The notes under the pieces: model-generated | Told to the model about the DNA's origin: nothing | Seen by the model: the letters and a program-made list of their open reading frames with translations, nothing else | The model's database searches: none | Part shown: positions 1 through 64,000 of the stretch, one piece after another | Layout of the letters: every line of letters starts with the position of its first letter | Position numbering within the stretch: the stretch's first letter is position 1 | Program-made: the position numbers and the translations under genes | From: Liopterus haemorrhoidalis | Taxonomy: Eukaryota > Arthropoda > Insecta > Coleoptera > Dytiscidae | Direction of reading: 5' to 3' | DNA length: 64,000 bases | Assembly: GCA_963971575.1 (NCBI GenBank) | Contig: OZ020612.1 | Span: 64,788,869-64,852,868, forward strand

Positions 1-242
1 ACTGTGGTTTTAATTGTAACACATGGTTAATGACTGACCAAAATATTTATTAATTTAATTATATTTATGCAGATTTATTTTTGTATTCAATAAATATTTT
101 CTAATAAGTTTTATATTTATATATGTATGACTCACCAACTAAAACATTTTATTTGGGAGGTCAGAAAAAGAATTTCCGGTCGTATAAGGGGGTTGATCCA
201 TAAAATAGGTTGGGAAACCCTGGCTTAGATCATGGCCTATCC

Positions 243-828
243 CAGGGGTTCTTAAACTTATGTAGTCCGAGGACCCCCTCTTGAACAACTTTTTTTTTTT
301 GCGGACCCCATCCCAACCCTATGTATTTTAAATCTTTCTTGAGATTTAATTTCTGGCTCAATAATTTCATAGGTACTACATTATTATAAATATTGGTAAA
401 AATGTATTGCTGGTTATTTTATTAAATGGTCTTGCGCATTTATAGAGGAACATTTTTATTAGCATATAGAATAAAAAACATAAAATTAATAAAAATAGTA
501 GTAAAAAGAATAAAAAAAGTTACAAATTATAATACGTTAAACTCATACAAACATTTCTTGGTCAAATATTGGTCAAAATAGGTCTTATTATAATATGTTT
601 TCTGTAAATAATTTGCAGTTGAATAAAAATAATTAAATTTTTACTAATTATTGTTTAGTTATGTCAATAACTAGTTAGATAACAACAAATACAAAAGGTC
701 TTCACCATGTAGGATTTTTATTAAATGAGTTATTTGAATAAAAGCGAAAAGTTGGGGGATGAAAAGTTAATATCAAAATTGTTTCGCGGACCCCCAGGGG
801 TCCGCGGAACATAGTTTAAGAACCGCTG
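243..828. mobile_element. hAT-type MITE
   Basis: Non-autonomous hAT element. The left end reads CAGGGGTTCTTAAACT and the right end is its near-inverse, AGTTTAAGAACCGCTG. An 8-bp target duplication flanks it (gcctatcc at 235-242, gcttatcc at 829-836, one mismatch). Subterminal GC-rich blocks (gcggaccccatcc on the left, ggggtccgcgg on the right) are inverted relative to each other. No transposase frame is visible; the interior is AT-rich. The 8-bp duplication and CAG-type ends fit the hAT superfamily. Confidence 0.85.
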
Positions 829-836
829 GCTTATCC

Positions 837-1537
837 AATTCCATTTCCTAATTTTTACCTCAGTCTTAATTTCCTTCTGGTTTGTTTGTTTCCATAGATA
901 TTCGTTGGTGATTTTGTTACACCAGGAAATACGCCTGATTCTTCTTAGGCATTTGGTTACACTACGGCAGGAGTTTTCTATTCCTGCCGTTATCCTCATC
1001 CTGTGTCCTATCTAATATAACCATTTCTCTATTTTAAATTGTTAATACAAAATATATCTTTTTAAAACATGTCTTTTAGGTTATAGTTTAAAGCTTGTGG
1101 TATTTTACACTGTGAAGTTGAAGTTTAGTAATGAAGTTGACAGAAGTTCATCATTTATTCAAACATCGATCATGCTGTGATGCGACAACTAATTACCCCG
1201 CAAAAATGTCACCTCAACATTCTTACCCTAACCATGTGTCTTTTGTAATGATCTATTTCTGACATAAAGGTTAAAGTTTGAAAAGGACATTACACTAACA
1301 CAGAGAACCTCAAACAATGACGGAATTCATTTTCATATTCAACCAAATATCATCAGGGAAACGTGTTTATAAAATCGTACCTATTTTTTATTGCAGACCT
1401 GTAGAAAGTCAGATAATTTTTTTCGTCGCGGCAATATAAAAGTACTAATTATACTAGTATTAGCTGTACTCGCTGCTTCACTACCAAAAAAAATACTCGA
1501 ATTCTACAATTTTTAAAAGAAGTCCGAACAAGACCTA
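837..1537. other. AT-rich stretch, no gene seen
   Basis: No recognisable protein, RNA or terminal-repeat structure. The only open frame (730-999, minus) lies half inside the adjoining hAT end and has no family resemblance. Confidence 0.5.
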
Positions 1538-2041
1538 CAGTGGGTGGCCAAATTATTAGGGACAGTGCAGATTTTCTGTAATTTTCAAATGAATTTAATG
1601 AAGAAATAAGTGGCTTTGGGTCTCGTATTTACTTTTATTTATTAGAGTGCTTTATTTAGAATATAAAACGACATAATTGCTTATTCACAATCATTTATTT
1701 TTGTATAAAAAGTGTTAATTTAACAAATTAAGTAAAATCTTAATATTTTGTAATGCCACTCTTTGCTGCGATTGCGGCTTCCAGGTGTTTGGGCATGCTT
1801 TCTATGCAGACTTTTGCGGAGATTGGGGTTGTGATGCCACTCTCTGATAAGGGTTTCTATAAATTGCCACTTGGTGGTGATGATTTCTTTGGCGATCTCC
1901 CGCTTTTTAAAATAATAATGATACCAGCAACAAGAATATAGAAGAAAAATGATTTAAAAACAATTTATTTTCTCACAAAATGCATTTAACTTGAAAATTA
2001 CAGGGGGGGTGTGCTGTCCCTAATAATTTGGCCACCTACTG
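1538..2041 (-). mobile_element. Tc1-like element, internally deleted
   Basis: TA target duplications (1536-1537, 2042-2043) bracket near-perfect ~28-bp terminal inverted repeats beginning CAGTGGGTGGCCAAATTATT. At 504 bp it is about a third of a full Tc1 element. Only the last ~50 codons of the transposase remain on the minus strand. The TA site and CAGTG-type ends are characteristic of the Tc1 branch of Tc1/mariner. Confidence 0.9.
1740..1885 (-). pseudogene. Tc1-like transposase C-terminus
   Basis: The minus strand encodes a stretch with IREWHHNPNL, then after a one-base frameshift CIESMPKHLEAAIAAKSG, ending ITKY and a stop. This matches the usual end of Tc1-like transposases (S-M-P-x-R-L-x-A-V-I-x-A-K-G-G-x-T-K-Y). 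The catalytic region is gone, so it is inactive. It lies inside the terminal repeats of the surrounding element. Confidence 0.85.
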
Positions 2042-2043
2042 TA

Positions 2044-2724
2044 TGACTGATATTATAATTAACGTACTGATGTGTTTCTCTCTCACTCGGGCAACGAGTA
2101 AAAGAAGTGTGTAGTTAGTCTATCAGATTAGTTCTTTGTTTAAGTATAAGTACAACAAACGTGCATATTCATTCTTCGTGTTCTTAAGACTTCAATGTGT
2201 AATATTCACCGTTTGTTTTAGGATTCCAGCGTTATTCTAACTGAACCAATTGCGTGGGCGTGAAACCTGATAGGCGTGGCTAAAATCTTACTTCATATAA
2301 TTCATAAATGACCTTGATAGAACTTCATTTCAGTATAGGCGGCTTAGATCGGCCCCATGTCGGAATGGGTTCTTAGTTTGTTCCATATAACCACACGTCG
2401 TCAGACTAATTTATTATCTTCTCTCCGTGATTACTCCTGATCTATAAATAGTAGATATTTAGATAAAAGGACTATTTTTCGCTAATAAATGCTCTTGTAA
2501 TCGATTTTTTTTTATGAATTACGGCGATATTAACAGCACACTAAAAGTTGTCATTTTCGCCGAAAATGAAAACATGTAAATACTTATTGTGAATTATATC
2601 TTGATCTGGGATATATGCTCTCCGAGACTTTTGTTTTAACAATATCAAATAGTTAGTCAATATTAATCGTCGAGTTAGTTGACAACATTTTATTGACAGC
2701 CTATGCTCTTTTTAGAGACAGTCC
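2044..2724. other. unannotated AT-rich sequence
   Basis: No coding, RNA or terminal-repeat features recognised. Confidence 0.45.
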
Positions 2725-2727
2725 TAA

Positions 2728-3328
2728 TACCCTTTTCACACTAGATCTTTAAGATCGGATGTTAAAGTGAATGTATCTTTAAACGCTAACGTGAAACCGT
2801 ACGGCCTCGTCTAAACACGACCGATGTTTAAGACAGAGATCTGCGTCTTAAACTTCGTACGCATTGCCAACTTAATTTCTATTATAAAAAAATACTCCTT
2901 GAATTTGTGCTGTCAAATTTTATATTATCATAAACAAGAATACTGTATTATATCGACGTTATAAGAAGTTTATACTTATTGTTATAATAAAATTATTTAT
3001 TTTAATAATGTGTTTAATAAAATACAGAGCTACAATAATTGAGATAAAATGTATCGACTTACATGTTAATACAGGTGTAATATATTCTTTATTGTAGTGC
3101 CTTTATTGTAGAATGAAATGAAATATCCTTAATTGTTTATAATAATTCAAAATGTGCGTTTGCGCAGACAGTTCAAAACTGGTAATTTCATGACGGTAAC
3201 TTAAGGACAAAATTACTGTAGCTGATGACAGCACCAGAGATTTAAACATCAAGTGTGAAAGCATACCGATCTTAAACATCGGTGAACTTTAAGTTCACTC
3301 GTCTTAAAGATCTAGTGTGAAAAGAGTA
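2728..3328. mobile_element. PIF/Harbinger-like MITE
   Basis: Terminal inverted repeats run from TACCCTTTTCACACTAGATC on the left to the complementary GATCTAGTGTGAAAAGAGTA on the right, about 27 bp with few mismatches. TAA flanks both ends (2725-2727, 3329-3331), the 3-bp TWA-type duplication of PIF/Harbinger elements. Further inverted motifs lie inside (gatcggatgtt, aacatcggtg). No coding remnant. Confidence 0.75.
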
Positions 3329-3331
3329 TAA

Positions 3332-4019
3332 GTAACCCGGTGAAAGACAAGGCTTTATGATGACGATGATCTATTTTTTGCGGGTCGGTAAAACTTCCTT
3401 GCGGACGGGTTAAATTACCTCACGAACAGTCGGTTTATAAAAACACTGGTCTAAATTGTTATGTGTTTCAAATTCAATACAACCTTTCAAATTTCTTATA
3501 CTTCAAAGTTCGCAATAGCTGTGAGCAATTGTTGAGATCTCTAATAAGACTGCGTCTACACGCATAGCCATTGGTTGGACACGACCGCGTTTACTTCTTG
3601 GATATTCAGGACGCGTTCAGGACTTTTACAGGATCCACCCTTCCCGCACCAATAGGGACGGAAGAATTAGGCACGTATGGTCAGGATTTATAAAAAATCA
3701 GGAAATTTTTCAATATGAGGATAGGAATTATAATAAGTTGTATACAATTTAATCTGTTTTTGGAAAAAAATTGATTAAACAAATATATATATAAAAAGAG
3801 AGATTTGGCTAAAAGAGTTTAAATAAAACAATAACACAAACAATATATCTTCAGAGCTAAAATTTCTTATTTAAATATTTATTGTAAATAAAAATTAAAA
3901 ATATATGTATATATGAAGGTCTAAAAATTATATTAATAATTTCTTCTTTGGGCACTACCAGCTGGGTACACTTTTGGCCTCACATTAGTCCTCTATCATG
4001 ATCTGTTAATTGTCAAGTG
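3332..4019. other. unannotated AT-rich sequence
   Basis: No gene or repeat boundary recognised. The first segment of the Helitron-like sequence begins to be alignable near 4020. Confidence 0.45.
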
Positions 4020-4409
4020 TCAAAAATTAATATTTCTTAGGACCAATAAGATATCGACTTGCTTTTTGCTTATAAAGATTACACATACAAATGCCGAAAA
4101 ATGTATTTCAGGATTTTATCCTAATCAACCCCTAAAGGGGTGAATCTACATTCGGGGTGAATTATAGAAACCATCGTATTTCCCGCGTTTGTTGATTTAT
4201 GACATTCCATTTTGGCATAGATGTGTTTTGACAGTTTTCTTAAATTTCACTCCTAAAGGGTAAATTAGTATTTTTTTGTTAAGACAGATGAGATATCGAC
4301 TAGGTTTTTGCTTACAAAGGTTACCCATACACAAGTTTAAAAACTAACTGCGGATTTTATGCCTATGAGACCATCAATATACCGTAGCGAAGCACGGGTT
4401 TTCAGCTAG
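4020..4409 (+). mobile_element. Helitron 3' portion, first of a tandem pair
   Basis: The segment ends in a typical Helitron terminus: a short hairpin (CCGT-bulged A-GC, GAA loop, GCACGG) followed by ttttcagCTAG at 4400-4409. The next base begins another Helitron. Internal phrases such as gatatcgact, cccctaaaggggtgaat and tttttgcttayaaag recur in the second copy. Its 5' end is missing or too diverged to place. Non-autonomous; no Rep/helicase sequence seen. Confidence 0.75.
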
Positions 4410-5852
4410 TCTATATATATAAAATCGTAACTAAGCTACCTACTCATAATCAACGCCCAGCCCAAGCCACTGGACCTACAATCATGAAATTTGGCAAGTA
4501 TATTCCCTCCATGACGTAAGCACCCACTAAGAACGGATTTTTCGAAACTCATCCTCTAAGTGGGTGAAAAGAGGGTTAAAAGGGGTAAAATGTGGCTTCA
4601 CGGTTTTCTTAATATCTCTTAGGTCCAATGAGATATCGACTTGGTTTTTGCTCACAATGATTACTCATGTAAATATTAAAAAACTTATTTCAGGATTTTG
4701 TTCCAATCGACCCCTAAAGGGGTGAATCTATAGTCAGGGTGAATTATAGAACCCTTCGCATCTTCTGTGTTTATTGTGTTATAAAATTCCTTTTTGGCAT
4801 ATAGGTGCCTTTTTAAAATATTTAGAAAGTGTTTTGACCGTTTTTTTAATTTTCACCCCTAAAGGGGTAAATTGATATTTTTTATTCGATATAATTTCGT
4901 CTAGACAAAGAAACATAAAATTCGGGGAGTATATCACTTTTATGACTTAAGAACCCCCTAAGAAATGATTTTTTGAAATTCGACCTCTCAGGGGTGACAA
5001 GGGGTGAAATGTGTTTACACGGATTCCTCAATTTCTTTTAGGTCAATAATATATCGCCTTGGTTTTTGCTTATAAAGATTATCCTTATAAATGTTAAAAA
5101 ACCTATTTCAAGATTTTGTCCTAATCATCCCCTAAAAGGGTGAATCTACAATCAGAAACAATTATAGAAACCGCCGTATTTTCTGTGTTGGTTGAGTTAT
5201 AAAATTCCTATTTGGCATATAGATGTCTTTTTAAAATATCTCGAAATGGTTTTGACAGTTTTTCAAAATTTCACCCCTAAAGGGGTAAAAGGATATTTTT
5301 TATTTAATAGAACATCCCTTGGACATAGATACATGATATTCGCAAAGTATATTCCCTCCATGAGGTAAGCATACAATATCTCTTAAATGAGTTATCTACT
5401 TGGTTTTTGCATTCCTTTCTGGCATATAGGTGACTTTTTAAAACTTTCGATAGTATTCTGACAGTTTTTTAAATTTCATTCCTAAAGAGGTAAATTAGTA
5501 TTTTTTATTAGAAATAAGAAATTCCAAGAGTACATTTCTCGATATGACGTAAGAACCTACTAAGAAAAGATTTTCGACCCCTACGGGGTGAAAAGGAGTA
5601 AAATGGTTTTTCACGGATCTCTATATATCTTAGGACAAATGAGATATCGACTAGGTTTTTGCTTATAAAAGTTACCCGTGCACATGTTTAGAAACAAACT
5701 GAAAATTTTACACTAATGAGCCTCCAACGGAGTGAATCTACACTTGAGGAGAGAGTCAGCAATGTGATCTATAGAGGAACCATGACTTATAATAATTGCA
5801 CGATGATAGCAGACCGTCAATACAACGTAGCGAAGCACGGGTACTCAGCTAG
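4410..5852 (+). mobile_element. Helitron, second of a tandem pair
   Basis: Begins TCTATATATATAAAATCG directly after the preceding CTAG and ends tactcagCTAG followed by T, after the same GCGAAGCACGGG hairpin. TC...CTAG ends with a 3' hairpin and no terminal inverted repeats define Helitrons. The interior is built from about four diverged units of roughly 300-430 bp, each with a gatatcgac..ggtttttgct segment, a cccctaaaggggtgaat palindrome and a ttttggcatat segment. No protein remains. Confidence 0.85.
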
Positions 5853-6698
5853 TAATATATAAAAATATAGCGCATACCCGTACAAAAATTCCTCGCATGC
5901 CACTGAATATTACTAAAATATTTTAGATCATATGTAACAATTTTGGCAACCCTGCACTGCCTTGGTGGTATTCGTTGAAATACCTGTAAGGTGCGATTAG
6001 ATAGAAATATTGACACAAGAGTTAGATAAGTTTTTCTATTTCTTTTTTATGAATGTAATTTGTGTTTGTGGTTTAATGTGGATGTTATGACAGTGTCACA
6101 GATGAGCAAAGACCGTAGTTGTCCTCTAAGCTAATGTCTGTACGTGCATAGCGTGTGCTGTAATGAACAGAATGGCTGTCATCCGGTGCTACCGTGATGA
6201 TTAGACAAGCTAGCATACACGCAATCATTTCAATGGACTTTTTTTTCTATACTTCATTACAATTTTTTACTTGTTGATTATTGTATGTTTTACAAAATTG
6301 CAATTTAGAAGTTTTTGTATCCGCTATTATGACAATGAAACCATACACTCTAATAGTAAATAGCAATATTAACATCTGAAAACAAATAACACCACAAGAA
6401 AAAGCACCAAAGCACCAAAGTTCTAGTGATGGAAGAATTGGGAAAGCGTTCACAATGTCAATATCTTGAAAATTAAAAGAGATGGAGGCCTGTTGTTGAA
6501 AATGTTGAAATCATGTCCAAAATACTGTAAAGGTTTTTCAAATCATGGTTAACTACAACTTACGAGTAAACTTATTTGAGATTTATATTACAAGTTGATA
6601 AATTGAATTTGATTGCCAATACAGACGCAAAAATTATCCAAATGTTTTTCATATAAGTATATTTTATCTTATAATATGCTGTTTCCATCTAAACAACA
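5853..6698. other. unannotated sequence
   Basis: No gene recognised. The minus frame 6247-6453 (68 codons) resembles nothing known to me and is probably chance. Confidence 0.45.
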
Positions 6699-6700
6699 AT

Positions 6701-7634
6701 AGGGGATAGGCATGATTTTTTTAAATTTTTTTATTATATTCCTGTTGTTGCATATAAACATAAAAAACAGTTTTTAATTTTTTTTTTTTGTAATTTGAAG
6801 GCTTAAAAAAATCATAAATGTATGTAGCGCGCGAAAACGACGTGTGACGTTATACCCCTTCTAACTGACGCATGACACTACTAGCTTACCGGCGTACATA
6901 GTCTGTTGTGAACTTATTTGTTTGTATAACTTTTATAGGTTATGTAAAGTTAGAGTGATTTTAATTAAAATAAAGTTTAATTCTATAAAAACAATTTATA
7001 CATGTTTACCGAATTAAATTTTATATTAAAATAGATAACTTATATTGCAGTATTTCAATTATGCCTCTAACGTTTTGTAACTTCATGTAAACAATGTAGT
7101 AAAATTCTGACATCTAAATTACATAAATATTTACATTTTACAGAGTTGTAGCGTTTGTCTACATAAAGTTATAGAATATAAAATAAAAATTACTTTGACA
7201 CCACGTATTTCTTCAGCACTGTAGCATTCATTATTTTTCATATATTCCATGAGCATAAACGCATCAATGTTGGGTAAATTATCACTCTGAGCCCTAACAA
7301 AATCTTTATCTGCCATTTTAATAATAAATGCGTGAAAAATTGTTTAAAAACAAATACAAAACTGTCGAACAATACAATACACACACGTGTAAAGATTATG
7401 TTGTAGCTGTATCTGTGATGTGAAACCCCTATCGTTTGACGTCATACTCAGTCGTTTTTACTCGGCAACCTTCGCTCCGTGGTCGGCTTATTTCAAATTT
7501 ACAATATTTTAATTCAAAAATTTGGCTATAATATTAATTAAAATGTAATTTTTGTTTTGTTAGGTGACATAACTAACATTAACATATCAAAATAATGTAG
7601 TTTTAAGGAAATACAAATTTTATGCGTATCCCCT
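6701..7634 (-). mobile_element. ISL2EU-like element, deleted
   Basis: Ends AGGGGATAGGCAT (left) and ATGCGTATCCCCT (right) are 13-bp inverted repeats with one mismatch, flanked by AT (6699-6700, 7635-7636). A 2-bp AT duplication is a feature of the IS4EU/ISL2EU superfamily, whose members carry a transposase and a YqaJ-nuclease protein. The one coding trace (7194-7316, minus) resembles the first exon of such a protein. Class assignment is inferred from TSD and that exon. Confidence 0.6.
7194..7316 (-). pseudogene. first exon of a YqaJ-type transposon protein
   Basis: About 41 codons from a Met: MADKDFVRAQSDNLPNIDAF, then a segment ending CYSAEEIRGVK, followed by a plausible splice donor (AAA|GTAATT). 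The pattern fits the N-terminal exon of a multicopy arthropod protein family associated with a YqaJ nuclease domain. No later exon is present before the element ends, so this is a relic. Recognition is from memory of the family, not from a search. Confidence 0.5.
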
Positions 7635-7636
7635 AT

Positions 7637-8564
7637 TAACTTATATTTACATTTCAAGTCATGGTAAGTTAACCAAAAAGTTAACCATAAATTGAAAAAC
7701 CTACTGTAAGAGCGTATTTTGAAACGAATCCCAAATAAAAATAAATTGATAAATCGTAAGGATATAATCTGGAGAATCGATGTTGCGCATTAGAACATTA
7801 ATAATCTACTTTATGTTAGATTGATATCTCGTTTGGTGCTACATAAATTTGTAACGAATAGATAATTTTGAACTAAATGTTCATGAATTAATAAGTGCAT
7901 GTCTATCAATCATATGTGTCAATTGCAATTAATTAAACACAAAAATTGCATCTGTAAAACTGACATTGACAATTTAATCAAAGTTACATTGCACGCCTCG
8001 ATAAATTCACAAATTGCGAATTTAAGAAACAAGAATAAAAACATATAGCGGTTTGCAATATATGTACTCGTTTTCGAAAATAACAAACTTCGTGAGAAAT
8101 ATCTGAAACAACTATTCCAGAATCAGGTAGGAGATGCACAACTTTAGGCAACTTTAGGAAGGGTAATTGCCCTATCAATATTTTAATACTCACTCTCTTC
8201 TGCACAGAGGAAGAAAACATGGAAGTTTGAAACTCACCTGAAACAAAAACAAACCATTAGTACAATTATAATATTTTTGAAAAAGGAATGATTAACATCT
8301 GGTCTATAGAAGTATCACGTCTTCCTGGATAAATGTCACCCCTAGCAGGTACAGACAATATTCATTACTTAGCCGTGCTTTTAATAGGCCAAACTTAGGA
8401 CTGTGTATTTAATTACCTGTCATTAATACAATATTTCAAGCACTGACTTGCTATTTTCTTCACCAAATTCTTCACCTTGTGTTACACCAAGTAGTCTTAA
8501 CGAACAACACTCGGAAATTATGGGCATTAGTCAATCGAAATATCTTCTGTTAAGAAACAATAAA
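7637..8564. other. unannotated AT-rich sequence
   Basis: No gene recognised. The minus frame 7984-8220 has no family features. Confidence 0.45.
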
Positions 8565-8747
8565 CAGGAAGATGAGTTAAAGTGATGCCCAAACAAAAAA
8601 AAGGAAGACGGATAGAACGCGGATCGAAATGATGACAAGCAAGAGGAAGAGAATTCGAAGCGGTGACAAAAAAAGAAAGACAGAGTTACAAAAAAAGTGA
8701 TGACAAAAAAAGAGGAAGGGAGATTGAAACAATGACCAAAATAAAAA
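8565..8747. repeat. purine-rich imperfect tandem repeat
   Basis: Irregular 25-40-base units built on gatgacaaaaaaagaggaag and variants. The array continues in two short pieces after the next two transposons (9335-9360 and 10437-10475: ggatcgaaatgacaac, ggatcgaagtaatgat), so both elements inserted into one original array. The open frames on its minus strand are low-complexity Phe/Ser and are rejected as genes. Confidence 0.7.
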
Positions 8748-9334
8748 ATCAGCTGTGGCCACAGGACCAACCGCCATCACAAAGTACTTGTATAAAATAC
8801 ATTCTAGCAGCAGAGTAGAAATAACTTGACCTAATATTTTCTAACAGAGATATTATTTATCATGACCATGGAAACGTTAAGTATGAAAAAATAGAAAATT
8901 TTTCAAAAATATTTCGTTTTATCAAAAAATGTCTCAAATAAAAGTTGTTAGTTATTGTTTTTGTAGCAACTTTTGTTAATTTTTTTTTTTTTTTTTGGAA
9001 ATATTTTTCTGTTGTTAAATATTCACAAAAATCTTAAAATCACACGAGTAAACTGCCATTTCTAGTCAACTGATTTTTACCAAAAGTTGATCAACTCGTG
9101 CCACTGATGTCAAAAGCTTAAATATGAAGTTTCATAAACATCCTTTTTAGCCGAATTTGCTCTGCATGTGTACACAGACAGACGGACAGACAGGCAGACG
9201 GACAGACATCATGCTAAAAATAGTCAAAACTTTATGTAGGTACCTCAATTCGTGGAGAACCATCGAAATCTCGAAATGTCAAAATCGATATGATCACAAT
9301 ACCTCCCTTATATATGTTGACGGTCGGTAAAAAA
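8748..9334 (-). mobile_element. second (GACA)n family (HINE-2), copy 1
   Basis: Shares ~500 bp with copies near 57.85 and 59.51 kb. Landmarks: aatcagctgtggccac at one end, gaaatatttttctgttgtta, a segment ending ctgcatgtgtacacagacag, a short GACA/GACG tract (9175-9208), then ggtacctcaattcgtgg and accgacc (inverted) at the other end. By analogy with HINE-1 the cagctg end, which can form a hairpin in the 59.5-kb copy, is probably the 3' terminus, putting the element on the minus strand. No coding capacity. Helentron affiliation is inferred. Confidence 0.65.
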
Positions 9335-9360
9335 GGAAGTTGGATCGAAATGACAACAAA

Positions 9361-10330
9361 AAATTGATGTGAAATGTGAATTTTCACACATTTCAGGGTT
9401 TTGCAGGTATTTAGTAAGTGAATGATGATTATTTGGGATGCTAAAACAAATTTTATATTAAAATTTTTGTTTTGTTAAGTTTAATTCTAACGCCTAATAC
9501 CATTACTTAAATTTCTAAATATGTGCAGTATTTTTTTTTTTTATATATATAGCAAGGTTCTTTAAGATTTTGAAAATTGCGCCTATGGCTTTCATTGGTT
9601 GTTATAAGCTCCGCCCCTCTGATTTCGTGTACATTGAAACAGAATTTAATTATAATTTCAACAATTTCCACTGGTTATTAAATTTACGCTTTTAAAAATT
9701 AAATGCAATATTTGCCAAAATATAACTAGAATTTTGAAAAAATAATTTAAACATAAAATATGCAAAAAAAATATTGTCTCTTCTCGTGGGGATCGAACTG
9801 ACTTAGTTGGATGAAAAAGCCAGTGCAAGTACCACTATACCAGGATTAAGCCTTCCATTCGAGCATGTTACAAAGCTATAACTTGTGTACATTATTAGCC
9901 AAAAAAACACAAAAAATGCGTTTTTTTCCAAAAACATAATCTGATCAAAAATTCCTGTTGTACTATTCTGGTTCACACCAATGTACATTACTTAGAATTT
10001 TTTCTGATTTTTAGTATAAACCATCTGGGCTACAGGGTGTGGGACAAATTCTTTTTTGCACAATTTTGGCTAAAATCGCTTTAAAATAATTTATTTTGCA
10101 AAAATAAAAATTTGATCTTTAAACCACGTTCCAAGGGCTTTCATCTGATACCCTACTCAGAATTATAAAAAAATATTTTTATTTTCGATGAGCACATATT
10201 TGTTTATATTTTTAGGGGGATAAGTTTTTTAGATGTTTTAGTATTTTTCCTATGTGCGGGTCAAAGAGTTGTATAAGCATGCCAAATTTCAACTCTCTAG
10301 GTTTAGCCGTTTGGCTACAATTTTTACCGA

Positions 10331-10384
<54 letters not shown>

Positions 10385-10436
10385 GACAAAATGACGGTAT
10401 AAGTGTTTTTTAGTCATACCTACAAAACCCTAAAAA
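9361..10436 (-). mobile_element. HINE-1 copy A (Helentron-like, tRNA-like core)
   Basis: The near-complete reference copy. Read from its 5' end (right side, minus strand): TTTTTAGGGTTTTGTAGGTA, a (GTCT)n tract (10328-10383), a conserved ~430-bp block, a tRNA-like core at 9783-9854, a T-rich linker, a 3' block with GC-box/CCAAT/TATA motifs, the inverted subterminal repeat, and the 3' palindrome (gtgaattttcac). Subterminal repeats, a 5' microsatellite and a 3' hairpin are hallmarks of Helentron-associated elements (HINE/DINE-1 type). It sits in the purine-rich array. No proteins. Confidence 0.8.
9783..9854 (-). other. tRNA-like core of HINE-1 copy A
   Basis: On the minus strand an A-box-like TGGTATAGTGGTACTTG is followed ~35 bases later by a B-box-like AGTTCGATCCC. 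The middle, TGGCTTTTTCATCCA, recalls the anticodon arm of eukaryotic tRNA-Glu (TGG-loop-CCA). Acceptor pairing is poor, so a functional tRNA is unlikely; a Pol III promoter could remain. Confidence 0.6.
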
Positions 10437-10623
10437 TGGAGGGATCGAAGTAATGATAAAAAAAAGAGTAAAAAACTAAAAAGTCTTTGATAGCTCAGTC
10501 GCAAATCGCATTTTTTCATTTGCAAATGCGAACTAATGGGTTTTTCTCAACAACCACACTAAATGGGCAAAATCTTTTTAAGATACAGTTCTTCTGCAGC
10601 TGTCGTCTCAAACAATATCAAGA

Positions 10624-10716
10624 AATAATGCGCGCGCAGGCTGTACGGGAATGAAAATTTCCACACCACTGTACATGTGTATTTATTCATTCTCGCACTG
10701 CTTGCGCGCGCATAAT
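10624..10716. mobile_element. small MITE with GCGCGC ends
   Basis: A ~93-bp element with imperfect ~26-bp inverted repeats: ATGCGCGCGCAGGCTGTACG on the left and, inverted, ATGCGCGCGCAAGCAGTGCG on the right. The GC-rich ends contrast with the surroundings. A related copy lies near 61.94-62.05 kb. Target duplication not resolved. Confidence 0.6.
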
Positions 10717-12519
10717 GTCAATAAAAGTAGCATGCGGAATTAAATTATTTACCTGCTAACTTATAGTATTGAAATGAGACAATGCCATAGTAGTCCTAGG
10801 AAAATATTGTTGTAGGAAAATTAGGCATTTTATTGAAACAACCTTACGTATTCTTTTAAGTTTCCTGAAGGTAATTTGAAAAACAAAAACTAAGAAACTT
10901 CAGATAATATTTAAGTACTAGACCTTGTTTGTAACTAGTTTTTATGTTTGTGTTTGCTACGGTTCGTAGCTTAAATAAATATTGAAATATTTACACAAAA
11001 ATTAGCGTCTACCTGCTTGGAAAGAGATATACAGTTGTGAACTAAATTAAGTGGACAATATCTACCTTTTCAAACAAATAACCATATCTCCTAAAGCTTC
11101 CTACAAACCCTTCTTAAATTGTTAATTTAGTTTAATGTATATAAATGTATCTTAAAATTAATGAACAAGGCTTATTTTCGGAAAACATGAACAATATTTA
11201 TTAAAAAATAAACATATCTTTTAAGAGTGGACAAAATTAAGTAAGCTTTTTGTTCTGTAAAATTTTATATAACATTTTTTTCACGACCGGGTGTAAAACC
11301 GGCTTTATGTACCTAGTTTTTGATATATAAAGTGTCACTTTATTCCCTACAGAAATTTATTAGCTTTATTTCCTCAATAAAGTTACAGATGTAAAAAAGA
11401 CAAATTCCATAATCATTTATTATTTATTATAATACTAATATTACTAGAAAAATTGGATTAAAATTTTGGCATACACGCGAATACGGAAACCGCGGTTTCA
11501 GCTATCCACGGTTGACATGATAGAAATAAAAATCTTGTAGAAATCATAAGAAGTGCCATTGTCTTGTCAACAACATGTCAGGAGTAGACTAACGCTACAG
11601 CACATTGCCTATGTCATTTACCTTGTTGCATCTCATCACGTAGGCGTTGTTACCTTACCACAACAAGAGTACATTATATAATTGTTTGTATTTATTTATT
11701 AGGTAGTAAGTTTCATCCTCGTTAAATATTGCCCCTATTATATGCTTTTTAAGTAAAATACTTTTACATTTAGCCTATCCATCAATGTTTTTCGCGGAAC
11801 CCTAAGTACCCGGCGAACCCCGGTGGAGAAACGCTGGCGTAACCCTACTAGCTCATCCTACTGGCTAACCCTATTAGTTTTATTTCTCTTTGTGACTACT
11901 AGTTACCCGACGAGTGAATAAAACATGAAATAAAACATGAAAAAATATTTCGAGTCTTCATAGACGATCCCTTTAAAATCCAGTTTTATAAATCATGTGT
12001 AAGAAAACTGTATAAATTCTTAATATATCAGGGTTATAAAATAAAAAGCCATCTTGATTTCATTTATGGAATCATCTTAAAGCATTTGAGCGTATTATCT
12101 GTCTCGGAATAAATTGCTAACAAATTTTCTAGCTCTCTTCGTCTGTTCATAGCTATTTTCACACATTTGTGCTCGTAATAGTAACATTTATATGCCAGTG
12201 GCCGAAAAGCGATTTAGTACGGACGAACACATGTTATAACTCGGGGCTATTGCGTTTCCCAAGGACCCTAATTCCACACAAATAGGATATTCTCTTAAAT
12301 TTTCATAATCCCAAATTTGATTAATTGATTTAGTAAATAAATTTAAGATAACTTTGTTCAAATATTGAAGGTCAATATTTTGCTTTGCTCTTATTGATGT
12401 AAAGACTATCGAGCTTCAATCGCATTTTTTGTTTTTAATAATAATAGTTTTCTGTTACTCTTTACTGGAGCATAGGATCTCCAGTTCCTAATCAGGCGAT
12501 GGTATTTTAAAGGAGGAAG
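10717..12519. other. unannotated AT-rich sequence with transposon ends
   Basis: No gene. A possible lone Tc1-like end lies at ~11031 (acagttgtgaactaaattaa; the phrase gtggacaaaattaagt recurs at ~11226). A possible hAT right end is at ~11785-11836 (gtggagaaacgctg). Neither has a convincing partner. Confidence 0.4.
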
Positions 12520-12660
12520 CACATATATAGGGCCGTCACTAGCTTTTTTAGGGTCCTGGGCTAGATTTTATAGTTGCGTCCCTCTAAACACTATATAAGA
12601 CAAGTGTGTCCTAAAAAAAGGTCCTCACTTATAAAATACAAGTAATGAGCTAAAAAAAAA

Positions 12661-13494
12661 TTGATGTGAAGTGTGAATATTCACACATTTCAGGGTTTCG
12701 CAGGTATATAATAAATGAAGGCGGTATGCTGAGTGTGTAGGACAAATTTTACTTTGTAGTAATCACGGCAAAATGAAAGATATTTTAAAAATAATTTATC
12801 GTCTGTTAATCATATAATAAGATTGGTTATTAAATTTACGCTCATAAAAATTAAATACAACATTTGTCAAAATATAACTAGAATTTTGACAAAATAATTT
12901 CAACATAATAAAAATGCAAAAAAAAAAACAGAAAAAATAAAATTCACTCCGTACTCGAAACCCTTCGTTTTCCAGCCAGTTTAAGAGTGCTCTAACGCAT
13001 GTAGCCATCGCACGCCATGCATGTGAGTGTCTTACATTGGTATAACTTTTGTACTTTGTGAACCAAAAACCACAAAAAATGCGTTATTTTCCGAAAACAT
13101 AATCTGATCAAAAATTCCTGTTGTACTATTCCGGTTCACACCAATGTACATTACTGAGAATTTTTTCAGATTTTTAGTTTAAACCATCAGGGCTACAGGG
13201 TGTGGGACAAAATTTTTTTTGCACAATTTTGGCAAAAATCGCCTCAAAATAAATTATTTTACAAAAATAAAATTTTGATCGTTAATCCACGTACCAAGGG
13301 CTTTCTTTTGATACCCTACTCAGAATTGTAAAAAAATATTTTTTTTTTTCGATGAGCATATATTTGTTTATATTTTTAGGGGGGTATGTTTTTTAGATGT
13401 TTTAGTATTTTTCTTATGTGCGGGTCAAAGAGTTGTATAAGCATGCCAAATTTCAACTCTCTAGGTTTAGCCGTTTGGCTACAATTTTTACCGA

Positions 13495-13528
<34 letters not shown>

Positions 13529-13580
13529 GACAAAATGACGGTATAAGGGTTTTTTGGTCATACCTACAAAACCCTAAAAA
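12661..13580 (-). mobile_element. HINE-1 copy B
   Basis: Minus-strand copy with 5' end at 13580 (agggttttgtaggta inverted), a (GTCT)n tract at 13496-13529, the conserved 5' block, a tRNA-like core and a 3' block of the second type: gaaggcggtatgctgagtgt instead of the gaatgatgattatttgggat type found in copies A and D. The 3' palindrome is gtgtgaatattcacac. The core is the same kind as in copy C. Confidence 0.8.
12950..13012 (-). other. tRNA-like core of copy B, B-box damaged
   Basis: Minus strand GATGGCTACATGCGTTAGAG is A-box-like, as in copy C. Where copy C has gggtttcgagttcgagtacg, this copy reads gggtttcgagtacg: six bases are missing, removing most of the B-box. Pol III activity from this copy is therefore unlikely. 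Confidence 0.6.
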
Positions 13581-13706
13581 GGACCTCACTTCAAATACAA
13601 GTGGCGAATTATTAATTATAGTCAATATTGAACAGAGTCCCCCTTCGATCTGGGCCCCGGGCCTGTGCCGCTGTTGCCCCTGCCTGGTTACGGCACTGCA
13701 CATATC

Positions 13707-14095
13707 CTTGTTTATTTTAATTTGTCCACTATTACTATTTATAGAACTATAAGATCTGCGAGGTTGGTTATTAGACAACAATTACCATTTTATATTAGCC
13801 TATAATTGAGCGAAGAATTTTTTATGTTTCGACCAGTGCTTCTCAAAATATCTTGTGTAACTTTCTTATTGGGAACATACAATTGTTTTTGCTCTTTCGA
13901 AAAAGCAGCGCCGTTCATGGCGGGGGTCGAAAGGTACAGGAGACCTGGGCGACCGAACTCAAAGACGACCAGTTGCAGATCGTTTGTGTTGTGGCAAATG
14001 ACCTGAATGGACTAGAATTATTTATTATTTAACATTAAATTTTAGAGAAATATTTCGCAGTTCTACAAAACTCTTAATTACTTTGGAGTACTTAA
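13707..14095. other. unannotated sequence
   Basis: Contains a 66-codon plus frame (13806-14006) with a basic RYRRPGRPNSKTT stretch; I cannot assign it. Confidence 0.4.
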
Positions 14096-14640
14096 TAGAC
14101 AATTAATAAATATCTTATGCTAGATAGCCAATCAGCAGGAGAAATGAATTGCACTATATTGCTTTCAAGACATTGCTGCGTAGTCTTCGCCATATGGACT
14201 GGCGCCGCATCTTGCTGGAATTCCAATTCTTTTTCTAGTAGATTCTGAATATTTTTACCACTTTTTCTGCAAAATTAAGCTTAGTGGTACCGAGATATCT
14301 TTCGCCCCATCAAATTATAACAGAAGCAGGGTATTGGCCCTTCTGGATCGTCAGCATTTTCTCACGAGCTTCTCGTGAATATGTAGCATACACCGTGTCG
14401 TTATGACCGTTGAAAGTCTCCTCATTATTAAAAATTTTTACATGAAAATAGTGTTAAGAAACCCTTCGTAATTCTATGGCCGCGAAGACTTAAAAGCTGT
14501 GTAACAATCAGATGTGGTAATTTTGAAAACTGACTGATGTTTCTTGATTAATATGCATCTATGTATTATATACCAAAAGAAAATTAAAACATATTTAAAC
14601 AACTTGTGAAATTTCACTAAAAACTTATTTTCACTTTGAC
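14096..14640 (-). pseudogene. Tc1/mariner-like transposase relic with one long terminal repeat
   Basis: The minus strand around 14110-14200 reads AKTTQQCLESNIVQFISPAD, close to the mariner-type segment before the last catalytic Asp (..W-L-x-x-N-V-P-D-F-I-S-P-x-D-W-P..). The continuation is lost in stops. From ~14480 to 14632 it is collinear with the long inverted repeat of the element at 32.3-33.7 kb (gctgtgtaac, gcatctatgtatt, accaaaagaaaatt). The other repeat is absent, so this is a one-sided fragment. Confidence 0.75.
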
Positions 14641-15287
14641 AGTGTTTATGGTAGGGCCTAGGTATATGCAAGGTTTTACGAAACGTTGTTTGGGAAACTC
14701 TGTTGAAATATCTTTGAGAATGAAACGATTTTTTATAGCATATTTGAATATACTTCATAAAGCAGAAAGCTTCTAAAATATTGGTTTAAACTTTCATTTT
14801 CCCGATACTTTAACAAAGGATCTGAATTTTTCGAATAGTTAAAAATGGGCACGAGCGCGAATGATTTTACGTCAGACAGGATTTCCGGTAATCCGGCAAA
14901 TGTTCGATAGCCGGAGCGAGGAACGGATACCCGATATGATCCTCAGAAACCCCACCAATAAATAACATTATGTAATTGTTCTGGTAGAGTGAACCCGCAT
15001 ACAAAGTTCCCGGCATTTTCAAAACTTCTTCTCTCAGAGACATCTATTCGCAAAATTGAATATTAAATTCTCAAGATGCACTTCGTTGGAGGCTAAATGT
15101 ATGGTCATAAATAACAAGTTACGGTCGTAAGTTGCGCTACTCACAACGAACTTATACCTGTACTAGGCGTGTTGCGTATCATTTTATGAATTGGTATTAG
15201 ATAAATGATTTAGTTGGTAATACTGTCGACAACTTATTACTCCGCAGATTATTCCAGGCTAGTGATGGATACAATTGCAGAGGTTTA
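14641..15287. other. unannotated sequence
   Basis: No gene or complete repeat recognised. Confidence 0.4.
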
Positions 15288-15295
15288 GCTCTCGG

Positions 15296-15380
15296 CAGGG
15301 GCGTATTTACCCACTCGAAGACCGAGGCGCAACTTTTCCGAGGGGGCCTGGTAGCCCCCCTAGTGGGAAATACGCCCCTG
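15296..15380. mobile_element. 85-bp hAT micro-MITE
   Basis: CAGGGGCGTATTTACC at the left mirrors GGGAAATACGCCCCTG at the right. The flanks carry a perfect 8-bp duplication, gctctcgg (15288-15295 and 15381-15388). At 85 bp it is little more than two ends and a short GC-rich middle (gagggggcctgg), yet it clearly transposed as a unit. Confidence 0.9.
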
Positions 15381-15475
15381 GCTCTCGGTGTTAAAGGCAT
15401 CCTCAAGAAACCAGATAAAAGTGTGTCCTATGCACAAACGATGATCAAAAATAATAGTTATGCATGTATCTACGG

Positions 15476-16395
15476 CAGTGGTTCTTAACCGGTGTTTAAC
15501 GCCAGGAACACTAGTATTCCGCAAACCTAGAGAAAGTGTTCCGCCAAAATTTGAAAATCAGTGAAAAGTTAAAACGGTTAAGCCGAATAAAAAAAAAACC
15601 AAAACTACAAAGCAAAAGTCATTGTTATTAGTTTTCTCTAGTGTTTCTGATTTCTCGACATTTTTCATTTCTTGAGAAACGAAAAATTAGACTTATTTTC
15701 TCGAGAATTCTTGAAAGAAAATATCTTAGGGAAATCTCGAGAAAAATAATTATTATTAGTCGCGTTATCTATATAATAATATTATTATAATTATTAGAAT
15801 ATATATATTTTTGTAATGTTGTGAAAATATTGTAGAGGATAAAAATATGTTAAAATTATAGTCAACTTTAAAGTACTAAATTATTCATTTAAATAACATT
15901 AGAACAAATGGATAACGGGGCTTTAAAAATGATTACGAAAACGGCACGTAATTGCATATTAATTGAAAATACCTGCATAGAGACATTTTCAAAAAATTAA
16001 GAAAATAATAATTATAGTAATAATTATTTTATTTAACTTGTAAGTAATCTTTTACATAACAGTTTTAAACTGAACAAAAAATGAAATGTCATTGATTATA
16101 ATAAATAATACACTAAATTAAAATAAAATATTGTAACAATAAATGCTAATTAGCTAAATATTATAAATCGCTTCTTATCTGTTGCCACAGTTGCGTTTGT
16201 GGAGATAGAATACAGATTTTATCAAAATTAAATTATAATCAGTGACTCACTAACATTATATTTTTTTAAAATAGTTTTTAAAAGCACAATGCATTTAAAG
16301 TTGCGTCGAGAAAATTTTTTACATTTCTCGAGAAATGAAAAATGAGAATTATAACTTTTTCTCTAGATATTCTAGTTTTCTTGTCCTTACTTATA
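15476..16395. mobile_element. hAT-like ends and CTCGAGAAA-rich element
   Basis: A solitary hAT-like end, CAGTGGTTCTTAACCGGTG, begins at about 15477. From ~15630 to 16395 there is a second structure whose two ends carry opposed clusters of TTTCTCGAGAAA-type palindromic motifs (tcattyctYgagaaa on the left, acatttctcgagaaatgaaa on the right), with AT-rich DNA between. Such subterminal motif clusters are typical of hAT transposase-binding regions. No coding remains and TSDs were not resolved. Confidence 0.5.
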
Positions 16396-17579
16396 GTGTT
16401 TACTTATAGTCTTTACTTGTACTTATGTAATTATGTTAGCTTTTATCGATTTCTATAACGGATCGTACTCTCAAAATGAAATTTCCCGAAATAACAGTGA
16501 AGAATTTTAGATTTCTGTTCAAACCAAGTTTAAAAATATTTCTGAGAAAGCGATACAAATTTTGGTGAGCATGCTGTACAACATTTAGAAACGAGTACAA
16601 AGGGAAAGACTGTTCTGAACATATGTGTCTAACAAACAGAACAAAGACAATGTTCTGATTCTTTTGTTATACCTGTGCTACGTATCCAATAAAAATGAGC
16701 TTTATTCTGAACACTACTTGTTAATTTAATTATTTGATTGACTGAAAGACAAATATTCGCACTGTTTTAAAGTGACTGGCAACCTGGAGTTCAATGTTTG
16801 ACCTAGTAAACCACGTTGTAAATACACATACACCAGTTACCTGTGTAGCCCTTCACTGTCACACGGTAAAGCTTGCTTTAGACCGCGTTTGAAGCTATAG
16901 TTAGCGAAATTAGGAATATATACACGAAATAATTGCGATTAAAAAAATATGAGACGATTGATATAAGGTCTATAAAAATGTTTCGGGGAAGATAGTGGGG
17001 ATAGACAGTGAAGGATCACTGCACAGACGTACGAGTAGCACTTTTGGGGCCTCAGAATCTCAGGGACTTCAAAAATAAAACTCGAAACATTTAAAAGAAA
17101 AGGGGACCTTAAATTTAAACTACGCTTGGAGTCCTCTAATTGCTTAAAGCGCCACTGAGGATAGAAACTATATACTTTGACAAGAGAGATGTCGATGCAA
17201 GGTTATGTATAAATCATATAAAATATCGTATAGCTTTTCGAAAGATACCACAGGAAGTGAAACAGGAAACGAGTATGTGGACATATTGTAAAGCTGGTAA
17301 AGAGAATTAGCATACCACTGTCACATTAATAATAACCCAATAATACAGTTTCTCTCCCCCAGAGCTTAGTTTACTTATTAAATTAAAGAATTAAATTTAC
17401 TTCATTTTGATATCAGTTTCCTATTTCATCTAGCCTTAAACGTGCTTTGTCAATTGTCGACCCCTAAATATTGTTCTTCTTCTTTCAAGTGCTATGTCCG
17501 CTCTCCCTGTCGTTGGCGTTCACTTGCAGATCTATTTTTTTGCCATTCTAAAAAGTTATTCTGTATTTTTTATCCCAGT
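16396..17579. other. unannotated sequence with a possible small hAT relic
   Basis: No gene. About 17022-17156 has hAT-like ends (cagacgtacgagtagcac and inverted cagtggcgctttaagc), but the flanking bases do not match convincingly. Confidence 0.35.
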
Positions 17580-17870
17580 CCAGTTCCACCAAGACTCTCA
17601 TCACTGAATAATGAACAAATCTTATTGAAAGTGGCGCGAGCATTCTCAATTCGACATATCACTTCTCTGTCGGGGTCTAACTCTTCGGTAATGAGACAGC
17701 CTAAATATTTAAATATAGCCACTCGTTCAATTTGTGTACCGTCAAGATAAATAGGTAATTATCGTGATTTTGGCGGCTGAATACCCTGAATTTCGTTTTG
17801 GCTGTATTAATATTTAAATTGAATCGATCTCCTGCTTCGTTGGTTCTATCAAAAAGCATCTGAAGGATGC
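17580..17870 (-). pseudogene. non-LTR retrotransposon RT fragment
   Basis: Minus strand contains AGDRFNLNINTAKTKFRVF, then after a frame disturbance LDGTQIERVAIFKYLGCLIT, EELDPDREV and ARATFNKICSLF. This is the conserved end of LINE reverse transcriptases (G-L-x-I-N-x-x-K-T-K; E-x-V-x-x-F-K-Y-L-G). RT palm motifs are not present, and there is no 3' tail, so it is an internal fragment. Clade probably R1/CR1/I-like. Confidence 0.8.
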
Positions 17871-17919
17871 TAGATATTGTAGATGGTATTGAGCATTGTT
17901 AATCCATCTGGAACTAGAG

Positions 17920-18042
17920 CGGCAATTATGTGGCAAACCTGTAAACTTACAGACAAAATCTATGAGAAACTGTCCATAACTACACATAAAACAACTGCTT
18001 AGGTACGATCGTCTGTAGCTTACAGATTTGCCACAGAATTGC
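17920..18042. mobile_element. small MITE with ~32-bp inverted repeats
   Basis: GGCAATTATGTGGCAAACCT at the left matches, inverted, AGCAATTCTGTGGCAAATCT at the right, and pairing extends through tgtaaRctYacagac. Total length ~123 bp. No coding region. Superfamily and target duplication are unresolved. Confidence 0.65.
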
Positions 18043-19128
18043 TAATTCTGTGGATCCATCAAAGAATTCACCTTTCGAAAGGAAGTATCCTGTCAGCCTT
18101 ATTATCTTTAATTAGGCAACAATTTAATTAAGGTCTTATGCAGTGTATACTTTTTATAATTGAAAAAGAAAAATCAACCCAAAACCCTTTTATTTCAGTG
18201 GAAGACCCTTGTTGGCAAAGAACTCTTTTTTCTATTATCCCTGTCTTATTCGTGATTTATTCTAACTGGACCTCTAGAGTCTCTAGAGAGGTGTCCGACC
18301 ACACTAGATTACCTGACGTCCTTTTTATGTCGTTTTATTTTATTTGAATCGTTTGAAATTCGCACAAACAATTAACGAAACAACAGCGACATTACATGTG
18401 TAAACGTTGCCAAATTAGCTAGTCCATAAGTTTTATTTTACAATGGGATTCAGTTTCGGTTACATGGCTACAGTTATTTTGGCTAGTTTACAGTTTAATT
18501 AATATTGCACATGGGGATATTTTATTTTATAGTTCGCTTTCCCACAAAATTGTTATTTAAAAACATAGTCAAAGATTTTTAATAATACTCACGAATCGTG
18601 TTCCTGTATTTAGAGATACAGGAACTTGTACTGGAAATTGTACTGGTCAATTTCAGTTAACAATATGTACTTTATAATTTATTCAACCAAACAGACGCGT
18701 ACTCAGGGGAGGGGCTCACGAGCCTAAATCTCCCCGCTCCCAAAAACACTAAAAAAACAAGTTTTTGGACGACTATTAAAAACCTGTACTATATTTCACT
18801 TGTTTTTGTGTATAAAATGTGTGTTTACGATGACTGTTAAAACTGTTGTGTTAAAAAAGTCTCATAAGAGTTTCATTATTTCACTATCCATAACATAATA
18901 CATCGGCTAATGGGGGCTACACCACTATATCCATGGACTAACATGAAGTCATGGGGGCGACAGAACCATCCACAAGGACTGCAGGCGTGTCCGTGCAGTC
19001 CGAGGAAGTATCAAAGAGTGCATTGAAAACAATTCAAGTCAGTTCGTGAACCTCCAACAATCTCATTTTTTTTTTTTTTTAGAACCGTCGACAATTCTAT
19101 GTTTTGGGTTGTTACATAAGTCCGTTCG
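18043..19128. other. unannotated AT-rich sequence
   Basis: Contains a perfect 10-bp stem with a 6-base loop at 18600-18625 (gttcctgtat / atacaggaac). The open frame 18138-18347 has no family resemblance. Confidence 0.45.
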
Positions 19129-19676
19129 TTTTTAGGGTTTTGTAGGTATGACCAAAAAACCCTTATACCGTCATTTTGTCGTCTGTCTGTCTGTTCGGTA
19201 AAAATTGTAGCCAAACGGCTAAACCTAGAGAGTTGAAATTTGGCATGCTTATACAACTCTTTGACCCGCACATAGGAAAAATACTAAAACATCTAAAAAA
19301 CATACCCCCCTAAAAATATAAACAAATATGAGCTTATCGAAAACAAAAATATTTTTTTTAAATTCTGAGTAGGGTATCAAATGAAAGCCCTTAGTATGTG
19401 GATTAACGATCAAATTTTTATTTTTGCAAAATAAATTATTTTGATGCGATTTTTGCCAAAAATATGCAAAAAAAATTTTGTCCCACACCCTGTAGCCCAG
19501 ATGGTTTAAACTAAAAATCTAAAAAAATTCTAAGTATTGTATATTGGTGTGAACCGAAATAGTACAACAGGAATTTTTGATCAGATTATGTTTTTGGAAA
19601 ATAACGCATTTTTTGTGGTTTTTGGTTCACATAGTACAAAAGTTATACCAATGTAAGACACTCACATGCATGGCGT

Positions 19677-19746
19677 GCGATGGCTACATGCGTTAGAGCA
19701 CTCTTAAACTGGCTGGAAAACGAAGGGTTTCGAGTTCGAGTACGGA
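19677..19746 (+). other. tRNA-like core of HINE-1 copy C
   Basis: GATGGCTACATGCGTTAGAG supplies an A-box-like segment and CGAGTTCGAGTACGG a B-box-like one, spaced about 40 bases. A short stem can form around the anticodon position, but acceptor pairing is weak. The same core, lacking six bases, is in copy B. Confidence 0.6.
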
Positions 19747-19983
19747 GTGAATTTTATTTTTTCTGTTTTTTTTTGAATTTTTATTATGTTGAAATTATTT
19801 TGTCAAAATTCTAGTTATATTGTGACAAATTTTGTATTTAATTTTTATGAGCGTAAATTTAATAACCAGTCTTATTATATGATTAACAGACGATAAATTA
19901 TTTTAAAAATATCGTTCATTTTGCCTTGATTACTACAAAGTAAAATTTGTCCTACACACTCAGCATACCGCCTTCACTTATTA

Positions 19984-20249
19984 TTCGCGACTGCAAATAA
20001 CAGTGAGACGTCTGGTGGTGACTAGCTAAATTAAACAGAAGCGTATATTTGGATAATATTTGTAGCGTGTTGTGCTGCAATTTATGTGAATTAAGAAGTA
20101 TTTTAAAATATAGTGACTTAAATACAGTGAATTTTTGCCGAAATATTGTTTGAACAGATAAATATTAAGAAAAAACTTCTGACATATACGCTTCTCGTGC
20201 GCCATTAGCTGTTGTACGCAGCGCCGCCAACGTTAGTTTCAGTCGCGAA
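19984..20249. mobile_element. 266-bp TTCGCGACTG MITE inside copy C
   Basis: TTCGCGACTG begins the element and CAGTCGCGAA ends it; similarity extends inward imperfectly (aaataac / aaactaac). A second inverted pair lies further in (agaagcgtatat, atatacgcttct). Copies B, I and J show the uninterrupted site (cttattatatacctg). The insertion left either no duplication or a TA that has been lost. Confidence 0.75.
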
Positions 20250-20349
20250 TATACCTGCGAAACCCTGAAATGTGTGAATATTCACACTTCACATCAATTT
20301 TTTTTCATTTTATTCAATAAAATATACATTCTAAAAAAAACTTTTATTA

Positions 20350-20582
20350 TCAAATGTACTGTCCATTATTTTCTATCACTTTGGACAAACGCTCAGGCAA
20401 TTTCATAATGCCATCTCTTCAGAAGGCTCCGTCTTTGCTCTCGAATAATCTGTAGAGGTGAATTTTGATATCGTCCAAAGATGCGAAATTTTTCCGTTAA
20501 GGGAATTTTGTGAGCGGGACAAAAGATAGTCGGAGCATATGGTCCAGACATCGCACCATCCGACTACCATTTGTTCTGAAAC
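20350..20582 (-). pseudogene. rearranged mariner transposase C-terminus
   Basis: Minus strand 20350-20510 encodes FASLDDIKIHLYRLFESKDG and, after one stop, GIMKLPERLSKVIENNGQYI then a stop: a typical mariner C-terminus. Immediately beyond, on the opposite (plus) strand at ~20536-20580, lies AYGPDIAPSDYHLF, the segment with the third catalytic Asp that should precede it. The two halves are inverted relative to each other, so a local rearrangement followed insertion. ~230 bp remains of ~1.3 kb. Confidence 0.85.
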
Positions 20583-21100
20583 AATTGACCTTCAGAATTT
20601 CTATGTTTTTAAATTAAATTAATTATTTAATGATAAAACTATATAGTTGCAGATAAAATATTGTATTTGACTTGCCTATAATGACTTTGTTAAATAAAAT
20701 GCTATTACATATTTTTAAAGGCACATAAATTAAGTATACAAGGATGCTATACAAATGTCATTTTAATGTAAAATGAACGCTCAAATAATAAATAAATAAA
20801 TGCAATAAATAAGCTACAAATATAAAAAAAAAATAGATAATAAAGCAATTAAATAGTTAATATGTAATAAAAATTAATTCTTAGTTTTATTTTGATGCTT
20901 AAATAAAAACAAAGAACAATTAAATAATTTACTTACATAAGTATAAACTTGTTTAATAATTTGTTTAATTGTTTTTATTATCTATTTTTTTAAATTCCTA
21001 GCCTACATAGTTTTACATCAAAATGACATTTATGTGAATGGTTGTACACCTAATTTATGTGCCTTTCAAATTAAGTAAAAATATATATGTAGTGTTTCAT
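20583..21100. other. AT-rich sequence
   Basis: Contains opposed AT-rich phrases (aaattaagtatacaaggatg.. and ..aatttatgtgcctttcaaat) suggesting an eroded inverted-repeat element between ~20710 and 21075. No gene. Confidence 0.4.
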
Positions 21101-21104
21101 TTAA

Positions 21105-22001
21105 GGTACTATTACCGTCTAGAATTTTCAAAAACTCAATTTTTTTTTTTACATATTTAGATTCTTTATACCTTCAATAATAACTTTCTAAAATATTAAA
21201 TCAAAATTCTTACGAATACGCGATCAAAAAAGATATCGAGCGAGTTTCCTTAGCAGAAAAAGGCACCAACGCGGCAACGAAAAGCGGTCGCTTGGAGAAG
21301 AAGCAAGACCTACTGGAGCAACATCAGGCACTTGAGGACGAAGGTCTACTTCTGTACGGTCCAGGCATTGCCGATTAATTGATTGTAAGTCATAAAAATC
21401 AATTTTAAAAACAATATTTACAAAAAAATGTAAAAAAAACTTTAAACGCGTTTTTCTCGAATATATTTTTTTTTAACTGGCGGACAGTTAATCTCCGGAT
21501 CTACTGGGCCGATTTTAATAAACTTTGAAGCATTTTGTTTGTTTTTATATCCTGTATGATAGTCTACCACAATTTGACCACAAAAAAAATGTATAAAATT
21601 TTTGAGACTCAAAAAAGGTCGGAAAAAAAGTCGATTTTTGAATTTTTTTTTAAAATGTCCGTCATTTTTTTATTTTTAATGATTTTTCAATTTTTCTGGT
21701 AAACTATCACGTAAGAACACTTCCTTTTTGTAACGCATTTTGAATTTTATGTTTTAGACTTACCGTTCCAGAGATAAACTGTCCGCCATGCAGTATTGTT
21801 TTTTTAAGAAGAAAATTTGAGCGCCCTCTACAAAATGTAAAATTAATAGAAAATAAAAATAAAATTTTTTTTCGTACTCTGTAAGAATTGTTTTATATTT
21901 TAAAAAAAAAATTTGATAACCATATATAGTAAAAAAATATATATATACAAAAAAATGTTGAATATATGCCATTTTTTAGCATTCTAGACGGTAATAGTAC
22001 C
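21105..22001 (+). mobile_element. TTAA-targeting DNA transposon (Kolobok-like)
   Basis: A 21-bp perfect terminal repeat, GGTACTATTACCGTCTAGAA + T, at both ends with TTAA duplications (21101-21104, 22002-22005). TTAA is used by piggyBac and Kolobok; the absence of CCC..GGG ends favours Kolobok or a relative. An uninterrupted paralogue of the insertion site is at ~34.35-34.43 kb. About 45 codons of a protein end survive; most of the 897 bp is non-coding. Confidence 0.75.
21240..21378 (+). pseudogene. C-terminal fragment of the element's protein
   Basis: An open stretch ends ..AATKSGRLEKKQDLLEQHQA then LEDEGLLLYGPGIAD and a stop. Its composition is protein-like (Lys/Glu/Leu-rich helix) and richer in GC than the surroundings. 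Its position inside the TTAA element suggests the tail of its transposase, but I do not recognise the domain. Confidence 0.45.
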
Positions 22002-22124
22002 TTAAATATTTCATAGATAATCGAATATGTCACGTATTTGATAGTCAACTGTTTTTCTAAATATAAACTAACGTGATTTAAAAAAAAATCGAGTAATCTG
22101 TGGAAGAAAAAAACAGCAATATAA

Positions 22125-23077
22125 TGCCGGGTTTACATTGGTAAAATAAACGAGCTAGTAACTAGCGCAAGTAACTAAGAACTAGCTTCTATCCCTGTGT
22201 AAACAGTTGACAATGTGGCTAGTAGAGTACTAACTTCTAGTAATTGGGCTAGGATAGCAGCTAGCTCGTCGACGTATTTACTAGCTATTATCTTTTCCTC
22301 CACTACACAAAATTGATTCATTTCAAATTGGCGGCAAGCGGTAACCTGTCATTACAAATAGAAGAAAAAAACCATATCAGGTGAGTTACAATTTATTTAC
22401 ATAAATTGCGTAACATTGATTTATTAATTGATGATTTCTGAAATCATTTGTGAATGAATTTGATACATGAAAAAGATGTTGTAGACTACGATAACTATTT
22501 CCTGTGGCTAGGAAATAAAGCGTTAATTCCAATTTTAGTATTGCTGGAATCGCATCCCTTATTAGTGTATCAGTTCGTTGTATTAATGGACTAACTAAAT
22601 TTAATAGCCTATTCAAATAATCTGGTGTCATTCTTAAACACAGACTGTACTCTTTTTGAACTCCCACGGCTAATTCACGAAACAGAAGGGCTGATGCGTC
22701 TATCTATGGTAGCTCTTCTATCAATCCATTTTTAACCTATTTTCGTGTAGGCTTATATTCTATACCGATTACTTCAATAAGACAATCAGTTATTTCCTCC
22801 ACAAGAAATGATGTAATACAAAATACCATTTTTTTAATGGCATCACGCTGGCGACGATGTATATTCATATTCATTAACTATTTTTTGCAAAAATATAATT
22901 GCACAACAAAATCACAGTGAAGATGTCAAATGTGTTTTAACACTTACTATCCAAAAAATAAGATAGTATACCAATTGTGTACGAATACCTACTATCCCGA
23001 AAATAAGATAGTAGAGTAAAGCGCGTAGTACTTGCGCTAGTTACCAGCTCTTTTACTCAACCAATGTAAACCCGGCA
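22125..23077 (-). mobile_element. PIF/Harbinger element, 3' deleted
   Basis: TAA duplications (22122-22124, 23078-23080) flank perfect terminal repeats TGCCGGGTTTACATTGGT. Inside both ends are short ctagt/actag motifs. The minus strand encodes the N-terminal part of a Harbinger nuclease and nothing of the catalytic core. At 953 bp it is a deleted derivative. Confidence 0.9.
22386..22874 (-). pseudogene. Harbinger transposase N-terminal half
   Basis: From a Met at 22874 the frame reads MNMNIHRRQRDAIKKM then ..IEVIGIEYKPTRK, meets stops, recovers at IDASALLFRELAV and continues through ..SLCLRMTPDYLNRLLNLVSP, LIQRTDTLIRDAIPA and LALKL-like LELTLYFLATGNSYRSLQHL. This matches the HARBI1-type region R-M-x-P-x-x-F-x-x-L-L..L-R-F-L-A-T-G-x-S-Y-x-S-L. 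The DDE catalytic part is deleted. Confidence 0.9.
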
Positions 23078-23333
23078 TAAGACATGATGAAGATAATCGA
23101 GCAACAACTAAAACAACTGTTTATTACTGACATTTTTGCCAATTTAGAAAGTTTAAATAAGTTGTGTTTAATCTTTTAAATCAATTAACAGGAGAATCAG
23201 AATCTCCTATCTTGTTTAGTTATTATTTGAGGTTGTTTATTTAAGTGTTTCTTTTTCCATTTCAAGGACCTGGCAGTTTTCAAAGTATCTTTTAACCCAA
23301 TTTTTTCCTTATTTCGGATAGACGGTCCTTGAA

Positions 23334-23460
23334 AGGCAAATGGGCATGTCATGTTATGCGCCTTGGAGATCATAGGTGGACAAAAGAGGTCACGGAATGG
23401 GTATGGGTATGGTCACGGAATGGGAATAATAAAGGACGTATGGTCAGGTCACTGTAAGTG
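23334..23460 (+). pseudogene. LINE ORF2 C-terminal fragment
   Basis: GKWACHVMRLGDHRWTKEVT then EWVWVW..NNKGRM matches the tail of many insect LINEs (W-x-G-H-V-x-R..D-x-R-W-x-K-x-V-x-E-W-x-P..G-x-R-x-x-G-R-P). No tail or RT upstream. Probably R1/CR1-like; could belong to the same family as the fragment at 17.6-17.9 kb. Confidence 0.65.
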
Positions 23461-24001
23461 TGCATCTCTTTTGCTATAAAAGTTTTGTGAAATCAATACG
23501 TCTTTTTAGAACTTCATAACTAAACATCTACTTTAGAGTATTGAAATATAAAATTTATGTATAATATTTTGTAAATATAGGTTTGTGAATGCAGTCGTAC
23601 TTGTAATTTTTGTATATTTAGTTCCCCTAAGTGAAGACTTGAAAGTTTAATAGTGTATCGTTTTCCAGGTAAAGACAAATACATAATTTCTATTAACAAC
23701 AGGCCTGAACAACAATCTACATAACAGATGAGTTGTTTACATGAACATTAACACTAGTTAAATATGTTTACCGTTTACCTTGTTACTGCTTTAACTTTAC
23801 GAACCAACCATATCACAATGAAGGACATTAAATCGTTCCTTTTGTAGGGTGGGGAGGAAACATTACTGTCATGGTTATGGTAACGCTATAAATGCCCACT
23901 GTAGTAAACACCGTAGTAAACTCCTCAAACCAAACTCAAAAATAATACCAACCTGACGCAGACAAACTGAAACTGTTTACACTAAAACAGGCAATGCCTC
24001 G
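23461..24001. other. unannotated AT-rich sequence
   Basis: No gene or repeat edges recognised. Confidence 0.45.
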
Positions 24002-24009
24002 ATGTAGAG

Positions 24010-24232
24010 CAGTAATTTTCAAACCTTGGGTCGCGACCCTATGAGTGGCAAAAGAATTTAGATCGGTTGCGGACACACTTATGATATTTTTAAATATTTT
24101 TTTTTTACTCCTGAGGCTTGCTGAAATCCTTTTTTTTTTTTTTGCTCATCAGACTTATTGATTTTTTTTAGTAATAACAATGGGTCGTCAAGACGATAGA
24201 TTTTGGGTCGCGAGTAAATTTGTTAAACACTG
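24010..24232. mobile_element. 223-bp hAT MITE
   Basis: Ends CAGTAATTTTCAAACCTTGG and TTTGTTAAACACTG are CAGTG-type inverted repeats, with internal inverted gggtcgcgacc / ggtcgcga blocks. Flanks atgtagag (24002-24009) and atgtagaa (24233-24240) are an 8-bp duplication with one mismatch. Confidence 0.8.
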
Positions 24233-24599
24233 ATGTAGAAGATTATCAGCAGAAAAAACGACAACACTAGAATGTGCCAATAACTCAACAAGTCAATACA
24301 GCACCCGAGGGGGGGGGGCTTAACTTCCTTTTGGTGCTGCTGAACTCAAATATCACATCAGTTTTTGCGTATCACATCAGATTTTTGCTCTACAGCAAAT
24401 ACATATTTTCGGCCAAATAATGCTTCTATTGTTTAATTTTAGACGTCGATACTGTAATTGGTATAAATGTGGCGAACAATAAGGACTAAATAATTATAAA
24501 ATATTCTTAAAATTTTATTTATAGTGAAAGAAAGAAAATGAGAACAGTTTTAAATACATTTTAATGCATTGGAGTGTTAAAATAAAAATACAATATAAT

Positions 24600-25393
24600 T
24601 TATGGAATAAATGGTCGTTTGTAAGATCTTCTGGAGTTCACCATTCCCGATAAGTCTCTTTTAATACTCTAACAGTAGTCAGCCATCATGTGAGTATCCC
24701 ACCTTCCTTGATAACGTCTCTCCATCTCTTTTAAATCCTGATGGAAACGTTCACCCTGTTCATCACTAACATCTCCAAGATTGACAGGAAATTTGTCAAG
24801 ACTGTTTAAAAAATGAAGTTTCACGCTCATGTTGCACCCCAGATGATGATAATTTTCAATCAAATTTTCAATGACCTCCACATAGTTTTCGGCTTTTTTA
24901 TTCCCAAGAAAATTTGTGATGAGCGCCACGAAAGACTGCCATGCATTCTTCTCCATATCATCCATATGTACAGTGAAATGTGGATCATTCACTAATTTTC
25001 TAATTGTCAAAAATGCCAGCTTTTAGCTTCTCATTACTGAGACTTTGAAATGATTCAGATATATTTTTGAAACAGTCACCATCTTTGTTCAACGCTTTTA
25101 CAAACTGCTTCATTAGACCCAGTTTAATATGAAGAGGGGGGAAAATGATTTTTGTTCGCTCCACCAAAGGTGCGTGTATTATGTTTGGGTCTCCAACATC
25201 TATTCTCACCGGCCAATTTTTCTGAGTCCAATGCTTATCTCTCGCTCTGCTGTCCCACAAACAGAAAAACCATGGATATTTTGTGAATGCACCCTTGACC
25301 TTGCAACCCCCGCCGTTGTAAAAAGGTCTATAACAAGTACCTGCATGTATGGCGTCCCTACGAAATATATTGGACAACAAGAACGAAGTTGAA
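24600..25393 (-). pseudogene. multicopy arthropod protein family, fragment 1
   Basis: Minus strand, in order: FTKYPWFFCLWDSRARDKHW, PLVERTKIIFPPLHIKLGLM, KQFVKALNKDGDCF, ..KLKAGIFDN, then after a frameshift NDPHFTVHM..NAWQSFVALITNFLGN, GCNMSVKLHFLNSLDKFPVN, SDEQGERFHQDLKEMERRYQ, GRW..MMADYC, a stop where the family has Trp, and a short tail to a real stop at 24600. I recognise it as a large repeated family of unknown function in arthropods, presumably transposon-borne. The N-terminal half is absent. A second, worse copy is at 44.1 kb. Confidence 0.8.
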
Positions 25394-25601
25394 ATTAAAG
25401 TAAACGTATATCAGAACGTGAAAAGGTGAAAAAAGTCAAAATACGATATAACAAAAATTTGACGTGATAGGCAGAAACTGTTAACATTTTTTAAATCAGC
25501 ACCCCAAAATTAGTTAAAAACAAGTATCAGATCTAAGTCAGCAAAAAAAAGTTTAAATTTGTTGACCAGTGTTATCCGTATTTATGAAAGTTTATTTAAA
25601 A

Positions 25602-26001
25602 AATTGATGTGAAGTGTGAATTTTCACACATTTCAGGGTTTTGCAGGTATTTAGTAAGTGAATGATGATTATTTTGGATGCGAAAACAAATTTTATATTA
25701 AAATATTTTTTTTGTTCATTTTATTTCGAATGCCTAATACCATTATTTAGGTTTCTAAATATGTGCAGTATTTTTTTTTTATATAGCAAGCTTCATTAAG
25801 AATTTCAAAATTGCGCCTATGGCTTCCATTGGTTGTTATAAGTTCCGCCCCTCTGATTTCGTGTACATTGAAACAGAATTAAATTATAATTTAAACAATT
25901 TCCACTGGCTATTAAATTTACGCTTTTAAAAATTAAATGCAACATTTGCCAAAATATAATTAGAATTTTGAAAAAATAATTTAAACAATATAGAAATTAA
26001 A

Positions 26002-26041
<40 letters not shown>

Positions 26042-26610
26042 CTCCAGGGATCGATCCCTATCGGATCGGGTTACATGGGTGAAAAGTCAGCGTCAAATAC
26101 CACTAGACCAGCACACACGTTAGAGTGTTGCTTGTTACAAAGCTATAACTTGTGTACATTATTAGCCAAAAATCACAAAAAATGCGTTTTTTTCCAAAAA
26201 CCTAATCTGATCAAAAATTCCTGTTGAACTATTCCGGTTCACACCAATGTATATTACTTAGAATTTTTTCAGATTTTTAGTTTAAACCATCTGGGCTACA
26301 GGGTGTGGGACAAAAATTTTTTTGCACAATTTTGGCAAAAATCGCTTCAAAATAATTTATTTTGCAAAAATAAAAATTTGATCGTTAATCCACGTACCAA
26401 GGGCTTTCATTTGATACCCTATTCAGAATTATAAAAAAATATTTTTTTTTTCGATGAGCACATATTTGTTTATATTTTTAGGGGGATATGTTTTTTAGAT
26501 GTTTTAGTATTTTTCCTATGTGCGGGTCAAAGAGTTGTATAAGCATGCCAAATTTCAACTCTCTAGGTTTAGCCGTTTGGCTACAATTTTTACCGAACAG
26601 ACAGACAGAC

Positions 26611-26658
<48 letters not shown>

Positions 26659-26710
26659 GATAAAATGACGGTATAAGGGTTTTTTGGTCATACCTACAAA
26701 ACCCTAAAAA
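25602..26710 (-). mobile_element. HINE-1 copy D
   Basis: Complete minus-strand copy from tttttagggttttgtaggta (inverted, 26710) to attgatgtgaagtgtgaatt at 25602. Has (GTCT)n at 26597-26659, a tRNA-like core at 26043-26113, a (TA)n run at ~26009-26032 next to the core, the GC-box/CCAAT/TATA segment (inverted, ~25790-25850) and the 3' palindrome gtgtgaattttcacac. Core type matches copies A, F and K. Confidence 0.85.
26043..26113 (-). other. tRNA-like core of HINE-1 copy D
   Basis: Minus strand: TGGTCTAGTGGTATTTG (A-box-like), then GACTTTTCACCCATG, very like the tRNA-Glu anticodon arm, then about 17 extra bases before GGATCGATCCC (B-box-like). Of all cores here it most resembles tRNA-Glu. The extra hairpin before the T-arm is shared with copy F. 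Confidence 0.65.
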
Positions 26711-28417
26711 TTACTAAATATTTTCAAAAGTCTTCATATTTTGTCCCCCACTAGAAAAAAATCTGCGGGCGCCCATGATAGTAGATAAACTAGATAAAAA
26801 GGTTCAGGATAGGTTCTGGATAGTATCTAGCGAAGAATAAAGTCTTCCTCACTTCTCAATTAACATCTAACTCTCCACCGAGAGATTTTTTTTGTTTCCA
26901 AACTGAGGAACTCGTTAATAATTCGGTTTTTAATATATACAAGAATATATGAAAAGTAGGAAACTGATCTTTAAGCGAGTCCAATAATTATAAACAATTT
27001 TCAAAACTTAATACGTCGCGAAAATGTGAGACCCATCAAGTGTAACAATTAATATTTCTAGTAAATGCAATTTCAATTTCTCTAAGTATTGTGGATGTAA
27101 GTTTGTACTAAATGTTTGACATGGAAAGCAATTTGCATAACTTTTACGATTAAATATAATGAATCTTTGAGTAGTTGTAATTAATCTTGACGACAAATTA
27201 AATTGCCTGGAGTCATCTGTACCTGAAGCCCACCTGTACGACCCACGTGGTATCTCCGTTTCCATGGCAATTACCACGTGACAAATGGTTATTTTAACAT
27301 TTATAAACCATACGCGTGTTAACGACATTATTAACATACATTTTTGATGTCAAATCATGCGTTTATGATTTTATAGCACTGTTGATTAACTGGAAAGGTG
27401 ATATATAGCAGTAATACTATTAAGCTAGTTGCCTCTCTCGTCACTATTTTAAGTAGGAATCAACCAAGGTGCGATATTGTCGTTTCTAGAATTTATCTAT
27501 TAACAATGGACATATGTTTTTGTAGTATTTATGACTAAAAAAGAAAATAATTGATTTCAAGAACATTTTTCAGGATTTTGTAGGTATTTACAAAGTGATA
27601 CTAAATTGTGAACACAAATTAAAAATCATAAATTTCGATAACTTACGTGCTCAGGGGTGTCAAGAGGTAGCCCAAAGAAAATGTGTTGGCTTCTGAACCC
27701 TCGCCCAAGAAAAAATGTTGACTTCTAGGTTCCCCCTACGAAAATTATCTGGGGGCGCGCCAGATACATCCATATCCACGAATATTCACAAAAAAAAAAC
27801 ATATCCGAATCCGTTGATTTTGTGCCGGATATCATACGGATATTTTTATTAATAATAATGTATTACGAATTAAAATATTCTGTTAACCTTTACTAATAAA
27901 ATTTGTTTTAAAATTATTGTTTACTTTTTTCATATTAAAGTTAATTTAAATCATTTTTAGCTGTTTTAAGTAAAGTTTCAAGTTAAAAATAAGATAATCA
28001 GACCAATTCTGTAACTCAGTTACTATGATCATTGTAACAAAATTTGTGTCTATGAACAAGGTCTTTTTATACTTTTTATAATATTTTATCTTGTAGTAAC
28101 GTTACTACACAGTAAATTTTTACAGAATTGATCTGAATATATGCTGTTCACTTTTGTAAAAACAAATTAAGAGGAAATTTTGATTTCAATAGTTTGCACC
28201 TTTGAAATTGTATGCCATGTTGGTATTAAGATATTATAAAAAATGTCACTTTCTTAATAATGATCATAACCAATAAATCTAAAGTCAGTTTTACAGCGTA
28301 AGAAATATTTTTAATTGACATTTAAAGTCACTAATACACTATAAAAGTAACCAAAATAACTAGATCTGGCTTGCCCTTGCAAAAGTGAACAACATTTAAC
28401 AATAACAAGGGTATCAT
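26711..28417. other. unannotated region with shared hAT-interior sequence
   Basis: 26711-27640 has no recognised gene; a 109-codon minus frame (27008-27337) has no known relative but includes cacgtgg motifs. From ~27780, cgaatattcac and gcggat-like phrases suggest a hAT end. About 28160-28395 is collinear with ~45470-45665 inside the hAT at 44.9 kb (ttgcacctttgaaattg, aataatgatcataaccaata), so this is interior DNA of a related element, split by HINE-1 copy E. Confidence 0.5.
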
Positions 28418-29450
28418 TTTTAGGGTTTTGTAGGTATGACCAAAAAAATCCTTATACCGTCATTTTGTCGTCTGTCTGTCTGTTCGGTAAAAATTGTAGC
28501 CAAACGGTTAAACCTAGAGAGTTGAAATTTGGCATGCTTATACAACTCTTTGACCCGCACATAGGAAAAATACCAAAACATCTAAAAAAATATCCCCCTA
28601 AAAATATAAACAAATAATTACTCATCGAAAAAAATATATATTTTTTTAATTCTGAGTAGGGTATTAAATGAAAGCCCTTAGTACGTGGATTAACGATCAA
28701 AATTTTATTTTTGTAAAATAAATTATTTTGACGCGATTTTTGCCGAAATTGTGCAAAAAAAAAATTTCCCACACCTGTACCCCAAATGGTTTAAACTAAA
28801 AATCTGAAAAAATTCTAAGTAATGTACATTGGTGTAAACCGGAATAGTACAACAGGAATTTTTGATCAGATTATGTTTTCAGAAAATAACGCATTTTTTG
28901 TGTTTTTAACTAAAATATGTTAAATATTTAATTCGCTATGTAACAAACCAGATCAGTAACTCTGGTAGTTCAGTTGGTTTTGTGATGCACTTTGTAATTT
29001 GCAGTTCGAGCGTTGCAGAGTTCGAATCGTGTTAATTTTATTTTTTTCTGTTTTTTTTTGCATTTTTATTTTGTTTAAATTATTTTGTCAAAATTCTAGT
29101 TATATTTTGGTAAATGTTGCATTTATTTTTTAAAAGCGTAAATTTAATAACCAGTGGGAAGTGTTGAAATTATAATTTAATTCTGTTTGACGAAATCAGA
29201 GGGCGGGGCTTATGATATAAGCAACCAATGGAAGCCATAGGCGCAATTTTAAAAATCTTACTGAAACTTGCTATATAAATAAAATACTGCACATATTTAG
29301 AAACTTAAATAATGATATTAGGCATTCGAATTAAAATTCATAAAAAAATATTTTGACATAAAATTTGTTTTGGCATCCCAAATAATCATCATTCAGTTAC
29401 TAAATACCTGCAAAACACAGAAATGTGTGAAGATTCACACTTCACATAAT
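28418..29450 (+). mobile_element. HINE-1 copy E
   Basis: Starts tttttagggttttgtaggta with about three GTCT units and ends with a slightly decayed palindrome (gtgtgaagattcacac). The core at 28958-29032 is a type seen only here. The 3' block is of the copy A type, with ggggcgggg.., ccaatgg and tatataaat in the same order and spacing. A 106-codon antisense frame (28452-28772) covers the 5' block but is not considered a gene. Confidence 0.85.
28958..29032 (+). other. tRNA-like core of HINE-1 copy E
   Basis: CTGGTAGTTCAGTTGGTTTT is a strong A-box-like segment and CAGAGTTCGAATCGTG a strong B-box-like one, ~40 bases apart, with a long variable region between. Different from every other core in the window. 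Confidence 0.65.
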
Positions 29451-30389
29451 TTTTTTTTTTTGTCATCACTTATATTTTAGAAGTAAAACTCTTTTTGTTT
29501 CCAGAACATTTATAAAATCTTGCCCAGGGTCGAAAAAAGCTAGTTACGCCCTGTCTGGGGACGTTCAATTAGGTCTTGCCTACGGCTGCCAAAGACCTTC
29601 GGGTGGCCCTGGATATTCCACAAAATAATCCGTATCTGTATCTGAAGAAATTAAATTTTTATGATCCGTCAAATCCTTATTGTCTATAATTTGATTTCGT
29701 TTAGTAAATGAATATAAAATGTACATTTTTTGTGTCATTTAACTTAAAAACAAGAGTGTTTAAAGTAAATTCTGAGTGGAAGATCTCAAGGAAGTAATAT
29801 AAGGATATATTCAAGTTAGTTTGATCGTTTAGCAGAGTTGCTGGTAAAACCATTAAAGTTGTTGCTTAGTTTCTCGTCGGTCGTGGAGCTCGATGTATGT
29901 TCGAGTTGGATTGCTGAGCGCTGAGAGAGGTTAGCGGGGGTGTGCGGGATGAATGTTACCTTGACTGACAATTAGACACATTACATGGGAACCTGCGACG
30001 GAACATTGTTTCACTGCGTGCAAAGGTTGCATGTACATAACATTACACTGATGACAGAATTGTAACGTTCCTATATGAGATTTAAATTACCTTTGTTTAC
30101 AGAAAAATTAAACATCTAACAAATGGTAAATTCACAATTTTAAAGTTACAAAAAATATGTAATCTTACGTACAGGACTGGACTTGTCCGGTGGGATACCG
30201 AGAATTCCCTAGTAGAGTGCTTTACCCACGAGATCAAGCCAGTGACATCACATGCGCAAAAACCAGAATTCGTAGTTGCTTCGTTGCTAAGCAACGGATG
30301 TAGAACCGGCTGCAAACTGCATTGCGATTGGTTTGACGTCATTGTTTGGCGCATAGCCGATGACTTCCACTGTTCTAATCTCACTGGAG
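29451..30389. other. unannotated sequence with a hAT right end
   Basis: aaaaaagctagttacgccctg (ending ~29552) is a hAT-type right terminus (inverted cagggcgtaactagc); no left partner was found. 30200-30340 holds a CpG-containing stretch (gttgcttcgttgctaagcaa, tgacgtcatt) and a 121-codon minus frame that runs into the next repeat; not recognised. Confidence 0.4.
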
Positions 30390-31058
30390 TATAGGGTAGT
30401 CGGCGAATCAGTGCAGTTGCGTCACATGTTTTTGAGATGTCATATTTAGTACATTCATCCATTTAACTAATGTAATATTCGTACGCTGTCACTTGTATCG
30501 AAATGAAATGAAAATATAAGAATAAGAACAGAATAGAAATAAATAAACTATTCTAATAGGCAAAATAGGACTATTTTGCCTATTAAAAGGGGCTGATGTG
30601 ATCCAAAAATATGATCAATGAAAATAAAATAGAAATATGTTGAATTTAGACTAAAAAGCTATGCACTATACACAATATCAAATGGAAATCTATAAGATAT
30701 CTATAAGAAAATATATAACTAAACACAAAACTGCGAAATAAACAAAAAACTAAATAAAAAAGGTTTTTAGAAATTACTATAAGTTAGATATATGTGAACA
30801 CAAGTATCAAAACACATCAGAACGTATTATAAAATGGCAAATGTAAACATTGTTTTATTTAGCGATACCAATACAAGTGTCCCTATATTAAATAAACACT
30901 TTTAAAATTTGTAAATCTTCACAATTACTATCTAACACAAACTAAATATGACTTCAAAAGGTATGTTTTAGTAAAATAAAAGAGTGAAGAGCAATATTAG
31001 TCTATAATTCACATGCAAAAAAATTGATTTAGTTATTTTTTCGCCACTAAGTTTACCG
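30390..31058. repeat. family R, copy 1 (unclassified DNA element, right end lost)
   Basis: Begins tatagggtagtcggcgaatc and is collinear for ~650 bp with the copy at 39.39-40.10 kb (acgctgtcacttgtatcgaa, ctattctaataggcaaaata). Its right end stops after cactaagttt and lacks the inverted terminus present in copy 2. The interior is AT-rich and non-coding. An extra inverted phrase, aggcaaaatag / ctattttgcct, sits near 30560-30590. Confidence 0.7.
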
Positions 31059-32308
31059 TGGCTCCGTGGCAAGACGGTTGCAGAGCGGTAGTAACGCCAG
31101 ATAATAACTGCCAGGGGCGCGAGGTCTGAGGGGCGCCATCGTGCGTTTTTGTTTAGTCATCACTTGTATTTTAGTAGTGAAGACGATTTTGTTTTTTGTC
31201 ATGACTTGTATTTTAAAAGCGAAGACCTTTGTTTGTTTTAGGTCATCACTTCTATGTTAGAAGTGATTTAACCCCCCCCCCCCCCCCCCCGTTACTCCCT
31301 AAATATTCATCTAATTGAAAAAATGCATTTACAAAAAAGATTTATTTTCTTATTATAAACAATTATTGTTATACAAATTTTTCTGTTAAGTCAATAATAA
31401 GGAAGATATTTTAAATGTTTTTAAATCTATAACCCCGAAACACCCCCCAATAATAAAATTTTGAAATACCTTATAGCCTATGGTTTTATCCTAGTTTTAC
31501 TATATCCTCATACCAAATTACATGAAAATATGTCCAGCCATTTTTGCGTGAATCTCGGACAAATAGACAGACAAAAATTGATTTTTGTGGGGGATATTGG
31601 CTTATAATCATCTAAAATGGAAGAAACCAAATATGAGGCCAAAACAATAAAAAAACAAATATAGCCCCCAATTTTATTAATATGGATTACAGTTAATTAA
31701 TGTACATTACTTCTAATTTTTTCAAATTTTTAGACCATCCATTTGACTATAATTTCTACCCACAGACAGATACATGAGTGCTGATGTAAGGGTATTTTGA
31801 TTATACCAACGAAAGCCTAAAAATGTATGTCTTTAATATCTAATTTTGTGTTTCATTTTCTAAAAATTGTATGATTTTTATGCATGAAATCTTCACATCT
31901 GTCCAAAGTAAATGATTCAGTTACTTAACAGAATAAAAAACAGATAAAAATAATAGAAAGGAAATGAAAGAAAACTAAGAGAAATTCTCTAGGGAGGGTA
32001 TTTCCTGTTTTCAGAACTGGACTTACTGTACAATAACAAAAGCGACAAATGAACTTGGAGTCCGAGCGCTACCGAAGAAACACACAGAATACGAACCACG
32101 AAAACTGATTTTTAGAAATCAAATAAAAATACAATCTAATTGAGGTTGTAGATACTTCATTTAAGGAGTTTTGAGGTGTGTTAGAACCTTAATTGAATGC
32201 TTGTAATGGGGTAGAAAATATACAGAAGGGTATTAAGAATATCCAGAACGAAATATCAGAGTACTTGACCTTCAAAATAATACCTAGTCTTACAATAAAT
32301 ACTCACAA
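31059..32308. other. repeat debris, including a 19-base C tract
   Basis: 31272-31290 is an uninterrupted run of 19 C. 31291-31430 is an inverted, diverged copy of ~43038-43180 (ggggagttacgg, gatgaatattt). About 31520-31580 carries a separate segment with gccatttttgcgtgaatctc and gacagac. 31690-31827 is a much-decayed 5' fragment of HINE-1 on the minus strand (acagacagatac.. aagggtattttgattatacc). No gene. Confidence 0.5.
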
Positions 32309-32439
32309 CGTTTCCAATAAAATTCCACAAGATATTTTAATTTTCTTTTAGTACATAATCCATAGATGCATATTAAATAAGAAGTGCCAGTTTTTTTCAA
32401 AAAGCTCTGACCGTTACACAGCTCTTAAGTTTCTGCGGC

Positions 32440-32835
32440 CACACATCTATAAAATTAGGAAGAAAATCTCTCCGTTGTCAGGGAGCACTTCAACCTAGCG
32501 ATATTAGGGTGTTTCTTCTTGCCCATGCCCGGAAACAAGGACTACAATGTGTAATCCAGAGGGTTAAGGTCAAAGTTACTAGACGGACAATCTGCAGGAG
32601 AAATGAAGTCCGGTACATTGCTTTCAAGCCACTGCTGCGTAGTCTTCGCCTTATGGGCTGGTGCTGAATCTTGCTGGAAGCTCTAATGACGACCAGGACG
32701 AGAAAGTTGTTTAGTTCTTTAACTATCGACTTTAACAGGGTTTCCTAGTAGACGCTGATTGACGTTTTGACCCATATCTCCCGCCTCATCAAACCATAAC
32801 TGAAGCAGGGTAAGGACCCCTCTGGTAGCATACAC
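32440..32835 (-). pseudogene. mariner-like transposase fragment
   Basis: Minus strand reads AKTTQQWLESNVPDFISPAD then CPSSNFDLNPLDYTL, the conserved segment with the last catalytic Asp region (S-P-D-L-N-P-L-D-Y; here S-N-F-D-L-N-P-L-D-Y). Upstream and downstream frames are broken. Same family as the 14.1-kb relic. Confidence 0.85.
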
Positions 32836-33433
32836 CAGGGGTTCCCAAGTTTTTCACCAAGTTCACCAAGTTTTTCCTAGGCGGCCAAATTTAGTATATC
32901 CCAAATTTCTGGCGGGCCAAAAAAAAAACGGAATTATATCAAAACAGTGATATATGTAATCATGAATTTTTTGGTTTCAAATATATTTAACTACTTCTTA
33001 ATTTTTTTTTATTTTTACTTATTAATATACCAAATTTAATATAAATATAAATCCTTAATTATATCAACAATTATTACAAACTAATACTATTAATACTATT
33101 AATAGAATACTATTAATAAACGTAGAATAATATAATAGAATAATAAAATAGAATACTGTTAATAAACACAAACAAAAATAACTGAAATCAATCTTATTAT
33201 GAATATAAATAACTTTAACTATAGCAACAATTATTATAAAATAATACTATTTATTAACAAAAAAGTAAAACCAGAAGGCTGAAAAATCGCACCCACATTG
33301 TATTTATTGTATTTTATTCGTAATATTTTATTATCTATTTTACTATTTATTTATTTTTTTAATAAAAATATAAACTATCGCATCGATGTCGCGGGCCGAA
33401 TTTGTCCCGCGGGCCGCACTTTGAGAATCCCTG
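32836..33433. mobile_element. hAT MITE nested in the mariner-like element
   Basis: CAGGGGTTCCCAAGTTTTTC at the left, GCACTTTGAGAATCCCTG at the right, with inverted ggcgggccaa / cgcgggccg blocks inside each end. A perfect 8-bp duplication gcatacac lies at 32828-32835 and 33434-33441. The 598-bp AT-rich interior is non-coding. Confidence 0.92.
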
Positions 33434-33690
33434 GCATACACCATATCGTTTTAACGGTTGAAAGACCTCAATATTAAAAATCTTTTCATGAAAATCTTTT
33501 CAAAAAACCCTTCGTAATTCTATTGACGAGTGGCCACAGATACTTAAGAGCAGTGTAACGGCCAGAGGTGGTCATTTTTAAAAGTGATTGGTGTTTCTTG
33601 CTTAAGATGCATCTATGTATTCTGTACTAAAAGAAAATTTAAATATCTATAAGCATCTTGTGGAATTTCATTGAAAACATTGTGATAAAT

Positions 33691-35552
33691 ATAAAGAAAG
33701 GCTGCACTGATTTAAAAAAAAAAAATACACCAGCATGTTCATATTATCATTTATGGTAAAATAGCCTGTTTTTATGACTCTGAGGGGCCTTGAATTTTTT
33801 TAAATAGTTAAAATCTATAAAAAACATTAATATATATATGGAAATAAGTTCCCTAAAACGTAAATACTAAGAACTCTGTACTTAATTATCGTACGAAAGT
33901 ATGGTTTGCATCTACGTGTCCAAAAAATCTTTCCGCAGGATGAAGCCTTCTTTTTTGCCTCATTTTTTTTTTTATAAACAAACTGAAGACACTCAGGTGC
34001 TCTGTAGACAGTGCGCTGATAGGCGAGGAAAGGCAAAGAGGCAGAGGGAGAGATGGTTTACCCCCAACGGGCACCAGCAATTTTAGATTATGACGTACAC
34101 GTACTTTGATATTCTATTATTGAACTACAATTAAAATATTTTTTTCTCTATGGCAACTACACAACTTCTGGATTAATATGAAAAATTAAAAAGTCAGTGG
34201 TTTTCAAAATTTGGGGCATCTTTTTGTTTGTTTATTTTTGAACGAAATTCACATTTTACAGAAAATTGGCAAAGGAAAAATCGATTGCATTCTACGTCAC
34301 CATGCTGATTTAAATTGTGCCGGACATTTACCTAACACCCTGTATATGTAGTGTTTTATTTAAATTGTTAATTGATAATCGAGTATTTCTCGTATTTGAT
34401 ATTCAATTGTTTTTCTAATTATAGAATATTACAGATCATGTAGCATCAAGCAAATCTTTCAAATTTGCTGTTACACCCTATATTATATCTTCAATAATAA
34501 AAAAAGTTCGACATTGGGTAATATAACTTCAACCAACCTGTATACTATTGATAAAACATTAATGTATGTGTTTAATCTCATTAATAATTATTTTAAACAA
34601 TTCTGTTTCTTATTTATTAGTTTTTAATGACTATATTCCTTAATGAGCATTATCAGGGTTAGCCATCTTGATTAGTAGTGACGCGAGATTTTTCCAAATT
34701 GACGTTCGCATTTTTTACGTTCGAGTTTTTAGTTATTTTTAAGTGATAAAAGTGCAGAGAATATTTAAAAAAGTGTTTCATAGTGTAGACTTTGGTGTTT
34801 GGACTCCATGGAAACAAAAATTGGAGTAATTGGAAAGGTATTTGTAGAAATTTTTGTTAATTTTGTAATGCAAGTCATTGTTATGTGCTTCTATATACAA
34901 TATGGAAGCACGTACATATGTACATATACATAAATACATATATAGAGATATAACATAGGTATAATTTTTTATACTTAATGCAGATATGTTTCACGGGGTT
35001 GAGTTGGAACGGTTTCAGTAGCGTTTAGTAGTTTTTTTTTTACTACGATAAACAAATATATATATTTTTTTCACATACAGTTTATAAAGTAAATATTTAA
35101 CAAATTGTATAATTAATTATTTCATAATTAATAATATTCATTTATTTTTGTGTGAATAAATATAATATTAAACAAAAAAATATTAGCATATTATTTATTT
35201 AAAAACAATTAAAATGGTGTGATGACAGTTTTGTAAATTTTCAAAAAATAAATATTATTAAAATATAATCAATTTATCTATGTCATAATATTAAAAATTA
35301 TTATTAATTCACAGGATAATATATCATAGAAATAATTTAAATTATGTATTTCATGAAATATAGAGCTTTGGGGGTATTTTAGGGGATTTTGTGAATAAAT
35401 TTGACCGAACTGCATAAATATCGGATATGTCGATAACTCGGCATCTGTTTTCTCAGACACTTGGGCATGAGCATGCGACTGCATTATAATCTTATGAAAG
35501 CAAAATCATTTTAAAATTTTGAAATTATTAGTTGGCATACTAGATACCAGGG
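33691..35552. other. unannotated AT-rich region; holds an empty insertion site
   Basis: No gene. 33900-34090 has open frames on both strands over a less AT-rich stretch, unrecognised. 34345-34435 (atgtagtgttttatttaaat.., ataatcgag.., attgtttttctaa) is a paralogue of the DNA flanking the TTAA element at 21.1-22.0 kb, without the insertion. 34680-34860 has no recognisable motif. Confidence 0.45.
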
Positions 35553-35660
35553 CTGTTCAACCTTTTTGTATATGGGATCTACTTTATATATATATTGTTA
35601 CTACGATCTACCAGAACGCATAGACAACCACCGGGGGTGAGGGGGGGGGGGGGGGGATGG
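35553..35660 (+). mobile_element. hAT left end next to a 16-base G tract
   Basis: CAGGGCTGTTCAACCTTTTT followed by gggatctact..cgatctacc is a hAT-type left end; no right end was found. An uninterrupted run of 16 G (35641-35656) follows. Confidence 0.5.
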
Positions 35661-35929
35661 AGTGCCCTATCTGGTCAGGGAGTTCTCCCCCGGGAAGAAA
35701 TTTTGAAAAAATGCATTACATATTGCAATTTTAAAACTGTTTTTCACGTAAAAATAACCTAATACGCAAACCCTAAATTTAAAAAAAAAATGTTTATTAA
35801 ATTTCTTCATAAGCCAAGGCTGCCGTTTTAGCCCGATGGTAAAATTGATTGCTAACGAATTTTATGCAAGATGATTAAATTTGTTTTTAAGTTTTGTTGG
35901 TTAGGATATGTTTTTTTTTCTCGGTGTAT

Positions 35930-36175
35930 TAGTGGTTTTTAGGGTTTTGTGGTTTTTGTAACTTGCATTTTGGTAAAAATCGGTTAGCTAGAAATGGAAG
36001 TTTACTCGTGTCGATTTTAAGATTTTTGGGAATATTTCACAACAGAGAAATATTTCCCAAAAATTTATTTAACAAAAGTTGCTATAAAAGTAATAAGTAA
36101 TAACTTTTATTTGAGACATTTTTTGATAAAGCAGCATAAATTAAACAAGTACTTTGACAGCTGATTTTTTTAAAT
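35930..36175 (+). mobile_element. HINE-2 fragment
   Basis: Collinear, in inverse orientation to the copy at 8.75 kb: ggtaaaaatcggttagctag, gtgtcgattttaagattttt, aaaagttgctataaaag, gacattttttgataaa, ending acagctgatttttt. It lacks the (GTCT)n half. Preceded by a ttagggttttgtgg phrase resembling a HINE-1 5' end. Confidence 0.65.
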
Positions 36176-36312
36176 TTTATTAATAATGTTAGACACGACT
36201 GCTGTAGCAAGAAAAATATTGGTGATAGAGGAATTTCAGAACACTAGATTTAACATAAATTTGTATAAAAAAAAAAACTTTTTGCAAATTACATAATTTG
36301 CAAAAATTAGTG

Positions 36313-37306
36313 GTTTTTAGGATTTTGTAGGTATGACCAAAAAACCCTTATACCGTCATTTTGTTGTCTGTCTGTCTGTCTGTTCGGTAAAAATTGTAGC
36401 CAAACGGCTAAACCTAGAAAGTTGAAATTTGACATGCTTATACAACTCCTTGACCCGCACATAGGAAAAATACTAATAGAGGCACAATCAGGCGCTCATC
36501 CAGTGGGGGTCACGGGCTTAACTAGGGTGACCATTCGTCCCGCTTTTAACATTTTGTCCCGCATTAAGATGCGTCCCGCAAAAGTCGCGTCTATCTCTCT
36601 GTCTGTCTGTTTATTTGTTCGGTAAAAATTGTAGCCAAACGGCTTAACCTAGAGGGTTGAAATTTGGCATGCTTATACAACTCTTTGACCCGCACATTAG
36701 AAAAATACTAAAACATCTAAAAAACATATCCCCCTAAAAATATAAACATATATGTGCTCATCAATAAAAAATATTATTTTTAAATTCTGAGTAGGGTATC
36801 AAATGAAAGCCCTTAGTACGTAGATTAACGATCAAAATTTTATTTTTGCAAAATAAATTATTTTGATGCGATTTTTGCCAAAATTGTGCAAATTTGGTCC
36901 CACACCCTGTAGCCCAGATGGTTTAAACTAAAAATCTGAAAAAATTCTAAGTAATGTACATTGGTGTGAACCGGAATAGTACAACAGGAATTTTTGATCA
37001 GATTATGTTTTTTGAAAATAACGCATTTTTTGTGATTTTTGGCTAATAATGTACACAAGTTATAGCTTTGTAACACGCTACACTGGAACGTGTATGTTGG
37101 TGCAGTGGTTTTGATGCTGGCATTTCACCCAAGTAACTCGATCCGAAAGGGATCGAACCCTGCGAAAATAGACAATATTATTTTTTGTTTTTTAAAAAAA
37201 ATATTTTTTTTAAATTCTGAGTAGAGTATCAAATGAAAGCCCTTAAGTACGTGGATTAACGATCCAAATTTTATTTTTGCAAAATAAATTATTTTGACGC
37301 GATTTG
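36313..37306 (+). mobile_element. HINE-1 copy F, mosaic
   Basis: Three HINE-1 segments in the same orientation: a 5' end (36313-36475), a second start at the GTCT tract (~36595) running through the 5' block and core (to ~37180), and a short repeat of the 5' block (~37196-37306). An unrelated ~115-bp piece containing gggtgaccattcgtcccg and repeated cgtcccgc separates the first two. The 3' half is missing. Probably nested insertions and deletions. Confidence 0.7.
37095..37166 (+). other. tRNA-like core of HINE-1 copy F
   Basis: TGTTGGTGCAGTGGTTTTGA (A-box-like), GGCATTTCACCCAAG (tRNA-Glu-like anticodon arm), a cgatcc-gaaag-ggatcg hairpin and GGATCGAACCCTGCG (B-box-like). The B-box overlaps the hairpin's 3' strand. 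Same type as copy D. Confidence 0.65.
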
Positions 37307-37409
37307 ACTGTAGTACAATTAATTAAAGACGAAACAAATGCAATAAGTAGTGATTTGTGGAAAAAATGTGTAGAACATGTAAAGACATGTATTTTTTTTG
37401 AACTTTAAT

Positions 37410-37610
37410 CAGACGCGCACCCATGTAGGTGGAGGGATGGAGCCCCCCCTCCAGCTTGAAAAACACGTGGTTTTTACGTGTTTTTGTCAAAATATAAGTT
37501 GTGAGCCCCAAAAACATATGGTTGTTATGGGTATATATGAATATATCACCCCTATTTTGAAAGTGAGGACGTTTTTTTTGAGACCTAAAACAATCCTGGG
37601 TGCGCGCCTG
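37410..37610. mobile_element. hAT-like MITE
   Basis: CAGACGCGCACCCATG at the left and CTGGGTGCGCGCCTG at the right are imperfect inverted repeats, 201 bp apart. Flanks actttaat and ctctcaat agree only partly. Confidence 0.5.
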
Positions 37611-37624
37611 CTCTCAATAGTTTT

Positions 37625-37762
37625 TCTACATGTGGCTCAGAGTTGTACAAGCATGCCAAATTTCCACTTTCTAGGCCAGATTGAGTACATCTTCTACTGT
37701 ACAGACAGACAAAGAGTGACGTTATAAGGGTTTTTTTGATAATACCTACAAAACCCTAAAAA
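37625..37762 (-). mobile_element. HINE-1 5' fragment, diverged
   Basis: Minus strand: agggttttgtaggta at the right edge, two GTCT units, then the start of the 5' block with many substitutions (agcatgccaaatttccactt). The truncation may be original, since the remainder is absent. Confidence 0.7.
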
Positions 37763-38441
37763 TGAAACCATTGGTTTGTTTTCTCCACTCCTAGAACACT
37801 ATATAATTTTGAAAAACACTAATAACTACAAATAGTGAATTTACAGATTGTGACCTAACGAGTCAATAAAAATTATTACCAACTTAAAATTCTTTTCCCC
37901 TATATTTTAAGTAATTAGTGTTTCAAATTTAAACTAGCGTTTAAAACTATATACTTTAAAATTAAAAGAGAACATATGCCAGTCCGTGTAGATATTTTAA
38001 CATGTTAATAATAAAATTAGATAATTCGACATTATTACAAAAGTTTTTGAACATTAGCTTTTTAAAAATTCTCCCGAGCTGCTCTCTAGCATACATTTTA
38101 TGCAAATTTAAAAATTATGTAAATTAAAAACATAAACTAAAATGAATATATGAGTTGTGAAGTTTTTTATAGAGAAGTGCATCAAATATACACTTTTGAA
38201 GGCGACCACTTTTCAGTTTAGACCTACCTCGCATATACATTTAAATAATGATACGAATACAACTTTCCAATGCTATAATTAAGCACAAAAATATTCAGTC
38301 CGAACTTTTTGAAATAGTTAAAGAGATTTTACTCTCCATTTATGAGTTTGCATATTAATTGCGTAGGATTCTAACGACAAAGTAATTGCAAAACTATATT
38401 TCTTTTTCGCAATCTGGTCAATACTGTCTCAAAAGAAATAA
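37763..38441. other. unannotated AT-rich sequence
   Basis: No gene or repeat recognised before the LINE fragment. Confidence 0.45.
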
Positions 38442-39057
38442 TGTTAATATCATATTATGCCCTATTTCAATAACATATTTCTTATGTTCTTCTAGCTTGG
38501 GGACATTCTGCTTCAGCTAATAGATTTTTTTCCCTTCAACGACGTGCTATTCGAATTTTAGCAAAAATTAACTATAGAGCTGATTGTAGGAATGCATTTA
38601 AAGAATTAGAAATAATATCATTGTTTGCCTATAATAATAGAAATGTTTGGCCAACTGGCAACAGAATGCACTCGTATGCTAATAGAAATAAAGACCATAT
38701 ATATCCAAACTTTTTACGTTTAACTAAATCACGCGATGCCTCTAATTATTACAGCATAAAATTTTTCAATATTCTGCCAGAGGAATATAAAGTCCTGCGT
38801 TTTCTGAATTTCAAGAAAACTGTAAAAGAATTTTTAATTAGAAACCCATTCTACTCGACTGATGAATTTTTGAATGTTAAATTTTAAATTTATTTATGTC
38901 CATATATTAACACCATATATTATTGTACTACCCTAATAATTATTGCTCATTATTTTGCTCCATATTAATATGTATTTGTACTTTGAATTGTCTTGCTTGT
39001 ATGACTGACTAAAACAATGTTTTATTTTGTATTATGGTCAATAAATAAATAAATAAC
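38442..39057 (+). mobile_element. Jockey-like LINE 3' end with (TAAA)n tail
   Basis: The plus strand encodes SYYALFQ, stop, HISYVLLAWGHS, ..SLQRRAIRILAKINYRADCR, then after an apparent deletion HSYANRNKD, ..YYSIKFFNILPEEYKVLRF and KKTVKEFLIRNPFYSTDEF, ending at 38887. This is the post-RT C-terminal region of Jockey-type ORF2 (S-x-L-x-Y-G..W-G; Q-x-x-A-I-R). A ~170-bp 3' UTR ends in aataaataaataaat, as expected for a 5'-truncated LINE. Confidence 0.85.
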
Positions 39058-39390
39058 ACATAGAGCAGAGGATTTGTTTCTTTACCTCTGACACTATATG
39101 TAACTATATGTAACCTCTGAAAGCTGCATTGAGTCTAGAGCACATCGAAAGAATTTTTCACAGAGTTAAACATTGAGCCCATATCGCTGTTTTTATAGGC
39201 AACCGCGTTACCACGGAGTCACGACAGGTCATATAATAATCAATAATAATATATCAATAATTATCAAATTTATATTTTCACCATATTTCAGTTTCATCAT
39301 GATGTAATATAAGGGTTTACAAATTTTTACGGAAGAGGTAGTCATGAAAATTTCTTAAATAAATAGCGGTTATTTCTCTAGCATAATTAT
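39058..39390. other. unannotated sequence
   Basis: No gene. A phrase at ~39200 (ggcaaccgcgttaccacgga) is an inverted, loose match to one just after family R copy 1 (~31066). Confidence 0.35.
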
Positions 39391-40096
39391 TATAGGGAAA
39401 TCGGCGAAACAGTGCAGTTGCGTAACTTGAAACGTCACAAAAAAAAGTGATGTCAGGTTTAGTACGTTTACATTCATCTATTTAACGAATGTAATATTTG
39501 TACGCTGTCACTTGTATCGAAATAAAATTAAAATATAAGAATAAGAACAGAATAGAAACAAATAAACTATTCTAATAGGCAAAATAGTCCTACAAAGGAC
39601 TGATGTGATCCAAAAATATGATCAAAGAAAAGAAAATAAAAATAAGTTGAATATAACCTAAAAACTATGCAGTACACACAAAATCAAATAAGAAAATATA
39701 TAAATAAACACAAAACTGCTAAATAAACAACAAACTAAATAAAAAAGGTTTTTAGAAATTACTATAAGTTAGATATTTGAACACAAATCAGTATCAAAAC
39801 ACAACAGACGTATTATTAAATGACAAATGTAAATATCGTTTTATTCAGGGATACCAATACAAATGTCACTATAATAAATAAACAATTTTAAAATTTGTAA
39901 ATCTTCAAAATGACTATCGAACACAAACTAAATATGACTTCAAAAGGTATGTTTTAGTAAAATAAAGAGTAAAGAGCAATATTAGTCTATAATTCACATG
40001 CAAAAAGTCGATTTAGTTATTTTATCGACACTAAGTTTGTCATTGAAGTTATGACGCAAAATGACGAACTGCGCTGTTTCAGCGACTGAGCTATAG
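39391..40096. repeat. family R, copy 2 (complete inverted-repeat element)
   Basis: The left end tatagggaaatcggcgaaac agtgcagtt and the right end aactgcgctgtttcagcgac followed by tgagctatag are imperfect inverted repeats of ~28 bp. The interior is shared with copy 1. No coding capacity. The ends fit a cut-and-paste DNA element, but the TSD cannot be separated from the terminus. Confidence 0.7.
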
Positions 40097-40508
40097 TTAC
40101 TTTTTGGTTGTACAATTGTTAGTTATTTCTTAATCAGCAATCAGTACTTAATCTTTTAGGCAAATTAGTCAAGTAAAGATGGTAGTAACAAGGCCGCGGC
40201 GTATGTTTCAGCCGCCTGTGTGTAAACATTCACAAGATCGCCCTTTACTAGAATCCAAAACGAATACGGCAGATGTGCAAACTTTCATAAGTTCTAATTT
40301 TGCTTGTAAGATATTGGCAGTGGCGGCGCTAGCAGGGGGGCCGGGGAGGTCCGGGCCCTTTGGAGTTTAGTTGGAGAGGGATTACTTGGAGAAAAGTGTA
40401 TTTTAGAAGTTTAGATTTTTTTCAGGTCAACACTTGTATTTTCATGTTTAAACGATAAAAAAATGATTTCAAATATTTTCTGGACCCCCCAAATTTTTAC
40501 CATCTTAA

Positions 40509-41014
40509 CCCTTTACCGCATAGTGTGCCATATATGGCACATTCCAATTTTTATTTTTTATTTTACTTATAAAACTGAATCAAAACGTTACTTCATGAAT
40601 GTTCATATATGCGACATATACAGCTATGGATCCTGCAGTATCTCAAGTAATAGGCTGCAATAGATTTGAGGATATCAAGCGGAATTTGCACTTCAACGAT
40701 AACTCTGAATTTATTGAAAAAGGACAACTAGAAGAAACGACCTTTTCTTTCAAAAATTAGAGGGCGACTGCTTTTAATCCCTAATGAAGAACACCTAGCA
40801 ATTGACGAGCAAATAATACGGAATCATTTTCTTTTGTAACATAATGTAGAATCATAATGTTCCATGTATGGCACAAACCCTAAATTATTTTTTCATAAAA
40901 ATAATAATTAATATTTTAAATATATTTTTTTAATTAATTTTTCTATCAATAAGAACCAATTCCTAATGCTCATGAATTATTTCAGCCAGAAATAATAATT
41001 CATGCAGTAAAGGG
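40509..41014 (+). mobile_element. piggyBac element, internally deleted
   Basis: TTAA at both sides (40505-40508, 41015-41018) with CCCTTTACCGCATAG and inverted CCCTTTACTGCATG ends. TTAA plus CCC..GGG termini identify piggyBac. 506 bp remain, including a transposase fragment. The ends also show a tgccatatatggca palindrome. Confidence 0.9.
40627..40828 (+). pseudogene. piggyBac transposase fragment
   Basis: DPAVSQVIGCNRFEDIKRNL, HFNDNSEFIEKG.. then after stops and a frameshift NEEHLAIDEQII. This follows the piggyBac order (R-F-x-x-I-K-R-x-L-H-F-N-D, then E-x-x-x-x-D-E-Q-x-I). The middle segment between the two blocks is missing. Confidence 0.85.
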
Positions 41015-41160
41015 TTAATTTCTGTTTATCTATTATTTTTTCTATTGCTTCTATTTATAGCTCTTCCCTTATTGTTATATTTCTATTTTGTCCATTTTTA
41101 TAACTTGAACGCTCAAACTTCTCGTCCCCATCTAGGGTCTAGCTATGGCGCTGGGCACTG

Positions 41161-41764
41161 GATAGTAAGTTCAAAGATTACTTGACTGATATACAACAAT
41201 GGTGTACTTATACCGTTGCTATTCTATTACTACCCTAAAGCCTATATTACTTTTCTAAAATAGTCAATATAAGTATGTAAATATTAATAGAACTATGTTT
41301 GGTCACTAGATGAATTTTATTGTTCCGAAAAGTAAAATTAAAATTGACACATAGTCATATTTTTTTGTTTGTGAATAAATCTAAATATGATTTATAAATG
41401 GGACAGTAGTTTCCGAATGGCTGACGTCATATCAGCAGTTGTCTCTCGTTTTAATTGCTAGAGACCACAATTGAAGTCAATTCAATCGTCCATATATAAC
41501 AGACAATATGCAACACTGCACATGCGCTATATTTTTTTCCATCAACTCCAAATGTCAGAACGATTATTGATTTTGAATATTGATATATTTAAGACAAAAA
41601 AAACTTGCAATATATTACATATTTGCATGTAGACCGTTTAAAGAATTGCTCTAGGACATTTTATTAACTTTTTGCCGAACACTACATGTGTAAGGCAGGT
41701 ATTTATACCGATTTTGACATTTCAATGGATGTCCACGACCTGAAGTCTCTACATAACGTTTTGA
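41161..41764. other. unannotated sequence
   Basis: No gene. A tgacgtcat palindrome at ~41423 is isolated. Confidence 0.4.
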
Positions 41765-41990
41765 TTATTTTTATCTCGACGGCGGTCTGTTTATCTGTCT
41801 ATCTGTCTGTCTGTCTGTCTGTCTGCCTGTCTGTCTGTTTGTCTAACTACATGCCTGTCTGTCTGTCGATCTCTAAACACGTATAGAGTGAATTTGGGTA
41901 CACGGATTTTTATTAAACTTCATATTTAAATTTATGATATCAATGCCACCATTTGATCAATTTTTGGTAAAAATCTATCAAAAAAAATAT
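41765..41990 (+). mobile_element. HINE-2 fragment with expanded GTCT tract
   Basis: A long imperfect (GTCT)n / GTCTGCCT tract (~41787-41871) is followed by sequence matching inverted HINE-2 (cacggatttttattaaactt, catatttaaattt, caatttttggtaaaaatc). Diverged. The frame 41686-41886 is repeat-encoded Val-Cys-Leu-Ser and is not a gene. Confidence 0.65.
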
Positions 41991-42022
41991 AAAGAAATTT
42001 GTTGTACAACATAAGATTAGTA

Positions 42023-43037
42023 ATTTTTAGGATTTTGTAGGTATGTCCAAAAAACTCTTATACCGTCATTTTATCGTCTGTCTGTTCGGTAAAAATTGTA
42101 GCCAAACGGCTAAACCTAGAAAGTTGAAATTTGGCATGCATATACAACTCTTTGACCCGCACATAGAAAAAATACTAAAACATCTAAAAAACATATCCCC
42201 CTAAAAATATAAACAAATATCTGCTCATCGAAAAAAAAATATTTTTTTTAAATTCTATGTAGGGTATCAAATGAAAGCCTTTAGTACGTGGATTATCGAT
42301 CTAAATTTTATTTTTGCAAAATAAATTATTTAGAGGAGATTTTTGCCAAAATTGTGCAAAAAAATTTTCTCCCACACCCTGTAGCCCAGATGGTTTAAAG
42401 TAAAAATCTGAAAAAAATTATAGGTAATGTACACTTGTGTGAACCGGAATAGTACAACAGGAATTTTTGATCGGATTATGTTTTCGGAAAATGACCCATT
42501 TTTTGTGTTTTTTGCTTGACCACATAAAAGATTTAATAACTTATCTAAGACGGTGAACCACCATGCTTTGATAGTGTAATGGCTAGCATGCTCGCGTTCT
42601 AATTTGCAAACTAAGGTTCGCTCCGCTCTCAAGGCAATTTTATTTTTTCTGTTTTTTTTTTTTGCATTTTTATTTTGTTTAAATTATTTTTTCGAAATTC
42701 TAGTTATATTTGGGCAAATGTTGCATTTAATTTTTAAAAGCGTAAATTTAATGATCAGTGGAAATTGAAATTGAATACACGAAATCAGAGGGGCGGGGTT
42801 ATGACTTAAAAACCAATGGAAGCCATAGGCGCAATTTTCAAAATCCTAATGAACCTTGCTATATAAAAAAAAATACTGCACATATTTAGAAACCTAAATA
42901 ATGGTATTAGGCATTCGAATTAAAATTAACAAAAAATATATATTTTAACATAAAATTTGTTTTGGCATCCCAAATAATCGTCACTAAATACTTGCGAAAC
43001 CCTGAAATGTGTGAAAATTCACACTTCACATCAATTT
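42023..43037 (+). mobile_element. HINE-1 copy H
   Basis: Starts tttttaggattttgtaggta with two GTCT units; has the 5' block, a core at 42566-42634, the linker, a 3' block with ggggcgggg (42790), ccaatgg (42813) and tatataaaa (~42860), and ends tgcgaaaccctgaaatgtgt plus the palindrome. It lies directly before the unit that is also seen inverted at 31.3-31.4 kb. Confidence 0.85.
42566..42634 (+). other. tRNA-like core of HINE-1 copy H
   Basis: GATAGTGTAATGGCTAGCAT (A-box-like) and AACTAAGGTTCGCTCC (B-box-like), about 35 bases apart. A core type unique in the window. Confidence 0.6.
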
Positions 43038-44099
43038 TTCATTTAGATGAATATTTGGGGAGTTACGGGGGACGCCTTAAAGCTAAACTTTTGAAATATC
43101 TCCCATATTATTGACTTAATAGCAAAAATGTATATAACAAAAATTGTTTATAATAAAAAATCGAATCTTTTTCGTTTTATATACTTTTCGAATTAATATT
43201 TCAAATAATTTGGGGAGTTACGGTTTTGATCAAGTCAGTATGAAGTATGGTGTACAAGATACATGGAAAACCTGACAAATAATCAAATTAAAAAATATGT
43301 GTGACACCAAAAATCGAACTGAGCTCCCAAAGAGAGAGTCTCTCTTTCTTTTTGTTGTTTTGTTGTGTTATAAAAACATAAATCTACGGAGTAAAATAGT
43401 TTTGATACTTGTAAACATTTTCTAACACATGACTGTGAACATACGGGGACATTTGTAAAACTTTTACAAGTTTACTTTAGAAAGTATGTGTCTTGAATTA
43501 AAGAGACTTTTCGACAAACACAGCACACAAGACTTGGCACTGACATCCGCCAAATCTTCGTAATTCTTCATTCAAAAGCAATTGACCGAAAAATATTCAA
43601 CATAACTATTTTCTGTTATATTAATATCTACACGGTAGTTATAGAAGCTGAATTTATTTTTGAATTACTGGACACAGCTAACAAAATAATAATTTAGGCT
43701 ATTTATAATAATTCATAAAGCAGGTATTATATAAACTAATAACAACACTTTAAGAGACGTCTTGATTTTAATTTTATAACACTGCCCAACAAAATAATTT
43801 TTTTATCTTGGTGCCGGAAAAGTAAGAACTGATTTTGGATATTTTTGATGTGTTGATTCCAAAAATACCTGACTCTTTTTCGTAGCAGCTCTAGTTTTTG
43901 AGATACAGACTAAATGATTTTAGTTTTTTATCTAAAAACGGTAAACTTCCATCCTTGGACACCAAAGTGGATAAACAAAATATCCTTGTTTTTTATGTCT
44001 TTGGGACAGCAGAGCTAAGAATCAGCACTGGGTTAACAGAAATTGGATGATTTCCATTAAGAAATGTCATAATTCAAGAAAAACAAAACGTTGTCAACG
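43038..44099. other. repeat debris and unannotated sequence
   Basis: 43038-43180 is the inverted relative of 31291-31430 (gatgaatatttggggagtta). 43200-43780 shows nothing. 43790-44095 leads into the protein-family fragment and may be part of its element (gtttttgagatacag). Confidence 0.4.
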
Positions 44100-44640
44100 A
44101 ACTTTTGGTTGCGAGAGAGTTTATATTTCCACCCTTGCATATCAAGTTTGGGCTTATGTAGCAATTTTTGAAGGCTTTAAATCGAGATGGACTTTATGTA
44201 GGCTACTTGACACGTAAATTTCCTGGGATTAACTGAAAAACTGAAAGCCTGAATATTTGATGGTCCTCAGATAAGGCAACCTACTGAAGATCCACAATCC
44301 AATCGCATCAATGAACGAGATTGAATCTAATTCTTGGTGTTCATTTATTCAAGTAGTACAAAATTTTCTTGGAAATCATAAGGCAGAGAATTAGTGGAAA
44401 ATATGTTTTCCAACTTTAATATTTTCGGTTGTATTATGAGCAGTTACCAGAAAACCTAGATGATTTTAGTGAAGAACCAGGGGAAAGATTCCATCAGGGC
44501 ATAAAACTATGAAAGATAGATATCAAGGAAGATAAGATAGCCACATGATGGCCTACTACTGTTGGAGTCTTCAGAAAGACTGTTCTGGTAAACTCCATGT
44601 TAGAAAGTCGTACAAAAGAACATTTTTAAGTGATAAGTGA
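44100..44640 (+). pseudogene. multicopy arthropod protein family, fragment 2
   Basis: Plus strand: EFIFPPLHIKFGLM, stop, QFLKALNRDGLYVGYL.., NFLGNHKAEN-like remains, LPENLDDFSEEPGERFHQGI and YCWSLQKDCSGK in shifting frames with several stops. Same family and order as the 24.6-25.4 kb fragment, but older. It keeps the Trp (YCW) that is a stop in the other copy. A hAT element follows at 44865. Confidence 0.75.
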
Positions 44641-44864
44641 TGAATGTATATTTATCTACTTTGTGAAATAAATACCTTACTTTGTCTCTTTTGTGTTTGT
44701 AACTGGCAGTTTAAATAGTAACAGCAATAACGTGAAAAATACACAAAATAAGAAATAAGATATTTTATTGTAAAAGAGGCCAATATAGCGTATCTCAAAA
44801 ACTAGATCTGATAGACCAAATCTGACGGCTATTTTGGATTCTGTGCCCAAAAATTACCTAGATA

Positions 44865-45958
44865 TAGGGATGGGAACGGTATATCGATATATCGAAAGAT
44901 CGATAATTTAGAAAAATATATCGATATTTTTATATCGATATTTGAAATGCGATATATCGCGCAAAATATCGATATTCGAACAAAATATCGGTATTCTTGT
45001 ATATTTTTTACATTTAAATATATGCTGTTTACTTTTGTAGAAACAAACTATAGGCTATTCCAAACGTTTAGGCGGAACTAATTTTTGAAATCTAGTAACT
45101 TTTATCAATTAATTCAGACTTTTGGTCATTTTGTTTAGGCTTTGAAAATCATGTTCACATTGCAAATTCTAGATTAAATTGATTGTCATTATAAAATGTC
45201 CTTTTCATTACATTTTAGTTTTTTGTCATTCTTAATAAAAATTTCCCATTTATTATTTTTTTTTTGTCTTCAAAATATGGAAAAATGTATTAAAATATTT
45301 GACATATGTCATTCGTTTCCATGGTTTCACTGTTGGAATTTTAATTTTTCACATACCAAACATGAAACATGAAATAACCCAAGCAAGGTCCCTTTTCGTG
45401 ACAGCCTAAAATAACGAAATTTCCATTTACTTCCGCCTAATCGTTTGGAATAGCCTGTAAGACGAAATTTTGATATCAATAATTTGCACCTTTGAAATTG
45501 ACATGTTGGTATTAAAAAATTATAAAAAATGTAACTTTCTTAATAATGATCATAACCAATAAATCTAAGGTCGGTTTTCGTAAGGAATATTTTTAATTGA
45601 TATTTAAAGACCGTAATACACTATAAAAGTAACCAAAAAATCTGGTTTGTCCTTACAAAAGTGAACAGCATATATATATTCAATTAAGAGAGCTGTTAAC
45701 AAGGATAATATTAGAAATTTGGTTGGTAGCTGGGTTAGTACTAACTGTAAAGTGATTGTCTGTCATTTGGCGACTTCTTTTCCCGCCAAACCAACCAAAA
45801 AATATGTAATTTATGTATCTTACATGTTACGTGTTAGTTATTTCGATATATCGAAAATATCGATATTTTTACTTCGATATATATCGAATATCGATACCAC
45901 ACTTACGATGTATCGAATCGCGCATATATCGATATTCAAAAATAAATTCCCATCCCTA
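44865..45958. mobile_element. hAT element with ATATCGATAT subterminal clusters
   Basis: TAGGGATGGGAA at the left and TTCCCATCCCTA at the right; a perfect 8-bp duplication cctagata at 44857-44864 and 45959-45966. Each end is packed with tatatcgata-type palindromes, probably transposase-binding sites. The interior (from ~45460) is shared with 28.16-28.40 kb and carries a nested MITE. No transposase frame. Confidence 0.92.
45051..45457. mobile_element. TA-flanked MITE nested in the hAT (family M)
   Basis: TAGGCTATTCCAAACGTTTA..gcggaa at the left pairs with ttccgcctaatcgtttggaa..tagcct at the right; ta flanks both sides. A shorter relative is at 60276-60482 and an end fragment at ~55130-55165. 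Probably Tc1/mariner-type; no coding. Confidence 0.75.
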
Positions 45959-45966
45959 CCTAGATA

Positions 45967-48301
45967 CAGTTAAAAACTCCAGGCACCAAAATGTCTGTTG
46001 GCAAAATTGGTAAACTAAAACTGTTTACTAAAAAACCCAAAAAATCACGAAGATCTTGCGCTACTTCAAGCTTCATATCTTCTACACAACTGTATAATCT
46101 GTCCTCCTCCATGGCTATTATACTTGGAAAACCTTTAAAGACAACTCCAAAACTTCTTCTTTCAAAAAGTTTTTGTTAACATCTTTGCAGAAAAATGCGA
46201 ACCAAATGAATTGACAAAGTCTCAAATAAAGAGTAGAACCATCTAGCGAGAAATCTTAAAGGAAACAAAAACTAGAAAGTGAAAATGGATTGGTCATACT
46301 GTGTGGGACTCTGATATATAAATATGAAATGTCACGGTTGGCTGATTTATTTATTTCATTTGTACTTACTCTGTACATCCCTCACATAATGGGTTCCAAG
46401 ACTTGCGAGCGGATCAAGTCTGGACCCCCCCTATGAGTCCGCTAGCTGGTTGCTATGATTCTTGGAAGGATTAAGGGTTGTTTCAATTAAACTCAACATT
46501 TTAGCTAACCTACTTTAATTACGATTACGGTTTAAATATTTACATGATTACACTAGACTTACAATTACGTCGATACAGCTAAATCCAAATACACAGTCAC
46601 ACACACTAGACACACTTTACACCAAACACTAATTTAACCACTGGACACCACAGTCCTGACTGACATCCTCTAAAACCATTTATCTCTCACATGTCTTTAG
46701 CTGGGCACTACACTAACGTTCATACGGAATTACTTGTTACATTTTACTAGTCCAACCGAACACCCTAAATGACTCTAACCCATGGTTAACAAAATCTCAC
46801 ACTAATTAAAAAAACACGACTTAACTTCACGACGGTTTAAAATGAACTCTACTTAAACATGGTCTTAACCATGCGACGGTTTAAGCTCAACTCCTTTAAA
46901 CATATTAACGTTATGACGGTTTAACATCTACTCCCTCAAAAAACATCGCTACTCTAAAATGCTTATATCGCCCAACTGTTAAATGTCATTTAACACCTCT
47001 TGATTATCAGTCTTGTACTATCTTAAAATTCATAATTTATTGGTGATAACTCAGATAAATATCCCATTAGAAAAATAGCCGAAATCATAATATTTATATC
47101 TCAGACAAAAATTAATTATTATTTATGTGCTTATGGTTGACGTATATTTATTTAACACAATAATTTACGATTCACTTTTCATGTTCCCTTGACAAAGTGT
47201 CAAGTTAAAATAATAAACAAATCTACCGTTATCTTAAATGCCCTTTCTAAGCAATAGATTATTTTTGTATCGTTTAACAGATTAAATATTTTACTCTAAT
47301 TGAATGATTATAATGAATTTATTTATGAAATTTTATTTATGAAATAATACCAAAATTACCTCCCTTACAATACTGTGTGGATGGAATGTGATGATGTTAC
47401 TAGGTAGCCTTGGAATAGAACCCTCAAGAGAATCGACGCAGAGATCGCCCTGCAAACTACAGGATTTTGGATTTAATATCCTGAAAGGAAATTAAATAAT
47501 TCGAGTAGCCATTATTCCTAATTGTTAAAGAATCATAGTAACCAGTTAGCAATGAGCTACTTTCTCATTTGTTTTAAAACAACACAATTTTCTTTAAGAG
47601 AATTTGTAAAAGTAAGAAAATTCCTTTTTTTTGTGTAAACAAATAACAAAACTAAACTCTTTTCTTTTAAAACGTTGTTAGCAGTCTCTCAATGTGTGAA
47701 AGATGTTTTCTCCCTGTTCACCATTCTCTGTTAGTAGTATAACCCCCGCTTTCTTATGTTTGCTAAAACAACACTCTGTAAGATTTACAAGATAAGGAAC
47801 TCCCTAATTTGATTACTCAACGACACAAGTGAGACCGTTGTCAACTAACTTTTACTCCCTCCTTGTCGGCAGCACCGTCGTTCGTATAGGTGGCACCACT
47901 GGACCTACAGGACGAACAGCAGGGTTAATTATTCCCTAAGGATACTAAGGAAATTATCCTGACCCTTAGGAGTATTAGTGTTGCTTTAAAAATTAATATA
48001 TTACTATGTTGGTATAAATCACAAATTAAAATAGTTTCTTATTTAACCTGCAGTGACATACCTACGTTTGTTTCTTCTAAAGGGGCAGATTTCTTCTTTT
48101 CTTATAAGTATATTTTTTACAGAACAGTTATGTTTCACATACTTGAGGGCTATATATAGGCCAGAAGTAGTAATTTTAAAAATTAAATGGTATTTATAAA
48201 AAACTATAATTCAAAAACGGTTTAAAAGACGTCCGGTTTGAATTTTTTAAATTCTTACACCTTTTCTGTACTATAAAAAAAACGGGGCCCCAATGCCCTA
48301 T
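45967..48301. other. unannotated region with a short degenerate tandem repeat
   Basis: No recognised gene; frames at 45991-46179 are basic and Ser-rich but unidentified. Around 46820-46945 three diverged ~40-45-bp units repeat gacggtttaa..aactc..ttaaacat (gacggtttaa at 46831, 46875, 46915). 46380-46460 and 47860-47960 are less AT-rich but featureless. Confidence 0.5.
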
Positions 48302-48610
48302 ATACAGGGTGTTTGTTTGGAACGCCACAACTCGAATAACTCCTTTATTTTAACAGATACAAAAAATTCTTCAAAAGAACAATTAAACTAGACAAAAGGG
48401 CCCACTTAAGGACTATAATAATTCTGCATCACTTCCGGTTTCAGCGGCAATTGTTTCAACTTTTTATCTAGCGTAGGGAATCGGTACTTTAATTTATTTT
48501 TTTTCTTGAAAGTACATTAAATCAGCTTTACAAGCATATCAGAATATCATACTTTAATTTTAACCATTTCAAAATGGCGACCATTTATTTACAAAATAAT
48601 AAATAACAAA

Positions 48611-49675
48611 AATTGATGTGAAGTGTGAATTTTCACACATTGCAAGGTTTCGCAGGTATATAATAAGTGAAGGCGGCATGCTGAGTGTGTAGGACAAATT
48701 TTGCTTTGTAGTAACCACGGCAAAATGAACGATCTTTTTAAAATAATTTATCGTCTGTTAATCTCAGAGCTTTAAAAACAAATTTTATGTTAAAATATTT
48801 TTTTGTTAATTTTAATTCGAATACCTAATATCATTATTTAGGTTTCTAAATAAGTGCAGTATTTTTTTTTATATAACAAGGTTCATTAATATTTGAAAAT
48901 TGGGCCTATGGCTTTCATTGGTTGTCTTAAATCATACGCTCCGCCCCTCTGGCTTCGTATAAATGACACAGAATGAAAATATAATTCCAATCGGTTATTA
49001 AATTTACGCTCTTGAAAATTAAATTCAAAATGTACTAAAATATAATTAGAATTTTAACAAATTAATTTAAACATAATAAATATGAAAAAAAAAAACAAAA
49101 AATAAAATTGACTCCACAAGCCAGGAACGAACCTGTGTAGTGAATAACGATCCTGTGTGGTTGTCGAGCAACTGAGCCACTAGACCACCAAATGCTTATC
49201 AACTTAGTGTGTTATAAGAGTATAACATGTGTGCATCGTCAACAAAAAAACACAAAAAATGCATTATTTTCCGAAAACATAATCTGATCAAAAATTCCTG
49301 TTGTACTATTCCGGTTCACACCATTATACATTACTTAGAATTTTTTCACATTTTTAGTTTAAACCATCTGGGCTACAGGGTGTGGGACAAAAATTTTTTT
49401 GCACAATTTTGGCAAAAATCGCCTCAAAATAATTTATTTTGCAAAAATTAAATTTTGATCGTTAATCCACGTACTAAGGGTTTTCATTTGATACCCTACT
49501 CAGAATTTAAAAAAAATATTTTTTTTTTTTCGATGAGCACATATTTGTTTATAATTTTAGGGGGATATGTTTTTTAGATGTTTTAGTATTTTTCCTATGT
49601 GCGGGTCAAAAAGTTGTACAAGCATGCCAATTTTCAACTCTCTACGTTTAGCCGTTTGGCTACAATTTTTACCGA

Positions 49676-49709
<34 letters not shown>

Positions 49710-49761
49710 GACAAAATGACGGTATAAGGGTTTTTTGGTCATACCTACAAAACCCTAAAAA
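48611..49761 (-). mobile_element. HINE-1 copy I
   Basis: Minus-strand copy, closely similar to copy J throughout, including a chimeric 3' part: the outermost ~150 bp is the B/C type (gaaggcggcatgctgagtgt), continuing into the A/D type (aggtttctaaataagtgcag, CCAAT and GC-box motifs). (GTCT)n at 49676-49709; core at 49112-49190. Inserted between the transposase remains and one inverted repeat of its host element. Confidence 0.85.
49112..49190 (-). other. tRNA-like core of HINE-1 copy I
   Basis: Minus strand: GTGGTCTAGTGGCTCAGTTG then CTCGACAACC (A-box-like) and CACAGGTTCGTTCCTGGC (B-box-like, inside a 4-5-bp stem CAGG/CCTG). Near-identical to the core of copy J. Confidence 0.65.
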
Positions 49762-49857
49762 TTGTAGAAACTAAGTAATAAAAAGATATAACTTTATGTA
49801 ACTAGGAAAAACAATAAAACAAAATATGACTAAAGTTAGTAATAAACTAAGCAAAAT

Positions 49858-50116
49858 TTACAAATGTTTAATATGACCGCCGTTGTTATCCATACATTTT
49901 CTCATTAGTAATAAAAACTCTTCCATTACATTTAAAACGGTATACTCTTGAATTTCCCTTAGGCTGTTCTTACCCTATATTCTAAGTCTTCTAACCTTTA
50001 CCTTCAGGATACCTTTCTTGATAGAGTTGCTGGGCCCTAACATAATTTATTTGACATTCCCCGAATATCAGAACCATATCTGTCATTTCTTCATGTGAAT
50101 AACGTACAGAAGCCAT
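49858..50116 (-). pseudogene. transposase with DUF4817-type N-terminus, middle deleted
   Basis: From Met at 50116: MASVRYSHEEMTDMVLIFGE, CQINYVRAQQLYQERYPEGK, then stops, then directly VLNVMEEFLLLMRKCMDNNG-type C-terminus ending GGHIKHL and stop at 49858. The start matches the helix-turn-helix (Y-x-x-E-E-M-x-D-M-x-x-x-Y-G-E-C; A-x-x-L-Y-x-x-R-Y-P) and the end matches N-N-G-G-H-I-x-x-L of the same transposases. ~250 catalytic residues between are gone. Confidence 0.8.
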
Positions 50117-50535
50117 AATTACAAACGATTTGATGTTATCACCTTCAATATTAAACTCGTACTAACAGGCACAAAAATTTGCAGGTTTTATTTGGGTTTT
50201 TTATGTAACAAAATCATTTTCAATGCTTGCTATGTTTGTACGATTTGTTATTTATTATTTTGTAAATAAATTGTCGCCATTTTGAAATGGTTAAAATTAA
50301 AGTATGATATTTTGATATCCTTGTAAAGCTGATTTAATGTACTTTCAAGAAAAAATAAATAAATAAAGTACCGATTCCCTATGCTAGATAAAGAGTTGAA
50401 ACAATTTCAACTGAAACCGGAAGTGATGCAGAATTCTTATTATAGTCCTTAAGTGTGCCCTTTCATCTAGTTTAACTTTTCTTTTGAAGAATTTGTTGTA
50501 TCTCTTAAAATAAAGGAGTTATTCTTAACTTTTTT

Positions 50536-51041
50536 TCCAGATTTGTTTAGCCAGATTTGGAAATATTCAGAATTTTGAACGGCAATATCTCAAAATTGAA
50601 AAATGATAGAGGCTGCATACCAGCGGTTCTTTGACAGTACGGTAATGTGCCGCTACACACCGGTTGTAAAGCACTGTTCTAGACATATTTTAGACTGTTG
50701 TTCAAGTAGAGAGCAGAATATTATTTTCATTATATCAATTTTAAATTGATCAATTATATCAATTGGTATATGGGCGCCATCATGATCAATAAATAATAAA
50801 ATTAAAGGGTACAAAGGTTGAGATTCAATAAATCTAAATGTTGGCTAACAAAATATTCCATTCGTAATTTCAGTAGTACGACCCTGACAATTTTTTTGTC
50901 TTGTTTTATACTTAATGAGGCGCAAATAGCTATCAGCGCCAAACAATTTAACTAAATAAATAAAAACATGCCGTATTAAACTAGAATATTATTTAGAAGT
51001 TAGAATATATAAATCTATAAATATTAGTATTTTAAACATTG
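50536..51041. other. unannotated sequence
   Basis: No gene or repeat recognised. Confidence 0.4.
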
Positions 51042-52768
51042 TTATACAATACTTCGGCAACCATATTGATGTCTTGTAGTCGTTAGGGGATAAATCAGGT
51101 GAATACGGGTAATATTAATTAGATGTTTTTTCTCCTTCAAATAATCAATTGTTTGACGTGCTGTGTGGGAGCCATGATGAAGAATGATGCGACGTTTTTG
51201 GTTGTTTTTCCGGATTTTGACGATGACTTCTGGCAAACAAATTGTTGCATACCATTCAGTATTAACTGTTCTCCGATCCTCTAAAGGAATGGTTGCGACA
51301 TCCGAAGAAACAAACAACTTTTGTGGGTTTCGTTTCATCTTGGAAGACAGTGGATTGTTCCTTAGTTTCCGGTTCATATGAATAAAGTTTCGTCACCTGT
51401 AACGATGTTGTATACGGATTTTGCAGTGCCTAGGTTAAATTTTTTATCATTCCCTTTCACTAGTCAACACGAGCCTTTTTTTGAGCTTCTAAATGTTCAT
51501 GCAAAATCCAATGTATTGCAGTCTGCGATATGCCAAAGGATGCCTCTATCTCACAGTAGGTCACATCAGTGGCGTAGCTAGGGGGGGCAGGGGGGGACAT
51601 ATGTCACCGGGCGCCACGTTAGGGGGCGCCAAAATGAGTATTAAAACTAATTATTTAATTTTATTTTGATGTAAACTAATGTATCCCAAATGCCTTTGCA
51701 AGATTGAATTTTAGAGCTCCACAAATATCTTCATTACAAACTTGTTGGCAAGCATGATTTTGGCGCCCCCATTGAGCATTAAGGGGCGCCTTTTTACTCA
51801 TAAATAAATGACACATCCACAATGGATGATTGCTGATGGCGTTTTTTTTTTTTTTTAAACAAAGATCGTTCGGATTCAAATATTATTCTTCATAATACTG
51901 AAAGACGAGAAAATAAAGACGATAACTGTCGTTTCGATCCATTAGAATTCCACCACTGGTTTATACTTAACTTATTAATTTGTTATTAATTATAAATGTA
52001 GCAAATAAGTTGTTGTTTTAAATAATATTTTAAATCTAGCTAATTTTTCGGTAACTATATTTTATTTTACTTGTATTTACCTTTCATACTTAGTCAAGAT
52101 TTTATTAAATATTTTTTTAAAATAATATTGACCTCAAATTATAATATTTTATGAAGTTAATAACAATTTTTACTGCAAAATATTTAAAATATCTGTCGTA
52201 TGTTAATCCTACTTTGTTCGCAGTACTTACGAATTTTTATGACTTTATTATTATTATTTTTTTTAGTAAAGTATAGACATAACATTATTTTATAACTTTT
52301 AACTGTACATCTCTTACAAGTTTCTTGTAGGTTCTTCTCAGTTGCGTAGCGTTGGGGGGTAAGGGGGACAAATTACCTGGGCGCCAAAATTAAGAACTAT
52401 AAGGTGATTTTCAATTATGGGCGCTTATTTAACTGGTTGTCCCCGGGCGCAGGAATACCACGCTACGCCAATGGGTCACATGCCCATTTTCTTCAATAAT
52501 TGTGCACAGCATCGATGTTTTTTTGAATCACAACCGATTTTACAGCGTACACAGTACTGACATATATTGCCTTCTCTCTCAACATTCCTTTCCACACAAT
52601 CGTCACTGTTGTTAGCATGCGAATAGCGCATCCTTTACTTAACCATCCTAGGTTAGGGGTGTAATATACCCTCGAAGGTGTGACAAATCCGCAACCCAAC
52701 ACTGCGCAAGAAGAGAGAATATTTTCAAAACTGTATGTATTATACAATTCAATTTCCACTGGGAGCAA
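51042..52768 (-). pseudogene. mariner transposase pseudogene split by a hAT MITE
   Basis: Minus strand in order: VYAVKSVVIQKNIDAVHN, a frameshift, IIEENGHVTYCEIEASFGIS (helix-turn-helix) then QTAIHWILHEHLEAQKK, ..NRKLRNNPLSSKMKR, VATIPLEDRRTVNTEWYATI, CLPEVIVKI, RIILHHG..SHTARQTIDYL, and in another frame PYSPDLSPNDYKTSIWL. This is the mariner DD34D order. The usual HHDN is HHG, so the second catalytic Asp is lost. A 907-bp hAT MITE interrupts ..ENGHVTYC.. and HINE-1 copy J truncates the 5' side. Confidence 0.88.
51567..52473. mobile_element. hAT MITE inside the mariner pseudogene
   Basis: CAGTGGCGTAGCTAGG at the left and CACGCTACGCCAATG at the right, with inverted gggcgcc blocks in each end; perfect 8-bp duplication ggtcacat (51559-51566, 52474-52481). 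Removing it with one duplication copy restores the mariner frame across the junction, confirming boundaries to the base. The AT-rich interior is non-coding. Confidence 0.95.
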
Positions 52769-52820
52769 TTTTTAGGGTTTTGTAGGTATGACCAAAAAAC
52801 CCTTATACCGTCATTTTGTC

Positions 52821-52874
<54 letters not shown>

Positions 52875-53940
52875 TCGGTAAAAATTGTAGCCAAACGGCT
52901 AAACCTAGAGAGTTGAAAATTGGCATGCTTGTACAACTTTTTGACCCGCACATAGGAAAAATACTAAAACATCTAAAAATCATATCCCCCTAAAAATATA
53001 AACAAATATGTGCTCATCGAAAAAAAAAATATTTTTTTTAAATTCTGAGTAGGGTATCAAATGAAAACCCTTAGTACGTGGATTAACGATCAAAATTTAA
53101 TTTTTGCAAAATAAATTATTTTGAGGCGATTTTTGCCAAAATTGTGCAAAAAAATTTTTGTTCCACACCCTGTAGCCCAGATGGTTTAAACTAAAAATGT
53201 GAAAAAATTCTAAGTAATGTATAATGGTGTGAACCGGAATAGTACAACAGGAATTTTTGATCAGATTATGTTTTCGGAAAATAACGCATTTTTTTGTGTT
53301 TTTTGGTTGACGATGCATACATGTTATACTCTTATAACACATTAAGTTGATAAGCATTTGGTGGTCTAGTGGCTCAGTTGCTCGACAACCACACAGGATC
53401 GTTATCCACTACACAGGTTCGTTCCTGGCTTGTGGAGTCAATTTTATTTATTTTTTTTTTTTTTCATATTTATTATGTTTAAATTAATTTGTTAAAATTC
53501 TAGTTATATTTTAGCACATTTTGAATTTAATTTTCAAGAGCGTAAATTTAATAACCAATTGGAATTATATTTTCATTCTGTGTCATTTATACGAAGACAG
53601 AGGGGCGGAGCGTATGATTTAAGACAACCAATGAAAGCCATAGGCCCAATTTTCAAAATCTTAATGAACCTTGTTATATAAAAAAAATACTGCACTTATT
53701 TAGAAACCTAAATAATGATATTAGGTATTCGAATTAAAATTAACAAAAAAATATTTTAACATAAAATTTGTTTTTAAAGCTCTGAGATTAACAGACGATA
53801 AATTATTTTAAAAAGATCGTTCATTTTGCCGTGGTTACTACAAAGCAAAATTTGTCCTACACACTCAGCATGCCGCCTTCACTTATTATATACCTGCGAA
53901 ACCCTGCAATGTGTGAAAATTCACACTTCACATCAATTTT
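52769..53940 (+). mobile_element. HINE-1 copy J
   Basis: Plus-strand partner of copy I. Starts caatttttagggttttgtag, then the longest GTCT tract of the family (~13 units, 52821-52874), the 5' block, a core at 53360-53438, the promoter-like segment (ggggcgg, ccaatga, tatataaaa), the chimeric 3' part and the palindrome gtgtgaaaattcacac. With copy I it forms a ~1.15-kb inverted repeat around a 3.0-kb loop. Confidence 0.87.
53360..53438 (+). other. tRNA-like core of HINE-1 copy J
   Basis: GTGGTCTAGTGGCTCAGTTG then CTCGACAACC, and CACAGGTTCGTTCCTGGC: A- and B-box-like, ~45 bases apart. Same type as copy I, with few substitutions. Confidence 0.65.
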
Positions 53941-54492
53941 TATTTGTGTTGCTAAAAAAGAGATCAAAACATATTCCCAATTTAGTTTTGGCAGAGTACA
54001 GTGCACATATGTGGTCTGTTCTTGCGTAATAAAATAAACCTCCAACAGTGTTTAAGTATGTTAAATCCATAAAGTAGTATAACGATTCCCTCTGTGGGTA
54101 AACATCAGTGTAACTGAGACCACTGTATTTATGTAGTTCCGGGCGTAACAAGCTCACGGCGTTAACTACGGTCGCTAATAGACAAAGTTGCAACCAAGAC
54201 ATCAAACTCACTGCCAGGCCTAATTGTATCATGCCAGAAATTATATTATCATTACAATTAAGTTTAAATCTTAGAAAGTTTTGATTTTCTCAGATCCTCT
54301 GGGATATATCATATTAATGATGACGTTCAAACTTTACTATTTCAAACTAAAAAGACGATGGTTGTGGCATTTAAAATAATGAAAGATACCAAACGTAATT
54401 ATGTCATTTTAAACCATTTTCAAATAACGACGTACTGCGCATATAAAAAAAAAATCAGCTGTCAAAAAAGAAATCAAAGTAATTGTATAATA
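53941..54492. other. unannotated sequence
   Basis: Overlapping frames near 53830-54230 partly lie in HINE-1 copy J and are not convincing. Near 54455 cagctgtcaaa recalls a HINE-2 end. Confidence 0.4.
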
Positions 54493-54500
54493 GTATATTC

Positions 54501-55017
54501 CAGGGCTTCGAACCGGAACTGAACCGAAAACCGAAAAAAACCGTTATTTTTGTCGGAACAAAAACCGGAACTGAACCGAAAAAAAATTTCGGTTTATTTC
54601 GGTTCAGATAATGGTTATGTGAGTGAATATAAATTACATTTTATTTAACATTATTTTTTAAACTGATGAGCAGAAAACAATCGTAATTTTTCTGACAAGT
54701 AAAAAAGAAATTGCGATTCTATTATTTCAGGGGAGGGGGGAACGCCCAGAACCCCCCCCCCCTGGCAGCAGCCTTGGTATGATTATTACAAAATAAAGAA
54801 TAAAATGTTCTTCTAAATTATAGTAGAAAATAAATTTCTAATACAAATAAAAGCATTTAAAAATTTATCACTCGGAACTGAAACGAAACCCAAAAAAAAA
54901 AAACGTTTTTTTTGCCGAAACGAAAAAAAAACGAAATCCGGAACCAAACTGATATATATTTTTTTAATTGAACCGGAAAGAAAACCGAAACGAAAAAAAT
55001 AACGATTCGAAGCCTTG
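54501..55017. mobile_element. left hAT MITE of the composite
   Basis: CAGGGCTTCGAACCGGAACT at the left, ..aacgattcgaagccttg at the right. Both ends contain arrays of gaaccgaaaa/ggaacgaaaa motifs. The middle holds gggaggggggaacgcccaga followed by a C run and ends with aaataaaagcatttaaaaat, shared with the right copy. Confidence 0.85.
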
Positions 55018-55300
55018 TAATAAATTTTAAAAAACATTTTAAAATTTTTATATTTAAAAATGCTGTGCACTGTCGGGATCCATTTATTGTTTATACATTT
55101 ATTGTTAAAATACAGAACTACGCAAAAGCAATTTAGTTCCGCGTAAACGTTTAAAATAGCCTATAATGCTAATACTGGTTAACAAAATTATTATAAATTT
55201 AAAAAATATTTTTAAATTTTTATATTTAAATTGCTGTGTATTGTCGTGGACCATTTATTGTTTACGCAATACAGAACTACGCAAAAAAATCCACATTAAA
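55018..55300. repeat. diverged direct duplication inside the composite
   Basis: Two ~110-bp units (from ~55018 and ~55190) share tttttatattta.., gctgtg.a.tgtcg, ccatttattgttta and acagaactacgcaaaa. An end fragment of family M (ttccgcgtaaacgtttaaaa) separates them. Confidence 0.65.
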
Positions 55301-55644
55301 ATTTTCATTAGCGAAACTAATTAAGAGGATTAATTTCTCTGCTTAAGCCTTTATTTGATAATATTGGTAGACATTACGTCATTAATCCTTCCAAATATTT
55401 CTCGTTCACAATCGTTCATGAAACGTTCAACGTAACGTTCAAGTAACAACACATGTTGACCAGTGCATTTTTTGTATAAAATACCCTTAAATTAATAACT
55501 ACCCTAAGCGCTAGTAGCCATAAATGCTGTGTGTGCACATTTTTACCAGTTTTATAAAAAGTAAAATTTGAAAAAGTGCAATAGTGATGAAACAAGTTGA
55601 GTGTCTATTGAAGGGTTAAGGAGGGACATCCTGTACTGAGTCGA

Positions 55645-56184
55645 CATCCCTTGGGAGCTAATAGCCAAAGATGCTGCACACCATTTTCTCAAAATTAAAA
55701 AATTCTGTGGATTTAAATTTTTTAGTAAGTATTGTACAGGTAAATTTTATGTTTTTTCGATTGAATATTTTTAATAGCTGTAAGTATGTACATATGTTCC
55801 TTGGGCGCTAATAGCAGAAAATGCTACACACCATTTTCTTAAATTTACAAAAATTCTGTGGATTTAAATTTTTTTGTAAGTATTGTGAATTTTTGGAATG
55901 TTTTTACGTCTCAATATTTTTAACAGCTCTAAGTAAGTTTGTATGTTCTTTGGGCGCTAATAGCCTAAAGTGCAGTACACCATTTTTTCAAATATCAAAA
56001 ATTCTGTGAAATTTAAATGTGTTCTAAGTATTGTGAAGATAAATTTTTGGAATGTTTTTTCCATTCAATATTTTTAATAGCTCTAAGTAAGTTCGAATGT
56101 TCTTTGGGAGCTACTAGCCAAAGATGCAGCATACCATTTTTTCAAATTTTAAAAAAATCTGGATTTTAAATATTGTTCTACACC
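55645..56184. repeat. ~151-bp tandem array, four units
   Basis: Units start at ~55648, 55799, 55949 and 56102 with cyttgggcgctaatagcc, then caccatttt, ttctgtggatttaaattt, gtaagtattgtgaa, ttggaatgtttttt and ttcaatatttttaatagctc. Part of a fifth unit resumes at ~56530-56600 after an insertion. Minisatellite-like; no coding. Confidence 0.85.
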
Positions 56185-56530
56185 ATTTTTCCAGTTACAG
56201 AAAAATTAATGCGATCTTTTTACGCCAAGATTTGTTAGTATAAAATAAGTGATTTTTTTTGGCACATTTTTTTGTCAAGAAATTTCTCAAAAAAATGGAT
56301 TTTTTGATATTTTTTTGAATCTGTACCTCAGATTTTATTTTGTTTTTTTTTTTAATTTTTATGGCCATTGCTGCTTTGGCAATTAGCCAGGACAATTATT
56401 TTTTGAAAAATTCCATGCCTGAGCGGGATTCGAACCCGAGACCTTAGCAACGCAAAGCATATGTGTTACCACTACACTACGCCGTCGGCTTTTTTGTAAT
56501 TATTTTTCAAAAATATATATTTCTTTATTT
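56185..56530 (-). mobile_element. insertion with a tRNA-like head in the tandem array
   Basis: About 345 bp splits the fifth array unit. On the minus strand a tRNA-like head (56407-56493) is followed by a body containing attgtcctggctaattgcca and an A-rich run. A tRNA head plus a body suggests a SINE, although no clear tail or target duplication was fixed. Confidence 0.5.
56407..56493 (-). other. tRNA-like sequence, best A/B boxes in the window
   Basis: Minus strand: GCGTAGTGTAGTGGTAACAC (A-box-like) and CTCGGGTTCGAATCCCG (B-box-like with a 4-bp T-stem CGGG/CCCG). The acceptor pairs at the first three positions (GCC..GGC) then mismatches, and no good anticodon stem forms. tRNA pseudogene or SINE head rather than a working tRNA. 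Confidence 0.6.
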
Positions 56531-56619
56531 TTTTGGAATATTTTTCAATTCAATATTTTTAATACAATTAAGTAAATCTATACGTCATTCGGGCGCTAAT
56601 TGCTGTATAAGTTGCTTAG

Positions 56620-57009
56620 TATGACGTGCTCCCTAAGAAGCTAAAAAGAGGGATCTATGGATGCTGGGCAACACCTTAAAAAACACAAAATATCCACGAT
56701 TGCATATTGCCAGGGTTGGGGATGCAAATGTGTGTATTCAGCTCCATTGATCCATAGCATAAAGTGGAACCTATAATGAAGGATCTGTGGGTGCTTTTCA
56801 ACACCTTAAAAAACACAAAATATCCACGATTACATATTGCCAGGGTTGGGGATGCAATCGCGTGTATTCTGCTCCATTGATCCTTAGTATAAAGTGCTGC
56901 CTAGGAACCTAAAATGAGGGATCGGTGGATGCTTGACCACACGATTGCATATTGCCAGTGTTGGGGATGTAATCGCGTGTATTCAGTTCCATTGATCCTT
57001 AGTATGAAG
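56620..57009. repeat. ~130-bp tandem array, three units
   Basis: Units begin at ~56628, 56763 and 56892 (gtgctncctaag..gaggatctgtgg), each with caacaccttaaaaaacacaa, atccacgattgcatattgcc, agggttggggatgcaa and tccattgatccttagtat. The third has an internal deletion and runs into the right hAT MITE. Confidence 0.85.
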
Positions 57010-57315
57010 CAGGGCTTCGAACCGGAACTGAACCGAAACCGAAAAAACGGGTGAGTGAACGCCCAGAATCCCTCCCCCTGGCAGCTACCTTGATATGATT
57101 ATCACAAAATAAGGAATAAAGTGTTATGAATTATAGTAGAAAATAAATTTCTAATGCAAATAAAAGCATTTAAAAATTTATCACCCGGAACTGAACCGAA
57201 AACCGAAAAAAACCGTTATTTTTGCCGGAACGAAAACCGGAACTGAACCGATATATAATTTTTTAATTGACCGGAACGAAAACCGAAACGAAAAAAATAA
57301 CGGTTCGAAGCCCTG
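57010..57315. mobile_element. right hAT MITE of the composite
   Basis: CAGGGCTTCGAACCGGAACT to cggttcgaagccctg, with gaaccgaaaaccgaaa arrays at both ends and the same central aaataaaagcatttaaaaat as the left copy, but ~210 bp shorter. Same orientation as the left copy. Confidence 0.85.
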
Positions 57316-57331
57316 GTATATTCTGTAACAA

Positions 57332-57430
57332 GGTTGGAATGAGAAAATTCGATGCGAGTGGAACATTCCGAGCGCGAGCCGCAGGCGAGTGTGAGGAACC
57401 ACGAGCAACGAATTTTCTCATTCCAACCGA
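57332..57430. repeat. GC-rich hairpin with 19-bp arms
   Basis: gttggaatgagaaaattcg and its inverse cgaattttctcattccaac enclose a CpG-rich ~58-base loop (gagcgcgagccgcaggcgag). It directly follows the composite element. Possibly part of a larger DNA-transposon end. Confidence 0.65.
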
Positions 57431-57445
57431 GTCACAGACCCTACT

Positions 57446-57858
57446 TTCTCCACGACCACCAAAAAGAAAAATAAATTAACAAATAATTATTTTAACAAAC
57501 ATTTTATCTTAACAAATAATTTATATTACATAACAAATTAATCAATTAATTAAACTATTTTTTTTATTTTAATTTAATTTGCCGCACATCGGCCACTATT
57601 TTAGGTTAGGAAGTTATATTGCATTTATTTAATGTAAACGTTGCATATATCTTAATGTAACCCTACAAAAACAAAAGACAACAAGTATGGAATAGTTATT
57701 CCATAACAAGTGATGGAATGAAATACATGCAAAATGCATAAGAAGATAAGTGCTTTAGAATAACATTCCAACTCTTGTGTTAGAATATTTACTTTCTGTA
57801 GTCAAAATTGGTTTTAGAATTGTTAAATTCTATAGTGGTCGTGGAGAAAATACATTCT
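57446..57858. repeat. inverted-repeat unit (ttctccacgaccac ends)
   Basis: ctttctccacgaccac at ~57450 and gtggtcgtggagaaaa at ~57838 face each other across ~390 bp of AT-rich DNA. Superfamily unknown. Confidence 0.5.
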
Positions 57859-58376
57859 AGCAGCAGAGTAGAAATAACTTGGCCCAATATTTTCTAACAA
57901 AGATATTATTTATCATTATCATGGAAACGTTACATACAAGTATGAAAAAATAGATGTTCGTTTTATCAAAAAAAGTCACAAATAAAAGTTGTTAGTTATT
58001 GCTCTTATATCATCTTTTGTCAAATAAATTTTTTCGAAATATTTCTCAGTTGTGAAATATTCTCAAAAATCTTAAAACCGACACGAGTTAACTCCCATTT
58101 CTAGTTAACCAATTTTTACCAAAAGTTGTTCAACTTGTGCCACTGATGTCAAAAGCTTAAATATGAAGTTTCATATAAATCCTTTTAGCTGAATTTGCTC
58201 TGTACATGTACACAGACCAACAGACAGACAGACAGACAGACCGGCAGACATCATGCTACAATTAGTCAAAACGTTATGTAGGGACCTCAATTCGTTGAGA
58301 TCCACTGAAATCTCGAAATGTCAAAATCGGTATGATCACAATGCCTCCCTTATATATGTTGGAGGTCGGTAAAAAC
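57847..58376 (-). mobile_element. HINE-2, copy 2
   Basis: Collinear with the 8.75-kb copy from aaatacattctagcagcaga to ..ggaggtcggtaaaaa, with (GACA)n at 58207-58241. The cagctgtgg terminus is missing. The non-tract end reads cctcccttatatatgttgg. Confidence 0.75.
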
Positions 58377-58439
58377 AGTAGATTGCTTAAATTAATTTTT
58401 AAATCAGGAGAAGCAAGTTTTACAAAAGTGGTGGTACTA

Positions 58440-59505
58440 GGGTTGCATCGATTTATCGGCAAATAATCGGTAGTCGGCCATTTAGCTGATTAATTGGTAT
58501 CAGCTTTTTAGCCGATTTATCAGTTATGATAATTTCTTTGTGGGCTGTTCTTTTTTACTTTTTTGCCGCAAATGTCAAAATTTTAGACTGTAACTCAAAA
58601 GTGACCATATATTTATGATCTAAGGCTACAAATATATAAGTATACCAATTTTCAAACAAAATTCAAAACATTATTTTCCCATAAAATTTTGATCAAACGT
58701 TTTTTGACTCCGATCTCAGCCAAAATATAGTTTTTAGTTAATTTTGGGGTGAGGATTATGAAAAAAATACTCCAAAAATTCAAGCTTTCTTAATTTTTGA
58801 ATTAGAGCAGATTTGGGTCAGTTTTTTGCCTATAAATCCAAAAATTTTGCCCAAACTTCAAAATGGACTAAATTTTATTGATCTACGGCCAAAAATACAT
58901 ATTTGTACCAATTTTCAATAAAATCGGAGACAAAAATTTTTGCTTGAAAATCTCGATTTTTTTTAAGGTCTACCCCTTACGATTTTTTCGATTTTTGGCC
59001 ATTTTCAAGGATTTTGGATTACTACTCATACAAAACTTAATAACTGGTTTATTAAAGCCCAAATTTTTTTCTAGACTAAACAATATAGAACAATTTTAAA
59101 ATTTCAAACCGCAGATTTCTATCTCTAACCAATTTTTAATTAGGATTTATCAAAATTTTCAAAAAATTTAAAAAAAAATTGAAAATTTTCAAAAAAAAAT
59201 TTTGTTTCAAAATTTGGTTACAAGTCAATTAGGACCTCAAGATTTCAAAAAATTTAACCGCAGGTCGTTATCGCATTTCGTTTTTGAGATACGTCCATGT
59301 GAAGATGAAAATTTCTATAAATCACGCCATATTAAAATTTGTCATAATTTTAAAATACGCAAAACGAATAAGGCCTCTATTTTTTTCTAGACTAAATAAG
59401 CTACGAGGAATCCAAAAATTCTAACCGCAGGTCGCTATCTTTAACCGTTTTTGAGTTGTGATTTTTTTTAAATTCAATATTTGCCCAAATAATGTAAATT
59501 TTGTC
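58440..59505. repeat. hAT-like end followed by a diverged tandem array
   Basis: tagggttgcatcgatttatc with aatcgg/gccgattt motifs (58438-58525) resembles a hAT end with subterminal clusters. The rest contains repeats of ~150-165 bp recognisable by aaccgcaggtcgytatc (59108, 59258, 59423) and earlier accaattttcaa phrases. No gene; the frames at 58878-59099 and 59202-59390 are repeat-derived. Confidence 0.5.
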
Positions 59506-59508
59506 ATT

Positions 59509-59881
59509 AAAAAAATCAGCTGTGGCCACCACAGAACCGTGGTGGCATAACCATAGAAACGTTACATATAAGTATGAAAAAATATATACTTAAATAAATA
59601 GAAAAAATTTCGAAACATTTTTCAAAATTTTTTCGTTTTATCAAAAAATGTCTCAAATAAAAGCTGTTCGTTATTCAACTTTTGTTAAATAAATTTTTTT
59701 GAAATATTTTGCTGTTAAATATTCGCAAAAATCTTAAAATCGACACGAGAAAACTCCCATTTCTAGTCAACCGATTTTTACCAATATTTTATCAACTCGT
59801 GCCATTGATGTCAAAAGCTTAAATATGAAGTTTCATAAAAATCCTTTTAGCCGAATTGGCTCTGCACGTGTACACAGACAG

Positions 59882-59912
<31 letters not shown>

Positions 59913-59935
59913 TCATGCTAAAAATAGGCACGACC
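59509..59935 (-). mobile_element. HINE-2, copy 3
   Basis: Starts aatcagctgtggccaccaca followed by gaaccgtggtggc, so gccaccac/gtggtggc makes an 8-bp stem next to the terminus, as expected for a Helentron 3' hairpin. Continues collinearly to the (GACA)n tract (59875-59910) and catcatgctaaaaatag, where it stops. Confidence 0.7.
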
Positions 59936-60049
59936 CATCTTTTATACTTGTAATTTAAAAAAAATACTCACAGTATCTTAGACATAAATACAAAAAACCC
60001 ATAACATTATTAGCCATAATTTAGCCATGAATTAAAAAAATAATTAATT

Positions 60050-60165
60050 TTGCCAAAAACACAAAAACAATATTTTTCGAAAACGCAATCGGATCAAAAA
60101 TTCCTATCGTACGTTTCCGGCTCAAATCAATGTACATTTCCTATAATTTTTTCAGGTTTTTAGCA
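60050..60165 (-). mobile_element. HINE-1 internal fragment
   Basis: Diverged piece of the 5' block next to the core: ccaaaaacacaaaaac, cgaaaacgcaatcggatcaa, aaaattcctatcgtacgttt, caatgtacatttcctataat. Neither terminus is present. Confidence 0.65.
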
Positions 60166-60275
60166 ACGCTGCTTCCATCTCCTATAAAAGCAATACTGCA
60201 TTCCAACGTTTGAACGGACCATAGATGTAAATTTTAATATGTACCCACTTTTTGAGAAATTTTAATCATAATATA

Positions 60276-60482
60276 TAGTCTGTTTCTTCGATTTTAGCGG
60301 AACTGTATTTTGAAAACTAGTAATTTTTAACTTTTCATTTAAACGTGTGGCTTTGGAAAAAAATTAGGCTTTTGATCGTTTTATTGAACAAAAGCCTACT
60401 TCAATCATTAAAAAGTAAGCTAGTGACAACTTGATAAAATAAAAATTCCATTTTGTTCCGCTTAAACGTTTGTAATAGCCTA
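60276..60482. mobile_element. family M MITE, copy 2
   Basis: tagtctgtttcttcgatttt..agcggaac at the left, ttgttccgcttaaacgtttg..taatagccta at the right; ta on each side. Shares terminal sequence with 45051-45457 but is half as long. Confidence 0.65.
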
Positions 60483-61659
60483 TAATAATTATATTAATAT
60501 ATATTTATCATTATAATTAGTATTAATTATACTGATGCTGCCATCTGTGTGGCTAGAAAAGAAATTACTTGCTCTATTTTTGCATTTAAGGGTTCTGTAT
60601 ATTTAGTATGTACTACCACGTGTAGTCAGTTTTTTAAAAACGTAACTTACACCACTTTAGCTTTGACCCCGTCATATATTAAAGTCTGTTCAGAATAATT
60701 AAACAAAATTAAAGAAAAATGGGTTTAGTATTGAATTTTAGGCACAATTCTGATGGGAAGTAGGGCCCAAACTTTGCGTATTACACACACAAAGAAGCTA
60801 AGCTTGAATTATATAGAAGTTCAGCAAACTATTGTACATCTTTTGTTATCCAGCAGAAATTGCATGATGCTACGAAGTTGTCTAACTCACGAAAGGCCCT
60901 GGGTGTGCATGTGTGCGGTGGTGGTACCACTGGCGTACCGATAATTCCACCTAGGGGCACGAAACATTTTTATAACTACTCAAATATCATGGGAAAAACA
61001 AATTGACCTTCGCTTCATTAAAATACGTAAACCAAAAAAGCAAGATCGAGCAATACATAACGATAAAGGAAATGGTAGGATACAAAAATACTGTTTCACG
61101 TATGCTACTGCTACTATAATTAATCATCATGTGATCATTGGAAAAAACGTATTGTGAAGTATCTTGTTTCCTCGATTTTCTTTTAGGTTTTCGAGACAGG
61201 GTCCATATGGAAGATCGGAATCGCATAGTAGCTTTCGAGATGTGATATTGGAGGAATATATTGAGTAGTAAATGGACTGCTCATAGCACAAATATATCTA
61301 TACTCAAGGAACTGGATATAACAGAACATCCTCCATGGTATACAATAAGAAATTCAGATATTTTGGATATGTGATGCGATGAAAAGGCGATTTTGATGCA
61401 AAACAAACAATGGGGAACCAACTAAGCAGCTAAACAGTACCAAACAAGCCACAGGCAGCCCACTCCAACAGACCTCCCATCAAGCTCTGAACAGATGTGA
61501 ATGAAAACAATAAATCAGGCTGTTTTCCATGATGTCCTCGGCACCTCAGTCATGTGAAAAACAACGGAGGAGATTATAATTAAATGATTCGCAATTGCTT
61601 CTATTATCTTTTTCTTCATGAGACAATCCGTCGTAGGTTTTGACATCCTTTGGACTTTA
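60483..61659. other. unannotated sequence with a faint LINE trace
   Basis: 61335-61385 encodes RKFRYFGYVMR, like a LINE C-terminal R-R-x-x-x-F-G-H-V-x-R segment, without supporting context. The rest shows no gene. Confidence 0.35.
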
Positions 61660-61880
61660 TCCATGGCGATTTTTCGCTGGCATGTTGACAACCAGCTTCA
61701 TGTTGTCCATCCATTTTTTTTTACTATTTATCAATTTTCTGAAGCGAAGTCTACTTCTCTTTCTAGTGGATCGAATCCATTCCAGTATTTTATTGACCAT
61801 CTGGTATCATCTATTCTTTTTCCTACGACTACTATGGAATTGTCTCATTTCGGTATTGCTAGTTGACAGGAAATGAACTT
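61660..61880 (-). pseudogene. LINE ORF2 C-terminal fragment
   Basis: Minus strand YQMVNKILEWIRSTRKRSRL then RFRKLINSKKKWMDNMK resembles the end of insect LINE ORF2 proteins (R-x-x-K-x-I-L-E-W-x-P..G-x-R-x-R-G-R-P-x-x-R-W-x-D-x). The open frames on the plus strand over the same DNA are shadows. Old and frame-broken. Confidence 0.55.
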
Positions 61881-61934
61881 AATTCCGTATGTTACACTCA
61901 TGGACACGCAGGCGGTGCAGTAATGAATAAATTC

Positions 61935-62045
61935 GCACCAATACGCAAGCGCAGTGTGCGAGAGAGTATAAATTCGCATTGCACTGCGATGTGCAGCGAT
62001 ACCATAATTTTCATTCCCGTACTAGCTGCGCGCGCATTAATGGCT
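61935..62045. mobile_element. GCGCGC-ended MITE, copy 2
   Basis: Right part cattcccgtactagctgcgc gcgcatt matches the left end of the 10.62-kb MITE in inverse orientation; left part aatacgcaagcgcagtgtgc is a weaker match to its right end. Diverged. Confidence 0.5.
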
Positions 62046-62142
62046 GTCCACAATATTCACATAGCATTTTCTTGATTATTTTTCTTTTTATTTATTGAAA
62101 TATGGTAATCGGAAGAATAGAAGCATAGTGTACAACTAGTAA

Positions 62143-62460
62143 AGGCCTGCACGGGCTCGGGCTTGGCCCGTGGGCCCAGGCCCGACCCGGCCCGAGGGCC
62201 GGGTTCGGGCCGACTGACATGTATTATATTCGGGCTTGGGCCGGATAAGAACAATAATACCTTTTTAAATAATATATTTTTAAACCTTCGTTAAAAATAT
62301 ATATATATATTTTAATTTCTAGTTTTATAATTATAACAAACTGTAAGCAATTGTATCATATTATTTTTTTAACGAGGTTTATTCGGGCCGAACTTTTGTC
62401 GGGTTCGCCCGGGTAGATGCAATAATTGTATTAATATTTTCGGGCTCGGGCAAGAATAAA
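62143..62460. mobile_element. GC-rich hAT-like end with CGGGC clusters
   Basis: aggcctgcacgggctcgggc is followed by a dense run of ggcccg/cgggcc motifs (62150-62240), an AT-rich middle, and a second cluster (62380-62452: ttcgggccgaac, cgggctcgggc). This matches hAT architecture with subterminal motif arrays. Exact right terminus and duplication not resolved. The frame 62057-62254 is encoded by this repeat. Confidence 0.5.
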
Positions 62461-62689
62461 TTGCTTCACTCGTGTATGGCTCGTTTAGCAAACTTTATTC
62501 TTATGCGGAATATATGGCATTCCGCGCTAGTTGTGCAGTATACTATTAACGTGTCCATACCAACATATTTGTTATTTTATTTATTTATTATTTTTTTGAA
62601 AACAACTTTTTCGCAGATTACTATAATAGCAAAAAAATCGTATTTTTTGTTTTGTTTTGTTTTAAGTGCCTTATTAATCAATGTTAATA

Positions 62690-62960
62690 TTGTTGCCTTC
62701 AAAGTAATTTCCATTGGATACAATACTTATCCCAACGCTTCTCCCAATCTTCGACACAGTTCTGGAGTCTGGTTTTTGGTATGGCCTTCAGTTTATCAAT
62801 TTTTGTTTTGTCTTAGGAAAAAATAACACGGGAACAACTATGGCGAGTACGGAGCCTACAGAATCATCACTCTTTTATTTTTTACCAAAAAGTCTGGAAC
62901 AAGCAATGAAGTGTACGCTGGTGCATTACCATGGTGCAAGTCCACGAATTTTTTCACCAC
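62690..62960 (-). pseudogene. mariner transposase C-terminal fragment
   Basis: Minus strand: NSWT, frameshift, HHGNAPAYTSLLVPDFLVKN, KRVMIL, stop, APYSP, then disrupted sequence and DWEKRWDKY near VSNGNYFEGNN. This is the mariner order H-H-D-N-A-P-x-H-T..P-P-Y-S-P-D-L..E-D-W-x-x-R-W..G-N-Y-F-E-G. The catalytic D of HHDN is G and the SPDL Asp is a stop. It differs from the 51-52.7 kb mariner, so a second lineage is present. Confidence 0.85.
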
Positions 62961-63551
62961 AATTTGGCAGTTTACTTTCATTTTATTTCATTTTTAACAA
63001 AAAATTGTTAGATTGATTTTTAGTTTCTGACAATGGAAATTGCCAAGCACACAAAAATGCGTCTAATTTCTTTGGCTATCAAATACAAACTAAACCGCCA
63101 ATATGCCTCCTATTTTACATAGGAGGTGTAAAAACTATATCAAGCAAAATGTATAAAATCGGACAATGCTTAACGAACAAAAATATCAATTTTTTGATGA
63201 CACGTCGTATATAAATATGAAATTATTTATGCGGTTATTTGCAATGTTATTAGAGTGAGGTACGCCTCTGGTTAAAGTATGGAGTGGCCTCCTCTGACCC
63301 CAGTTGTAACCGTTGTTTAAGTGTTTCCTAGCGCGCTCTTCGCCATTGTGTCATGTAACATAGATTCACCAACACACACTAAATCCCTCTTTTTATAACC
63401 ACCTTCATTAGGAAGCTGTGAAATTATTCATGTACCACAATAAATGGCACACAAGAGAATGGATGATGAATTAGAATAGGAAAACTATGAGATGACAAAG
63501 TCAAAATCTCCTCAAAATCATAATTAAACTTGTAAAATAGATACAAATGAA
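62961..63551. other. unannotated AT-rich sequence
   Basis: No gene or repeat recognised. Confidence 0.45.
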
Positions 63552-64000
63552 AAAAATTGATGTAAAGTGTGAATTTTCACACATTTCAGGGTTTTGCAGG
63601 TATTTAGTTAGTGAATGATGATTATTTGGGATGCCAAAACAAATTTTATATTAAAATATTTTTTTTCTTAATTTTAATTCGTACGCCTAATACCATTATT
63701 TAGGTTTCTAAATATGTGCAGTATTTTTTTTTATATAGCAAGGTTCATTAAGAATTTTAAAAATTGCGCCTATGGCTTCCATTGGTTGTTATAAGTTCCG
63801 CCCCTCTGATTTCGTGTACATTGAAACAGAATTAAATTATAATTTAAACAATTTTCATTTTTTATTAAATTTACGCTTTTAAAAATTAAATGCAACATTT
63901 GCCAAAATATAACTATAATTTTGAAAAAATAACTTAAACAATATAAAATTTAAAAAAAAAAAAAACAAAAAATAATATTGTCTCTTCTCGCAGGGTTCGA
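63552..64000 (-). mobile_element. HINE-1 copy K, cut by the window edge
   Basis: 3' half of a minus-strand copy: attgatgtaaagtgtgaatt, palindrome gtgtgaattttcacac, the A/D-type 3' block with tatatag, ccattgg and ccgcccc (inverted promoter-like motifs), linker and the start of a core of the A/D/F type (tctcttctcgcagggttcga). The 5' block and GTCT tract lie beyond the window. Confidence 0.85.

Follow-up and report, generated by a model that had tools for sequence, protein, structure and literature searches.

Non-autonomous Helentrons have been described as HINE and DINE-1 (INE-1) elements (Thomas, Vadnagara and Pritham 2014, PMC4067079). With these, the family reported below shares subterminal inverted repeats (subTIRs), a microsatellite, a 3' palindrome, putative T-rich insertion sites and zero coding capacity, and, with DINE-1, an inverted repeat nested in the 5' subterminal repeat. 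HINEs with variable centres, e.g. tandem repeats, are also on record (PMC7492417): the Cg_HINE elements of the Pacific oyster combine a left module of subTIR, inverted repeat and microsatellite (GTCY-type in several of them) with a right module of subTIR and palindrome around a variable centre in fixed orientation, a plan that is found here as well. The centre of Cg_HINE is a satellite-like tandem array, whereas the elements studied here carry a tRNA-like core; the word "tRNA" is absent from the available text of PMC4067079 and of PMC7492417, and no report of tRNA-like cores in Helentrons or HINEs was found in the open-licence literature searched. In the tRNA-derived SINEs of insects, such as PxSE1 (PMC8010984), the A/B-box-containing, tRNA-related region is only partly tRNA-like, as it is here; PxSE1 has 64% identity to a Drosophila tRNA-Arg. 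However, the head of a SINE is its 5' end and its movement is LINE-dependent, whereas the tRNA-like part of the present elements lies internally, some 550 bp into a HINE-ended DNA element.

The analysed sequence (hereafter the window) comprises 64,000 nt of Liopterus haemorrhoidalis (assembly GCA_963971575.1, contig OZ020612.1, positions 64,788,869 to 64,852,868 of the forward strand) and contains ten copies, eight of them full, one a mosaic and one cut by the window edge, of a family that we regard, with a probability of about 0.62, as non-autonomous and Helentron-like (HINE/DINE-1-like), with a Pol III promoter-like cassette of tRNA-type derivation exchanged on a shared backbone. The full copies, delimited by their ends and by alignment, are e9 (9364..10436, group I core), e12 (12661..13580, group II core, shortened 3' part), e25 (25604..26710, group I core) and e48 (48613..49761, group V core) on the minus strand, and e19 (19129..20297, group II core, with a 264-bp nested insert at 19985-20248), e28 (28417..29449, group III core), e42 (42024..43034, group IV core) and e52 (52769..53936, group V core) on the plus strand. 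The mosaic e36 (36314..37765, plus strand) consists of a first 5' end (36314-36476), a second copy part carrying a group I core (36589-37180), an extra piece of 5' block (37194-37305) and an inverted 5' end (37618-37765). The window edge leaves only the 3' part of e63 (63551..64000, minus strand; 3' limit approximate), which holds the end of a group I-like core and, having no complete one, was left out of every core count. Motif scans and alignment thereby confirmed the nine near-complete or mosaic copies and the edge-cut copy of fixed plan that the initial annotation had listed; its constant block of about 430 bp, if taken to begin where the microsatellite stops and to extend to TTTTTGTG, is 420-426 bp long in the full copies; in e36 it is 417 bp long.

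The element ends are highly recurrent: the window contains 22 occurrences of the 5' end motif at up to three mismatches, where shuffles predict 0.97, and 19 of the 3' palindrome over both strands, where 1.08 are expected. The 16-bp subTIRs were present at both ends of all eight full copies, with 0-3 mismatches to one motif; they are slightly longer than those of mite HINEs (12-15 bp) and are positioned 5 nt from the 5' end, counting five Ts (2-4 nt in mite HINEs), and 31-36 nt from the 3' end (38-60 nt in mite HINEs; values from PMC4067079). In e25, for example (all features on the minus strand), the 5' subTIR AGGGTTTTGTAGGTAT at 26690..26705 has its inverted-repeat partner AAAAAACCCTTATACC 4 nt further inside and is followed by the (GTCT)n microsatellite at 26597..26658, while the 3' subTIR is located at 25635..25650 and the palindrome GTGTGAAAATTCACAC at 25614..25629. 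The inverted repeat nested just inside the 5' subTIR has the form AGGGTTTT...AAAACCCT, and for the 44 nt of the 5' end the folding energy is −7.1 kcal/mol, with 3 of 200 shuffles doing at least as well. All eight full copies possess (GTCT)n from two units upward, five arrays reaching the length required by a tandem-repeat finder. The palindrome varies at its two central bases only, plus one end base in e9; in typical copies it is a single 16-bp unit that ends 10 nt before the CAA end and 15 nt before the T5 end, and as a single strand it folds only weakly, 14 of 200 shuffles of the 52-nt end being as good.

The outermost bases are equally regular: exactly five Ts, preceded by a non-T base, stand before AGG[AG] at the 5' end of each full copy, and CAA (TAA in e28) followed by 5-12 Ts terminates each 3' end, so that Ts flank 8/8 full copies. 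Flank searches inside the window yielded no clean uninterrupted target of the kind that would display the T|T junction expected in the initial annotation; repeats adjoin e12, e28, e42 and e48. These ends (TTTTTAGG...CAA/TAA plus Ts) are not those of a canonical Helitron, which has 5' TC and 3' CTRR and inserts between A and T (PMC4067079). A Helentron RepHel was not found among the three of the five window ORFs of at least 120 aa that were compared with Pfam, none of which gave a match. In a protein search, the ORF at 25000-25410 had 1,086 matches; those bearing a name, among the 120 matches listed, come from animals. Within the window, the proposed HINE/Helentron-like end anatomy is supported by the subTIRs, the nested inverted repeat, the microsatellite and the 3' palindrome.

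Between these ends, a central slot with differing cores is set on a near-constant 5' block. The 5' blocks of the nine copies are 90-99% identical, whereas the cores fall into five groups, I (e9, e25, e36), II (e12, e19), III (e28), IV (e42) and V (e48, e52), with only 38-55% identity between groups. Among the 428 columns of the 5' block, the positions at which the members of a group agreed with each other but departed from most other copies numbered one in group I, two in group II and twelve in group V, the groups tested (III and IV consist of one copy each). Because so few positions of the 5' block follow the core grouping, the histories of core and backbone seem to differ, which would indicate cassette exchange. 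The relation is even inverted between pairs: e12 and e19 have 99% identical cores on 95% identical 5' blocks, e9 and e25 76% identical cores on 96% identical 5' blocks. The values of the former pair led to the rejection of a mutational hot spot within the core. Between-group core identity was slightly above that of shuffled cores (47.8% vs 39.1%), and none of 60 rounds was as high.

The cores are read here, from their sequence, as Pol III promoter-like cassettes rather than tRNA genes. An A-B box pair was located in e9 (cassette 9776..9907, minus strand; boxes 9789-9842), e25 (26032..26173, minus; 26047-26110), e28 (28903..29033, plus; 28966-29029), e36 (37035..37173, plus; 37098-37160), e42 (42508..42635, plus; 42572-42625), e48 (49110..49250, minus; 49123-49187) and e52 (53299..53439, plus; 53362-53426), and a weak one in e12 (12945..13070, minus) and e19 (19618..19749, plus). 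Scored with box consensuses over all nine cores by a fixed 140-nt rule, A+B reached at least 15 in seven cores and only 14 in group II; the scores were attained by at most 3 of 1000 shuffles in seven of the nine cassettes and by 44-49 of 1000 in group II. A strict A-box/B-box scan of the window returned 13 sites, seven of them inside cores. The 5' block and the A box are 63-65 nt apart in 9/9 cores. In a spacing test with one core per group (e25, e12, e28, e42 and e48; e9, e36, e19 and e52 left out), in which the rows were anchored on hand-named A boxes, that of e12 being weak, and the shuffles kept base composition only, the five rows were more alike over all 58 columns than in any of 2000 shuffles; a TATA-like block at −43..−34 from the A box was common to all five groups (0/2000 shuffles), whereas the stretch −33..−7 was not above shuffles. 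A T tract lies downstream of every core (preceded in e25 by a (TA)n stretch), and a T4-T5 run between the boxes of e9, e25, e28 and e36 would hamper full-length Pol III transcription.

Against a reference set of 28 tRNAs, the nine complete cores scored 40.5-49 on the element's sense strand, and for each of them only 0-2 of 300 of its own shuffles reached the score of the core; in the background control, 3 of 1,726 tiles attained 40.5, one being the SINE-like head at 56.4 kb. In each of the eight full copies, the tRNA-likeness was highest over the core and on the sense strand; which tRNA of the reference set matched best depended on the group (Glu, Thr, Gln or Gly; Thr in e12). Structure-based tests gave a different picture: sub-range runs of the Rfam tRNA model on five of the nine cores matched e42 alone (42565-42636; 13.7 bits, below the gathering score of 29), the other four remained without match, and the whole-window run matched no core. 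A hand-made cloverleaf scorer placed two of nine cores clearly above shuffles (e9, 1/200; e42, 0/200), with values of 9.0-16.0 for the cores vs 16.2-33.9 for 18 T5 positives. ARAGORN predicted no tRNA gene in the window, and functional tRNA genes were rejected on this result together with that of Rfam. In consequence, the initial annotation's tRNA-like slot holds as a fixed slot with a promoter-like pattern and tRNA primary-sequence similarity, but not as a foldable tRNA, and its covariance check gave one sub-threshold match among the five cores run. Separate from the family, the window contains the tRNA-like, SINE-like head at 56.4 kb.

Several other explanations were weighed against cassette exchange. 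It is unlikely, in our estimate, that a single ancestral tRNA-like core diverged in place, free to change everywhere but at its Pol III promoter sites, within an otherwise constrained element and with nothing exchanged: the fixed 63-65-nt spacing, the TATA-like block common to five groups and the elevated likeness of cores across groups (47.8% alike, 39.1% when shuffled) would be expected of such a history, but 1-12 group-shared sites among 428 are difficult to reconcile with cores that are 38-55% identical between groups, and cores are more alike than 5' blocks in e12/e19 but much less so in e9/e25. This flip of the ratio is fitted by recombination and not by a single rate. Distinctly less probable is a hot spot at which separate tRNA genes or tRNA-derived SINE heads were captured, or inserted in nested fashion, again and again. 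The resemblance of the groups to different tRNAs of the reference set, the existence of a SINE-like, tRNA-like head in the same window and the ability of Helentrons to capture gene fragments (PMC4067079) speak in its favor; against it stand the constant orientation of the cores, their constant spacing to the 5' block, the weak similarity common to the core groups and the alignment, in which inspection by eye showed the cores to be bordered by neither a tail nor a target-site duplication. Nested SINE insertions were rejected on the latter observation and the fixed spacing. Since the fixed spacing and the slight between-group likeness point to one common cassette ancestor, repeated capture of different tRNA genes would be conjecture.

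The ends admit yet another reading, i.e. a MITE that moves by cut-and-paste and duplicates a TTTTT target site, instead of a rolling-circle element. In 8/8 copies the Ts number exactly five at the 5' end and at least five at the 3' end, which would agree with it, as would the lack of a RepHel partner in the three of five ORFs compared; the repeats, however, are subterminal and not terminal, and together with the nested 5' inverted repeat, the microsatellite and the single 3' palindrome they match HINEs, which renders the MITE improbable, slightly more so than repeated capture. That the tRNA likeness arose by chance in AT-rich DNA, the cores being unrelated filler, is hardly credible: most cores did fail the covariance-type tests, but the own-shuffle, background-tile and whole-window A/B scans and the sense-strand peak all contradict it.

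The preferred reading, a Helentron-like family with exchanged cassettes, builds on the directly supported end anatomy, slot, tRNA likeness, promoter-like layout and core/5'-block discordance. It envisages a cassette of about 130 nt between the 5' and 3' modules, probably descended from tRNA-type RNA polymerase III genes and made up of the TATA-like block, the A box and the B box, with a T tract after it. Cassettes of different kinds would have been swapped on a backbone that is essentially the same throughout, most likely by template switching within T tracts as rolling-circle copying proceeded, or by gene conversion between copies, movement itself being presumably of the rolling-circle type and driven by an unseen Helentron. 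The cassettes may recruit TFIIIC or Pol III; as most cores no longer fold like a tRNA and four of nine contain a T4-T5 run, the benefit would probably lie not in the RNA but in the binding, which could keep donor copies open or insulated. Five very different tRNA-like inserts at one spot suggest that a DNA transposon carries RNA polymerase III modules that can be interchanged. We propose only tentatively that such a module has been retained, tRNA-like cassettes being shuffled into one slot where TFIIIC/Pol III binding would aid mobility or shield the element from silencing; an equally speculative analogy would liken the retention of alternative cassettes to an allelic series at one locus whose surroundings are homogenised.

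Among mobile elements, a link to Pol III and TFIIIC is known mainly from SINEs. If the preferred reading is true, the swapped promoter-like cassette would connect rolling-circle DNA transposons to this machinery, and the family would provide a natural test of whether Pol III-type promoters affect the mobility or silencing of DNA elements. Pattern scans for relatives gave no match in prokaryote genome contigs and one in viral contigs, whose matches to the element extend over 19-28 bases only and which we take as chance; phages queried with e19 and plasmids queried with e25 gave no match. Modularity is not confined to the core: in the 3' half, a 104-bp segment of e48 and e52 is 95% identical to e19.

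The AT-rich window (GC content 31.9%), regarded as animal DNA on account of the named relatives of one of its ORFs, contains one element in eight full copies on both strands (e9, e12, e25 and e48 on the minus strand; e19, e28, e42 and e52 on the plus strand), in addition to the mosaic copy e36 and copy e63, which is cut by the window edge. All full copies have the same 5'-3' order: five Ts, AGG[AG]TTTTGTAGGTAT, an inverted counterpart of this repeat, the (GTCT)n array, a block of 420-426 bp, a core of ~130 nt, a T tract and a 3' part; these are followed by the end repeat in inverted form, a palindrome of 16 bp, and CAA (TAA in e28) ahead of a T run. The fixed plan proposed in the initial annotation was thus borne out in the eight full copies; both end motifs greatly exceed chance expectation in the window (5' motif: 22 observed versus 0.97 expected; 3' palindrome: 19 versus 1.08). 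According to PMC4067079 and PMC7492417, HINEs carry subterminal inverted repeats (subTIRs) together with a microsatellite and a 3' palindrome, and insert into T-rich DNA without a duplication; an inverted repeat is nested at the 5' subTIR of DINE-1 and oyster elements. The structural items (subTIRs, nested 5' inverted repeat, microsatellite and 3' palindrome) were all present in the window family, which supports the HINE-type end anatomy claimed before; it is on these purely structural grounds that the family is regarded as a putative HINE. Distances depart a little from those of mite HINEs: the subTIR comprises 16 bp (12-15 in mites) and is located 5 nt from the 5' end, Ts counted (2-4 in mites), and 31-36 nt from the 3' end (38-60 in mites). 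Exactly five Ts, with a non-T base ahead of them, precede AGG[AG] in 8/8 full copies; the number of Ts is, in contrast, variable in some of the published HINE families (PMC4067079). The single-strand fold of the 3' end is weak (14/200 shuffles as good).

The backbone and the core differ markedly in conservation. Identities among all pairs of nine copies amount to 90-99% in the 5' block (absent from e63) and to 75-98% in the 3' part (e36 left out); the cores form five groups, I (e9, e25, e36 and, as far as visible, e63), II (e12, e19), III (e28), IV (e42) and V (e48, e52), with identities of 38-55% between and 76-99% within groups. With one core per group, mean between-group identity was 47.8%; shuffled cores, aligned likewise, averaged 39.1% and stayed below the former value in all rounds (0/60), so that the cassettes are, as judged from their sequences, probably very distant relatives, much less alike than the surrounding backbone. 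Among the ungapped columns of the 5' block, 90 are variable, and 71 of these are singletons; in the site test of its 428 columns, which covered groups I, II and V (groups III and IV comprise one copy each), 1, 2 and 12 sites, respectively, were group-wide against the majority of the other copies. Together with the divergent cores, this indicates that the ancestors of these three groups had nearly the same 5' block and very different cores. A simple mutation hot spot in the core was rejected, since the core/block ratio flips between e12/e19 (core 99%, 5' block 95%) and e9/e25 (76% and 96%): exchange can explain a shift in both directions, a simple hot spot cannot. The 3' half is modular, a 104-bp segment in e48 and e52 being 95% identical to e19; in e36, the core is joined to a 5'-block piece across a T/A tract. 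Copy e19 also carries a 264-bp insert (19985-20248) with TCGCGACTG terminal inverted repeats and AT direct repeats on either side, which is missing from the aligned e12 stretch and resembles a DNA transposon of small size nested in the element.

Against 28 animal tRNAs, the nine complete cores scored 40.5-49, values reached by their own dinucleotide shuffles in 0/300 (e9, e12, e19, e28, e52), 1/300 (e36, e42, e48) or 2/300 cases (e25). Outside the elements, three of 1,726 background tiles with half overlap reached 40.5 (53, 43.5 and 40.5), the highest being a SINE-like head at 56.4 kb; in 8/8 full elements, the maximum score fell in the core and in sense orientation (11 of the 28 tRNAs used). 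Scanning both strands of the window with A-box/B-box patterns (cut-off 15) revealed 13 distinct A+B sites scoring at least 15: seven in cores (sense), one at the SINE-like head and five elsewhere. For fixed 140-nt cassettes, the A+B score was reached by 0/1000 shuffles in e9, e25, e28 and e36, by 1 in e42, 2 in e52 and 3 in e48, and by 49 in e12 and 44 in e19; the pair of group II is therefore weak. An internal contrast is provided by a second, GTCT-bearing Helentron-like family (8794-9333, 57847-58375 and 59601-59930, minus strand; 41669-41975, plus strand; 35968-36130), in which no A/B-box site was present at cut-off 15.

A reading of the cores as functional tRNA genes was rejected: ARAGORN found zero tRNA genes and Rfam no tRNA at gathering score in the window, and no core matched in a permissive whole-window Rfam run. 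In short-stretch runs covering five cores, the Rfam tRNA model matched e42 at full length, with 13.7 bits and an E-value of 2 across 4,227 families; it gave no match for e9, e48, e28 and e19. With the cloverleaf scorer, 0/200 shuffles were as good for e42, 1 for e9, 17-23 for e36, e25 and e19, and 48-154 for e12, e48, e52 and e28; a run of 4-5 Ts lies between the A and B boxes in e9, e25, e28 and e36. In consequence, promoter-like elements and primary likeness persist and folding mostly does not. The tRNA-like slot claimed earlier is supported within the window by primary likeness (0-2/300 shuffles) and A+B sites (at least 15 in seven cores); the covariance model matched one of the five cores run, below its gathering score, and the cloverleaf scorer clearly set apart two of nine (e42 and e9).

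The A box lies 63-65 nt from the 5'-block end in 9/9 cores. A GTTATA/TTTAAT-like block at -43 to -34 from it is 64% identical (one core per group; 0/2000 shuffles as high), and the 27 columns after it are 29% identical (reached by 538/2000 shuffles). If the A box start is taken as tRNA position 8, as we assume, the TATA-like block would lie at about -35 to -26, which is where an upstream TATA element is expected in Pol III genes. A T tract follows 9/9 cores (in e25 beyond a (TA)n stretch). From the sequence, we infer that the cores may recruit Pol III or TFIIIC. Most likely, the family is moved by an unseen Helentron, and cassettes would most likely have been exchanged through template switching within the T tracts on either side of the core, or through gene conversion. 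The constant A-box distance, the TATA-like block common to the groups and the small excess of between-group similarity suggest that the cassettes were drawn from an old, diverse pool of one origin, not from five fresh captures. A variable centre in HINEs is already known; no report of a tRNA-like one was found in the literature searched (most subscription journals being outside its scope), and a tRNA-like core in a Helentron is not described in the available parts of PMC4067079, PMC7492417, PMC8010984, PMC10294476, PMC9659126, PMC6934838, PMC3522703, PMC5555453, PMC11955569 and PMC7334843.

The tRNA-like, SINE-like head (56423-56479, minus strand) has strong A and B boxes, reaches 25 bits with the Rfam tRNA model (gathering score 29) and adjoins 130- and 154-bp tandem repeats. 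The second Helentron-like family contains GTCT arrays at 4/5 places; in the three copies with a visible 5' start, this consists of a T run followed by ACCGACC or a similar motif, and CTGTGG..CCACAGCTGA plus Ts occurs near a likely 3' end in two copies. A 280-bp repeat (48334-48610 and 50244-50524; inverted to each other, 93% identical) begins its match inside the T run at the e48 3' end. Sequence related to a tandem unit of ~42 bp (31145-31266) flanks e12 and e28, and 31286-31317, close beside this array, resembles the e42 3' flank; the T runs of the unit may be preferred insertion targets. An ORF at 25000-25410 (minus strand), in which no Pfam domain was found, has many uncharacterised protein matches (up to 70% identity); the named relatives among the matches listed are from animals (sponge, spiders, amphipod, sea squirt).
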